Assembly (NCBI GenBank): GCA_021234155.1
Contig: JAJEKV010000011.1
Span: forward strand, 19,360,677 to 19,424,676
DNA from: Isoetes taiwanensis
Lineage: Eukaryota > Streptophyta > Lycopodiopsida > Isoetales > Isoetaceae
DNA length: 64,000 nt
Direction of reading: 5' to 3'
The position numbers were made by a program, and so were the translations under genes. Positions 1 through 64,000 of this stretch are shown in pieces (position 1 is the first letter of the stretch; every line of letters begins with the position of its first letter). The notes under the pieces are model-generated. The model saw only the letters and a list, made by a program, of their open reading frames with translations. It had not been told where the DNA came from and did not search any database.

Positions 1-233
1 TTCTTCACGGCCCAACTTGAGGGCGGGATATCTCCTGAAGACAACGTCTGGTCGGAGGCAGCAGAGGAAGATGAAGAGGACGCAGATTCCGCAGAGGATG
101 AAGAGCAGTATTTCGAGGAGTGGCTCCTCTGGCTGAAAGGTAGTTTTGAAGTTTGAATTTTGTTCATTTACATTTCAATTTTCTAATCGTTTCGTGACCT
201 GTAGATGATGCAGAAGAGGAAGAAGAAGAGTGA
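1..233 (+). CDS. 3' end of an acidic-tailed protein gene, partial
   Basis: An open frame enters from the left edge in frame 1 and is very rich in Glu and Asp (runs such as AEEDEEDADSAEDEE). A consensus-like donor at 140-141 and an acceptor AG at 203-204 would join AAAG to ATGATG and give a tail ending in five Glu codons and a TGA at 231-233. If unspliced, the frame stops at 154-156. The intron would be only 65 nt, short but possible in plants. The visible ~55 residues have no domain I recognise; acidic tails are found in histone chaperones, HMG proteins and some transposon proteins. The repetitive tail that follows at 300-630 raises the possibility that this is the end of a mobile-element ORF. 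Confidence 0.4.
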
Positions 234-299
234 AAGCTCGGGCCTTCTTTTGTTTAGGAATGTACATGCTGGGCTCCCTGTTTTTTTCTTGTACATGCA

Positions 300-632
300 G
301 GCCTCCGGGCTTTTTTGAACTTTTTTTTTCTCTTGTATAGCCTTCGCCTTCGGCCTCTGATTTCAAGCCTCCGGGCTGAAGTAAATTGTATGTAAAGCCC
401 TCTGGGCAAATTTTCTGAAATAGAGACTGAAAACTTTTGAATTCAGACTCAATTTAGTGGCCTCCGGGCCTTTTCGAACGTTTTTTTTCTCTTGTAAAGC
501 CTTCGCCTTCGGGCTCTGATTTCAAGCCTCCGGGCTCAAGTAAATTGTGAGTTCGTCATTTAGATGTAAAGCCCTCTGGGCAAATTTTCTGAAATACAGA
601 CTGAAAACTTTTGAATTCAGACTCAATTTGGT
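300..632. repeat. Twofold tandem repeat of ~165 bp
   Basis: Two successive copies (about 300-453 and 460-632) share the order GCCTCCGGGC, T-rich run, CTCTTGTA, CTTCGCCTTCGG, a second CCTCCGGGCT, AAGCCCTCTGGGCAAA, and a GAATTCAGACTCAATTT end. The second copy has a ~17-bp insertion after AAATTGTGAG. CCTCCGGG and CCCTCTGGGC are short self-complementary blocks, so the transcript could fold. It lies directly after the acidic-tail exon and may be its 3' UTR or an element end. Confidence 0.7.
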
Positions 633-769
633 TCCTGCTTCACTAAAAATGTTGTGAACATCTATAACTGTAAAGCATTTCACAGGGTTTTTAGGATTCA
701 CAGGGTTTGGGGCACACACAAATGTTGTACTAAAAATGCTGCTTCACTAAAAATGTTGTAAACGTTTAC

Positions 770-872
770 AACCTTTGCATATCAACCATTGAATATCAAC
801 CATTGAACATAAATCATTTGAATACCAACCATTGAGTATCAACCATTGAACATTAATCATTAACCAACCATT
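770..872. repeat. Short tandem repeat of an ATCAACCATTGAA motif
   Basis: About seven imperfect copies of a 13-16 bp word (ATCAACCATTGAATATC and variants) stand immediately before the 44-bp hairpin array. The spacing is irregular. Nothing coding is seen. Confidence 0.7.
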
Positions 873-879
873 GAATATT

Positions 880-2015
880 AAATGTGGCCAACACTTCATG
901 TGGCCACATTAACCCAATTTGGTAAAATGCCAAGATTCACACGTGGCCACATTAACCCAATCTGGTTAATGTGGACAAGGCTTCATGTGGCCACATTAAC
1001 CAAAATGGGTTTATGTGGTCAACACTTCATGTCGCCACATTAACCCAATTTGTTGAATGTGGCTAAACCTGGCCATGGCCACATTAACCCAATCTGGTTA
1101 ATGTGGCCAAGACTTTATGTGGCCACATTAACCCAATCTAGTTAATGTGGCCAAGACTTCATGTGGCCACATTAACCCAATCTGGTTAATGTGGCCAAGA
1201 CTTCATGTGGCCACATTAACCCAATCTGGTTAATGTGGCCAAGACTTCATGTGGCCACATTAACCCAATCTGGTTAATGTGGCCAAGACTTCATGTGGCC
1301 ACATTAACCCAATCTGGTTAATGTGGCCAAGACTTCACGTGGCCACATTAACCAAAATGGGTTAATGTGGACAAGACTTCTTGTGGCCACATTAACCCAA
1401 TTTGTTGAATGTGGCTAAACCTGGCCATGGCCATATTAACCCAATCTGGTTAATGTGGCCAAGACTTCATGTGGCCACATTAACCCAATTTGGTAAATGT
1501 GGCCAAGACTTCACGTGGCCACATTAACCCAATCTGGTTAATGTGGACAAGACTACTTGTGGCCACATTAACCCAATCTGGTTAATGTGGCCAAGACTTC
1601 ACGTGGCCACATTAACCAAAATGGGTTAATGTGGACAAGACTTCTTGTGGCCACATTAACCCAATTTGTTGAATGTGGCTAAACCTGGCCATGGCCATAT
1701 TAACCCAATCTGGTTAATGTGGACAAGACTTCTTGTGGCCACATTAACCCAATCTGGTTAATGTGGACAAGACTTCTTGTGGCCACATTAACCCAATCTG
1801 GTTAATGTGGACAAGACTTCTTGTGGCCACATTAACCCAATCTGGTTAATGTGGCCAAGACTTCATGTGGCCACATTAACCCAATTTGGTAAATGTGGCC
1901 AAGACTTCACGTGGCCACATTAACCCAATCTGGTTAATGTGGACAAGACTTCTTGTGGCCACATTAACCCAATCTGGTTAATGTGGCCAAGACTTCATGT
2001 GGACACATTAACCCA
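880..2015. repeat. 44-bp hairpin minisatellite array (~25 units)
   Basis: The unit is 44 bp. Each contains the arm TGGCCACATTAACC, a six-base spacer (usually CAATCT), and its exact reverse complement GGTTAATGTGGCCA, then AGACTTC plus ATG or TTG. Every unit can thus form a 14-bp stem. Three variants occur: CAATCT centre, CAAAATGG centre with GTGGACAAG, and CAATTTGTTG centre followed by CTAAACCTGGCCATGG. The latter two recur as a block around 1338-1450 and 1600-1715 (and more diverged near 985-1095), so a higher-order structure exists. The same core recurs without tandem order at 4360-4640 and 5418, beyond the MULE transposase, which suggests subterminal repeats of one large element. Confidence 0.9.
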
Positions 2016-2089
2016 ACTTCATGTTCTACATTGCATTTATAAAAGAGACACAACTTTATAAAAGACATGAGTTTGTTTGGCCACAACCT

Positions 2090-4290
2090 TCACTCTTGAA
2101 GATGCCCTTCACACTCTCGCGAAAACACACTAGAACCAACAAGCTTCTTTTGCCTCTTCCGACACTCCACGAATGGTACTGGCCTCACCAATGTTTTTCC
2201 ATTGAAGTCCTCCACGATGGGTAGACCGGGTGCAAGAATGGTGTCTAACTTGCAAGTGGTCAATCTCTCCAACTTCAAACTAAGCTCCCGTAGGAGGAAA
2301 TCTGCCTCCAAAGCAACTTGTGGGCTACTAGATATGGTCTCCCTAATGCGTGCCATGCTCGCATTTATGCTACTCTCAATTCTTGTGGTGGGGAAATCTT
2401 CTCCTCACCAATGCCATCCGTGTACAATCTTCTCCTCGCCATTGTCATGCTCCAACTCGTCACCAATGTGCAAGTATCCTCTCGACTAGATGGTGCCCGG
2501 TTATCAAGAAAACCATCATCGTATGCCTCTCCAAATACCCTCAAGTTCTCCAAACCGCCAGCTTGAGAACCATGCAATGTTCCACAAACCCTTAAAATGT
2601 CCTCCTCACTATACTTGGCCATCATTTGGATCACTTTGACCTGGTGTTTGCAAATGTTACCTTTCGTACCCCAAGGGCAGTCACAGGATGACCAGTGCTC
2701 ATGGGCAACATCCACAAGGTAGGGGATAGCCTCTCGGCTAGCATCCCATGCATCCATATTTTGACTCCACACTTCTGCCCTCCCTTCTTTGAAGTTCAAC
2801 CATCTAACAAACCTCATCGTGAATGACACGTGCCCCTATAATTTTGCCTCAACTATGTGCTCCTCGTCTCTTATTCACTTTGAAACCCTCATCCTTCTTG
2901 AACCTGTCATAAAGAAGGTGTGTTTCCAATCTACAAGTGAGCATGTAGATCAACCAATCAATCCTCCTACCTCTCAAGGCGTGCTTCGAAACCCCTAGCT
3001 TTCTCTTCATTTGGTTGTGATAAGCCTCTATAGCCGCATTTGTCTCTTGGTTGGTATGAGGATAGATTCTTGTAGCAATGATCCAAGTGGTGATGTTCTT
3101 AGTCCAAGTCCTGTTCATGTACTTAACAACCCTCTTCCAAGATTTGTATTTCTCCTTGAACTCATCCAATAGCCTCAAAGCTTCCCTCTCACAAGCATCC
3201 ACATAATCCTTACCAAATCTTCCATCCGCTTCCACATGTGTGTTATACATTATGTGGCCAAGGTCCTTAAACATCTCCCCTCTAACCTTCTTGTTCTTCA
3301 CATGCTTCAAGAGCATTTTCATCCAATTTCTCCTCACATGCCAAATGCACAATTGTATTCTAGAATTAGGCCAAACCTTTTCCAATGCATTAATCTCTGC
3401 TTTGGCATCATCAACAATAAAACAAGAGGGTTGCCAAGTGGGATCCACAGCATGGATGTGATTCTTCAATGCAAAGAGCCAAGGTCGGATGTCCTCTTCT
3501 GCCTGGCTAGACGTGAGAACCCAAGCAACGGGTACACCATTTCCATGACCATCGTATACTAGCAAGGTGTACAGGCTATAGCAATGGTCGTTTGTCTTGA
3601 AAGTTGAGTCCATTGCTACAGCATCATTCTTGCCATGTTCTAAGAGAATCTTCATCTGAAAGGGAGTGATTATCCCTAGAGTAAATGGTACACCTTCTTG
3701 GTACAAGAACACTGATTCTGGGTGCAATCCTACCCACATCCTTACACTCAAAGCAACGTCCTCGTGTAACATCCAAGTGTCCAATGCTATCTTCCTAGAC
3801 AAATTGTAGAGATCATCCATGTGAAGGAATTGATCTCTATTCTTCACATTATTCGGATCCATCTTCTTCTTTAGAGCCCATTGCTCTTCATGTCGCCTCT
3901 GATACCCTCCCGTGGGTTGTGATTCTCAGATCAACCGATTCTCGCCCAATCTTTCTTCTCCTTTGATAACCAAGGAGCTAGTTCGTGCCTGGTCTTCGCA
4001 CATTCAGGATCATTAACACCATGACATACTTTGCCTTCCAGGTCAATGTGTTCCATCTCATGAAAGGTTATTTTGGTGCATTCGGGATTCAAATACAATT
4101 GCTTCGGTCGTAAAATGGCACCTACACCCTCTCTTGATGCTCGTGCCCCCTGTCTCTTTGAGTATGATGGGTCAATCCTCTTTGCTTCAAAGAACCATAG
4201 CTTTGGTTGTTTTCTCCTTCACTTCACGACGTTGTTTATGGAGATCTTTTGGCCCATAGGCACAAAGTGGTAACTAAAACAAAAAGCCAC
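2090..4290 (-). pseudogene. MULE-type (Mutator-like) transposase, frame-broken
   Basis: The largest open block (3862 down to 2849) carries the MULE DDE-type core: AMDSTFKT (first Asp), IVDDAKAE (second Asp), CIWHVRRNW, and TNAAIEAYHNQMKRKLG (the Glu). The next block (2829 to 2365) has a SWIM zinc finger, CDCPWGTKGNICKH (CxCx8CxH), as expected C-terminal to the MULE domain. A third block (2356 to 2090) is the C-terminus. Upstream, 4215 to about 3930 is an open N-terminal block without a stop. Junctions are broken: a frameshift and a TAG near 2835-2850, a frameshift near 2365-2375, and stops near 3930. The enzyme would cut and paste the element in the nucleus. FAR1/FHY3 transcription factors share the MULE plus SWIM layout, but the repeat context favours a transposon. 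Some lesions may be sequence error. Confidence 0.88.
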
Positions 4291-4349
4291 ACTTCAACCA
4301 TCGTGGTGAAACATTCAAACATATATGCACTAACAAGCCATTAATTAAC

Positions 4350-5435
4350 TACCATAATAGGGCCACATTAACCACTATTACTAAGTAAGTCCACATTAAC
4401 CATATTAACCACCACTTAGGGGCCCTACAATAACTATGGCCACATTATCAACTTCTAAAGGCCACATTAACCACTACAATCCAAAGCCACATTAACCACT
4501 TATTAAACCACCGCTAATGCCCGAGGCAAAACAGACTATGGCCACATTAACCATCACTCGGTTCAAACACTACCACCCTTTCCTAAACTTACCACCACTA
4601 CCAACCCACGCGAAATTTAAGAGCTTGGGTATGGCCACATTAACCCAAGAACCCGACCTCACGATCTTCGGATAGGCATGCTCGTCAACGCTTCTTTGCC
4701 TCTCCTCCTCTCTCTTGACCGGGACCATTGCTTATAAAATGTAGTATTAAACCCTCGGATATTTCTCGCTCCCCCTGATGAAGTCTCAAACTCGTTACTT
4801 GGAATATAGCGAGCAAGGAACGAATGAGCCACTCTTTGGGACGTGGTGGTGAGTTTCCATTTCCCATGTCGAGATCCTTCCTTGAAAACGGGCCTGGGGA
4901 GGATCTTGAATGGGGAGGATCTGTAATTCGAGATAATTTGCTGTTTACAGCGTTTTCCGGAAAGAAATGAAAAGCAAACAATTCAAAGCTTACCTTCTCG
5001 ACCTCCGGATCGGTCACGTCGGCCGCCATCTCCTACAACAACCCGACGAATTCAAGTCCCGTAAGGGGAATGGGTAGAAGGGGATTTCTGAAATTCTCAT
5101 CCAAAGTTTAATTTCTTCCACGGCAAGGCATTTCACTGTCTGATGCGGAAGCGGTTCAAAGATTTTGCTCTGAACTATCCATTTCAGGAAGAGGACGCTA
5201 ATGATTCAAGTGACTTGGGCAGGTACGGTGGGCAGGCAGGTTGCAGTTCTTAATGGGGATGGATGGATCGCACGGCAAGCAGCATGGAATATACATATCC
5301 CCTTCGCGGACTTCGCATGGGCATCCGGAACCCCTGCCCCATGAATGGGGTATGGCGGCTGAAGCCCATGCCCATCGATGGGGATGTCGCGAATGAGTGG
5401 CTGATAACGGGAAATCTGGCCACATTAACCAGATC
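4350..5435. repeat. Dispersed copies of the GGCCACATTAACC motif
   Basis: At least seven copies of (G)GCCACATTAACC or close variants lie at about 4361, 4391, 4440, 4462, 4484, 4540 and 4633, with another at 5418. They are single half-sites separated by unrelated, mostly CA-rich sequence, unlike the paired hairpins at 880-2015. They sit on the promoter side of the MULE transposase, so the transposase is bracketed by the motif. I read them as subterminal binding sites; no terminal inverted repeat could be fixed. Confidence 0.6.
4994..5029 (-). CDS. Possible isolated first coding exon (12 codons)
   Basis: On the minus strand an ATG at 5029 opens MAADVTDPEVEK and ends exactly at a codon boundary before a strong donor (AAG|GTAAGC). 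The GC-rich ATGGCGGCC start and the donor look like a genuine plant first exon. No matching downstream exon is recognisable between 4990 and 4650. It lies between the MULE transposase and the outlying GGCCACATTAACC copy at 5418, so it could be a host gene fragment captured by the element (Pack-MULE-like) or an interrupted host gene. Confidence 0.3.
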
Positions 5436-6840
5436 CCGCTTGAGATATACGGACTTCCTTCACATCTTAGAAAATTCAAAGGAGTAGAGACTCTGGCGAT
5501 AATTACTGCTTTACACAACTGGATTGCCTAGAAGTGCCCAGGCTCAAAGAATACAGACTTTTTTTCCCTGTTGGTCGATAGAAAATTCTCACATTTTAAC
5601 TTCTACTGCGTGACTTGTGCTGTTGCAGATCCTGGTAATACTTTCTGTGGCCAGGGTAGAGGGCAAGCTTCACCACAGCAAATTAAGCTTGGCAGGTTGC
5701 AGAAGCACAGAAACTGTTTTGGGCAATCAATATATAGATAAGAAGAGTGATTTTTTTCTTTATAAGGGAGTTTCAACATGAATTCGGCTTGCTTAGAAAC
5801 TTCGATGTAAATTCGTATAGATATTGTCTTGCCCTTACGTCTTAGTGGCTGCGGAAGGAGATTAGCCCTATTTCTGCATCAATTTGCAAGGGACGACAAA
5901 ATACAGGTTGCCAAAACATCCTGCATACTGGAAACTCAGGTATCGAAGGAAAAACCGTAAGTATGGCCTCGCCACAAATGGCTATGGCGTTCAAAACAGC
6001 CGATTTTTATGCTTTGGAGCAATTTGTATTGTAAAAACTGGCCTAATTTGTGAGTGTTTCTGAAGATCAAGCTGGGGTATGATCGGAGAAGGTAAGATAG
6101 CTATGAATTTCGCACTAAAGTTCCATTACTGCCAGATAACTTCGCCTGTTTGAGAAATTTGATTATTCCAGGGATAAATTGTTGCTGATTCTGGATAATC
6201 CGAAATCCGATGGCTCCAAAATCTTCAACAGGTGGGCGAACTCTTGGATTTGAGAAAGACGTCTTGGGATTCCTCAGCTTTATTGGAGCTTTTTCGTTTA
6301 GTATCCTTCGATCAATTGCTTGGCTATATAACAGTTACCAATAATTTCTCTTAGCTCCCAGTCCCTTTCGTTTTCCTATATCCAAGAGCTCTCTCTCAAC
6401 AATTCATCTTTAAAATTCATCCTTTAATTCTCAAAATCAGAGCTCCACTGTCTGGCTATAACGATGAGACTAAGGTCACGAATTGTTATGTGCAGGAGCC
6501 ACATCTCAAGAATTAATTTATAATCCGTCTTTAATTCCTCGAAATCACAACTGGGTTGAGCCTTATGTCCGTTATGATGCTGGGTTCCGCCTTTGGGCAG
6601 CTCGATGCCAAATCTTGCTTGAAATTGCATCAACATAAACAAACGTAGAGGCCTCTATTTTGACAATCAATCAGGCCTCTGTTTTGCCGAAATTCGAGCT
6701 GAGGAACAACCCCCAAAAGAAAGATTCACATGGGATTCTGTGTGTATTGCAGGGCTTCATCTTGAGGCCAAGGGAGAGAAGAAGCGTTTGCAAAGGGAAA
6801 TTTAAAGGATTTTTCGATAATGTTTCTGCAACTGCATGCT
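5040..6840. other. Anonymous intergenic DNA
   Basis: No coding region is recognised. The only suggestive element is a TATATAA-like box near 6325 (GGCTATATAACAG) followed by a CT-rich stretch (CCTATATCCAAGAGCTCTC) that resembles a plant core promoter with leader; no recognisable gene follows it. Confidence 0.4.
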
Positions 6841-6842
6841 TG

Positions 6843-6990
6843 CCTGGGTAACTATGATAACCAATCTGATTAACACGGCTTTGCAGATTAAGGGCTGGGT
6901 AACCAATTTGATTAATATGCCTTTGCAGGTTTGCAGGTTAAGGCCTGCCTGGGTAATCAGTTTGATTAACACGGCTTTGCAGGTTAAGTG
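6843..6990. repeat. Threefold ~48-bp repeat
   Basis: Three imperfect copies of a unit containing GGTAACCAATTTGATTAA, then CACGGCTTTGCAGGTTAAG, start near 6846, 6895 and 6950. The middle copy has an extra TTTGCAGG. It resembles neither the hairpin array nor the palindromes elsewhere in the window. Confidence 0.75.
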
Positions 6991-7427
6991 TTTATCCTTC
7001 CGATCTCAGCCCTGAACAAATATGCGTTGTAGTTCAGTCTCAACTTCGTAGAACCCATTTCATCTTGCAAAACATATATTTTGGGCTAGAAATCGTTCCG
7101 GAAGCTGTATTAAGAAGCTATTTGCAAATCTGAGAGCGTAAAGAAAGCAGTTTCCTTGAAAACATACCTGGGTATTTTGTTTTTCTTGCCTCTTCTAGCC
7201 GTTCCCGGTCTAGAATTCCGTTTTCGTTTTCCGTTTTCCGTTGTGCTATCTAGGCGTAGCACGGTAGCAGGTGCGGTATAGAGTAGGACGGAGCAAGCGT
7301 GGCACTGGGCAAGCAAATCTGTTCACAAATATCCTGAGCCGAGTGTATATGAATAGCCTCACTCGGAAAGTGGCCGGAAAATGTATGCTAAAAAGTCAGT
7401 AATTCCAAATTTTTAGCACGTTTGCAC

Positions 7428-7560
7428 AAACGCTTGAAGCAATTCTAGAGTGTCCACGTTGTAGCCAGCTGGGGATTTTTGTGCACGTGGAGAGCCTTAA
7501 AGTCGTTGGATTTCATCTACGATCATGAAAATTCAGGGAAATTCCCTGTTCATATGCGGC
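7428..7560 (+). repeat. Dispersed ~125-bp repeat, copy 1 of 3
   Basis: The block beginning CTTGAAGCAATTCTAGAGTG matches 34155-34285 and 49143-49265. Shared landmarks in order are GAAGCAATT, TAGAGT, TCCACGTTG, GCCAGCT, CACGTGGA, TTCATCTAC (TATCATCTAC in the others) and GTGAAAATTCA. This copy has an open frame of about 30 codons (L-E-A-I-L-E-C-P-R-C-S), and the copies at 34 and 49 kb translate similarly in the same frame at the start, so a decayed coding segment of an unknown element is possible. Confidence 0.65.
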
Positions 7561-7844
7561 CTTGGGAAGTTATGACTGCCCCTGGAAAAATGCGGAGGCT
7601 CATAATTAGGCTAAAGCGGTGGTCTCCCGGCATTCTAAGGTTACAGAGAAAATTCCCATTTTGTTGTTTTTTTTATTCAACCTTTTTAGGTATCAAAGCC
7701 ATCCGGTTTCTCTGGCCATGGCTCTGCTCTAGGAAGAACAGATAAGAATGGGCAGATAAGAACTTCAAAATGGACATATAAGAATGGGCTTCTGGAATGG
7801 GCACTTCTGGAATGATTTTCAAATGCTTGGGGATCTGTTCTGGC

Positions 7845-8082
7845 AAAAAACTCTTCGTTGTCCTCCCTATCATGAGGTGAACTAAGGCTTCTTGAATGGT
7901 ACGTTCTGATTCTGCATCTAGAGCACTTGTGGCTTCGTCAATATCTTCAAACATTGCGTCCTGCTTGCCATAGAGTATGAAACTCTATAGAGTTTTCCTC
8001 AATGGTTGTTGCAAATAAAACTGGCTCCTGATTGACCAAACCCATTTGTTGTCTGAGCCAATCTAATTTGTAGAGCCAACCC
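7845..8082 (-). pseudogene. ABCB (P-glycoprotein-like) nucleotide-binding-domain fragment
   Basis: On the minus strand, 8080 down to about 7960 encodes the Q-loop region: a [19 protein letters not shown] block followed by IEEN, characteristic of plant ABCB transporters. Directly after it, 7955 to 7845 encodes Walker B and D-loop (DEATSALDAESERTIQEALV) and GRTT. The roughly 50 residues normally between them, including the LSGGQ signature, are missing, and after GRTT the expected H-loop is replaced by unrelated residues. ABCB proteins are plasma-membrane pumps (for example auxin transport), but this scrap cannot work. Similarity is confined to these blocks. Confidence 0.85.
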
Positions 8083-8584
8083 GTCCTGAAAGTCCAACAA
8101 TCTGTGCCCAGTTGAAGCCATATGCCCCCTTCTTCCGGCTCCCTTACTTTAATGCCCCTTCCTTCAAGTCATAGTCCGATGGTTGGATCCCTGAGTGTAA
8201 ACAGAGAACAAAGAAATCTATGCTCATTGCAATGTTTTGCTTGAATACCATCTACCTATGGGAAACACTTCCTGCATGTTATACCTAAAAATGACTAAGT
8301 CATGCTTGTTTAAAAGATGTCTTTCGTGGAGTATATTCGTAAATTCTCATTGCTACTTTGTAAATCATTTTTGGATTATGCACCGGCAGCTTCATCTTGA
8401 TTTATCCACATATGATGTCTTATGCCATTTCTCTTCTTCACATTGATGAATGCAGTTACCTAAGCTTACCTCATCCTCTGCATCTTTCTTCTAAATTCCT
8501 GCCTTGGGATCAGCTTCCAAAATATCATTGCATGACTTTTGTATCTTTCAGACAGTTCTATTTATTTCTAAACTTCTATGGCAG

Positions 8585-9416
8585 GTTTGATGGGTTTACA
8601 GGCACATTCCAGGATAAGTTATTTAAGGGTTACAACATGGAAATTCTCAATCAAGTGTTATATGTCACTCTCTGGTCCTGTCTACTCAGTACCATAGGTA
8701 TGCTTAGTATCCCTGAGCTAGCGGGGACCTTTTAGTCAACTGATACATGAGAAACAGAATGATGGTAATTCGACTAAATAATGTGGTGTTTGTGATTGTT
8801 TCTTCAAGGACATTGGTTCCCCGCAACATACTTCGTCTTCCCAATCATAAAGACTGCTGTTTTACCCATATAGTTTGCTTTGTCTTTGGTAACTTAGCTT
8901 CTTTTTTGTGAATGCTAAACATAATTTACTAATGTCAATATTTCTATTACAGTCGCCATCGCAAGCCGGTTCTTTATTTCATACACAATCAGAACATTTG
9001 GAGCCCGGTCTTTGCAATTGTCATGATCACACCGCAAAAGTGGGGTTGGTACAACTTTTGGAACATTTTGTTCTTATAAAAAGATAAACCGATTACGTGG
9101 TTTTGCGGTTGATTAGTATCCTTTTCTCTTGCCTATGGTTTGGTCATTCGTTGCATTGGCAACAATGGTCGGGTGCGGTATGTGTTCCTCCTTTTAGATC
9201 CCTATATAGGTTATACAAGGGGACCGACTGTGTTCATTTTTCTGCAGGTTGGTAGTATTTGGTGCACTATACTACAAATCTTACACTAGCTCCCAGGAAA
9301 AGAAAAGTGAAGGTATTGAGCGCCTCAGACAAATTTCTAAGGAGCTTGAACATCTATCAAATAGCCACGTGCAAGAGGGTCTGCAGGACCACCCATTTTT
9401 ACAGGTTGCAAAATAG
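8585..9416 (+). pseudogene. UDP-sugar transporter gene (SLC35B1/HUT1-like), 3' half
   Basis: Five exon-like blocks in order resemble plant UDP-galactose/UDP-glucose transporters of the UTR2/UTR5 type. Block 8585-8697 encodes FDGFTGTFQDKLFKGYNMEI and onward with clean AG/GT borders. Block 8819-8888 has GHWFPA and, one frame over, HKDCC. Block 8953 to about 9040 has FFISYTIRTFGA, then a 1-nt shift before FAIVMITP. Block ~9118-9177 has SCLWFGHSLHWQQWSGA. Block 9248-9416 has VVFGALYYKSY, a hydrophilic tail and a TAG. These proteins carry UDP-sugars across ER/Golgi membranes by exchange. No 5' half is seen upstream. One acceptor reads TTTTGCGG where TTTTGCAGG is expected, so some lesions may be sequence error at CAG rather than true decay. 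Confidence 0.8.
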
Positions 9417-9606
9417 TATAAGGAAGTAGCATCTAGAAATGTTTACTTATGGCCACAGTTTTGGCACTTTAAGAAGTCATGGACCCAGATCTTAGCATTA
9501 TGGACTATGGATCCCAAGATTTAAAGCAGAAAACGTGATGGGTTTCCATATGTTTGACATGTATTGAGCATAAACGCTTGATCAGTCTATAGAGAAGAAA
9601 TCATTC

Positions 9607-9631
9607 AAGTCGTATTTAATTAAAGTGGGAC
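9607..9631 (+). repeat. 25-bp block shared with the duplicated transposon region
   Basis: These 25 bases (AAGTCGTATTTAATT then AAAGTGGGAC) are the exact reverse complement of 44986-45010, and match 29972-29997 with one extra base. In the other two places they lie ~170-200 bp after the end of the DUF7869-like ORF. A common transposon terminus or subterminal element is likely. Confidence 0.7.
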
Positions 9632-9952
9632 TCATTCCATTCCCATTTTTTTTCGGAACCCGGTTAATTTACATAAAAAGTAGCACCCCGACCCGAAAAC
9701 TATACTAAATTCGAATTTTTGAATAAAACTCTGAATCCGAGCTTTGCTCCAGTTTTCCCAGGTTCGCGAGTCGAGAACAAAAACAATGCAACTGAAACAA
9801 AGGAAATTCATTAAAGTTTGAAACCAAAGATCTAGTTGAAAAAGAATTTTTATTAATAAATTGAACAGATACAATGTATTTTACATCGGACGCAGAGACC
9901 ATGGCGGTCTTCTTTGTCACTACGATTACATCATCTTGGTAGGTGGTCCACC

Positions 9953-10383
9953 TTAGGGGATTAACTTGTGGGCTTCTTCATGCCGCCTCTGTAAGCCTTT
10001 GGGGCAACCCCGAAGAGTGTGGAATGCCTCACGTGGAGGTGCCCTCGGAGCTACGGGCCGCCCTGTCCACCCGACTTCTCCACTCGCCTCAAAGAGCCTT
10101 TCATCGAATATGCTCCTTCCCCACCCTCCGTGGATGTTATGCAATGCTTGCAAGATGCTTTGAGCTTCTTTGGATCGTCTCTTTGTTCTTCCTGTTCTTT
10201 ATCCCTGTGGTGTAGCGAGCAACCTCTGAATTCATGAGCAACCTTGTCCCAAAGGCCGGGCAAGAGTGTAGCGTGACCGGGATGCGTGCTTAACGGTATT
10301 TCTTCCGCCTTGAAGGATCCGTGTCCCCCGGAGCGGTCTCGTGGATGCCGGGATGCTGGATCTGCGGGTGTCGGATCGTGCAC
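9953..10383 (-). pseudogene. Possible BED-finger (hAT-like) fragment
   Basis: On the minus strand one frame reads GHATLLPGLWDKVAHEF, then a charged stretch and LKASCKHC; an overlapping frame continues with an IHGGWGRSIFDERLFEA block and ends APREAFHTLRGCPKG (approximate reading). A CxxC followed by a Gly-rich turn and later His residues resembles the DNA-binding BED finger at the N-terminus of plant hAT transposases. No hAT catalytic core is seen nearby. The assignment rests on this pattern only. Confidence 0.3.
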
Positions 10384-10515
10384 GAACCACGGAGCAAGGA
10401 GAGTATGATTAACATTACGGTGTCATTAGTCAAAACGAAGAAAAGAACGTTGAAATCAAATTACAACGGAGAACATTCATTCCATACAACCGCATCCAAT
10501 GGCGTGGGAGTAGTG

Positions 10516-10764
10516 TCTTTTCGACTCGCGAAATGAGAAAGGCCCGTAAAGTCAAAGTACAACCATACTCATTAGAATATGGTTCCATCCAATCACACAC
10601 ACCCGAAGCATACAAATGCTTTCGTCAACCAAAAAATAATGCCTTTCTCGACTCGCGAAGTCGAGAAAGGCCCAGAAACCCCAATGTACAAGCATTATCA
10701 TAATAGATTGTACAAGCATTTCATCAACACGACAAGCATGCCTTTCGACTCGTGAGTCGAAAGG
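10516..10764. repeat. Three perfect or near-perfect CTCGACT palindromes
   Basis: At 10642-10670 arms CCTTTCTCGACT and AGTCGAGAAAGG flank CGCGA. At 10741-10764 arms CCTTTCGACTC and GAGTCGAAAGG flank GT. At 10516-10540 a decayed copy reads TTTTCGACTCGCGAAATGAG. The spacing is ~100-125 bp, with related flanks (ATACAA, TACAAGCAT). They lie just 3' of the FCP1-like gene. They belong to the family at 11.7, 13.5-13.9, 16.4 and 17.3 kb. Confidence 0.85.
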
Positions 10765-10864
10765 CATCGAAAACTCAATATACAAGTATATTCATTACAA
10801 AATGGTCAATACATGTGTTCACGCTCGATTACAATATTCACACAATTTGACTATCAAAGCGGGG

Positions 10865-11712
10865 TCACTCTTCTTGTTCACCAAAGTATTTGTCGTCCAT
10901 AGCTTTCATGATCGGGCTTGCTTTCTCGGATCGGGTTCCGTGAGGCTCGGATAGTTCGTAAAGCACATCGGCGACAAGAATGGCGAAGAGGGATTCCGCC
11001 AAGACAGACGTGAGTCCAGAAGGACAACCACCTATCCGTCTCATATTCTTGGTCGATATGGCTTAGCAATGATTGTATTTTGCGCGTTATGATAGCACTT
11101 GTATGAGTCGTCTATGATCGGCGTGTTGTGTTTGCCATAGTCCTCGAATAGCTCATAAACCCCGCCCGGCCCTTTTCACCATTATAGGCTTCCCCTTTGT
11201 GATGGCTGGATCGAGGTCCTTCACATGCTCGACCCTTTCGTTTCCCCAAACGAACTTGAACTTCAAAACTGAAATGCCGAGAACACCAAGAACATTGACA
11301 ATATTTTTCTTTGCCATACAAGACCATATGCCCACTTCGAATCCCCGTGCCAGGCACCAGTCAATAATTTCCTTAGCTCTAGGCCTCGGATACACTATTT
11401 TATGCTCGCTTTCTTTGGGATCTGCGAGGTGTTAATCTCGGGGACGTCTTTGTCGTGGTATACTGCAGCTAATACTCCATTGACGTCAAATATTACAAGC
11501 TTGGTGGGACCAGCTGGATCCCAGTTGGAGTTTGGCTCTGACCATATTTCCGGTTCATCGGGATCCAAATGCGGGATCATTATCTTTTCAGGTTCTTTCT
11601 GGCTGTGAGCAGTGTCTTGCTCTGGATTTTCATTCTCATTCTCCTCGCGACGTGAACCGTTGGAATCCATTGACAATGATCCGGAGTCGTTGACCTGGAA
11701 TTCCCTGAAATG
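10865..11712 (-). pseudogene. FCP1-homology (HAD/NLI-interacting-factor-like) phosphatase, C-terminal part, frame-broken
   Basis: Minus-strand blocks in order: an acidic linker (EENENENPEQD), then KLVIFDVNGVLAAVY with the HAD motif I Asp in the D-x-N-G form used by a plant FCP1-like subgroup; RPRAKEIIDWCLARGFEVGIW followed by SCMAKKN (motif II region); KPIMVK; FEDYGKHNTPIIDDSYKCYHN (motif III, IDDS); and ESLFAILVADVLYELSEPHG, ending FGEQEE with TGA at 10867-10865. Members are Mg-dependent phosphatases, often nuclear. At least three frame changes are needed (near 11430, 11160 and 11040). The motifs are all present and in order, so either the gene decayed recently or the sequence has small errors. 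The second motif I residue is Asn, not Asp, so catalysis may differ. Upstream exons probably lie at 11.85-15.2 kb. Confidence 0.7.
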
Positions 11713-11726
11713 ATGACATCTGTCAG

Positions 11727-11817
11727 AAAGGAAACGAGTTTTCTCGACTCGCGAGTCGAGAATGAAAAGAAAAGGTATTGAAAGGAAACGAGTTTTCTCG
11801 ACTCGCGAGTCGAGAAA
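11727..11817. repeat. Pair of perfect palindromes in a 53-bp tandem duplication
   Basis: TTCTCGACTCG/CGAGTCGAGAA at 11741-11762 is a perfect 22-bp palindrome, and 11794-11817 a perfect 24-bp one (TTTCTCGACTCG/CGAGTCGAGAAA). Both are preceded by GAAAGGAAACGAGTT, so the unit is duplicated. They sit in a gap between coding blocks of the FCP1-like locus, probably an intron. Confidence 0.92.
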
Positions 11818-11849
11818 CACCGATAGAGCAAAGTAAACTCACCTCAATC

Positions 11850-13469
11850 TCAGGTTTTCAATAATGTTTTCGGCAGCATTCTGGTCCAAACCTTCGACAT
11901 CCCCTCCTCGGGTTTGTCTCCCTCGCCCTCGTCGTCTTTATCGCTTCCATTTGTCTTCCTCCCCTTGAAATGCTCATGAAGCGCATCCGTGTATGACTGA
12001 ATGGTTTCAACCATGTCCTTATTTCCAACCACGGATATAGGTTTCATTCCAAACAAAGATAGCCCCCGAGAGAACAGGCCATTCATGTACCACCACTCGA
12101 TACAATTTGATCTTCCTCGACCCAAGCTGGTTATGAAGTACTTGATAACTCTTGGCGGATAGGAATTCTATGTATAGGACCCGGTCGCACCATCTTTGCC
12201 GACCTTGTCCATCGATGGAACATCCTCCATAAACCCCCCCCCTTCGAGGTTCCATCCGCTCTTGAGAGATCATGAACTTGTCGAGATAATGATGCTCGCT
12301 AGACCACCACTTATCCAGTCGTGGCACGATCTTGAAATCAAAACCAAAACTATGTTGGCAAAGCTTGGTGCCTTCGGCAAGCCAAGTCCGCACTCATGAT
12401 CAAGTTAAGTATATGGAGTGCATGATCTTGTTGGTGAAGTTAATATCACCGCCCATTGGGAGCGGCGGTTGTTTGATTGTCCCGGCATGCAAAAGACAAG
12501 GAAACCGAAAGTATCCAGTCGGTCATGTCCGGACACGCCTTGTACCAATGCTCTATGTCAGCTTTGTCATAAAAAGGGTGGGGTCTTCGATCATATTGAT
12601 GGCAAATAGTGCCACGGGTCCAAAAGGCCTTCACCACCAAATCCCTTGTGTCCCAAAGTAACCAGAAATGGGGAGCTATCGTCGCCTTTAAATGGGACCA
12701 CCCCGAATCCAAGCTTCCTTTCGAATTGCCATAGCACGCTCAGGGGAAAGGAAGGGTTTTGACATTACGCTTTCAGCTTGGTGTTGATGTAGGGTTGACA
12801 TAGACGGTTCAATTCCTTCATGTCTTCCTCATCAAGGGCAGCCTTTTCCTTGTAATAATCAAAATCATGGTATTCATTAGATGCAACGTTGCGTAACTCC
12901 GTGATGCCTTCTTTCTAACGCGACGCCGCTTTAGGACTGTGGCATAATCCTTTGCGCCCCGCAATTTAGAACTCCCGGTCTTCCTCGCCAGGATTGTTCC
13001 CTCCAAGATTTTGCCTTGTAGGTCAAGCGTTTCTTTGTCCAGTGAGGCCTCAGATCCTCTTCATGAACTGCTTGTCAAACAACTTGGGGTCCGGCCGCTT
13101 TGGAAATTCTCCATTTTTGTCCTTGACTTGCCTCTTGTCCATTGAGCCCATATGTCGGTCCATTTCTCCCCTGCACAGCCTCGGTGCTAAGAATGAGGTC
13201 ATATTGGTCGAGAGAGACTCCCCTGCCTTTCCTTGGTGTTCTCTTCTTCTTCTCCTCTTCTTCCTCTCCCTCGTCATCTTCTGTCCCTCCAGCCAGAACA
13301 TATCGCATAGTTTCTCAAAGGTCTTCCACTTATCAGGGAGCCCACGTTTTCCTTTAGGGCCGAGGACAACCCAATGCTTTCCTTTGTTGCCTAGCGTGTA
13401 TGATCCGTGGGGATAAGGGCTGCATTCGGACAATGTACCAATGTCGAGCATGAAAGTATCTACAAACAC
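11850..13469 (-). other. Unrecognised coding-like blocks upstream of the FCP1-like domain
   Basis: Several minus-strand open blocks (about 12125-11850, 12393-12019, 12712-12446, 13469-13050) have protein-like composition: a tail rich in Asp, Glu, Gly and Lys (SDKDDEGEGDKPEEG), a Trp-rich block, and a basic block (RERKKRRRRREH) which in the neighbouring frame is an acidic/lysine run (EDDEGEEEEEKKKR). I recognise no domain. Strand and order are consistent with N-terminal exons of the FCP1-like gene, with the palindromes falling between them. Frame changes inside blocks are likely. Confidence 0.35.
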
Positions 13470-13489
13470 CGGAATAAAACAAGAATAGT

Positions 13490-13875
13490 AGCCGGGTTTT
13501 TCGACTCGCGAAGTCGAGAAAGTCCCTTGAATGTCTAATTTTCTTTTACTTCTTCGGGTTTTCTCGATTCTGAAGTCGAGAAAGCTCGCATCCTTTGATT
13601 TTTCAGCATTACCACGGCTTTCGACATTTCGCGAGTCGAGAAACCCAAATGATAATCGGCAAATGTTAGGATGGCGGGGCTTTTTCGACTTCGAAGTCGA
13701 GAAAGTCCCATTGAATGTCTAATTTTCTTTATCGGCTGGGTTTTTCGACTTCGAAGTCGAGAAAGCTCCACATCCTTTGATTTCTCAGTGTTACTCGGCT
13801 TCGACCTCGCTGAGTCGAAACCCCGATAATGTCGGCAAATGTTAGGATGGTAGGGGGCTTTCTCGACTTCGTGAA
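13490..13875. repeat. ~61-bp tandem array with a palindrome in each unit
   Basis: Palindrome centres lie near 13506, 13571, 13632, 13693, 13753, 13810 and 13867, so the period is ~60-62 bp with seven units. The best copies (13681-13705 and 13741-13765) contain CGACTTCGAAGTCG with TTT and GAAA flanks. Spacer texts recur every third unit (AATGTCTAATTTTCTTT; CATCCTTTGATTT; GGCAAATGTTAGGATGG), giving a ~180-bp higher-order repeat present twice. It falls between coding-like blocks. Confidence 0.9.
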
Positions 13876-14391
13876 TGGAAAGATCTCGTAGAAGAGTTAT
13901 TTACCCACGTAGGCACTTTTCGGCCGCTATTGTGTTCGGCGTGGCTATCGCTGGCGATTCGGTTCTTTGGCGTCTCGTAGAAAGAACTCTGCACTCTCGC
14001 TGGCATATCTATCCTTGATCGCTGCGGCACCTCCTTCTCCGGCTCGCAATACTTGAGCCGCCCTCACCTCGAATGGCGTCTACAACCTGAACCGGACTTC
14101 TTTCCCTTCTCGGATCTTCCTCGGACTTCGGTGAACAACTCACTGTCGATCGCTAAAAGGTATGACATCCGCGGGCATTGGATGCGCAGCGGGATGTCGC
14201 ACCATCGGCTTTCAGAATCTCCGGCATGTGTGCCGGATTAAATTCCGCAATGGTTGAACAAGGCGGCATCTCCCGTGCAAACCTTCGGTTGTCTAATGTC
14301 CGGCGAGCGGCTTTGTGTGATATTCCCAACGGATAATACCGAAGCTAGGCGCTCCATTTTCTCGTGCCCCTCTCGTGAAATCTCGATCCGA

Positions 14392-15183
14392 TCATCCGGA
14401 TCGAGGTTGGGGAGTCGACCATATCTTCGTCTCCTTCGTCATCCGACTCCTCCGTGTGGTGTCATCATCCCCATCTTTGTTTTTGGTGGACTTTTTGTGT
14501 ATGAACCACAACTTCATTCCCACCTCGCAGAGTGTTGTAGAGTCTTCAAAGACAAGAGAAGTGAAGCTCCCCCCGTATTGAGCAGCTTTTTCCCCGACTC
14601 GGAAATCTCCATACCAAGCTCCCTCGGATGTTAGGGTTAGGCCTCCTTCATCCCTTCCGATCCTTCCACCCAATGTTCTCGACAATTTAAAGGCGGCCTT
14701 TTTTTTAAGGTGCTTTAGCCTTGCTCATGGAAGAGTGAGAATAATTTGAAACCGCTAATTTTTTTGGTGCGATAGAACTTACTCTTTCGGCAGTCCTCGA
14801 CATGTAGTGTTAAATGCTTGAACTGGCGCAGAGAGCGGAGAGCACAACACCGATTTTCTTGTACTTGTCTCCGGAGCTCTTCTTGTCCCTTTGGTGTAGA
14901 AACAGATCTTTCTCCTTCCCACTTGTCGATACCTCGACATACCACCAAGAATCGCATTTGTTTCAAGAAGCTCTCGTCTCCAAATCCCTCGATGACGAAG
15001 AATGGAGTTGACCCGCTGATCACCGGTGAGTCCGAGGTGAATCTTTGCAAGAAGAAAGGATGGATCGATTAAGGTATTAGACAAAAGAAAAACCTCGAGC
15101 TCACAGGGTGTTTGTCTTCTTCTTCTTCTTGCTGGCATTTGGCGAAGCATCCCTCCAAAGGGCCGCTTCTTGGGATGAGTCAT
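14392..15183 (-). other. Unrecognised coding-like blocks, possible 5' exons of the FCP1-like locus
   Basis: On the minus strand an ATG at 15183 opens MTHPKKRPFGGM with an Arg-rich stretch (ARRRRRQTP) resembling a nuclear localisation signal; it could end at a donor after CTCGAG near 15094. A second block (14685-14392) contains EKAAQYGGSFTSLVFEDSTT, then KLWFIHKKSTKNKDGDDD. No family is recognised. Overlapping plus-strand frames look like shadows. Confidence 0.3.
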
Positions 15184-15323
15184 GTCTCGTATGCCCTCTC
15201 ATCCTCTTGGACGACTCAGTAAATTAAGTTTCCTCGTAGCGTTGTGAGTTTTAGGACTGCATGTAAAAGATCGGGCGTGTTCTTTAATTTGAAGTTAAGG
15301 ACATGCAATCATTTATGAAAAAA

Positions 15324-15360
15324 GCGGGCTAAAGGGTACAAAGACGGGGCTTTAGCCCGC
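15324..15360. repeat. Perfect 11-bp inverted repeat
   Basis: GCGGGCTAAAG at 15324-15334 and CTTTAGCCCGC at 15350-15360 flank a 15-nt spacer. This could be a terminal or hairpin element; no insertion partner was found. Confidence 0.8.
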
Positions 15361-15465
15361 CCAAACACTATTTCAAATTTAATCACATCAAGGGACTAAG
15401 TGAGTGGAGCGTAGTTTATCTTCCCCGCGGCATTGGGGAAACTCGAGGTCGGAGGGGATCATCGA

Positions 15466-15511
15466 CCGTTAGCGACCGGAATGGCACCGCGACGCGGTAA
15501 GTCGCTAACGG
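15466..15511. repeat. Nested hairpin
   Basis: The outer arms CCGTTAGCGAC (15466-15476) and GTCGCTAACGG (15501-15511) are perfect complements. Inside them CCGCG (15487-15491), A, CGCGG (15493-15497) form a second stem. The total is 46 bp. No gene adjoins it. Confidence 0.85.
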
Positions 15512-16089
15512 CGCTTTGCATATGTGTGTTTTTCCCCGACCGCTGGCCCCATTGTAAAAGCGATTGATTTGATCGATGAGCACGGGAGCTAAGGTAGGAA
15601 GCGGAGAGGAGTCGCCGCATTAACAGGAACTCTACCATCGCGGCGCCATGGAAAGGGGATACGCGAGAATCGCAGTGGATCTGAGTATTAGATGTGAATA
15701 CACTCTTGAAGAGACCGACTGAAGAAGCAAAGACTCGGGTGAGGCTGGCGGGATCCGTGATACAAAGGGCCCAAGGAATTACCGCGTGAAGAGGTGAGTT
15801 TCAGAGATGCCTATGTTATTTCGCTTGTAGAACATGCCGTATGTGTTTAAATAATGGAACCTGGCCGATAAGCTCGACGGATTCGGTGTTTCCTTGTCCA
15901 AAGATTTTTCAGCTTCGAGATGATTTACTCTCTAGGTTGAGAGATGCTCGGCAAGGAAACATTGATCGGGGGTAAAGAACAGTTCCGCTTTTAGGTGTGT
16001 TTTTCATGGACTGTTTACTTGGAATGTTGTACATAGATCGAGGCTAGGACTAAGGCCCGTGAGATGCGGTTCAAATGCATCCTCTTGTA

Positions 16090-17460
16090 GTTAGTCGGAG
16101 GGGCCTCCACCTGTCGAACCACTCCCTCTTCGCAATATTCGAGGAAGATGGTTCGAAGGAGAGTGGCTTCAGACGGGCTAGAGGCACTTGGGACTAAAAC
16201 AGGGAGAATAGAAAGTGCAAGTACTTGTAGAGAATGCAAGCCTTGGCTTCCTCTGTGGTTTTCCACGTGGTTGGTTTAGAGGCCTCCACCCGGTCAGAGC
16301 CCCCCTTCGCAATATTCGACCGAAGATGGTTCGCTGAGAGTGACTCGACCGGTCGAGGCCACCGCTACCGCATTAATGTGAGAATTGGTTATGGATTCTC
16401 GAACTTGGCGTAGTCGAATAATGCTTGGTTGTTTACATTTCTTTTCGACCGCAAGTCGAGAATGCCTTTGGCCATCCGTAACCCGCTAGTAATAACATGG
16501 AGTGCCTGTTAGTAAGGCATTCCCGAATCTCATGAAGCCGAAGAAATGCATACAAAGAAGCTTCGCGGGTTTCCCAGGAAAGTTGTAGAGGCTTCCACTA
16601 ATCAGAGCCCATCCCCTTCGCAGAATATTCGAACACGGCTAAGAAGGTTCAAGGAGACGGCCTTTGATTGGGTAGAGGCCATCTTAATTAATAACACATG
16701 AGAATTGGTTGTTAAGAGTTGGCCTCATAGACAAATAAAAAACACTTCCCCTCGCGAACGTCCGGAGGAAGATAGAAGGAGAGCGTTTAAGATCGCCTCC
16801 AGCTACCTCTAGAGTGCACTAGAGCTCGGCGTTTTTCACCGACTCACAGTCGCAAGAAAATCCCTCTGTGGTTAGTCGCCGAGAGCCTCCACCAATCGTA
16901 GAGCCCATCCCCTTCGCAATATTCACGAAGATGGTTCAAGGAGACGGCCTTTGATTGGGTAGAGGCCACCGCGACCACTCTGAGAGAATTGGTTGCTAAG
17001 AGTTGGCCTCAAGCAGACGGTCAAAACCACTTCCCGCCGCGAATGTCCGAGGAAGATAGAAGGAGAGTGATTGAGACCTGTCCATAGCCAGCTCTAGAGT
17101 GCACTAGAGCTCAAGCGTTTCCCTCACTCACGAAGTCGTAGAAAAGCCGCCAAAGACTCAGTTGGTTATTGCCGAGAGCCTTCCACCCGGAGCCGGGTCC
17201 TCGCAATTCGATGAGCATGGTTCAAGGGAGAGTGGCTCGATGGGTGGAGGCACCGCGACGCACAAAGAGCCATTGGCGAGGTATCACATTCTCGACTCCA
17301 CGTCGAGAAGGGTGCGGCACAGTGGTTCTAAAGAATGTGAAGACATTGGGTAGTCGTGGCAATCGATCATGAAGTCGAATCCTCAACTCGCCAACAAATT
17401 CAGTGTACACTCCCTCTTCTCCCTGAAGTCGAGAAGTTCGCCACCAGTCGAGAAGAAAGG
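16090..17460. repeat. Degenerate ~295-bp tandem repeat (five units)
   Basis: The landmark CTTCGCAATATTCGA with AGATGGTTC recurs at about 16130, 16307, 16616, 16912 and (decayed) 17198. Each is preceded by GAG(C)CTCCACC and followed by GGAGA and GGGTAGAGGCC or a variant, and in most units GAGAATTGGTT. The last intervals are 286-309 bp; the first is short (177). Units near 16800 and 17095 contain an imperfect palindrome (CTAGAGTGCACTAGAG). CTCGACT-type palindromes occur at 16441-16462 and 17289-17310 within it. No coding function is seen. Confidence 0.75.
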
Positions 17461-19278
17461 CCTCACTTCCCCGGATTGTTGGCAAGTCGGTATTCTCAAC
17501 TCGCCACCCTTCTCGCATGTCTCCCCGCAGTGGATTTCTTCGTGAGTTAGAAATGGAGATTCCGTGGAAGCAATTCCTATTCTCAATTCTTCTTTGGGAG
17601 AAAGACATTCCTAGTTATTTTTCTGTTAATGCTCGCAATATCGACTTCCTAACACCGGTCTCGATGATTTCTATCTCGGTTGCTTGCTACTATAACCACT
17701 ATTCTCACTTGTGCATGTACAATGTATTCAATTCAACCACAAGCAAAAAAAAGATAACAAAAATGTAAAACAATACAAAGATTAATAAGATTAATGAGAA
17801 AACAGAGAACAAGTGGAGAACAAAGACAGAGAAAAGTGGGAGAACAAGATTTAAAAATGAGATTAAAAAAGGGTATGATATTACAAAAACATACCCGAAG
17901 ATTTCTTTGGATGAGGAGGAGGCTTCCGAAGTTCGCTTCCATGTGGGTATAGTCGTTGACAAAGCGTGAATAAGGATTTGTCGGGTCAGTAAATTGTATC
18001 GTGGATTAATAAGAGCCTCTAACAACGTAATATAAGAAAAAATGCACTAAAAGACTTACGAGAAAACTAAAAAGCAAAGACTAAAAAGGTCTCACTTTCT
18101 TCTCAAAGCGTAACGCCCGCTCGAACAATGAATCAAGGCGAGAACTTCTACTACCGGAAGCGCCCCGATCCGTCGACCAAGCCGGCCGCATAAGATGGCG
18201 CGGAATCGCCTGCTCGATCGATCGCCCTCGACGGGCAGGGCCTAAGGAAACGGGGAGGAAGAGATATCGAGAAAAATGGGGAGGAAGAATGGTTCGGGGA
18301 GAGGAAGAGGGTGCAAGCACCGGGCCGCACCCTCGAACCTCGTAAAAGTGCAATAATAAAACCATTGTCACGATGTGGGCCATGCCCTCCATGACGATGG
18401 CAATGGATTAGCCGACGCATTAATACGGTTTCAGCCTCTTAAGAGGCGCCACGTGGCCATGACAAAATATGAAAGGGTAGGTTATATGCTTATGTATTTA
18501 ATAAGGTTTCAATGGTTGTATTTAATATGGTTTCAATGGTTGTATCAATCTTTTTAATTTGGGATTTTCCGGCCTGACTAAAAATATTTTTGGAATTTTT
18601 TTTAACATGATTTCCTAAGATTTTAAGGGGTTTGGACGGCCAGAAAAAATTCAGAGTCTCCAAAAATCGAAAAAATCAATTTACTAAGATTGGAGTATGG
18701 TTTGGAGGTAGGAAATTTCGTTTAACTCCAGCTTTGTCCGTGGAAAATTATTTTCTAGGTTCGAATATAGACCTCCGAAACAAAGCGGCAACATCTTTGC
18801 AAGTCTGCCACAACATTTTGCCCGCCATGATCAGGAAATAAGCATAGGTTGTTGTTTAAACATTATGGGTAGCCTTTCTTATGCATGATCGACTCAGCTA
18901 GAACAAACCCTATTGAGCCCATTTCGGCAGCTCCGAAACATATTTCTCTTGCAGGTTTATTTCGCTTTTCCATCAGCAATTCTTAATGTCAGATTTAAAG
19001 TTTAGAAATGCCATGTGTTGGCTGAAATTGTGCTTCAGAATGAAGATTCCTAAATATTTTTCTTCGTATTTTTGTTGAAAAGGATTAATCCTGGCCCAAG
19101 ACAGAGGTAATTTGTGAGTTATTTTGCCTGTTACTTTTAGCTTAGATGGTTCTTCATTGCCATGTTTAAAGAGTTAAAGAATCTAAAAAATGTGTGGGTT
19201 ATCTTTTCTGTAGTTCTTGATTGCCATGTTATGATGTTATGTCTTTGCAGAACCAATTCTACAAGAATCATATTTATA
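17461..19278. other. Anonymous DNA
   Basis: The stretch 17740-18060 is strongly purine/A-rich on the plus strand, producing a meaningless Phe/Leu-rich frame on the other strand. Near 18485-18545 TTTAATATGGTTTCAATGG is repeated; a related word begins the DUF7869-element regions at 26664 and 41671. No gene is recognised. Confidence 0.5.
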
Positions 19279-21371
19279 TTTTTAAATGAGGGGTTTAGAT
19301 TGAAGAGTGGAATGAAAGAAACGGAGGTAAGGAGTTTTTGCATTTAGCCTAGCTGGCTCTTGATTATAATGTTCAATGCAATGATTTGTAGTGGAAACGA
19401 CTTGGACTTCAATGTCATCCATGAGCGTGATACTTTGGATAAGAAACAGGAAAAGCTGCTAACTTGAGGTAGGTTCTCAAAACAGCCTTATGTACTAAGT
19501 AATCACAATACTGCTTTCTATTATATTGATGTTCTACATTGGATCAAATTGCAAGATGAATCCCATGTCTAAGAATTTTGCATCTTGCATTATTCATTAT
19601 TTTCATGCATACATAATTTTTGAGTTTGCTCGCTTTGAGGTTTTACATTTGGATCAACAATAGATCGTGCTTATGGCTATCATGACATGTGTACATGAGG
19701 CTTCGGTATGATAAATAGCCCAATCCATCCTCATTTCCAAGCCCGCCTTCTAATGCCTTCTTCTTTAATTATACTCATTTCGCATAATGTCATTTGTAAT
19801 AGACATTACACTACCCAACCAAACTCCGTGATCATCGGATTGTAACACTCGAATCCTTTACATGGCGCTTACTTCCACCCAACTACTAAATTCAAGCATC
19901 TCAAGTCTCTTAGATTAAATCCTTAATGGTACCGGTAGTTCCCTTTTTTTTAATCCGCCACCACAAGATGTGCTTTTGGCGGAAATTCATCACCTGCAAT
20001 TCCGGGTGTGTATTGGAGGAGTGAGTAATTGCAGCCTCTTTATGATATGTTGTCAAATGACATTCTACACATGTACAAAGGTGTGATTTTATTCACTCGG
20101 TGCTTTTGGGGAGACACATTTCCATGCCATGCACTTTATTCCCAAAGGATCCAAGAAGATAAAGTGAGCGACAATGTCTATAGGCACTCATGTCGCGGAG
20201 TTACCATGGGCATTGTCTCGCATGGAGATAATAAGGTCTTCTATTAGATGACATTACAAATCATGTTGAGTTCCCATGGGCATTCTCTAGATACGCACTC
20301 CATACTCTGATCAAAGATACTTACATTTCCTAACTACGTAAACATATAGGATAAATCGAGATCAAACAATGTTGCATTGCTAGGAGGTACGCTTTTATAA
20401 AGAAATGACAAAGTTTCCACTTAAATGACACCGCCATGCGCCAGCATTTGCAGCTAGGTAAATAACACACGGCAAATGCATGACATAAATTATGCATCTC
20501 AATTTGCAATCCTTTACACGTGTCTTGCATTTTGCCATCAAAGCTAGAGGTTCAACAAGAATTTCGCTGATTAAATTTATACACCATTTGGATCAGAACA
20601 GATCGTGTTTATGGCTATCATGACATACGAGATGAGGCTTCGGGTCCGATACATACCCCAGTCCATCCTCATTCCCAAGCCCGTCTTCTAATGCCTTCTT
20701 CTTTAATTATAGTCATTTCGGCATCACCCAGTCTTAGATTTTCTAAGAAAACAAATTGAATTACGTAGCTTTATAGGAAACCATTTAGATGTCCCTCTAT
20801 TTTCCCACCACAAAGATGTTAGCTCATGATCCTCTGCACAGGTAGATGATTGGTGTTCGGATTCTTTAAGTAAATCATGCTCATGGCAAAACACACATGT
20901 CGCTTTGGTTACTAAATTCAGACAATCCAAATCTCTTACATTACCATCAGAACAAGACTGCAAAGCTTTTGAGGAGCAAAAGATTCAAACACAGACGAGG
21001 CATGCATCGCTTTGAAGTTTTTTGGAGCATGCAGGAAGCTGCCATAATATCAAACAATGCTGCACTGTTGGGAGAAATAACAGACTCGCAAATGCATGAG
21101 ATAAATTATGCATCTCAAAACATTGGAATCCTTTATATGCTCCTACTTGCACGCAGTCTCAGATTTGCTAGGAAAACAAAGTGAATTACATAGCTTTATA
21201 GGGCACCATTTAGATCTACCTCTGTTTTCGGACCGCACAGATATTAGGACATGATCCTCTTCACAAGGAGGTGATTGGTGTTCATATTTTTTAGTAAATA
21301 TAATATAACACCAGATCACAAGGAGATTGTAATCATTCCATCTTGGATTGGTATTCCATCTTGGATTTTTA
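19279..21371. repeat. 2.1-kb tandem unit, copy 1
   Basis: The unit begins TTTAAATGAGGGGTTTAGAT and ends with CCATCTTGGAT. It is followed directly by a second copy with high identity. Differences again favour small changes at CAG, CTG and CG. Internally it has a second-level similarity: the text around 19650-19800 (TTATGGCTATCATGACAT, GAGGCTTCGG, TAATGCCTTCTTCTTTAATTATA) recurs at 20600-20720. No gene is recognised. Confidence 0.88.
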
Positions 21372-23318
21372 AATGAGGGGTTTAGATTGAAGAGTGGAAT
21401 GAAAGAAACAGAGGTAAGGAGTTTTTGTATTTAGCCTAGCTGGCTCTTGATTATAATGTTCAATGCAATGATTTGTAGTGGAAACGACTTGGACTTCAAT
21501 GTCATCCATGAGCGTGATACTTTGGATAAGAAACAGGAAAAGCTGCTAACTTGAGGTAGGTTCTCAGCAGCTTATGTACTAAGTAATCACAATACTTCTG
21601 TTTCTATTATATTGGATGTTCTACATTGGATCAAATTGCAAGAAGAATCCCATGTCTAAGAATTTTGCATCTTGCATTATTCATTATTTTCATGCATACA
21701 TAATTTTTGAGTTTGCTCGCTTTGAGGTTTTACATTTGGATCAACAATAGATCGTGGCTTATGGCTATCATGACATGTGTACATGAGGCTTCGGTCTGAT
21801 AAATAGCCCAATCCATCCTCATTTCCAAGCCCGCCTTCTAATGCCTTCTTCTTTAATTATACTCATTTTTCGCATAATGTCATTTGTAATAAACATTACA
21901 CTACCCAACCAAACTCCAGATTATCATCGGATTGTAACACTCGAATCCTTTACATGGCGCTACTTCCACCAAACCACTAAATTCAAGCATCTCAAGTCTC
22001 TTAGATTAAATCCTTAATGGTACCGGTAGTTCCCTTTTTTAATCGCCACCACAAGATGTGCTTCGGTGGAAATTCATCATCACTGCAATTCATCGGTGTG
22101 TATTGGAGGAGTGAGTAATTGCAGCCTCTTTATGATATGTTGTCAAATGACATTCTACACATGTACAAAGGTGATTTTATTCACTGCTTTTGGGGAGACA
22201 CATTTCCATGCCATGCACTTTATTCCCAAAGGATCCGCAAGATAAAGTGAGCGACAATGTCTATAGGCACTCATGTCGTGAGTTACCATGGGCATTGTCT
22301 GCATGGAGATAATAAGGTCTTCTATTAGATGACATTACAAATCATGTTGAGTTTCCATGGGCGTTCTCTAGATATGCACTCCATACCGATCAGCATACTT
22401 ACATTTCCTAACTACGAAACATATAGGATAAATCAGAGATCAAACAATATTATGCATCTCAATTTGCAATCCTTTACACGTGTCTTGCATTTTGCCATCA
22501 GGCTAGAGGTTCAGCGGCAATTTAGCGATTAAATTTATACACGATTTGGATCAGGAACAGATCGTGCTTATGGCTATCATGACATATGTAGATGAGGCTT
22601 CGGGTCCGATACATAGCCCACCCATCCTCATTCCCAAGCCCGCCTTCTAATGCCTTCTTCTTTAATTATAGTCATTTTCGGCATCACCCGCCTTAGATTT
22701 CCTAAGAAAACAAATTGAATTACGAGTTTTATAGGAAACCATTTAGATGTCCCTCTATTTTCCCACCACAAAGATGTTAGCTCATGATCCCCCCGCATGT
22801 AGGTGATTGGAGTTCTGGATTCTTTAAGTAAATCATGCTCATGGCAAAACACATATGTCGCTTTGGTTACTAAATTCAAACAATCCAAATCTCTTACATT
22901 ACCATCAGAACAAGATGCAAAGCTTTTGAGGAGCAAAAGATTCAAACACAGACGAGGCATGCATCGCTTTGAAGTTTTTTGGAGCATGCAGGAAGCTGCC
23001 ATAATATCAAACAATGCTGCACTGTTGGGAGAAATAACAGACTCGCAAATGCATGAGATAAATTATGCATCTCAAAACATTGGAATCCTTTATATGCTCC
23101 TACTTGCACCCAGTATCAGATTTGCTAGGAAAACAAAGTGAATTACATAGCTTTATAGGGCACCATTTAGATCTACCTCTGTTTTCGCACCGCACAGATA
23201 TTAGGACATGATCCTCTTCACAAGGAGGTGATTGGTGTTCAGATTTTTTAGTAAATATAATATAACACCAGATCACAAGGAGATTGTAATCATTCCATCT
23301 TGGATTGGTATTACTAAA
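21372..23318. repeat. 2.1-kb tandem unit, copy 2
   Basis: This is the second copy of the preceding unit. It is ~150 bp shorter, mainly because a segment matching 20350-20480 is reduced near 22450. The junction with copy 1 carries a duplicated CCATCTTGGAT, and copy 2 leaves the repeat at GGATTGGTATTACTAAAA. Confidence 0.88.
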
Positions 23319-23960
23319 AATATTCTATTGCATTATGCTCATGGGAAAACATATACGTGGCTTTTGTCACTAAATTCAAACATCCCAGAGTAATTCCTTA
23401 ATGGTACTAATAGTTTCCATTCCTTTTTTATCTGTCACCACAAGATGTGCTTCTGGGCAAAAATTCATCCATAGTGCAATTCATTGTCAGGTATTGAGGC
23501 GTGAGTAATTGCAAATTCTTTATCATATTTTGTCAAATGACATTGTACAATGTGATTGTATTAACTCCTGTATTTTTATGAGACACATTTCCATGCCATG
23601 CATGCACTTCATTGCCAAAGGATCTGCAAGATAAAGTGAACGACAATGTCTTGGATACTCATGTCGCAAATTCTCTTACCAAATGACATTACAAAGCCTC
23701 TAAGTTATCGTGGGCCATTGTCCGGATGCACTTTCTCCGCCGAAAGCACACTTACATTTCTAACTATAGATCGAGGCCAACAAGCTATAGTGCATTCAAT
23801 ATTAAAATTGTAAGGAGCTTGGCCTGCAATGGAATTCAAGTTGGCCAAACACCACATCTATTATCTCTGGTATGAAATAGGCCGACTCCCAAATGGATGA
23901 CATAAATTATCCATCTCAATTTCTAATCATTCAGACACATATTGCTGATTCACTATATAG
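23319..23960. repeat. Diverged third partial copy of the 2.1-kb unit
   Basis: Text such as CTCATGGGAAAACATATACG, CACCACAAGATGTGCTTC, GTGAGTAATTGCA, GAGACACATTTCCATGCCAT and GATAAAGTGAACGACAATGTC follows the order of copies 1 and 2 (about 22800-22890 and 21990-22330), with many substitutions. This shows that the array is older than the near-identical pair. Confidence 0.7.
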
Positions 23961-24384
23961 AGCACATGGTTAAGAAATTCTCGCGATTTCATATTAAATT
24001 ATGTCTTGAGATGTGGCAAAGAATGGAAAATGGTTTCGCTCTTTACCAAGATTTCAAGAATGGAACCATATGACTATCTCCATGATTTGTATAAATAAAA
24101 ATAACATCCGGGGAAAATTGTCCATCCGAGGACTAAATTGAATTCCGTGATTTAGAAATTGGCGCCTAGGTCTTCTAACCTATTACCTAAATGAAGTCAA
24201 TCATTTTGTAATGTGAGAGATGTGGCAACAAAGATTGTAAGGTATATTCACTGGAAGAATATCCGAGACAATCATCCTTGCTTATATTTATCACACCATT
24301 TTATCTCACTTGCAACCTGGCTAGAATGATGGGATATTGTCGCCTATGCAGATTCGCTTTGCGTTTATCTTTTTTGCATTAATG

Positions 24385-25480
24385 CATTCCATCGTAGGGA
24401 ATGCAATTCAGAAATTACCCATGGTATCATTGTAAGATTTGGAACATCCTTTCTCTCCAAATTTGGGTGTTGTCGATGCCACATCCTACAAGGAACCAGC
24501 TTTTAAAATGTGCAAATGGTCTACTTTAAGTTAAATAAGGGAATTTCTTGGTTTAAGTTTAAATAAGGGAATTTCTCCGACGCTTGTTAGAGCATGTTAC
24601 TTTGGTTGATACACTTGGTGTATTGTCTGGTGAAAAACAATGGACATAAAGAAGCTACAACTTTACAGGCATTACAGGATGGTTTGCAATAAAATGTGAT
24701 CTCATTCTACTGCCTTTTGATCCACATAAACTTGACATCATTGACAATTCAAATGTCTACGTGGTCATGAAGATAAAATTCGAGGAGTTCTTAATAAAGC
24801 TACCCAAGTTGATAGCCAAATGTATGTATCCAATAACAAATTTATGGATTTTTATATTTTTATGTCCAGATTCCGCTTTGTGCGCCTTTTATGAGAGTGT
24901 ACAGAGCTCTAAAGTGGTCACTTCCAAAGGTTCTCAATGCTCCAGAAGCCATGCACGTTTATATTGGGCAAGTATTTTATGTAAGTTAGATCACAGAATG
25001 TAATTTGTGCAGGTCAAATACAATTGTAGATACAAAGAATGTGGGGAAGCCGATAGAAATTACAATTTTCTCATTTTTGATTTGTCACCAAAGAAGAAGC
25101 ATAGTGATATCTTTTTGTGGCCTATTTAAGATAAGTCACCCCAAACAGTAACACACGCTGATTGCATGCAAACAGTGTAAGGAATCTTTGATCTATCTAC
25201 TTGGAGTCAGCTAACCAAATCAATTGAAGTGGTGACAAAAAACAGGGACTAGAGGACTAACGTGAAAATATAATGGGTGTTGTATTGCGAATAGCTATCT
25301 AGCCCTTACTAAGAAATCTAATATTTCTTGCAGTTCGTTTAACGATAAACCCCTGTGAATGAGCAAGCACTAGGCCCACTGGGAAAGAAAGGAGTTCTTT
25401 GAACTAGAACGTGGAACAGAATGATCTCATGGCAGATTTGAAGGACATTCCGAGGAAGGCTTGTGATCAAAAGCAAAGCT
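24385..25480 (+). pseudogene. EHD-type dynamin-like GTPase pseudogene, copy A (extends left of the duplication)
   Basis: EH-domain-containing (EHD) ATPases remodel endocytic and recycling membranes. Blocks in EHD order: about 24385-24490 with VGNAI and FGTSFLSKFG, then MPHP; 24590 on with EHVTLVDTLGVLSGEKQ, a TAA in place of a Gln codon, RSYNFTGITGWFA and CDLILLPFDPHKLDI; then, one frame over, GHEDKIRGVLNKATQVDSQ; 24891-24967 with LMRVYRALKWSLPKVLNAPE; and 25334-25477 with SFNDKP, then NEQALGPLGK, EFFELER and DLKDIPRKACD. G3 is DTLG instead of DTPG and G4 is NKAT instead of NKAD, so GTP/ATP binding would fail even without the stop. The intron 24968-25333 begins GC, not GT, and joins in frame. 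The first block lies outside the 15-kb repeat, so the breakpoint is in an EHD intron. Confidence 0.88.
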
Positions 25481-26360
25481 TCTTTTTAGCTGTAGTGTGC
25501 ATGGAGCCTCATATGGTTAATTGAAATTGAGCCATGTTTATACACTAACTTATAAGAGAGGTGCAACGGAGACACATTATTTTCAGCAACAAAGAGGCAT
25601 TATTTTCTGCATATTCCTCCTATGTAGTTGGCTTTTTGTCCATTCATATAACCTCCAATGGCCATGCAAAAGACCATTCCATCCTTATCAAAAATAATAT
25701 GATATCGCTAAGCTAATATTCGAACATATAGAATAGCATGCATAGTTTGAAATAGTGTATAGACCTGAACAACCATAATATGTTCCAATGCAAATTATGC
25801 AGAGTGAATTCGATAGAGACTTCAAAAACTACACAAACAATCTATGTTTGACCAATCAAGAATTTGATGCGTGGTCCTCCCTTCTAACGACTCCTACAAA
25901 CAACTCCTAATTGACAATACCAATTGATAGCATGGCTAAAAGAAAAAACCTTTAATTTTTATTTGGCCAATGTAAGCCAATGGTTATTATACAAAATAGC
26001 ATCAAGTAATAATAATATAAGACCCCTTGGAGGAATTTCAAGCTTCATAATCACCTATACAAGCATCAAGAAGTAAAAAATTGGAAAAGAATGGATACGT
26101 ACTATATTCCTTTTGCGAAGTATGAGAGTATACAAAAAAACTACTCCAAGTGGAATACTAAGCATGAGCACAAATGAAGCATTGAAATTATTATTTACAC
26201 GTCTGTGTATAGTTATCACGTTTGTATTATGTCCTCAACCTTCTACTTTCCTTAGAGCTTGAAGATAAATCCTATATTACAATGGGACTTCAATATCCTT
26301 TTTTGTTTTCATGGTATAGCATGGACTAAGTATGTCTCGACCCTAAGAGGTGTAGAGTAG

Positions 26361-26425
26361 AATAGAATAGAATAGAATAGAATAGAATAGAATAGAATAG
26401 AATAGAATAGAATAGAATAGAATAG
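26361..26425. repeat. (AATAG)13 microsatellite, copy A
   Basis: Thirteen uninterrupted AATAG units follow GTAGAGT. The copy-B array has 14 units. The one-unit difference is useful for telling the two copies apart. Confidence 0.95.
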
Positions 26426-26635
26426 ATCAAATATGTATTATATTACCAAGTGTCATGCCTTCCTTTCTATAAATCTTATATTTAGGAGCAATTATAATGT
26501 CAATGTCTACCAAATTGAGAATATAAAAAATTCCATAATCTAACATCATCCCCTTCTCCATTTTACTTCAAAACTTATTAAGATGCTGAATAGTTGTCTA
26601 CAATTGCATGGCTAACTACATAATATTGTATTTAT

Positions 26636-26664
26636 GCCCGGCAACGCCGGGCACCGTTACTAGT
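26636..26664 (+). mobile_element. Candidate Helitron 3' terminus, copy A
   Basis: GCCCGGC (26636-26642), AAC, GCCGGGC (26646-26652) form a perfect 7-bp hairpin, followed seven bases later by CTAG (26660-26663) and a T. Helitrons end in a GC-rich hairpin shortly before CTRR and insert between A and T, so both features fit. The 5' TC end was not found, so the extent is unknown; the EHD scrap upstream might be captured cargo. In copy B (41644-41671) CTAGT is kept but the hairpin is altered. Confidence 0.5.
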
Positions 26665-26832
26665 TTAATATGGTTTCAATTGTTACAATGTTTACATATG
26701 GTTAATATGGTTGTATGGTTTGTATATGAGTGTGGTTTGTATGGTTTTATATGGTTGTATGGTTTGTATATGAGTGTGGTTTGTATGGTTTTATATGGTT
26801 CATATGGTCATATTTGTGGTGTTTGGGGCTAT
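26665..26832. repeat. TATGGTTTGTATATGAG repeat, copy A
   Basis: Two full copies of a ~50-bp unit (GGTTGTATGGTTTGTATATG, AGTGTGGTTTGTATGGTTTTA) with shorter TATGGTT words around them lie just before the DUF7869-like ORF. The copy-B equivalent is at 41673-41848. The hydrophobic, Tyr/Trp-rich frames here are products of the repeat. Confidence 0.8.
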
Positions 26833-26859
26833 ATGGTTTTAATGTGAGCTTTTTCATTC

Positions 26860-29802
26860 AGGGAGCATGTGAGATGAGTAAAATGGAGCCAGGGAATTCC
26901 AAAGGAGGCCATTGCCCTAGGCTCCAATGGAGGAAGATGGGTTGTTTTTTGTTGCACCCTTGCAACCGCATGAGGCAGATTTGCAGAGGGCATAATAACC
27001 GCATTTGATCCATTTGATAGTGTGAATGATGAGAGGTCGGGAGATGAACATCTTGGAGTTGGCATTGTGAAGCTTCTTATCGGGTTGATACTATCATGTC
27101 CCGTGGAAGCTCTAGTGATTGCATTGTGTGCTCGTGGTCTGCCGGAGTCCCAAGCCGCTTGAGATGGCCAATTACATTTATTACACACAAGAATGGTGAT
27201 ACTCTAGAATGCCCCATCAACTACACACCCCAAGGCCCACCCAAGGCCATGTGGAAGATTTGGTGGTCGATGAGCATCCTTTGATCACAAGGAAGAGACG
27301 CTTATGTCTTTCATAAAAGGCGCATAAAGGTGCCCAAGAGGCCTAGAAGTGACAAATATTTAGAAAGGATGGAAAGTATGGCACCAACCAAAGAAAACCC
27401 GAGGCAATTAGGGGACAAGAGTGTTGCAACCTAGATTGCATGTGCTGCATTACAATGTGGATGACCTCGCAAGAGATAAGGTCCCAATACATTGGACGCC
27501 TTCAAAAAGATAGGATTAATTTCATTTACTCCTTGTGTAGGAATTCCAGCTATGATGATGAAAACAGGACTACCGCTATATCAATTGAGGGGAATGAAGG
27601 TATGTATGAGAGCATTGAGATGGATTCTTGGGGTGAGCAAGTCTTCATTTTACGTGATATCGGAGCAAGTTAGAAAAGGGCACACTTTGTTCCAACATGG
27701 TAATGCACTCACTTTGAAACCTAGAGCAAATACTCTAAAGGCCATTGCAGTCCTCGAGAGCTTTGTGAGATACATGTCTCAATCTATGCCCCACAAGTCG
27801 GAAGGTGAACGAGCACGGCAAGTGCGAAGTGGTGCAAAGAGTGTTGCCACAACACTATATCCAAAAGGAGTGCCTTTAAGGAGGTCAACTCCATCCTAGA
27901 AACTACCGGAGGTAGGCCTCTTTCTCAATCACATTTCAGCAAGTTATGGAGCACTCACTTCTGGACGGAGTGTCCTACAACACATGCCATTCTCAAAGTG
28001 CAACACTTGCATTCAACTCAAGGATACACTTGCATCAACCGCAATAGAGAAAGAAAGAATGGCAATTAGGGGAGCAATTTGCAGATCACCAAAGGGACCA
28101 AATATCATGTAGACAGTTGTATTGGCAAAGTGGAGAACATTTTCTCGAGATCTTGTGGGACAAATTTTTGTGTATAATTCATGATAAGATGGACCAACAC
28201 AAGACTTTTCTTGCCAAAGCTAGATCCTTTACCCAAGCGTTGTCAAAACGCCGATGATGAAAGTAAGTCCGGGCGGGTGTATTAACACATGGTCATGGAA
28301 CCGAACATATGGTCATTTTGTGCTTGATCTATGGAGAGATGATCCAAACTTCCATGTGAGCTCTATTTTCGCGCTTGAGAACACTAGAGAAAGGATCGAT
28401 AGAAGGGAGGAGGTATTCCCCTTCAAAGACCCATTTTTGAGGCTTTGATGGATGATCAACCGCTTTGTTACCAAAGGCAGATAAAAAAGCTCACATCCAA
28501 GGTGTCTAGTGAATCAAGGAGGACTTGGGATGATTTCCCCTTACTTGAGAAATCATGCACCGAGGAGCTATGTGTTCAGTTGGACAACCGTTGGAAAGAA
28601 AACAAGAATAGATGGATGTTTGGGGCAATGTCATACTTGACGAAGCCAGGGGAGTATTCAAAGTTGTGAAAGTGGGATTCATGATGGTTGGGCATACGAT
28701 GATGATATAGATGGATTCTTTGGAACTTTCTCCACCAAGCTCAAGAGAGAAAACGTGACCACTCTCCCGAACTAATGGATGTGTTTGAGAGCCGCATTGA
28801 CCCCAACCCAATGGCTTTCTTGATGGATGAGGTTGCAGATTGGAAATCATTTGTAGAAGGATACTTGCTAGATGGCAAGGACCGCTTGACAGACACACAA
28901 AGCCACTTCAATTCAAGTTTTGGGTTAGGGATGGAATACCAATCATGCAATATAAGTGGAGACAGGTGACAAGTTGTGGATGCCCTGCACAAGGTATCGA
29001 AGTTGTGGCAAAGGGGTGTGCCGGGTGAAGTGGGTGCCGCCGGTGAAGTTCTCATTCCTAAAGGGCGCCTAAAACCACTACCTCCCTTCAAGATACCAAA
29101 GACTCTAGCCAACCGGTGAAGGGCATCAAGGATTACATAACGCTTGGGATGATGTTCAAATGGAAAGCACACCTCCACTCTTAAGAAAAAATCAAATGGA
29201 CTCCCCTAATCAAGCACCGGAGAAAGTTGTGACATGCTTAGAACCGAATGCCCATGTGGGAGGGAGCTAAGAGACGGGTTCTGCCGTGAGTCAAGATGGG
29301 AGGGTTCTCAAGGTGCAAGCATCGCCTAAGAATGCTCACTTGGGTCCCAAGTGGTTTGTGGGAAGTAAGGCCCTCAAAGCCGGGTGGTTTGATCTTTCCC
29401 GAGTGGGATCCCTTTGAGGACATCAAGGAAGGATACTTTGTGCTAGTAAGGCCCCGATGATGAGGATCGGCCCAATATGGTTAGGGGTGGCACTCTCGAT
29501 GTGACCACCACTATGCCCCGATGGAGAGGAGTTGCGCCCCCGATTCCAAATTCAATATTGGGAGCCCATTGGGAGGCACAAGAAGGGCAACTTGAAGGAG
29601 CAATACACCGATCGGGCTGGGAGAAGAAGTGGAGGCTAAATTATGTTGACCCCTCAAAGGAGGGAATTGGTGGAGTGTGGTGTGGTATGGTCATATCCAA
29701 GTTCTCACATTGCAAAAAGACAACACACACAAGATCCCAAGAAAGGAGATGGACAAGGCCATGAGCAACCTCCATGCTATATCATTGTATGAGGGTGCAT
29801 AA
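26860..29802 (+). pseudogene. Intronless DUF7869-like transposon ORF, copy A
   Basis: This ~2.9-kb region encodes, in shifting frames, the same ~970-residue protein as copy B. Recognisable parts in order: VKLL and SSSDCIVC; RPRSDKYLERM; C-x-x-D-C near 27425; a block YQLRGMKVCMRALRWILGVS; HGNALTLKPRANTLKAI; SMPHKSEGE; MDQHKTFL near 28195; QLDNRWKENKNRWMFGAMSY near 28580; DDIDGFFGT-like text near 28700; MAFLMDEVADWKSF near 28810; and a C-terminal block ending at ISLYEGA-like text near 29800. From memory of the family, the D..DN..ENKN..D pattern is that of DUF7869 proteins, which are repeat-borne and probably transposase-like. Lesions concentrate at CAG/CTG positions where copy B differs. The function is inferred, not proven. 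Confidence 0.65.
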
Positions 29803-29971
29803 TATTGAGAAGTTTGAAAACTTTCTCAACTAGTGGTTTTGTAAAATTTATGAGGAAAACAAGTAACCCATTCTATGTGTGTCATGTGTAATTCTATTCA
29901 AGCAATCAATTCAGAAATTTCTTTTATGGTGTGTGAGTCCCATTTTCAACCAGTCCCAAAATTCAAGATTT

Positions 29972-29997
29972 GTCCCACTTTTAATTAAATACGACTT
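29972..29997 (-). repeat. Copy of the 25-bp shared block (copy A)
   Basis: GTCCCACTTTTAATTAAATA followed by CGACTT is the reverse complement of 9607-9631 with one extra T. It lies ~170 bp after the DUF7869-like ORF and may mark that element's 3' end. Confidence 0.65.
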
Positions 29998-30859
29998 ATT
30001 CTCTAATGTTTCATCCTTGTTTTACAAAGATGATTAACCGATTTAAACACTAATGCAACAAATGTAAGAGAATATCCTAATGCCTCTCTCGACCTTTACA
30101 ACTTTATGGAATGGACATTCTTCAAAGATTGATAATTGTTTCGCAGATTTTTCTAGTCATTATCTATCTCAAGAACAAGACCAAAGATATTTGTATTTTG
30201 GGATAATGAGGTTTGATAGAAAACCGCTTGCATTGATAAGACAACCTTCATGGTCTAGTCTTAGTGAAGCCCCGCTTTGTTAATTGGAAATCTTCCAAGA
30301 ATACCAGCCACATTTTGGTCCCATGAACCTTCGAAGTTATGCTTGTGAGTATGGTTGTCTTTCCTTTTTCTCTACATTCTCTACGATAGATACCCATTTA
30401 ACTAAGTTGGGTCACTCACACTCACGGGGCAATTATTGGGCATCATCTTATGGGCCCTGCGCAGGCCTCAATTTTATTGGCCGCCTCTAGATGATTGTAT
30501 CCCAAATTTTGTCTCTAGATGATTGTATTCCAAAATTTTGTAGATGTCAAGTTATATGAGCTCTAAGCTGGCATATTTCCATTGGTTATATAATCGGACT
30601 TAAAGTTGCTTCTTGGTTTCTTGAAACTATTTGACTTTCAAAAGAACCGATGATACTATAAGTCCGTAATCTCGCCATTTGACTTTTTACAAAATAAGGA
30701 TATACTAACAAGGTGGATCAAGGAGTGGATATTCTACTTCTTTGATTCTTCATTGTTGCCTTCAATTTGTAAAGATATCCTAGGTACTAGCAAGGTGGAT
30801 CAAGGAGTGGATATTCTACTTTGGATTCTTCATTGTTGCCTTCAATTAGCACTGCTCAA

Positions 30860-31035
30860 AGACACCTAGATGGGTCTTGCCCCCACCACTATGCATTGCC
30901 GATGTGTGTCTTCTTTCACAACAAGGCGTTGAACCCGTGACCTTGAGTATGATAGTTTAAGGTCTTACCACAGGACCCTGAAGAGGATGTAAATCAAGAA
31001 GGTTTACCACAGGACCCTAAAGAGGATGTAAACCA
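30860..31035 (-). mobile_element. tRNA-derived SINE-like fragment, copy A
   Basis: On the minus strand CCTGTGGTAAGACC (A-box-like), some 25 bp of spacer, then GGTCACGGGTTCAACGCC (B-box-like), followed by GGGGGCAAGACCCATC, resemble the head of plant tRNA-derived SINEs. The segment CCACAGGACCCT(G/A)AAGAGG with GATGTAAA is duplicated just upstream. The copy-B equivalent is at 45862-46040. No clear 3' tail or target duplication was seen. Confidence 0.45.
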
Positions 31036-31454
31036 ACAAGGTTACGACTACGAGTGAGTTTCTCGAAAGTATTCTTCTAGAATTGTCCAAATGTTCAAGC
31101 TATTCTATTCATGTTACTAAAGGTAGTGAGAAAGCAAAAATTGTTGTTTATGGAGGAAGATTGGGACTTGAGACCGGATTCTAATACAAAAATGTCTGCC
31201 TCTATGCTGTTTCCTACATGTACAGTCTTGTGTCCTATCGCAACCTTATTTAGAAACCTATCTTTTCTTTTTACCATTTGAGGATGCATCTCGAGCATGA
31301 TGGAATTTATATATGTAACATTTGAATTTTATGATCCCAAATTTGTCACCATGAAAGTTCCAAATTCTAAAGTTAATGAGGATAATATAACATTTTGAGG
31401 AAGGACATGACATTATACCAGGCTCTTTATACTTGATTATGATGTTTTTCATGC

Positions 31455-32545
31455 CAGTGCAATGTTCTTTGGAAGTCCACCGCAAACAGTCCATGGGTCG
31501 TTGTACGCAGTCTTTGTGATGTGGCTATTGGGGAGGAAATTACAATTGCTTATACCTGGACTTGTTGCAAATGTAAGGTTCTTAAAATTAAATCGCTTTA
31601 AAAAATATCTAAAATCATAAACTATTAAGGACTATATGACTTGCCATCAGCTGGTCAATGTTGGGCTAGCCATATATCTTCCCCTTCATCACAAGTAAGT
31701 TAGGGAGCAGCATACATTCTTCGCATCGATCGCTTCTTGTAGAAAGAGAGCACCACATAACCGCAGCCTGTTATTTTGTGCATTTTGCATTCCTTTTTAA
31801 TGCTATTTGATACTTAACTTTATTTTGTACCTTGCAGAGTTCGTGACAGAGGGACCTATGGAGAAAGTACAAGTTCAAATGTCATTGTGAGAGGAGTGCA
31901 GTGGATCGTACCAAGCTATGCAGATATCGGGTGCTCGAGGCAGTTGGCTATCATTATACTGACTCACGAATTCATTCACAGTGTATTTCAATAATTACTT
32001 CGATGGTTTTGCAAAACACCGCGACTCATATGTTGCTTTGCCTATACAATAATTATACGCTATCTAGCATAATATCCACTCCTTATTTGACAGTTTGAGC
32101 ATACATTCTCGTGGAATTAGATAGCATTCATTTACCGGCCCTTATGTGATCTTTGTAACGACTTCTTTCTTAATTCTTTGTTCAACTTACGTGAATTAGC
32201 GTAAGTTTATGCCTTCCGTGAAAGGCTTTGAGCAAATGGGCAAAAAGGTTGAGTATGGATCCCTTTTATTTGCCCATAATGACTAACTCTAACAACTGCA
32301 TTTAGCCTGGATTGAAGATGGGCTTCAAGGTTTAGTTGGTATGTGGAAATGTATGAAAGACAAGATGTACATTCTTTTGATTTATGCAAAGATGACCAAT
32401 TTGGTCCTCTTGCAGGATTGCGGTAAGAACTCGGATAGGAATTATGTTGTCCCACAAATACCTTTCATGCATCGACATGCTTGATGCGATATGGTTCTTG
32501 CAAGCACTTTACCTAATCCATGCAGAATCTAACTTCTAGTTCGTG
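31455..32545 (+). pseudogene. SET-domain protein gene, partial, copy A
   Basis: Same exons as copy B with more damage. About 31457-31575 encodes the end of the SET domain (CDVAIGEEITIAYT); about 31838-31980 encodes RKYKFKCHCERS and a YHYTDSRIHS block; about 32195-32330 and 32405-32540 correspond to the later blocks. Typical changes against copy B are CCACCGCAAACAG for CCACCAGACAG, TTCGTGACAG for TTCAGGACAG and GAATTAGCGTAAG for GAATTAGCAGAAG. These break frames and splice sites at former CAG/CTG positions. Confidence 0.7.
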
Positions 32546-32599
32546 CATGTGGAACATTTCTTCTAATTTTTGTTGAGAACCATTTTCAATCATTTGCTC

Positions 32600-35500
32600 C
32601 GGGCCTCTCATAACAAAGATAATTTTCTATAATCTTCCAATTTGGATGGTAAAAATAGCTTTACTATTGTTTGTGGCCTTGATCTATGGAACAATGTTCC
32701 AAGACCTCATGATGACATTGTCAATACCGAAGTCTCATTACCGACTTTTCAAGTCCGAAAGCATGTGCTTCACATGCCACAATAAGTGCTTAATGACGGT
32801 CTTTAGTTGTGAGTGGACTGCAAATGCTAGCCAAGGCATAAAAATAAACCGGGCTTATGCTACAAAGAGAGGATACCACGATAGAATGCAAGCAACAAAG
32901 TGTCTTCTTAGTTTGTTTTATGCGTTGCAAATGATATTAATTTTCGTGATAAACTTATTGTATAGAGGACACCATAATATGTTTGTTGGTGACATGAGCC
33001 TAGAGGATGTTGTACTTTATTCTACTTTCTATATCTACTGATGTTGCTTTTATGTTTCATTTAAAACTGAATAGGTTGGACAACTTATTTTATCTGCATC
33101 TTGGGTTATTTGGTCTTCATGTTGGTTTGTTGCATAAGATTAGATTACGAATTGTGTTTGAACAAAAATCTCGGGATATTTGGTCTTTATGTTGGTTTAT
33201 CCCAGAGAGAAAAACAAACTTACTTTAGATTTTGCAACTATTGGCGTTAAGAGTCCCATCATGCATATAATTCATGAATGTGGCGAGATCCAGATCTTTT
33301 AGAAGCTTCCAACTGGAAAAGGCTACTTAAGAAAGCCTCTTGGTGTCTTAGCGGAACGCATGGAGGGTTGAGCATTCTACCCTCTTTAGGTTCCTTGTAA
33401 CACCTACAGTAAGACTTTCTGGCACTCTATATATGCAGGAAGTAAAGAACAGTTTTGCAGCTGAAGATTCTCCAATGTTGTTTTTCAAGTAATGTGACTG
33501 TGATCAAGTAATTCAAGGTTCAATGTAAATAAACGCTGATGTTTACGGGATTTAGATAAAGGTGAATTAGTGGCTCTATGCCTTTTGAAAAATGCAACCA
33601 CATAGTGAGAACACAAGAACCTTTTTGTTGTAAGGAAATTGTATGTATCAAGTGTACTAAGCAACGACAAATGCTTCTACAAGTTTTATTATATAGAGTT
33701 TTGAACTATATGAAATTTGAAGACGGAGTGACACATTTTTTTTTATGACATTGTGATAATAACACAATTCTCTATGTGATTATAGAAGTAAATGTGATCT
33801 AATAAGTACTTTGGGTTGAAGGGCTATGGGTTATATGACTATGCAAGTAAATGTGATCTAATGGGTACGCTGGGGCTTGAAGGGCTATGGGTTATGGTGT
33901 ATAGTTGCAAATTATTGTGCCTCGGAAATTCTTTTTATAGTTCTTGATCTAGTTATATTTGGGTATGTAGGGAGCAAAAAAGCATGTTCTAATTTTATAT
34001 GCATATTCTATTCATATGCGGTTGCCTTGGTGAATATGCAAATTGTCTTGGTTTTATGTAGGTTGTCTTGCTATCACTTAATAATATTTCTCTTTTCTTT
34101 AGTTTGGACAACAAGGAGAGGCAGGTGGTTCGTGGCAATGATACTATGAAATGAGACTTTTGAAGCAAATTTTAGAGTATCCACGCTGTCGCCGCCTAGG
34201 ACTTTTTTTTCGTGGATCACCCAAGGCGTCCGATATCATCTACGTACCGTGGAAAAATTCAAGGAAATTCCGGTTGGGTTGTTGGTTATCGCATTTGCAT
34301 CAATTTGAAGACATCGGTGGTGCTTGTTACAAGCGATCAATTATAATTAATGGTTTGACAATTTTCTAATTGTTAAGTATGTTGTCGCAAAATGAAGTAA
34401 ATGATGATTTTTGGACCCATGTAGCATCTATGCATGTCTTTATTAGTAAGAATAGTTTATGCACGCTTGAGTCCCAAATAATAATAGATAGATAGGTAGA
34501 TAGTTGTCTAGATAAGCTACTATATGGTTAGTCGTATTTCTAGACCAAAATAATTATACTTTTCCTCTTGCATTGCTGAAATACTCAAATTATTGTACCA
34601 ACTAAATTCCTAAGTTTAAGTAACCAAACGTGCTTTTGACTAGTTTTTTTGCTAGTAATCATATATTTAGGAAGGATTAGGAAGGATAATTTTGCCTAAT
34701 GCAAAAGCTCCCAACTGTCGATCTATCCTGCTGCCAGCATTTCGCCAGATGCCTATTTTGCATGCTACAAGCCGATTTGGTATGACTTTTCTTAAGGCAC
34801 ATTATAATCGCTCGACATTGGCAAAGATAGCCTACGATTTTGTAGCACCGATTTAAGAGTCCAATTTATTTTTTAAAGTTATTAAGACTATTAACAATGT
34901 TTCTTAATTGTATTTTTGCTAACACAACGCCCCCAAGGCCACTAGGTTCAAGCTATGTAATCACCTTCCTAGCATACTTGTATGATCTTTCATGAATGTC
35001 TTCACCTTGGTCTTCAAGTATCCACTTCATAATCTCTAGGGATGTGTTCTCTTCAAAACAATGGTGTATGTGTCTTTGAGCTCAAATCAACGTGCAGGCA
35101 TGAGTCAATCAATATGTGTCTTGTTTCTTCTATGCTGCCATAGCATGGCAACATACTCATATAAAATCTCATCCATAAATCTGGAAGCTATGTGAAGTTG
35201 GAACATTTTGCAAACAGAATCATTTATAGTAAGATTAAAATAATATCAACAATATCCTTAAGAATAGTACCTCTAGCATTAAATGAAACTTGTCAACTTG
35301 TGACCCGTTGCATTGCAAAACACATACATAAACAAGTGGGTTGATTCCTTTTCTAATCAATTCTTCCTCTCCTCTCTCCTTCCACATTTGTTTATATTTC
35401 TTTTAGACATCCAAAAGCCATAAAAAGATAATGAAGAAGTCAAGTTTTTGCACTCAAGAATGGTTACAAACTAAAAGGGAAATATATTTGGATCGGGATG

Positions 35501-35600
35501 AAGATTTAACAAGGAATTAGATGCGAAAAAAAAGGAATCTAAATCTCAAAATTCAAAGAAGCAAAGCAGAATCAACAAAAGGTGCATTGAGTTCAAGGAA
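32600..35600. other. Noncoding part of copy A
   Basis: AT-rich DNA, nearly identical to 47590-50560, with no recognised coding region. It contains a tandem TTTGGTCTTCATGTTGGTTT / TTTGGTCTTTATGTTGGTTT pair near 33110 and 33180, an AGTAAATGTGATCTAAT pair near 33787 and 33845, and the dispersed ~125-bp repeat at 34155-34285. Confidence 0.6.
34155..34285 (+). repeat. Dispersed ~125-bp repeat, copy 2 of 3
   Basis: This matches 7428-7560 and 49143-49265. It reads CACGCTGTCGCCGCCTAGG where copy B has CACGTTGCTGCCAGCTAGG and the 7.4-kb copy has CACGTTGTAGCCAGCTGGG. Copy B and the distant copy agree against this one, which points to an alteration confined to copy A. Confidence 0.7.
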
Positions 35601-35639
35601 AAGTGATAATAGATGCATGGGAAAACATCGAAGGTTTTA

Positions 35640-36035
35640 GAATTGCGGTTTGGAAACATAAAATGATTAACGTAAAACAAAAATTTCAAGTATGCATGAG
35701 ATCTTAGAGAACGTAGATATGATATGTTTTGTTGGAACAAAAGAACATATGCATGATTTACCGCGAAATAGATGGATTTCATAAGATCTATTCTGCAGAA
35801 GAAACCATCGATTTATACAGTGGAGATAATGGCACCGGGAGTTACTTGTTATTAAAGACACGCCTTTTGTCCTCCGGGTGCCATCGCTTTGTTACTATGC
35901 CACGCAGGCATAAGAAAATATACTAGACCACGATGCTTCATGTGATGACTGCACCTTGAACTTGAGTGATATACCGCATAGCCTGAGAAAAGGGGAAGTC
36001 ACCCTAGTTGGTGACTTTAATAAAGAGAATGTGTA
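35640..36035 (+). pseudogene. LINE endonuclease fragment, copy A
   Basis: The region encodes MHEILENVDMICFVGTKEHM, a QIDGFHKIYS-like block and, after frame changes, GEVTLVGDFN near 36010, the GDFN motif of AP-type (EEP) endonucleases of non-LTR retrotransposons. The copy-B equivalent at 50660-51010 is more intact. Element boundaries are not clear. Confidence 0.65.
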
Positions 36036-36278
36036 AGAAGCAAGCAACTACCTATACATGTTCGCCATGCCAAGATTTTTGCATCCTCCACTTTGATAGC
36101 AAAGAATGCCGCATTAGGATTTTTTTGTTGAAGGACGCCGACTTTTATTCAATCAAAGAGTCAAATACAAGTATAAATGCGTAGACAGAATAAAATCTCA
36201 AATGGATAAGTGAGACCCACCGAAAGTGAAGTTTACCCTCGCCTAAGCATAAGAGTGCACATCCAAAAACCTCTGTAA

Positions 36279-36610
36279 TCAATCTCTTTTATGAGGGCAA
36301 GTGAAGAACAATGATACGACTTTACAATGTAACCTTGAGCTTTGAAAACACGCATTATCCGCCACATCCGCACCTTTGAAGATTACCAATCTTCTTCTTT
36401 TTCCGCGATAGACCAAAGCAACAACATAGCCGGGATAGATATTGCCGTTCTCTCCCCTTTGGCGATGATCTCCTGCTTGTTGTTTTTGACAATACAATCG
36501 CCCATTGCCAAAATTTATGAAATAGTGTCTTGGAAATGGACAAGAGGTTAGCTTCAAGGGTACATGCAAAGACATTCTAAGGGAAGAGTCACTTTATGCA
36601 ATCCAAGATT
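36279..36610 (-). pseudogene. Copia-like protease-region fragment, copy A
   Basis: Corresponds to 51217-51618, where the minus strand reads IAGVGSINLGLPQGG, then FLKNVLHVPDLEANLLSISK. This is the region after the retropepsin in Ty1/copia polyproteins (VLHVPxLxxNLLSISK-type motif). Copy A has further indels. No integrase or reverse transcriptase adjoins it. Confidence 0.55.
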
Positions 36611-36769
36611 TATACCGCCAACCCCTGAATGTCCAATTTTCCTTTTCCTATTCTTTTTGCTTTTTCTTCCTGAATTGATTATCAAAACATAACTTTGAAC
36701 TACGGCATTTAAGCCACTTCACCCTCCAAACATAGAGGGCAACCCTCCGCGGCACATCAATACCTTATT

Positions 36770-37115
36770 ATTTTTTGTTTTTTTACGTATAATCGTGATT
36801 GTTTTGTGTAATGAAAAGTTGGAAAAACAAAACAACTTTAATGATATGCTAAAATAAAGATAATTCTTAAAAACAACTCGCGATAATGCGAAAATGTAAG
36901 ATAATCTCGCATTAACGCCAAAAAATCGCCTTTATGCACGCTGATTTTCAATCGCTTTTGTATATGTGAAACAGTGAAACCGCGGTACCGAAATGCAAAT
37001 TTCAAATTTGTGCGGGCGGCTTTTATAAAACCGCCAGCCGTAATGCGGTTTAGAAGATTTCGCCAGACGCTAAATATTTTTTCCTGGCGAGAGAGAAAAA
37101 TACGGAAAAATAACG
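36770..37115. repeat. CG-rich inverted-repeat cluster, copy A (degraded text)
   Basis: Aligned with 51755-52040. Copy B has repeated TTCGCATACG and CGTACGCG words in both orientations; in copy A most of these are altered (for example TTAATGATATG), whereas the CG-free spacers (AAATGCAAATTTCAAATTTG) are unchanged. Confidence 0.7.
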
Positions 37116-38960
37116 CTTTAAAACAATAAAAACGATTTTTTACCTTTTATATATCAAAATTTTAATTTCATATGTACTTAACATATCCTCGGTATAAACA
37201 TCTCCACAACGGTAGTGGACCGTAGAGCTATTTTACGCCAAACTAGCAAATGGTGACCATGCCGCCTCTCAAGCACTGGCCGCTACTAGTACCTTGAGCT
37301 TGCATATTATAGGGGTTGCAGAGGCGTAAAACTAATCCTCATTCACCGTAGGGGTTGTAAAGTAAACCGGACATGCTCATTCGGGCTTGTGGATGAGGCT
37401 TTGCATTTTTTTTCATTGACATCATGCATGTGAAGGTTGCCGAGAGCCGCCCCGACATCCTTTGTCTACTTTCATGATGCTCTCAAATTTACCTTACATA
37501 TTCTTCTTCTACCGTAACGAACTATATCAAAGGGACTAGTTTTCGCACAAGAGGACCCTCTCTCCTCTTCAATTGTGTAACCATAAGGAAGAGTCGGTAA
37601 GGTCAAGGTCGTGGCCCCACCGCAAAAGAAAATGGACAAAGGTATGTGGGAGATGCAAACAATCATTCTAGATCAATGGCCTTCCCAAGAGATGCAACAA
37701 TCATTCTAGATCAATGGCCTCCAATCTTTTGATCTTCGCTATGTCTAGATAATTTAACCAGCAAAAATCATCATTAGCATTAGCATTATCTTTTTTTCTT
37801 TCTTTTTATACTTTTGGGTTTCTATACTTTTGTTTTTTGTGTCCTATGGCAAATTTGGTCTCGCGGGACGCGCTAAAAATCTATCTATCTATCATGCCAA
37901 AAGGCGTGAAGGGAAAGGCAAATGTGCATGATTGGAAAAGAGAAACCATGGAATGAAAGGTAAGGAAACATGGCAGAAAGCATTCTTTCATCTCCATTAG
38001 AATATGCCACCTTTTATCGACTTGCCTCAGAAAGTGCATTTGTTGATGATTGTGATCAAAGACTGCAAGGCCGTAGAACGACGTATGCCGCATCTCATGT
38101 AAAGGACCATGGTCGGGCAAATAAATTGCTATTACAAAAGGTTGGGTATCAGACTCAAGAAGTGAACGATTATGCCAAGTATATGTTCTTAACATACTTT
38201 CAACGCATGATTATGGAGGTAGAATGTATGCCCGAGGGATATATTAGGCATACTTTATATATTATGTAAGAAGGATTAACATGTGCATTCACATTGTTGT
38301 TTTTTAGTAAACCCCTCATTTTCAAACTAATCTAAGCATAAACATTCTATTTACTTTCAAAAAGCCATGCATAAACGGGCAAAAACATAGCAATTTTAAA
38401 ACGTCACTTGCATGATCGATATGCGCCTTTTCAAGTAATATAGGCTAAATGAATCCTCCCTTTCTAGTAACATAACCACTATGAGTGTGACAGTTGTTTC
38501 CCTTATTTTACAAGCTGGGGTGCAAGGACCCACAGAAGGCATATATTAGAGATATTGATTTCATAATAAGTATTGACAACGCGTCTCATTGTGTCTATCT
38601 AGCTGTCTAGGTGGCTGTATATAGCCTACAAAGCTGGCTGAGAAAGGGTAAAAGCTCATGTTCTTATCCATGAGAGGACCATAATAAACGTGAGAAGCTG
38701 AACACGAAGAATCATCGAAAAGCATGTTGCAGCAGCGTAGGGTTGATTAATGATTTTTAGAAATGTAGTTAAATTTGTATGAAATTCATGTGATTTTAGA
38801 ATTGAATTGACATAGACATAGATTACTAAGAGTAATTTGTTGCAAGGAATAAACTAGTGTGTGGGGGAGAATCTACTTAGATCATATCATGCAAAGGTAA
38901 AGAGAAAAATGTCAAATAAAAGAATACAAGGACCATTGTCTTCCTATGAAGTAAGGATTG
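37116..38960. other. Anonymous part of copy A with a retroposon-like 3' tail
   Basis: No gene is recognised. At 37850-37893 TTTGGTCTCG, GGACG and TAAAAA followed by (TCTA)3 resemble the text at 52800-52838 and 60570-60618, where it runs into (CATTC/TATTC) repeats. A shared 3' end with a short tandem tail is typical of LINE/SINE insertions. A short direct repeat (GATGCAACAATCATTCTAGA, TCAATGGCCT) is present near 37645-37720. Confidence 0.5.
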
Positions 38961-38969
38961 AAGGGCCCA

Positions 38970-39499
38970 GATGAAGCCAGGTCCTCTTTATAGCCGTGGA
39001 TCACGCGTGCTCAGAGTCCACCACTGCCGCCGGTAATCATGTTCGAACTGGCAGCAGCCCGTAACTTTACCGCAGAGACCCCCATTGCCGGCCACCGCCC
39101 ATATAGCCTTCCGTCCCTCCACCGTCCATGGTGCGCGTATTCTTTTGTTGTGAAGCGAAGGCACTGCTGTTTAACAACAGTTGAGGCTGCTTATGCACTC
39201 CATTTCCCAATCGACCGAGGTCGGCTTCCAAATTTTTGCCTGTATAGTTTCTTCAATTGCTTTTTTTCTGCCGTTTCGCGGTACCTCTCGTTTGATGGAC
39301 TATATTTATCTTGGTTCTTTTTTATTTCCCTGCAGACAATGCTATACTTAAGCCTTGCCACCGTAACTATTTTTGGGTTTAATCTCTGGTTTGTGTAATC
39401 GGCAAACCGTGTACATTGAGCTGATAATCGGGTGGATGAGGCTCTGCGCTAAATTATCAACGATTTTTGTTGCTTAGGTTAGTTTGGCTCTGTGGATCC
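38970..39499 (+). promoter_or_regulatory. Orphan copy of the kinase promoter and 5' leader (copy A)
   Basis: Duplicate of 53905-54422. It has CTCTTTATAG near 38984 as a TATA-like box, a GC-rich leader with an ATG at 39039 opening MFELAAARNFTAETP, and a better preserved acceptor (TTTCCCTGCAG at 39326-39336) than copy B, which reads TTATTTCGTAG. The copy stops at GGATCC, before the donor used by the kinase transcript, and runs into copy B. Confidence 0.55.
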
Positions 39500-39598
39500 A
39501 GCCCAGTTTAAAATGTGCAAATGGTCGGCTTAAGTTAAATAAGGGAATTTCTTGGTTTAAAAGCGAAATAAAGGGAATTTCTCACGGGCCGGTTGTTA

Positions 39599-40480
39599 GA
39601 GCATGTTACTTTGGTTGATACACTTGGTGTATTGTCTGGTGAAAAACAATGGACATAAAGAAGCTACAACTTTACAGGCATTACAGGATGGTTTGCAATA
39701 AAATGTGATCTCATTCTCCTGCCTTTTGATCCACATAAACTTGACATCATTGACAATTCAAATGTCTACGTGGTCATGAAGATAAAATTCGAGGAGTTCT
39801 TAATAAAGCTACCCAAGTTGATAGCCAACAGGTATGTATCTCATTAACAAATTTGTGGATTTTTATATTTTTTATATGCGCATTACGTTTTGTGCGGCTT
39901 ATGAGAGAGTGTCTGAGCTCTAAAGTGGTCACTTCCAAAGGTTCTCAATGCTCGAAAAGCCATGCACGTTTATATTGGGCAAGTATTTTATGTAAGTTAG
40001 ATCCGCGAGAATGTAATTTGTGCGGGTCAAATACAATTGTAGATCTGACAATGTGGGGAAGCGGATAGAAATTACAATTTTCTCATTTTTTGATTTGTCG
40101 ACCCGACAAGAAGCATAGTGATATCTTTCTGAGGGGCCTATTTAAGATAAGTCACCCAGTGAGAACACCGCGTTGATTGCATGCAAGCGATGTAAGGAAT
40201 CTTTGATCTATCTACTTGGAGTCGACTAACCAAATCAATTGAAGTGGTGACAAAAAGCAGGGACTAGAGGACTAGCATTGAAAATATAATGGGTGTTGTA
40301 TTGCGAATAGCTATCTAGCCCTTACTAAGAAATCTAATATTTCTTGCGGTTAGTTTTAACGATAAACCCACGTGAATGAGCAAGCACTAGGCCTTTGGGA
40401 AAGAAAGGAGTTCTTTGAACTAGAGCGTGGAGCAGAATGATCTCATGGCTGATTTGAAGGACATTAGGGAAGGCTTGTGA
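39599..40480 (+). pseudogene. EHD-type GTPase pseudogene, copy B (5'-truncated by the duplication)
   Basis: Begins at EHVTLVDTLGVLSGEKQ with the same TAA and the same DTLG and NKAT changes as copy A, so these lesions pre-date the duplication. Here the exon ends VDSQQ before GTATGTATC (39834-39838), a proper donor that copy A lacks (CAACAGGTATG against CAAATGTATG). The GC-type donor (GGGCAAGT) recurs at 39979, but the acceptor and first codons of the next exon are altered (TTGCGGTTAGTTT). The final block carries GADLKDI-like text with an ATTAGGGAAGG lesion. It cannot encode a working protein. Confidence 0.85.
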
Positions 40481-41369
40481 TCAAAAGCAAAGCTTCTTTT
40501 TAGGCTGTAGTGTGCATGGAGCCTCATATGGTTAATTGAAATTGAGCCATGTTTATACACTAACTTATAAGAGAGGTGCAACGGAGACACATTATTTTCA
40601 GCAACAAAGAGGCATTATTTTCTGCATATTCCTCCTATGTAGTTGGCTTTTTGTCCATTCATATAACCTCAATGGCCATGCAAAGACCATTCCATCCTTA
40701 TCAAAAATAATATGATATCGCTAAGCTAATATTCGAACATATAGAATAGCATGCATAGTTTGAAATAGTGTATAGACCTGAACAACCATAATATGTTCCA
40801 ATGCAAATTATGCAGAGTGAATTCGATAGAGACTTCAAAAACTACACAAACAATCTATGTTTGACCAATCAAAATTTGATGCGTGGTCCTCCCTTCTAAC
40901 GACTCCTACAAACAACTCTAAATTGACAATACCAATTGATAGCATGGCTAAAAGAAAAAACCTTTAATTTTTATTTGGCCAATGTAAGCCAATGGTTATT
41001 ATACAAAATAGCATCAAGTAATAATAATATAAGACCCCTTGGAGGAATTTCAAGCTTCATAATCACCTATACAAGCATCAAGAAGTAAAAATTGGAAAAG
41101 AATGGATACGTACTATATTCCTTTTGCGAAGTATGAGAGTATACAAAAAAACTACTCCAAGTGGAATACTAAGCATGAGCACAAATGAAGCATTGAAATT
41201 ATTATTTACACGTCTGTGTATAGTTATCACGTTTGTATTATGTCCTCAACCTTCTACTTTCCTTAGAGCTTGAAGATAAATCCTATATTACAATGGGACT
41301 TCAATATCCTTTTTTGTTTTCATGGTATAGCATGGACTAAGTATGTCTCGACCCTAAGAGGTGTAGTAG

Positions 41370-41439
41370 AATAGAATAGAATAGAATAGAATAGAATAGA
41401 ATAGAATAGAATAGAATAGAATAGAATAGAATAGAATAG
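41370..41439. repeat. (AATAG)14 microsatellite, copy B
   Basis: Fourteen uninterrupted AATAG units, one more than copy A. Confidence 0.95.
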
Positions 41440-41879
41440 ATCAAATATGTATTATATTACCAAGTGTCATGCCTTCCTTTCTATAAATCTTATATTTAGG
41501 AGCAATTATAATGTCAATGTCTACCAAATTGAGAATATAAAAATTCCATAATCTAACATCATCCCCTCTCCATTTTACTTCAAAACTTATTAAGATCTTT
41601 GAATAGTTGTCTACAATTGCATGGCTAACTACATAATATTGTATTTATGCCCGTGCATTTTCAGATTCTAGTTTAATATGGTTTCAATTGTTACAATGTT
41701 TACATATGGTTAATATGGTTGTATGGTTTGTATATGAGTGTGGTTTGTATGGTTTTATATGGTTGTATGGTTTGTATATGAGTGTGGTTTGTATGGTTTT
41801 ATATGGTTCATATGGTCATATTTGTGGTGTTTGGGGCTATATGGTTTTAATGTGAGCTTTTTCATTCATTGAGCATGTG

Positions 41880-44815
41880 AGATGAGTAAAATGGAGCCGG
41901 GGAATTCCAAAGGAGGCCATTGCCCTAGGCTCCAATGGAGGAAGATGGGTTGCCTTTTGTTGCACCCCTTGCAACCCGACGGTATTTGCAGAGGGCATAA
42001 TAACTGCAGTTGATCCATTTGATAGTGTGAATGATGAGAGGCTGGGAGATGAACATCTTGGAGTTGGCATTGTGAAGCTTCTTATCGAAGTTGATACTAT
42101 CATGTCCCAGGGAAGCTCTAGTGATTGCATTGTGTGCTCAGGGCTGCTTTGGAGTCCCAAGCTTTCGGTTGAGATGGCCAATTACATTTATTACACACAA
42201 GAATGGTGATACTCTAGAATGCCCTCTTGAACTACACACCCCAAGGCCCACCCAAGGCCATGTGGAAGATTTGGTGGTCGATGAGCATCCTTTGATCACA
42301 AGGAAGAGGCGCTATGTCTTTCATAAAAAAGCGGAACAAAAGGTGCCCAAGAGGCCTAGAAGTGACAAATATTTAGAAAGGATGGAAAGTATGGCACCAA
42401 CCAAAGAAAACCTGGAGGCAATTAGGGGACAAGAGTGTTGCAACCTAGATTGCACAGTGCATTACAATGTGGATGACCTCGTGCAGATAAGGTCCCAATA
42501 CATTGGACAGCTTCAAAAAGATAGGATTAATTTCATTTTACTCCTTGTGTAGGAATTCGAGCTATGATGAAAAACACGGGGCGGCTGCTATATCAATTGA
42601 GGGGAATGAAGGTATGTATGAGAGCATTGAGATGGATTCTTGGGGTGAGCAAGTCTTCATTTTACAGATCTTTGGGGCCGAGGGTTAGAAAAGGGCACAC
42701 TTTGTTCCAACATGGTAATGCACTCACTTTGAAACCTAGAGCAAATACTCTAAAGGCCATTGCGGTCTTGAGAGCTTTGTGAGATACATGTCTCAATCTA
42801 TGCCCCACAAGTCGAAGGTGAGCGAGCACGGTGTGCGGTGGTGCAAAAGTGTTGCCACAACACTATATCCAAAAGGAGTGCCTTAAGGAGGTCAACTCCA
42901 TCCTAGAAACTACTTGAGGTAGGCCTCTTTCTCAATCACATTTCAGCAAGTTATGGAGCACTCACTTCTCAGACGTGAGTGTCCTACAACACATGCCATT
43001 CTCAAAGTGCAACACTTGCATTCAACTCAAGGATACACTTGCATCAACTGCAATAGAGAAAGAAAGAATGGCAATTAGGGAGCAATTTGCGGATCACCAA
43101 AGGGACCAAATATCATGTAGGCAGTTGTATTGGCGGTGGAGAACATTTTACTGAGATCTTGTAGGACAAATTTTTTGTGTATAATTCATGATAAGATGGA
43201 CCAACACAAGACTTTCTTGCCAAAGCTAGATCCCTTTACCCAAAAGCGTTGTCAAAAAGCTTTTTCGGATGATAGTAAATCTGGCGGGTGTATTAACACA
43301 TGGTCATGGAACTGGAACATATGGTCATTTTGTGCTTGATCTATGGAGAGATGATCCAAACTTCCATGTGAGCTCTATTTTCAAGTGCCTGAGAACACTA
43401 GAGAAAGGATCGATAGAAGGGAGGAGGTATTCCCCTTCAGCACCCATTTTGAGGCTTTGATGGATGATCAACAGCTTTGTTACCAAAGGCGGATAAAAAG
43501 CTCACATCCAAGGTGTCTAGTGAATCAAGGAGGACTTGGGATGATTTCCCCTTACTTGAAAATCACTTTGAGGAGCTATGTGTTTCAGTTGGACAAGCTG
43601 TTGGAAAAAAACAAGAATAGATGGATGTTTGGGGCAATGTCATACTTGGCAGCGGGGGAGTATTCAAAGTTGTGAAAGTGGGATTCATGATGGTTGGGCA
43701 TCACGCCTGATGATATAGATGGATTCTTTGGAACTTTCTCCACCAAGCTCAAGAGAGAAAAAACGTGACCACTCTCCACGAACTAATGGATGTGTTTGAG
43801 AGCTGCATTGACCCCAACCCAATGGCTTTCTTGATGGATGAGGTTGCAGATTGGAAATCATTTGTAGAAGGATACTTGCTAGATGGCAAGGACCGGTTGA
43901 TGAGGACACACAAAGCCACTTCAATTCAAGTTTTGGGTTAGGGATGGAATACCAATCATGCAATATAAGTGGAACCGGGTGACAAGTTGTGGATGCACAC
44001 AGTACAAGGTATCGAGTTGTGGCAAAGGGGTCTTCTTGGTGAAGTGGAGTCTTCTTTGGTGAAGTTCTCATTCCTAAAGGGCAGCCAAAACCACTACCTC
44101 CCTTCAAGGCAGGTCAAAGACTCTAGCCAAGCTGGTGAAGGGCATCAAGGATTACATAGCGCCTTTGGGATGATGTTGAAATGGAAAGCACACCTCCACT
44201 CTTAAGAAAAATCAAATGGACTCCCTAATCAAATCTTGGGAGAAAGTTGTGACATGCTTAGAAACCCCGAGCGACCATGTGGGAGGGGAGCTAAGAGGCG
44301 GTTCTTGCCCGAGTCAAGATGGGAGGGTTCTCAAGGTGCAAGCACGTCTAAGAATGCTCACTTGGGTCCCAAGTGGTTTGTGGGAAGTAAGGCCTCAAAG
44401 CCAAAGTGGTTTGATCTTCTGAGTGGGATCCCTTTGAGGACATCAAGGAAGGATACTTTGTGCTAGTAAGGCCTGATGATGAGGGGGCTGTCCAATATGG
44501 TTAGGGGTGGCACTCTCTGATGTGACCACCACTATGCCCGATGGAGAGGTTAGTCACGGATTCCAAATTCAATATTGGGAGCCCATTGGGAGGCACAAGA
44601 AGGGGCAACTTGAAGGAGCAATACAGCATTTGGCTGGGAGAAGAAGTGGAGGCCAAATTATCTTGACCCCTCAAAGGAGGGAATTGGTGGAGTGTGTGGT
44701 ATGGTCATATCCAAGTTCTCACATTGCAAAAGACAACACACACAAGATCCCAAGAAAGGAGATGGACAAGGCCATGAGCAACCTCCATGCTATATCATTG
44801 TATGAGGGTGCATAA
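41880..44815 (+). pseudogene. Intronless DUF7869-like transposon ORF, copy B
   Basis: The better preserved copy. Open blocks in order: an N-terminal part with EGIITAVDPFDSVNDERLG; 42185-42552, including VEDLVVDEHPLITRKRRYVF, then KRPRSDKYLERMESM and CCNLDC; LRGMKVCMRALRWILGVSKS; IIHDKMDQHKTFLPKLD near 43185; KNKNRWMFGAMSY-like text near 43600; VADWKSFVEGYLLDGKDRL near 43845; EGYFVLVRPDDEG near 44450; and a last open block 44507-44815 ending in SNLHAISLYEGA and TAA. At ~970 residues without introns and with an acidic-residue pattern like an RNase H-fold nuclease, it looks like the main protein of a DNA transposon. Several frame changes remain. Family assignment is from memory. Confidence 0.68.
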
Positions 44816-44985
44816 TATTGAGAAGTTTGAAAACTTTCTCAACTAGTGGTTTGTAAAATTTATGAGGAAAACAAGTAACCCATTCTATGTGTGTCATGTG
44901 TAATTCTATTCAAGCAATCAATTCAGAAATTTCTTTTATGGTGTGTGAGTCCCATTTTCAGTCCGAGTCCCAAAATTCAAGATTT

Positions 44986-45010
44986 GTCCCACTTTAATTA
45001 AATACGACTT
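44986..45010 (-). repeat. 25-bp shared block (copy B)
   Basis: Exact reverse complement of 9607-9631, located ~170 bp after the end of the DUF7869-like ORF. The same flank (GAGTCCCATTTT) precedes it in both duplicate copies; 9.6 kb has GACTCATTCCATTCCCATTTT in the opposite sense, so similarity extends imperfectly. Confidence 0.7.
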
Positions 45011-45861
45011 ATTCTCTAATGTTTCATCCTTGTTTTTACAGCATGATTAACTGATTTAAACACTAATGCAACAACAGAAGAGAATATCCTAATGCCTCTC
45101 TCGACCTTTACAACTTTATGGAATGGACATTCTTCAAAGATTGGATAATTGTTTCTGCATTTTTCTAGTCATTATCTATCTCGAAGAACAAGACCAAAGA
45201 TATTTGTATTTTGGGATAATGAGGTTTGATAGAAAACCGTTTGCATTGATAAGACAACCTTCATGGTCTAGTCTTAGTGAAGCCTGCTTGTTAATTGGAA
45301 ATCTTCCAAGAATACCAGCCACATTTTGGTCCCATGAACCTTCAGAAGTTATGCTTGTGAGTATGGTTGTCTTTCCGTTTTTCTCTACATTCTCTACAGA
45401 TAGATACCCATTTAACTAAGTTGGGTCACTCACACTCACTGGGGCAATTATTGGGCATCACTCTTATGGGCCTGTGCCTCAATTTTATTGGCCGTCTCTA
45501 GATGATTGTATCCCAGCTTGTCTCTAGATGATTGTATTCCAGCTTTTGTAGATGTCAAGTTATATGAGCTCTGTTGGCATATTTCCATTGGTTATATACT
45601 GGACGAAAGTTGCTTCTTGGTTTCTTGAAACTATTTGACTTTCGAAAAGAACTGGATGATACTATAAGTCCAGAATCTCAGTTACTTGACTCTTTACAAA
45701 ATAAGGATATACTAACAAGGTGGATCAAGGAGTGGATATTCTACTTCTTGATTCTTCATTGTTGCCTTCAATTTGTAAAGATATCCTAGGTACTAGCAAG
45801 GTGGATCAAGGAGTGGATATTCTACTTCGTGATTCTTCATTGTTGCCTTCAATTAGCATCT

Positions 45862-46040
45862 GTTCAGCACACCTAGATGGGTCTTGCCCCCACCACTATG
45901 CATTGCTGATGTGTGTCTTCTTTCACAACAAGGCGTTGAACCCGTGACCTTGAGTATGATAGTTTAAGGTCTTACCACAGGACCCTGAAGAGGATGTAAA
46001 TCAAGAAGGTTTACCACAGGACCCTAAAGAGGATGTAAAC
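45862..46040 (-). mobile_element. tRNA-derived SINE-like fragment, copy B
   Basis: Duplicate of 30860-31035, with the same A-box-like TGTGGTAAGACC and B-box-like GGGTTCAACGCC on the minus strand. Confidence 0.45.
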
Positions 46041-46464
46041 CAACAAGGTTACGACTACGAGTGAGTTTCTCGAAAGTATTCTTCTAGAATTGTCCAAATG
46101 TTCAAGCTATTCTATTCATGTTACTAAAGGTAGTGAGAAAGCAAAAATTGTTGTTTATGGAGGAAGATTGGGACTTGAGACCGGATTCTAATACAAAAAT
46201 GTCTGCCTCTATGCTGTTTCCTACATGTACAGTCTTGTGTCCTATCGCAACCTTATTTAGAAACCTATCTTTTCTTTTTACCATTTGAGGATGCATCTCG
46301 AGCATGATGGAATTTATATATGTAACATTTGAATTTTATGATCCCAAATTTGTCACCATGAAAGTTCCAAATTCTAAAGTTAATGAGGATAATATAACAT
46401 TTTGAGGAAGGACATGACATTATACCAGGCTCTTTATACTTGATTATGATGTTTTTCATGCCAG

Positions 46465-47552
46465 GCAATGTTCTTGGAAGTCCACCAGACAGTCCATGGG
46501 TCGTTGTACGCAGTCTTTGTGATGTGGCTATTGGGGAGGAAATTACAATTGCTTATACGGACTTGTTGCAACAGAAGGTTCTTAAAATTAAATCTGTTTC
46601 TAAAAAATATCTAAAATCATAAACTATTAAGGACTATATGACTTGCCATCGCTGGTCAATGTTCAACTGCGCCATATATCTTCCCCTTCATCACAAGTAA
46701 GTTAGGGAGCAGTACATTCTTCGCATCGTCACTTCTTGTAGAAAGAGAGCACCACATAACCGCAGCCTGTTATTTGTGCAGCTTGCATTCCTTTTTAATG
46801 CTATTTGGATACTTAACTTTATTTTGTACCTTGCAGAGTTCAGGACAGAGGGACCTATGGAGAAAGTACAAGTTCAAATGTCATTGTGAGAGGAGTGCAG
46901 GGATCGTACCAAGCTATGCAGATACTGTGCTCGAGGCAGCTGGCTATCATTATACAGACTCACGAATTCATTCACAGGTATTTCAATAATTACTTCGATG
47001 GTTTTTGCAAAACACTGCGACTCATATGTTGCTTTGCCTATACAATAATTATACAGTCTAGCATAATATCCACTCCTTATTTGACAGTTTGAGCATACAT
47101 TCTGTGGAATTAGATAGCATTCATTTACCGTCCTTATGTGATCTTTGTACGACTTCTTTCTTAATTCTTTGTTCAACTTACAGGAATTAGCAGAAGTTTA
47201 TGCCTTCCAGGAAAGGCTTGAGCAGCTGGCAGAAAAGGTTGAGTATGGATCCCTTTTATTTGCCCATAATGACGACTCTAACAACTGTACTAGCCTGATT
47301 GAAGATGGGCTTCAAGGTTTAGTTGGTATGTGGAAATGTATGAAAGACAAGATGTACATTCTTTGATTTATGCAGCATGACCAATTTGGTCCTCTTGCAG
47401 GATTGCAGGTAAGAACTCTGGATAGGAATTATGTTGTCCCACAAATACCTTTCATGCATCAGACATGCTTGGATGCGTATATGGTTCTTGCAAGCACTTA
47501 CCTAATCCATGCAGAACGAACTTCTAGTTCAGGCATGTGGAACATTTCTTCT
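46465..47552 (+). pseudogene. SET-domain protein gene (SDG41/SMYD-like), partial, copy B
   Basis: Exon 46465-46577 (phase 2, 37 whole codons) encodes NVLGSPPDSPWVVVRSLCDV then AIGEEITIAYTDLLQQK, the C-terminal SET motif (GEEITIxYxDLL). Exon 46837-46977 (47 codons) continues in frame with RDLWRKYKFKCHCERSAG, a post-SET-like CxC, and ends at CAG|GTATTT. Exon 47184 to about 47310 starts ELAEVYAFQERLEQLAEKVE. Short blocks with FGPLAGLQ near 47385 and CLDAYMVLASTYLIHAER near 47470-47520 match the helical C-terminal region of plant SET-domain group proteins. Such proteins methylate lysines on histones or other proteins. The N-terminal SET half (with NHSCxPN) and MYND finger were not found, so the locus is partial or its 5' exons are unrecognisable. 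Confidence 0.72.
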
Positions 47553-47589
47553 AATTTTTGTTGAGAACCATTTTCAATCATTTGCTCCG

Positions 47590-50560
47590 CTCTCTCATAA
47601 CAGCATAATTTTCTATAATCTTCCAATTTGGATGGTAAAAATAGCTTTACTATTGTTTGTGGCCTTGATCTATGGAACAATGTTCCAAGACCTCATGATG
47701 ACATTGTCAATACTGAGTCTCTCATTACCTGACTTTTCAAGTCTCCCGAGCATGTGCTTCACATGCCACAATAAGTGCTTAATGACGGTCTTTAGTTGTG
47801 AGTGGACTGCAGCAGTCAAGGCATAAAAATAAACTGGGCTTATGCTACAAAGAGAGGATACCACAGATAGAATGCAAGCAACAAAGTGTCTTCTTAGTTT
47901 GTTTTGCGTTGCAAATGATATTAATTTTCGTGATAAACTTATTGTATAGAGGACACCATAATATGTTTGTTGGTGACATGAGCCTAGAGGATGTTGTACT
48001 TTATTCTACTTTCTATATCTACTGATGTTGCTTTTATGTTTCATTTAAAACTGAATAGGTTGGACAACTTATTTTATCTGCATCTTGGGTTATTTGGTCT
48101 TCATGTTGGTTTGTTGCATAAGATTAGATTACGAATTGTGTTTGAACAAAAATCTCGGGATATTTGGTCTTTATGTTGGTTTATCCCAGAGAGAAAAACA
48201 AACTTACTTTAGATTTTGCAACTATTGGCGTTAAGAGTCCCATCATGCATATAATTCATGAATGTGGCGAGATCCAGATCTTTTAGAAGCTTCCAACTGG
48301 AAAAGGCTACTTAAGAAAGCCTCTTGGTGTCTTAGCGGAACGCATGGAGGGTTGAGCATTCTACCCTCTTTAGGTTCCTTGTAACACCCTCTGATGAGAC
48401 TTTCTCGGCACTCTATATATCGCGAGAAGTAAAGAAACAGTTTTCGGTGAAGATTCTCCAATGTTGTTTTTCAAGTAATGTGACTGTGATCAAGTAATTC
48501 AAGGTTCAATGTAAATAAACGCTGATGTTTACGGGATTTAGATAAAGGTGAATTAGTGGCTCTATGCCTTTTGAAAAATGCAACCACATAGTGAGAACAC
48601 AAGAACCTTTTTGTTGTAAGGAAATTGTATGTATCAAGTGTACTAAGCAACGACAAATGCTTCTACAAGTTTTATTATATAGAGTTTTGAACTATATGAA
48701 ATTTGAAGACGGAGTGACACATTTTTTTTTATGACATTGTGATAATAACACAATTCTCTATGTGATTATAGAAGTAAATGTGATCTAATAAGTACTTTGG
48801 GTTGAAGGGCTATGGGTTATATGACTATGCAAGTAAATGTGATCTAATGGGTACGCTGGCTTGAAGGGCTATGGGTTATGGTGTATAGTTGCAAATTATT
48901 GTGCCTACTGGAAATTCTTTTTATAGTTACTGATCTAGTTATATTTGGGTATGTAGGGAGCAAAAAAAGCATGTTCTACTTATATGCATATTCTATTCAT
49001 ATGCAGTTTGCCTTGGTGAATATGCAAATTGTCTTGGTTTTTATGTAGGTTGTCTTGCTATCACGAATAATATTTCTCTTTTTCTTTAGTTTGGACAACA
49101 AGGAGAGGCAGGGTTCGTGGCAATGATACTATGAAATGAGACTTTGAAGCAATTTTAGAGTATCCACGTTGCTGCCAGCTAGGACTTTTGTTCACGTGGA
49201 TCACCTACAAGCGTCCGATATCATCTACAGCTGTGAAAATTCAAGGAAATTCCAGTTGGGTTGTTGGTTATCGTACGGCATCAATTTGAAGACATCAGTG
49301 GTGCTTGTTACAAGCTGATCAATTATAATTAATGGTTTGACAATTTTCTAATTGTTAAGTATGTTGCTGCAAACAGAGCAGTGATGATTCTTTGGACCCA
49401 TGTAGCATCTATGCATGTCTTTATTAGTAAGAATAGTTTGCGTACGCTTGAGTCCCAAATAATAGATAGATAGGTAGATAGTTGTCTAGATAAGCTACTA
49501 TATGGTTAGTCGTATTTCTAGACCAAAATAATTATACTTTTCCTCTTGCATTGCTGAAATACTCAAATTATTGTACCAACTAAATTCCTAAGCGAAGTAA
49601 CCAAACGTGCTTTTGACTAGTTTTTTTTTTGCTAGTAATCATATATTTAGGAAGGATTAGGAAGGATAATTTTGCCTAATGCAAAAGCTCCCAACTGTCG
49701 ATCTATCCTGCTGCCAGCATTTCGCCAGATGCCTATTTTGCATGCTACAAGCCGATTTGGTATGACTTTTCTTAAGGCACATTATACTGCCTGACATTGC
49801 AGCATAGCCTACGATTTTGTAGCACCCGATTTAAGAGTCCAATTTACGTTAAAGTTATTAAGACTATTAACAATGTTTCTTAATTGTATTTTGCTAACAC
49901 AACGCCCCCAAGGCCACTAGGTTCGTTACAGAATCACCTTTCCTAGCATACTTGTATGATCTTTCATGAATGTCTTCACCTTGGTCTTCAAGTATCCACT
50001 TCATAATCTCTAGGGATGTGTTCTCTTCAAAACAATGGTGTATGTGTCTTTGAGCTCAAATCAACGTGCAGGCATGAGTCAATCAATATGTGTCTTGCTC
50101 TTCTATGCTGCCATAGCATGGCAACATACTCATATAAAATCTCATCCATAAATCTGAAGCTATGTGAAGTTGGAACATTTTGCAAACAGAATCATTTATA
50201 GTAAGATTAAAATAATATCAACAATATCCTTAAGAATAGTACCTCTAGCATTAAATGAAACTTGTCAACTTGTGACCCGTTGCATTGCAAAACACATACA
50301 TAAACAAGTGGGTTGATTCCTTTTCTAATCAATTCTTCCTCTCCGCTCTCTCCTTCCACATTTGTTTATATTTCTTTAGACATCCAGCAGGCCATAAAAA
50401 AAGATACTGAAGAAGCTGTTTTCAGACTCTGAAGAATGGTTACAAACTAAAAGGGAAATATATTTGGATCGATGAAGATTTAACAAGGAATTAGATGCGA
50501 GAAAAAAAGGACGAAATCTCAAAATTCAAAGAAGCAAAGCAGAATCAACAAAAGGTGCAT
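47590..50560. other. Noncoding part of copy B
   Basis: Duplicate of 32600-35600 and AT-rich. It includes the third copy of the dispersed ~125-bp repeat at 49143-49265. No coding region is recognised. Confidence 0.6.
49143..49265 (+). repeat. Dispersed ~125-bp repeat, copy 3 of 3
   Basis: Agrees with the distant copy at 7428-7560 at the CACGTTG, GCCAGCT and CACGTGGA words. An open frame runs FEAILEYPRCCQLGLL and continues past VKIQGNSSWVVGY. Confidence 0.7.
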
Positions 50561-50585
50561 TGAGTTCAAGGAAAAGTGATAATAG

Positions 50586-51010
50586 ATGCATGGGAAAACA
50601 TCGAAGCTCTTAGAATTGCAGTTTGGAAACATAAACAGATTAACAGAAACAAAAATTTCAAGTATGCATGAGATCTTAGAGAACGTAGATATGATATGTT
50701 TTGTTGGAACAAAAGAACATATGCATGATTTACCGCAAATAGATGGATTTCATAAGATCTATTCGGTAAGAAACCATCGATTTATACAGGGAGATAATGG
50801 CACCGGGGGAGTTACTTGTTATGTAAGACACGCCTTTTGTCCTCTGGTACAGGCCATCAGTTTGTTACTATGCCACGAGGCATAAGAAAATATACTAGAC
50901 CACAGATGCTTCATGTGATGACCTGTACCTTGAACTTGAGCAGGATATACTGCAGTTCCAGAAAAAGGGGGAAGTCACCCTAGTTGGTGACTTTAACAGT
51001 AGAACAGGTA
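50586..51010 (+). pseudogene. LINE endonuclease fragment, copy B
   Basis: Encodes MHEILENVDMICFVGTKEHM, DLPQIDGFHKIYSVRN and GGVTCYVRHAFC, then in another frame DASCDDLYLELEQDILQF and GEVTLVGDFNSRTG at about 50965-51008. Order and motifs match the EEP endonuclease of non-LTR retrotransposons (GDFNxRTG). The corresponding stretch of copy A is altered at nearly every CAG and CTG. The reverse transcriptase part is absent. Confidence 0.75.
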
Positions 51011-51216
51011 AGAAGCAAGCAACTACCTATACATGTTCGCTCATGCCAAGTTTTTGCATCCTCCACTTTGATAGCAGTGAATGCTGCATTAGGATTTTTT
51101 TTTTGTTGAAGGACGTCAGACTTTATTCAATCAAAGAGTCAAATACAAGTATAAATGCAGAGACAGGAATAAAATCTCAGCGGATAAGCGGAGACCCACC
51201 GAGTGAAGCGACCTGC

Positions 51217-51618
51217 CTAAGCATAAGAGTGCACATCCAAAAACTCCTCAAAAATCAATCGCCTCTTGCGAGGGGCAAGTGAAGAACAATGATACGACTT
51301 TACAATGTAACCTTGAGCTTCTTGGAAAACACGATTATCTGCCACATCCAGACCTTTGAAGATTACCAATCTTCCTCTTTTCCAGATAGACCAAAGCAAC
51401 AACATAGCTGATAGATATTGCCAGCCCTCTCCCCTTTGGCGATGATCTCCTCTTGCTTGTTTTTGACAATACACCGTCCATTGCCAAAATTTATGAAATA
51501 GTGTCTTGGAAATGGACAAGAGGTTAGCTTCAAGGTCTGGTACATGCAGCACATTCTTAAGGAAGAGCCCGCCTTGCGGCAATCCAAGATTTATACTGCC
51601 AACTCCTGCAATGTCCAA
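51217..51618 (-). pseudogene. Copia-like protease-region fragment, copy B
   Basis: One open minus-strand frame begins MDIAGVGSINLGLPQGG and continues FLKNVLHVPDLEANLLSISK, as in the linker after the Ty1/copia protease. The remainder diverges. No catalytic DSG/DTG was found. It is opposite in orientation to the LINE scrap beside it. Confidence 0.6.
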
Positions 51619-51754
51619 TTTTCCTTTTCCTATTCTTGCTTTTTCTTCCTTGAATTGATTATCAAAACATAACTTTGAACTACGATTTAAGCCACTTCAC
51701 CCTCCAGCCATAGAGGGCAACCCTCCGTGCACATCACCTTATTATTTTTTTTGT

Positions 51755-52040
51755 TTCTTACGTGCGCGAATCGTATTGTTTTGTGTACGCGAAAGTTGGA
51801 AAACAAAACAACTTTCGCATACGAAAACAGTATAATTCGCGAAAACAACTTTCGCATACGCAAAACAGTATAATTCGCACACGCGAAAAAAAAATCGCCT
51901 TTTTGCGTACGCGATTTTCACTGTTTTGCATATGTGAAATAGTGAAACCGTGTACGGGAAATGCAAATTTCAAATTTGTGCCGCGGTTTTATTAAAACCG
52001 CGTCGAGTACGTGGTTTAGAAGATTTCGCGTACGCAACAT
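51755..52040. repeat. TTCGCRTACG / CGTACGCGAA inverted-repeat cluster, copy B
   Basis: At least eight words of the type TTCGCATACG, TACGCGAAA or GCGTACGC occur in both orientations within ~280 bp, along with GCGGTTTTATTAAAACCGC (8-bp arms GCGGTTTT/AAAACCGC, 52023-52041 region). On RNA or single-stranded DNA this could fold extensively. It is possibly a MITE-like foldback element. Confidence 0.7.
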
Positions 52041-52266
52041 TTTTTCGGTCGGTGAGAGAAAAATACGTGAAATACGTTTTAAACAATAAAAAACGTATTT
52101 TTTACCTTTATATATCAAAAATTTTAATTTCATATGTACGGAACATATCCCTGGTATAAACATCTCCACAATCCGTAGTGGACCAGGAGCTACGACGTCA
52201 AACTAGCAAACAGGACCATGCTGCCTCAGTACCTGCTGCTACTAGTACCTTGAGCTTGCATATTAT

Positions 52267-52672
52267 AGGGGTTGCAGAGGCAGAAACTAATCCTCATTCA
52301 GCTGTGTAGGGGTTGCAAAGGCAGAAACTGATGCTCATTCAGTTGTGGATGAGGCTTTGCATTTTTTCATTGACATCATGCATGTGAAGGTTGCTGAGAG
52401 CGTCCTGGACATCCTTTGGTTCAGTTTCATGATGCTCTCAGCTACCTACATATTCTTCGGCCTGGTAACCATATCAAAGGGACTAGTTTTCAGTACAAGA
52501 GGACCTCTCTCCTCTTCAATTGTGTAACCATAAGGAAGAGCTGTGCAAGGTCAAGGTCAGGGCAACCCGCCTGCAAAAGAAATGGACAGTGTACAGGGGA
52601 GATGCAACAATCATTCTAGATCAATGGCCTTCCAAGAGATGCAACAATCATTCTAGATCAATGGCCTTCCAA
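52267..52672. repeat. Two short direct duplications
   Basis: GGGGTTGCA(G/A)AGGCAGAAACT with ATGCTCATTCAG(C/T)TGTG occurs twice in 52267-52345. GATGCAACAATCATTCTAGA with TCAATGGCCTTCCA occurs twice in 52603-52672. Both lie in sequence whose copy-A equivalent is also duplicated, so they pre-date the 15-kb event. Confidence 0.75.
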
Positions 52673-52799
52673 TCCTTGGACGGGCTATGTCTAGATAATT
52701 TAACGAGCAAAAAATCATCATTAGCATTAGCATTATCTTTTTTTTCTTTCTTTATACTTTTTGGGTTTCTATACTTTTGTTTTTTGTGTCCTATGGCAA

Positions 52800-52838
52800 A
52801 TTTGGTCTTTGTGGACGTTAAAAATCTATCTATCTATC
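52800..52838 (+). mobile_element. Retroposon-like 3' end, copy B
   Basis: AAATTTGGTCTTTGTGGACG, TTAAAAA and (TCTA)3TC. The shared core TTGGTCTNGTGGACG-TAAAAA recurs at 60570-60600 before a TATTC tail and at 37855-37893. Similar 3' cores with different short tandem tails fit a LINE/SINE family. Confidence 0.5.
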
Positions 52839-53904
52839 ATGCCAAAAGGCAGGAAGGGAAAGGCAGGGCAGGCATGATTGGAAAAGAGAAACCATGGGAA
52901 TGAAAGGTAAGGAAACATGGCAGGAAAGCATTCTTCATCTCCATTAGAATATGCCACCTTATCGACTTGCTCAGAGTGCATTTGTTGATGATTGTGATCA
53001 AAGACTTGCAAGGCTGTAACGACTGGTATGCCGACCATGTAAAGGACCATGGTCGTGGCAATAAATTTGCTATTACAAAGGTTGGGTATTGTACGGTAAG
53101 TGAACGATTATGCCGTTATATGTTCTAATATACTTTCAACGTGCATGATTATGGAGGTAGAATGTATGCCTGGAGGGATATATTAGGCATACTTTATATA
53201 TTATGTAAGAAGGATTAACATGTGCATTCACATTGTTGTTTTCTTTAGTAAACCCTCATTTTCAATTAATCTAAGCATAAACATTCTATTTACTTCTCAA
53301 AAAGCCATGCATAAACGGGCAAAAACATAGCAATTTTAAAAACGTCACTTGCATGATCGATATGCGCTCTTTTCAAGTAATATAGCTAATGAATCCTCCT
53401 TTCTAGTAACATAACTAATTATGAGTGTGACAGTTGTTTCCCTTTATTTTTACAAGTCAGTGCAAGGACCCACAGAAGGCATATTAGGAGATATTGATTT
53501 CATAATAAGTATTGACAACGCGTCTCATTGTGTCTATCTAGCTGTCTAGGTGGCTGTATATAGCCTACAAAGCTGGCCGAGAAAGGGTAAAAGCTCATGT
53601 TCTTTATCCATGAGAGGACCATAACAACGTGAGAAGCTGAACACGAAGAATCATCGAAAGCATGTTGCAGCAAAGGTAGGGTTGACACGACTTTTAGAAA
53701 TGTAGTTAAATTTGTATGAAATTCATGTGATTTTAGAATTGAATTGACATAGACATAGATTACTAAGAGTAATTTGTTGCAAGGAATAAACTAGTGTGGG
53801 GGAGAATCTACTTAGATCATATCATGCAAAGGTAAAGAGAAAATGTCAAATAAAGAATACAAGTGACCATTGTCTTCCTATGAAGCAAGGATTGAAGGGC
53901 CCAG

Positions 53905-54459
53905 ATGAAGCCAGGTCCTCTTTATAGCCGTGGATCACGCGTGCTCAGAGTCCACCACTGCCGCCGGTAATCATGTTCGAACTGGCAGCAGCCCGTAACT
54001 TTACCGCAGAGACCCCACGCCGGCCACCGCCCATAGCCTGTCCTCTCCACTGTCCATGGTGCGCGTATTCTTTTGTTGTGAAGCGAAGGCACTGCTGTTT
54101 AACAACAGTTGAGGCTGCTTATGCACTCCATTTCAATCGACCGAGGTCGGCTTCCAAATTTTTTGCTCAGGTTAGTTTTTCTTTCAATTGGGTTTTTTTC
54201 TGCCGTTTCGTACCTCTCGTTTGATGGACTATATTTATCTTGGTTCTTATTTCGTAGACAATGCTATACTTAAGCCTTGCCACCAACTATTTTTGGGTTT
54301 AATCTCTGGTTTGTGTAATCGGCAAACCGTGTACATTGAGCTGGATAATCGGGTGGATGAGGCTCTGCGCTAAATTAGTCAACGATTTTTGTTGCTTAGG
54401 GTTAGTTTGGCTTCGTGGATCCTTGTAGCCTTGCTCCCCCTGCTGATCTGTTTGGAAAA
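53905..54459 (+). promoter_or_regulatory. Promoter and first noncoding exon(s) of the Pti1-like kinase gene
   Basis: TCTTTATAG near 53919-53927 is a TATA-like box, followed by a GC-rich leader. An ATG at 53973 opens MFELAAARNFTAETP but is not in line with the kinase. A donor TTGGAAAA|GTAAGTATT at 54460 and an acceptor AAATTTCAG ending at 54962 define a 5'-UTR intron of 503 nt; an earlier intron may run from GCTCAG|GTTAG near 54169 to GTAG at 54258. The last leader exon carries a six-codon upstream ORF (54966-54986), ending 40 nt before the main ATG. The first 518 bp of this region are within duplication copy B. Confidence 0.5.
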
Positions 54460-55026
54460 GTAAGTATTTTGTCCATATATACTAGGAGTTCTTCGTCTCT
54501 GAATTCTGAAGTCGGCAAGATAGGTACCCTTGGTAGACGATTATGCATGAGCATAAAATATGGCTCGATGATAGTGTTCGGTCGTTCTTCCTATTAGGAA
54601 TTTAAGTAACCTTTTTGTTATAAGGGAAAAGTTATGTAATCTTCGGAAGGACAATGCAAGTTAGGTAGCTTATACATGGAAATCAGATGCTAACTTAAAC
54701 GTTTAGTGTTATAAATAATCAATATGTTCAATTTTAAGCAATACCGTAACCTAGCAGTTCCCTTAAACTCTTATCAAAACCGTCATAGTCACCGAGTGAT
54801 TTTATTTCTAGAAGTATCTGCCCATAGAAAAAGTAGATACGTTTCCATATGTCAGGTTCTTTTCCCCCTCGGCTGGGGATCATTTGTTATATTGAAGCTC
54901 GTCTTTTTTCTTAAAGAGCTCTTAACATTTATTTATCTGCGTTGGTCTGTTTTAAATTTCAGGAAATGAATGCTGAGAAGAGCTGATAGAAGTTGAAGTG
55001 TACTTTTCGTATTTGTGACCTGTAAA

Positions 55027-56944
55027 ATGGGGTGGTGCTTTAGTTGCTTTGCTAGACCTGATGACGAAAAAGAACAGCCTTATCACAATGGTATACCTGG
55101 TATGCCATGCAAGTGTGATGTCTACTAACTTACATTCTCTTTTCTTGATGCTGTATTTTCGTTCATTCAAGTTCATTTGTCATGTCTTCTGCTTACTGTT
55201 TGCCTGATAGCATTTGAGTGCTTTTTCTAGGACATGGAGGTACTCCAAGAACACCTGAGGCTCCACCAAAGGTTCCTCTACCAAAGGTGCAGCCAATTGC
55301 AGTTTCTGCCATATCTATTGAAGAACTGAAGGAGGCCACAGACAACTTCAGTCCAAAGTCTCTCATTGGCGAGGGGTCGTATGGAAGAGTTTATTATGCA
55401 ACATTGCGCGATGGCCACCCAATGGCTGTAAAAAAACTGGATGCCAACAACCAGCCAGACGATGAGTTTCGGGCCCAGGTAACACAATAATTTTTGTAAT
55501 ATCTTTTTGAACGTTCCTGGAGATTATATTTGAGAGTGCACTGGCTTTCCAGGTCTCGATGGTTTCTAGATTGAAGAATGAAAATGTGGTAGAGCTTGTT
55601 GGATATTGCCTTGATGGACCTACCCGTGTCCTAGCATATGAATTTGCCACAATGGGATCTCTCCATGATATTCTCCATGGTATTTATCTTTAAAACCAAT
55701 TATATGTCTGCCTGGCAAATTATGTAGATGATACCTATGCTGCGTGGATGTATGTCTTCTTTTTATGTTGAAATGCTGAACAATGCAAATAATGCTGAAC
55801 AATGCAAATTTACTTCACATTTTTGGTCTACAGCTTATTGAGAATTGTAATGATCTACATTTTTCCCCATAGGAACCAGTTAGTCTTTTTTGCTAATGCA
55901 CTTATTCCACATAACTGGAATTGGGATTTTAGTGGTAATGCTGCCATATATGTTGCTTTTGATATGCAGGAAGGAAAGGTGTCAAGGGTGCACAGCCAGG
56001 GCCTGTTCTTGATTGGCCTCAGCGTGTCAAAATTGCTGTTGGTGCTGCCAAAGGCTTGGAATACTTGCACGAGAAAGTGCAACCGGCAATCATTCATCGT
56101 GACATAAAGTCTAGCAATGTTTTATTGTTTGATGATTATACAGCAAAAATTGCAGATTTTAATCTCTCCAATCAGGCTCCTGATATGGCAGCACGACTTC
56201 ATTCGACTCGTGTGTTAGGAACATTTGGTTATCATGCACCAGAGTAGGTCCCTTACCACTCCAAAACAGGGCATAATGGTTGTTTTTACGTGTTGCGACT
56301 TGACAACATTTTCTTGTGTTCCAGGTATGCGATGACTGGACAGCTAACACAAAAGAGCGATGTATATAGTTTTGGAGTCGTATTGCTGGAACTTCTTACT
56401 GGCAGGAAACCAGTTGACCACACCATGCCACGTGGACAGCAAAGCCTTGTTACCTGGGTAAGTTGGGTGGTTAAACACGCAATGAGTTTAATGCATGTGT
56501 CTACAACATATCACCAATGTACATTTATATTGCATCAGATTAGATGCATGTCTGGTATTATTATTGTTATTGCTATTAGGTTTTTGTAACAACCAGCTCT
56601 TCCTTGCAACTTTATGACGTTGAGGCAGTGCTTTATAATATAACTGATTATCAAACTGGTATCACTCTCAGGCGACCCCCAGGTTAAGTGAAGATAAAGT
56701 AAAGCAATGTGTTGATCCGAAGTTGAAAGGAGAATATCCGGCAAAGGCAGTTGCAAAAGTAAGTATTTGGTACAAAAACATCATTCTGCTGCTTAATTGA
56801 AGATTCAACCCTTTTATTGTTGTTTTGAAGATGGCTGCGGTTGCTGCTCTATGTGTGCAATATGAAGCTGACTTTCGGCCAAATATGAGCATTGTTGTAA
56901 AAGCATTGCAACCTTTATTGACTGCTCGTCCTGCAGCTGAGTAA
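55027..56944 (+). CDS. Pti1-like serine/threonine protein kinase, complete, seven coding exons
   Basis: Exons 55027-55099, 55231-55478, 55553-55679, 55970-56243, 56325-56457, 56672-56758 and 56831-56944 join with GT-AG introns throughout into 351 residues, close to tomato Pti1 (~354). The N-terminus MGWCFSCF has two Cys and a Gly2, suiting lipid anchoring at the plasma membrane. Kinase features: GEGSYG loop (71-76), Lys92 (AVK), Glu103 of helix C, HRD (192-194), Asn199, and DFN at 212-214 where most kinases have DFG, a replacement I recall as common in the Pti1 family. HAPE closes the activation segment (238-241) before [20 protein letters not shown]. Pti1-like kinases relay signals from receptor kinases, Pto and OXI1/AGC kinases in immunity and oxidative stress. 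No frame lesion was found. Confidence 0.95.
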
Positions 56945-56999
56945 TTGCTGGATTTTGTAATTTGTACATTGTCGGTCCTCAGTTCTGGCACATAGCAGG

Positions 57000-58490
57000 T
57001 ATTGCTGGAAAGAAAATGAGAGGCATTGGTCCTCTTTAGTTGTAATATGTGTATTTAGTCAACTCTTCTATTGGTGTCCAGACACCCTATTGCTCTAAGC
57101 TGTTATCTTGGAAGCGCCATATTTCTTTCAAGCATTGGGCGTATGGGTTAATTCTTTGGGCACACTATCATATCTGTATATTGGCTGCAGAATGTATTTT
57201 GCGGTCCTTAGCCCATTTTCATTATGAAAACGATGAAAACTATTTTGATATAGAATGCAATTTTATTTTTTCATTTTATAATTCATTTCGTTTTACTATT
57301 AAGACCAGGACCGACAGACAGTCTTTTCTATAAGAGATTTTTTGGTTCTTGGGGGTGGGGAACTTTTCGGGCTTTGATGGTCTTAATCCGAAGCAAGCCA
57401 TTGTTTGGTGTGGATAATGGATGAGGACAAGAACGGGGAACAATGTATAATCTGAAACAGATGGCCATTGTTCTTGTTCTTATTTTGCATGCAATTGTTG
57501 AAAGGTTCAATTGCTTAAGGGTTCGAATCTTGTAGTAATTAAGTATTTAACCGTTGAACAAAGTTACAACTGTCTTTGAGGAACGTGATGGTTTTTTTAT
57601 TTTTTGAAGTGGATTGGTTGAACCCTAAATAAAAAATAGCAAATGGAAGTATTTTTCTAGAAGCACTTGGTTCTAGATTGAGTTGTCCATTTTGGATGGC
57701 TAAGCTTGCATGCCCCTGTCTTATGCGTCTGTGGCCCTTCAGATTTATAGAGCTTCCATAAGACCACAGTACTCAAGCAATAGTTCTTCTATAAAGCTTT
57801 TTTCTTCAAAGCCCAGAAACACCTTTTCTGGGTTGCCCAAAGGGCAAACCCCGGAGGTGGGCTGATGGAATAGTATTTTTTTGTACTGTGGATGTGCCAA
57901 TTTGATTTGATGGTGTGGATGATTGACTACCTCATCATTATGTGAAGTTTGTTGGTGCTTGGGCTGCCATTGATCCTCGTGAGCTTGCATTAGGGCGTCA
58001 TCCCGCCATCGAAATAATAGTCGAAGGAGGAGGAGGAGGAGGATGCATTGCCAGAGTGTTGGATATTTTGTGTGGATCTAGCATAGCTGTAGCAAAAACA
58101 GAAAAGAGGATTAAGAGTGGCAATGGCAAAACCTTAAGAAGTCGAAATTGGAAAATGGTAGAGGAAAGGGATTAAATGGTAGAGGAAAGGGATTAGTAGC
58201 TGTTTCTGGCAAGCAAAAGGGTTCACGATTCTTTTCCAGTCTCTTTCTTTCTATCATTATACAAGTGGAGTATCTGGTTTCAAGTGTGGTTTCAGTCAAT
58301 GGTTGCCACAGAGGGAACAGATAGGGGAATCAACTATTTGGAAATTCCTTTTAATCAATACCCTACAACACAAGCCAAAAGAAGACTTTGATCTTGGAAG
58401 AAGAGTAAGATTTCCAACCCAGATGGACCTTTTTCCTAAACAGGGCAACCGACACCCCTAGCTTCATGGGATGCATGTCCCCCTTATTAG
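57000..58490. other. 3' flank of the kinase gene and anonymous DNA
   Basis: 57000-57330 is probably 3' UTR or flank. GGTTCGAATCT near 57522 resembles a pol III B-box without a partner. A GGA repeat lies at 58025-58042 and ATGGTAGAGGAAAGGGATTA is duplicated at 58155-58195. No coding region is recognised. Confidence 0.5.
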
Positions 58491-58500
58491 GGAGAAGGAC

Positions 58501-59060
58501 CTAGTAGATTTTAGAAACTTTATAGATGCCTTTGGTTTTATAAAGCCAATTGATAGAAGTAGAGCTGCTGCCTGAACCATCTAGACCGAGATGTGGAGAA
58601 TAAACTTTGACTACATGCTTGTAGATGGATTTGTTTGTTCGGCTATCCCGAAGAAGGGCTTGAAGCTGTCTCCAAGTGAGCCATTGATTATCTTCATTAA
58701 CTAGGTCAGAAATTATTAAAACTCTAGCTGCATGCCACTGTTTATACCAAATGGGATGTTTGGCAGCCATGCAGATGGAATTATCAGGGGCAAAGGTGGG
58801 AGACCAAAAAATGGAGGTATCCTGACAGAGTGGGTGATTTTGTCATGCTCTGCATAGTCAGATCCAATTCTAAGTGAAGTTGCAACATTTATCTTTTTAT
58901 TCTCCCCTATGCAATGAACTTGATTCTTCACTCTAATCAACCTATCCTCCGAGAGCCAAGGGTTTTGACTCACTAATGTCGCCTTGCAAATTTCTTTGTC
59001 ATCTATTTTTACAGTCCTTATGACAAGACACTTGTACATCCATAAAGGTCTCACGACTGA
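58501..59060 (-). pseudogene. LINE polyprotein C-terminal fragment
   Basis: The minus strand encodes NPWLSEDRLIRVKNQVHC, then FFGLPPLPLIIPSAW, and in the next frame PIWYKQWHAARVLIISDLVN with EDNQWLTWRQLQALL. The 'IW..xW...gi..i.DL..edg.wls..el' pattern belongs to the region after the reverse transcriptase in plant non-LTR retrotransposons. One frame change is needed near 58716-58770. No RT catalytic motif is present. Confidence 0.65.
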
Positions 59061-59202
59061 TAAAGTTTTTTGTCAAGGAATAGATCTTGTGTCTCAAAAT
59101 CCATAATCTCCAAAGTCTACATTTGTAAAAAGCATGAATCATTATCTCTTTAGGAAAAAAAAAAGCAAACATAAGAGTCTACATTCATAAACCTAAAGAA
59201 AA

Positions 59203-60883
59203 ATGAGATGGTTGAAGCAGCCCTTACTCGAGATCGCAGATCTGATGGATTGTGCCATGACAAAAAGGTATACTTCAGTGCCCAAAGTTCTCATTTATGG
59301 GCGATTTGTCCCTTATCTCAATTTTCTTAAACAAACTTGTATACCTCGAGATGCAATTCTTTGTGCCGCTTTCCAATTCTGCCTATCCTTTCTTTCCACA
59401 TCCCCTATTTCTAGTCCATGTTCTCCTTGATATAAGTGAAAAACATGCCATACGTCATTCAGTATCACATTAGCTCAATTGTCCAATGGATTTATCAAAA
59501 TTTTTCCATTTTGTATAAAGTCTTAGTCATGAATCCCATACTGACTACTATCACACCTTATACTTGCATTCAAAACCCACCCTTCCTAAGGCACTGCAAA
59601 GCATCCACCTGCACCTTTTAGAGGTGTGTAGTCTTGCAGCATGCATGCCTTGCATCTCCATCAGAGCTATGTCCAATTAGAAGCCCTAAGATTGGCCTCA
59701 AATGCAAATCCCATCGCATAACAACCTCCTCCCATTGGGCTCTTACGAATAAATGGTCAAACTTATTACATGTAAGCTGGATGGCAGGACAAGCTTTGGC
59801 AAACAAGCATGCAAAGAATTAACTATTACGATGCGTGCATAATGAACAATTACATTTCTTGTAAAAGCTTGCACAATTTTCTCATAATGACATTGTTATT
59901 TCCAACATACACTACAATGTTAGAATTGCATGAATGGTCCTCTAACTTTCCGCAAAAGCCAACGAAACTGTCATCTCTTGCAATCCAATGTACAACCTTT
60001 TTTATGACAATTTCATCCTCTGCAACAGTACATGGCACATATCCGAGTGCTAAGCCTAGATCAATTACATGCTTTGCATACGTTTTTGCCAAGTGGCTAA
60101 AGGTATCTTCCTTAATTCCAACTCTATATACACAACTCTCTTTTGAAGACCGTGGATGTAAACATTCATCTATCTATCTATCTTATAGTTGACAATGAAA
60201 AATCTGGTTGTCTCAAAAAGCTCTTTAGTTGATCGCTTGTAATGTTTTGCACGTCCAGGCCTTGGAAGATTCTGTGCAATATCAATGAGAATATTCCATA
60301 GCATTTGTTTCCTCAAACTTGCCTAGAGAATGGGCTGCTATAATATCCATACAAAACTTTGTTATATCTTTTTTATTTAAAGATTTAGTCAAAGTTTTGG
60401 TAAAGATCTGGATTTTATAGAGAGTTCTAAAACCCTCAGTTTGGTAAACTTCAATTCCCTTGTCAATTTCCTATTCTTCAATCTTGTCCCCATTGCAAAG
60501 TTATGTAACTCCCTATGAGTTAAATAATCCACCCTAATGCCTAAACCCATAGAGTGCTATCCTCTAGGCCGATTGGTCTCGTGGACGATAAAAACCCATT
60601 CTATTCTATTCTATTCTAATTGTTTCACCTCGGTAATGCCTATAAACTCACATTCACAAGTTTTTCTTTGGTAATCTTGCACAAAAAGAACATTGATATT
60701 TGTAAAATGCTTGTCATTGTATCCGCTTGTACAAAAAATATGTGTAAATGTTCCATCTACAACAACCTCATTTATGTCAAATCTGCCTTGCAACTTTGGT
60801 TCACAATACCATTTATGTCCAACTCTTGCGTCATCTAAGAATGATCTCGAGTCTCTAGTTTTAGATCCATTTTTGTATTTCAT
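59203..60883 (-). pseudogene. Unrecognised repeat-borne protein remnant
   Basis: Minus-strand blocks run in a consistent order: 60883-60611 (DDARVGHKWYCEP, then a VVDGTFTHIF block); 60092-59850 (IDLGLALGYVP, WIARDDSFVGFCG, DHSCN); 59806-59618 (MRWDLHLRPILGLLIGHSSD, GDAR); about 59600-59460 with HD and FIQNGKILINPLDN; and about 59450-59345 with GEHGLEIGDVERKDRQNW, then KAAQRIASRG. The last resembles a 'GL...DV...DRQNW.SA.RI' pattern I associate with multi-copy hypothetical proteins of transposon origin, but I cannot name a family. Stops separate the blocks. Confidence 0.45.
60570..60618 (+). mobile_element. Retroposon-like 3' end with (TATTC)n tail
   Basis: GGCCGATTGGTCTCGTGGAC, GATAAAAACCC and four CATTC/TATTC units. 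The TTGGTCTCGTGGACG core is shared with 37855 and 52805. Confidence 0.5.
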
Positions 60884-61079
60884 TTGCCAATATCCCTAAC
60901 ATAACAAAGCCAAGAAAGTATTTCTTGTATTAAAGCCTATGACTACCCTGATCATACACATAAAAAACGATGCCCATATCCTCCTTAAAATATCCCATCT
61001 TGGAAATGGGGAATTGAGGAGCAAAGGTTAATTTCCTGTGGAGAAGGGGATTCTAGTTCTATGTTAGAGGTACTGAGAG

Positions 61080-61812
61080 AGTAACGGATTTTCTGTAAAA
61101 AAAAAAATGAAGAATGGGGGTAGTCAGGGATACTAGAGGCAATGAGGGAGTAATAAGGGGATTGCAATTTAGAACATGGGGATTTCTACTAAAAAATGAA
61201 GAATGGGGGATGAGTAGAAATGGGGTAGTCATGGTTAGTAGGGGTAATGAGGGAGTAATGGGAGATTGCAATTTAGAACATGGAGATTTTCTGTAGAAAA
61301 TGAAGAATGGAGGATGAGGAGAAATGGGGTAGTCAGGGGTACTATGGGTAATTGAGGGAGTAATACGAGGATTGCAATTTAGAACATGGGGATTTCTACA
61401 AAAAAAAAAATGGAGATTGGGGGATGACGAGAAATGGGGTAGTCATGGTTAGTAGGGGTAATGAGGGAGTAATGAGGAATTGTAATTTAGAACATGGGGA
61501 TGTCTACTAAAAAAATGAAGAATGGGGGATAACGAGAAATGGGGTAGTCAGGGTTAGTAGGGGTATACGAGAAATGGGGTAGTCATGGTTAGTAGGGGTA
61601 ATGAGGGAGTAATGAGGAATTGTAATTTAGAACATGGGGATGTCTACTAAAAATAGAAGAATGGGGGATAACGAGAAATGGGGTAGTCAGGGTTAGTAGG
61701 GGTAATGAGGGTTAGCAAGGGTTGTCTCCAACCTTTAGGAAGATGGTCAGTAGGGGTAATGAGGGAGTAATGGGGGATTGCAAGGGTTGTCTCCAACCTT
61801 TAGGAAGATGGT
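61080..61812. repeat. ~105-bp minisatellite adjoining the Ty3/gypsy remnant
   Basis: About six units of 87-130 bp contain GAAGAATGGGGGATGA, GAGAAATGGGGTAGTCA, GGTTAGTAGGGGTAATGAGG, GAGTAAT, GATTGCAATTTAGAACATGG and GGATTTCTACT-A(n). Unit starts lie near 61109, 61198, 61303, 61411, 61519 and 61650. The last units fuse with GCAAGGGTTGTCTCCAACCT, TTAGGAAGATGGT, which occurs at 61719 and again at 61779, the latter being coding sequence of the gag-like ORF. The array therefore grew into, or out of, the element. Confidence 0.85.
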
Positions 61813-64000
61813 CCGTGCCATTGACCCTAACACAATAGCAAAGGCAAAAACCAAAGCGCTCAGTTTAGAAGAAGATTCCCCTAGATTTCCATACCAACAT
61901 CCCTCCAATTATGGCCAAGGACCTCCTAGCCCGGAGCCTCCTCAGCAGCCGACTTGTCAGAAGTCCGACAAAAAGGTGACCTTTAATGTTTCAGACAAAC
62001 TGGCAACCGCTACGGGCACTATGCAACAATTTCTTCAATCTATTCCTAGGGAGTCTCGCAACTAGCTAAGGCGAGACAAAGCCTGTTTTTTATATTTTCG
62101 ACTAGGAACCTGTACGCAGAATTGTTCCTATGTGACCCAAGCAATGCAAGCAAGCTTAGCTGAAGTTGAATGGGATGAGATGTCAGCTTTGTGTGATCTT
62201 CCAGTTCTTGCCGACGAGGAAGCACCTGAGTATATACAGGTGAATCCCATATTTTTGCTGCAATAGAAACAGACAATGCGGATATCTGCCTACTGTTATA
62301 TCCACTGTGGGTCAAATTGATAGTAAGCCTTTTGTTATTCTCATGGATACGGGAAGTACCCATAATTTTGCATCTCCTAGAATGGCCAAGGGCTTACAGC
62401 TCACCCTTTTGAAGTCTAAGCCACGTCCAGTTACCTTGGCTAATGGGAGGCCGCCATTTTAACCTCAACATTCACTTGCCAGGAGCACTCGTTGCTTTCA
62501 TTGCAGAGATTATGAATATTGGTAAGTATGAGCTTATCGTTGGCATGGAGTTTTTGGCCACTGCAAAGGCCAATATTGACTGTGAGAAGCGAGAGGTCAC
62601 AATCAACGTATCTAATGGGGCCCGTGTCACTATAGCAAGTAATCTAGTAATTCTGATTATGCAATGTATTTCATTGCGTCAGTTGGATAACGCCATTAGG
62701 AGAGATAAAGTTGCTTGTATTGTTAGACTCGCATCAGTAGAAGCTGTTTTTAAGCAAGAAGAGACTATTAAAGGCTTGCCCAAAGCCATTGTCAGTTTGA
62801 TTTGGGAATTTCAAGACCTTTTCCCAGATGAGATCCAGATGCTGCCACCTTTCAGAAGAGTGGAATGTGAGGTTGCACTTCAACCTGGTACCAAACCTAT
62901 CAGTAAGGCTCCGTACCGCATGAGCACCCTAGAACTAGTCGAGCTCAAGAAGCAATTTCAGGAACTTCTTCAGCTAGACTTCATTCGCCCAATTGTCTTA
63001 CCTCTTGGAGCACCCATTCTATTTGTCAGGAAAGAAGACGACACATTATGGATGTGTATTGATTACTGCCAACTAAATCAGCATACTATTAAGAATCGAT
63101 ATGCTCCACTGCGGGCCAGACCTTATGGACCAACTGCAAGGAGCTAGGTACTTCTCCAAGATCAATCTTCGATCAAGGTATCACCAAATAAGGATCAAGG
63201 AGGAGGATATCCATAAATTAGCTTTCAGAACCCGTTAATACGATTTGGGCTAACCAATGCCCATGCCACATTTATGCGCCTAATGAACGATGTCTTCCAT
63301 GACTATTTAGATGAGTTTGTTATTATCTTCTTTGATGACATACATATTTATAATAAGACTTTGGAGGACCATGAACGCCATCTTCGACTATCCTTACAGA
63401 AGTTGCGACGCCATCAACTATTTGCTAAGTTCTCCAAGTACTTAGGACACATTGTTTCTGCTGATGGCATTTCCACAGATCCAGCTAAAATTGAGGTAGT
63501 TAAAGAGTGGTCCGCTCCAACAAATGTTTTAGAGGTCAGAAGTTTTTTGGATTTGGCAGGTTACTATCACAAATTTGTTAAGGATTTCGCCAAGATAGCT
63601 GCTCCCCTTACTAATCTTACAAAACATGAAAAAGTCAGAGATTGGATGAACATTGGAAGAAGAAAGTCCAGCCTCCAGCAATTGAAGGAAACATTGACCA
63701 TTGCTCCAGTTCTCACCTTGCCAAATCCTCACAAGGATAAGTGGGTTGCCACCGATGCGAGTAAGATAGCTACTGGAGGCGTGTTAATACAAGAGAGAAG
63801 AGTCATCGCCTATGGCTCTAAGAAGATGAATGAAGCTGAGTAGCAATACCCAACACATGATCAAGGATTTCTTGGAGTTGTGCAGGCCTTGCGAATTTGG
63901 AGACATTACCGTCTGGGGCAGAGATTCCAGTTGGACACTGATCATCAAAGTCTCTAATATATCTTCACGCAACTGCACCTCAATCTCCGTCTGCGTAGAT
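61778..64000 (+). mobile_element. Degenerate Ty3/gypsy retrotransposon, gag end to RNase H, cut by the window edge
   Basis: 61778-62065 is a gag-like C-terminal block (FRKMVRAIDPNTIAKAKTKA). A zinc-knuckle-like Cys set lies near 62080-62130, decayed. Protease: MDTGSTHNF at about 62343. 62443-63147 continues the protease tail (ELIVGMEFL) into reverse transcriptase ([20 protein letters not shown]). After a frame change near 63110 come [18 protein letters not shown], then FFDDIHIYN (RT active site, F-F-D-D for the usual Y-x-D-D), [11 protein letters not shown] and [14 protein letters not shown]. RNase H begins [15 protein letters not shown]. Stops at 63841-63843 (TAG) and 63957-63959 (TAA) and several frame changes make it non-functional. 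No LTR is visible; the integrase would lie beyond 64000. Confidence 0.88.

Follow-up and report, generated by a model that had tools for sequence, protein, structure and literature searches.

The window, a stretch of 64,000 nucleotides, carries a direct tandem repeat of a 15-kb unit, and its two copies, A and B, combine long identical runs with many short differences. This raises the question of whether the copies have truly diverged or whether their differences were introduced by sequencing. Most of the A/B differences are very probably sequencing and consensus artefacts at modified CAG/CTG and, more rarely, at CCG/CGG or CG. Despite an apparent difference of 8%, the true sequences of the two copies are probably near-identical, and the pattern of differences is not a biological feature. 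The layout is as follows.

24502–39499, plus strand: copy A, the more altered copy at CAG/CTG beyond about 25.5 kb.
39500–39506, plus strand: seven-base spacer between A and B, the tandem repeat junction.
39507–54422, plus strand: copy B, which sides with third copies at the majority of differing columns tested (46134–49630) and carries alterations in roughly its first kilobase.
30901–31457, plus strand: longest run of identity between A and B (557 bases), in which 8 CAG/CTG and 8 CG are unaltered in both copies.

By BLAST, A and B share 92.36% identity, with 625 mismatches and 376 gap openings. In a global alignment of 15,333 columns, the 1,159 differing columns fall into 446 clusters and comprise 752 gap and 407 mismatch columns; single substitutions make up only 44 clusters. 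Identical runs reach 557 bases at A 30901, 484 at A 32921 and 410 at A 33462. The earlier note had described identical runs of several hundred bases and indels too common for deamination alone, and the alignment bears out both statements. The four A/B examples quoted there are all present (A 27000, CGCAT/TGCAG; A 33457; A 35975; A 39329).

The differences concentrate at CAG/CTG and CG, as had been claimed from reading the letters. CAG/CTG, which we take to be the context of plant CHG methylation, is touched by 219 of the 446 clusters; with the cluster positions rotated 1,000 times as the null, the mean was 71.7 and the maximum 95. The corresponding counts are 231 for CG (rotation mean 77.2, maximum 198) and 307 for any CHG/CG (120.6, 154). 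A second rotation run left the means nearly unchanged, its maxima being 102 (CG) and 299 (any CHG/CG); the high maxima (198 and 299) are taken to be rotations of almost zero. The control CAT/ATG is depleted (84 clusters; rotation mean 139.5), and the remaining controls show a slight excess: GAC/GTC (86; 68.6), GCA/TGC (140; 98.0), AAA/TTT (206; 163.2) and CAC/GTG (113; 88.8). In a tabulation by trinucleotide, the average share lying at a difference is 14%; for CAG/CTG it is 65% in B (277 sites) and 42% in A (166 sites).

Modified cytosine does not explain all the differences, as 139 of the 446 clusters touch neither CHG nor CG. The next class comprises 71 homopolymer-length changes, a general type of long-read error, which leaves 68 other clusters; ordinary substitutions outside CHG/CG account for 9. 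The replacements themselves are short and recurrent. Among 137 oriented events, CAG appears as CGG (19), CG (12) or CGT (10), and CAGC becomes CAAAG seven times. CG at A/B differences is often the product of the misreading and not only its target. A preference of the basecaller for CG after a modified C was considered and rejected: 130 of the 178 CAG losses carry CG, up from 28 and above the 68.6 given by random letters, and composition alone accounts for this gain, since shuffling the observed letters gives 127.7.

Third copies in the genome, which cover A coordinates 24502–26664 and 31127–34650, served as referees to identify the altered copy. Within these parts, the intact motif is present in other genomic copies. 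In pooled tests (A against B where B equals L004, plus A and B against L001 where it equals L002, so that 5' sites were tested twice), isolated CAG/CTG with no CG nearby was altered in 62 of 113 site tests (55%), CCG/CGG in 7 of 20 (35%) and CG without CAG/CTG nearby in 15 of 83 (18%). Control trinucleotides were altered in 0–3% (GAC/GTC 0/72, CAT/ATG 3/291, CAA/TTG 11/335, CAC/GTG 3/96). Comparison of CAG/CTG with CG and the controls identifies CHG as the main target. The view that CHG and CG are targeted alike is thereby narrowed to CAG/CTG, then CCG/CGG, with CG hit much less. Such concentration at a motif, at rates far above those of other contexts, is expected of systematic nanopore consensus error at modified bases.

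Of 103 columns in 31127–32810, L004 agrees with B at 98 and with A at 2, which makes B the better copy there. Elsewhere the picture is mixed: L004 agrees with A at 17 of 114 columns in 32829–34650 and L001 agrees with B at 46 of 158 columns at the 5' end, so neither copy is consistently the sound one. L001 and L002 share 32 CAG/CTG sites, of which 13 are altered in A, 20 in B and 12 in both; other trinucleotides are altered in both copies at 51 of 1,938. The 12 doubly altered sites lie in the first 2.2 kb, are intact in L001 and L002, and in every case differ in outcome between A and B. The referees have flaws of their own: at 8 of the 32 sites L003 deviates from L001 and L002. Two stretches of A near this end stand out.

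24502–25473, plus strand: first part of A, altered in both copies; CAG/CTG is kept more often by A (10 clusters) than by B (3 clusters).
25489–26580, plus strand: stretch of A without CHG/CG-type difference from B, in which A holds 6 CAG/CTG and 11 CG; it has 6 single-letter indels and 2 other changes and is a candidate unmethylated island.

The strongest competitor for the difference pattern is a generally poor consensus, such as one filled in from a handful of raw reads, in which base modification plays no role. The homopolymer and other small indels would fit it, as would the use of long reads in the published gap filling (PMC8566536). The gulf between CAG/CTG and the four controls does not, and identical runs of 410–557 bases misfit raw-read error. 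Moreover, clusters of the CHG/CG type follow site density (Spearman 0.72) more than other indels do (0.29, p=0.11). We regard this explanation as improbable.

Other loci show what real divergence looks like in this genome. Between B and L004, 36 of 43 clusters are single substitutions and 2 are pure indels, whereas over the same stretch (31127–32810 in A) single substitutions make up 3 of the 47 A/B clusters. Proximity to CHG/CG is by itself unspecial, being seen in 20 of the 43 B/L004 clusters and 34 of the 47 A/B clusters. A second locus, the C784 pair, shows the same context, with CAG/CTG at 124 of 397 clusters (rotated mean 52.9); the change of CAGC to CAAAG, seen seven times in A/B, was not found there. 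The repeat pairs C1072 and C944 differ mostly by ordinary substitutions, indicating that the artefact is not in every copy. The genome contains 12 matches to the DNA_methylase family; by their motifs, one locus is presumably MET1-like and one DRM-like.

These observations suggest the following origin for the artefact. Native plant DNA would have been sequenced on R9.4.1 nanopores and called by a model whose training did not include plant CHG methylation. At CAG/CTG, and more rarely at CCG/CGG or CG, a modified cytosine would shift the current, so that the caller outputs another short string (CAG as CGG, CG, CGT or CGA; CAGC as CAAAG). Being systematic, the error would be retained in the long-read consensus. 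Short-read polishing may then have mended mainly one of two near-identical copies, with multi-mapping reads settling on the better copy and starving the other. A would then end up as the more corrupt copy along most of its length, and in the first kilobase both would be corrupt, B more so. The reading proposed in the earlier note, in which reads or consensus err at modified cytosines, is well supported by the context specificity seen against third copies, the differing outcomes in A and B, the few substitutions and the second locus, and would cover the clusters at CHG/CG.

The technology history matches this origin if the genome is Isoetes taiwanensis v1, sequenced from unamplified genomic DNA. 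According to its description, that assembly used R9.4.1 nanopores, Guppy 3.1 flip-flop, miniasm, racon and pilon, was gap-filled with long reads and scaffolded by optical map, and comprises 1658.30 Mb in 204 + 909 sequences (PMC8566536). The assembly analysed here totals 1,658,258,908 bases in 1,110 contigs. The term 'methylation' is absent from the main text of PMC8566536. Among the matches listed, judged by title and start of abstract, there was no paper on CHG methylation in Isoetes, which is not a claim that none exists.

Related errors have been described. Dcm-methylated motifs cause systematic nanopore consensus errors (Wick et al. 2019, PMC6591954); there too, a default model untrained on methylated-cytosine motifs yields errors that reach the consensus, but the motifs are bacterial CCAGG/CCTGG, whereas here they are plant CAG/CTG and CCG/CGG with multi-base replacements. 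Untrained modification types likewise produce systematic errors in native DNA of bacterial isolates, and there amplification or the use of relatives served to correct them (Chiou et al. 2023, PMC10687267). In plants, mixed-species basecallers lose accuracy, and methylation differences between lineages were named as a likely cause (Ferguson et al. 2022, PMC9749173); that study differs from ours in having no CHG analysis in its main text, where the term occurs 0 times.

Real mutation aimed at CHG-methylated sites after the duplication, either by error-prone repair of excised 5-methylcytosine or by an unknown hypermutation, would account for the altered context and for the retention of CAG/CTG more often by one copy across long blocks. 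It would, however, require identical multi-base rewrites to recur, and the 12 motifs of one 2.2-kb stretch to be struck in both copies with differing outcomes. The few ordinary substitutions, the substitution-dominated pairs C1072 and C944 and a sequencing technology that predicts the pattern without any mutational process also argue against it. We consider such mutation highly improbable, and the same goes for a CHG-methylation-directed process that scrambled one copy of a young duplication by short recurrent rewrites. An old duplication altered by ordinary methylcytosine deamination, or by C-to-T change of the RIP kind, is very unlikely despite some C/T or G/A changes at CG and CHG sites; the spectrum expected of it, dominant C-to-T and G-to-A changes with few indels, is contradicted by the scarce single substitutions and the excess of gap columns.

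Whether the tandem duplication is real is a separate matter. The ends of two contigs that overlap, or else two haplotypes, may have been placed side by side, and the difference pattern would then be the same error in two assemblies of one sequence. This is a serious possibility, somewhat short of an even chance. It is favoured by the few A/B differences outside the error classes, by the optical-map scaffolding of Isoetes taiwanensis v1 (PMC8566536) and by the poor first kilobase of B, as a contig end might be. In addition, A's left edge lies inside a longer repeat that crosses that edge in C1048, C1051 and C963, leaving the unit without a natural boundary there. Against it, the window contains no N and hence no gap mark at the junction, and a recent tandem segmental duplication would give the same picture. 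The junction sequence, DLE-1 sites and flank searches are compatible with both.

The coding content of the unit is as follows.

31391–31660, plus strand: copy A counterpart of the SET-like exon, with stops in all three frames; its indels lie beside CAG, at a CG and within a run of T.
46398–46622, plus strand: SET-like exon of copy B, open for 74 aa in the frame that L004 also has (the Pfam SET match, E=0.039, is below cut-off).
43230–43938, plus strand: two DUF7869 fragments of copy B that lie in different frames and score below the Pfam cut-off.
51220–51696, minus strand: Copia-type Pol beta-barrel fragment (PF22936, Pfam) inside copy B.

The Copia Pol_BBD fragment is the sole Pfam match above cut-off among the unit's open frames (7 + 1 + 6 proteins); the SET, DUF7869 and PGAP1_3rd matches in the window are all below it, and DUF7869 exceeds it only in L004, outside the part matching the unit. 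The unit is a mixed segment, made up of a SET-like exon, DUF7869 pieces and a Copia-like fragment, and not simply a transposon.

These results warn that duplicated copies in this assembly can seem 8–12% diverged and frame-broken though they are probably near identical. Any dating of duplications, calling of pseudogenes, indel spectrum or CpG/CHG statistic based on affected copies would be wrong, and the CAG/CTG signature provides a simple screen for such copies. Conceivably, a trace of CHG methylation can even be read from poorly polished repeat copies where plant genomes were assembled from early nanopore data; islands such as 25489–26580 would then be unmethylated.

The window holds A and B, two direct copies of a unit of about 15 kb, together with several further features.

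Features of the window
24502–39499 and 39507–54422: copies A and B of a direct tandem repeat, 92.36% identity, 376 gap openings
30901–31457, 32921–33404 and 33462–33871: stretches of A with no A/B change of any sort
42076–42552: open frame in copy B, 158 aa, no Pfam match at E 0.1
46398–46622: SET-like exon in copy B, open, 74 aa; open in the same frame in L004, a partial third copy elsewhere in the genome
19278/21365 and 20489/22449: repeats with intermediate shares of single-substitution clusters (9/30 and 8/21)
881–2016: array of a 44-bp unit, 25.8 copies, partly self-complementary, with inverted matches
61117–61565: G-rich array, period 105 bp, 4.2 copies, unit starting GGGGTAGTCAGGGTTAGTA

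Global alignment of A with B gave 446 clusters of differences, covering 1,159 columns. All four A/B examples quoted in an earlier note were found in it, and the concentration of differences at CAG/CTG and CG that the note had described lies well above a chance expectation obtained by rotating the cluster positions 1,000 times. CAG/CTG accounted for 219/446 clusters (rotated mean 71.7, maximum 95) and any CHG or CG context for 307/446 (120.6 expected). The CAT/ATG control stayed below its rotated value (84 clusters vs 139.5); the four remaining control trinucleotides exceeded theirs by about one quarter to two fifths.

Among the 139/446 clusters without CHG/CG contact, 71 change the length of a homopolymer and just 9 consist of an isolated substitution. 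A second classification, in which CHG/CG context was judged from two bases instead of one column, assigned 293 clusters to CHG/CG, 72 to homopolymers, 32 to other single-letter indels, 13 to substitutions and 36 to others. Since isolated substitutions are few and the rest are mostly CHG/CG or homopolymer clusters, A and B have probably diverged little in reality; genuine changes within the CHG/CG clusters or the 68 unexplained ones are inseparable by sequence alone.

The affected context was defined from sites on which two further copies concur: B and L004 were used to test A, and L001 and L002, partial copies of the 5′ end, to test both A and B. When no CG lay within 4 bases, CAG/CTG was altered in 62/113 site tests; the figures were 7/20 for CCG/CGG and 15/83 for CG without nearby CAG/CTG. 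Away from CAG/CTG and CG, the controls were altered in 0/72 (GAC/GTC), 3/291 (CAT/ATG), 11/335 (CAA/TTG) and 3/96 (CAC/GTG) tests. Plant CHG methylation ranks CAG/CTG first, then CCG, then CHH, the same order as the altered contexts. Between A and B, CAG is rewritten as CGG (19 times), CG (12), CGT (10) or CGA (5), and CAGC as CAAAG (7); a CG at a difference is thus often an outcome of alteration. No preference for writing CG at altered sites was found beyond letter composition.

Third copies came from five loci elsewhere in this genome (1,110 contigs, 1,658,258,908 bases in all), each covering part of the unit. At the 5′ end (158 columns), A was matched by L001, L002 and L003 at 98, 97 and 106 columns, and B at 46, 46 and 38. 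Over 31127–32810 (103 differing columns), L004 followed B at 98, A at 2 and neither at 3, and L005 followed B at 72, A at 18 and neither at 13; over 32829–34650 (114 columns), L004 followed B at 89, A at 17 and neither at 8. Within the first 972 bases, CAG/CTG is retained by A in 10 clusters and by B in 3; beyond them the numbers are 34 for A and 137 for B. Third-copy agreement and motif retention together indicate that the deviating copy switches along the unit, B deviating more in the first 972 bases and A in the remainder.

If these changes were independent mutations, the same motifs would rarely be altered in several copies. L001 and L002 have 32 CAG/CTG sites in common. Of these, 13 are altered in A and 20 in B, and the 12 that are altered in both carry different A and B strings every time; L003 deviates at 8/32, and a third copy is therefore altered at the same motifs. 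At other trinucleotide positions both copies are altered in 51/1,938, or 21/1,607 without CHG/CG nearby. Real divergence within this genome also looks different. Between B and L004, 36/43 clusters are single substitutions and 2 are pure indels, whereas A and B over the same stretch show single substitutions in just 3/47, and L010/L011 (contig C784) in 15/171; clusters touching CHG/CG number 20/43 for B and L004 and 34/47 for A and B. Single substitutions make up 21/31 clusters for L001/L002, 22/39 for L001/L003, 17/31 for L002/L003 and 36/81 for L004/L005. For other repeat pairs the values are 28/42 (L006/L007, contig C1072) and 14/26, 14/16, 22/29 and 14/21 (four aligned pieces of L008/L009, contig C944). 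The window's intermediate repeats listed above form tandem repeats of about 2 kb at 19278–23312; their clusters touch CHG/CG in 17/30 and 17/21 cases, and their differences are partly of this CHG/CG type.

The A counterpart of the SET-like exon has stops in all three frames. Its indels lie beside a CAG, at a CG and within a run of T in which L004 and L005 share B's length. The SET match scores under the Pfam cut-off and this part of the unit may be a mere gene fragment, so the comparison counts as supporting evidence only. Upstream of the L004 part resembling the unit, L004:541–1248 carries a DUF7869 frame that scores 72.2 bits and so passes Pfam's cut-off.

The differences are patchy. Counted per 500 columns, CHG/CG-type clusters track CAG/CTG and CG site numbers (Spearman 0.72) more closely than they track other indels (0.29, p=0.11). 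The segment 25489–26580, with 6 CAG/CTG and 11 CG sites, has zero CHG/CG-type differences, yet contains six indels of a single letter and two changes of other types; it looks like an unpolished yet unmethylated stretch. The difference-free stretches of A could be either unmethylated or polished.

The same signature was found in a 9-kb direct repeat of contig C784 (27853–36948 and 38959–47969; L012–L016), where 43 of 397 clusters are single substitutions. Clusters fall at CAG/CTG in 124 cases (rotated mean 52.9), at CHG/CG in 239 (115.5) and at the CAT/ATG control in 96 (139.5). The second copy stops exactly where the contig ends.

The A/B duplication itself could be real or an assembly overlap of two contig ends. 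The junction (39500–39506) holds seven extra bases only. The left edge of A (24502) lies within a longer repeat that crosses it in contigs C1048, C1051 and C963. In a search with 53900–55400, to the right of B, 54423–55115 gave only 49-base matches and 55116–55398 a 94% match in contig C960.

The sections of PMC8566536 on Isoetes taiwanensis v1 describe R9.4.1 reads basecalled by Guppy 3.1 (flip-flop), miniasm assembly, racon and pilon polishing, Bionano scaffolding and LR_Gapcloser gap filling, yielding 1658.30 Mb in 204 scaffolds and 909 contigs. Short reads would settle on the better copy, leaving the other unrepaired. The earlier attribution to read or consensus error at modified cytosines stands in the main: the A/B pattern is most likely technical in origin and due to such errors, with CHG as the chief target and CG less affected.
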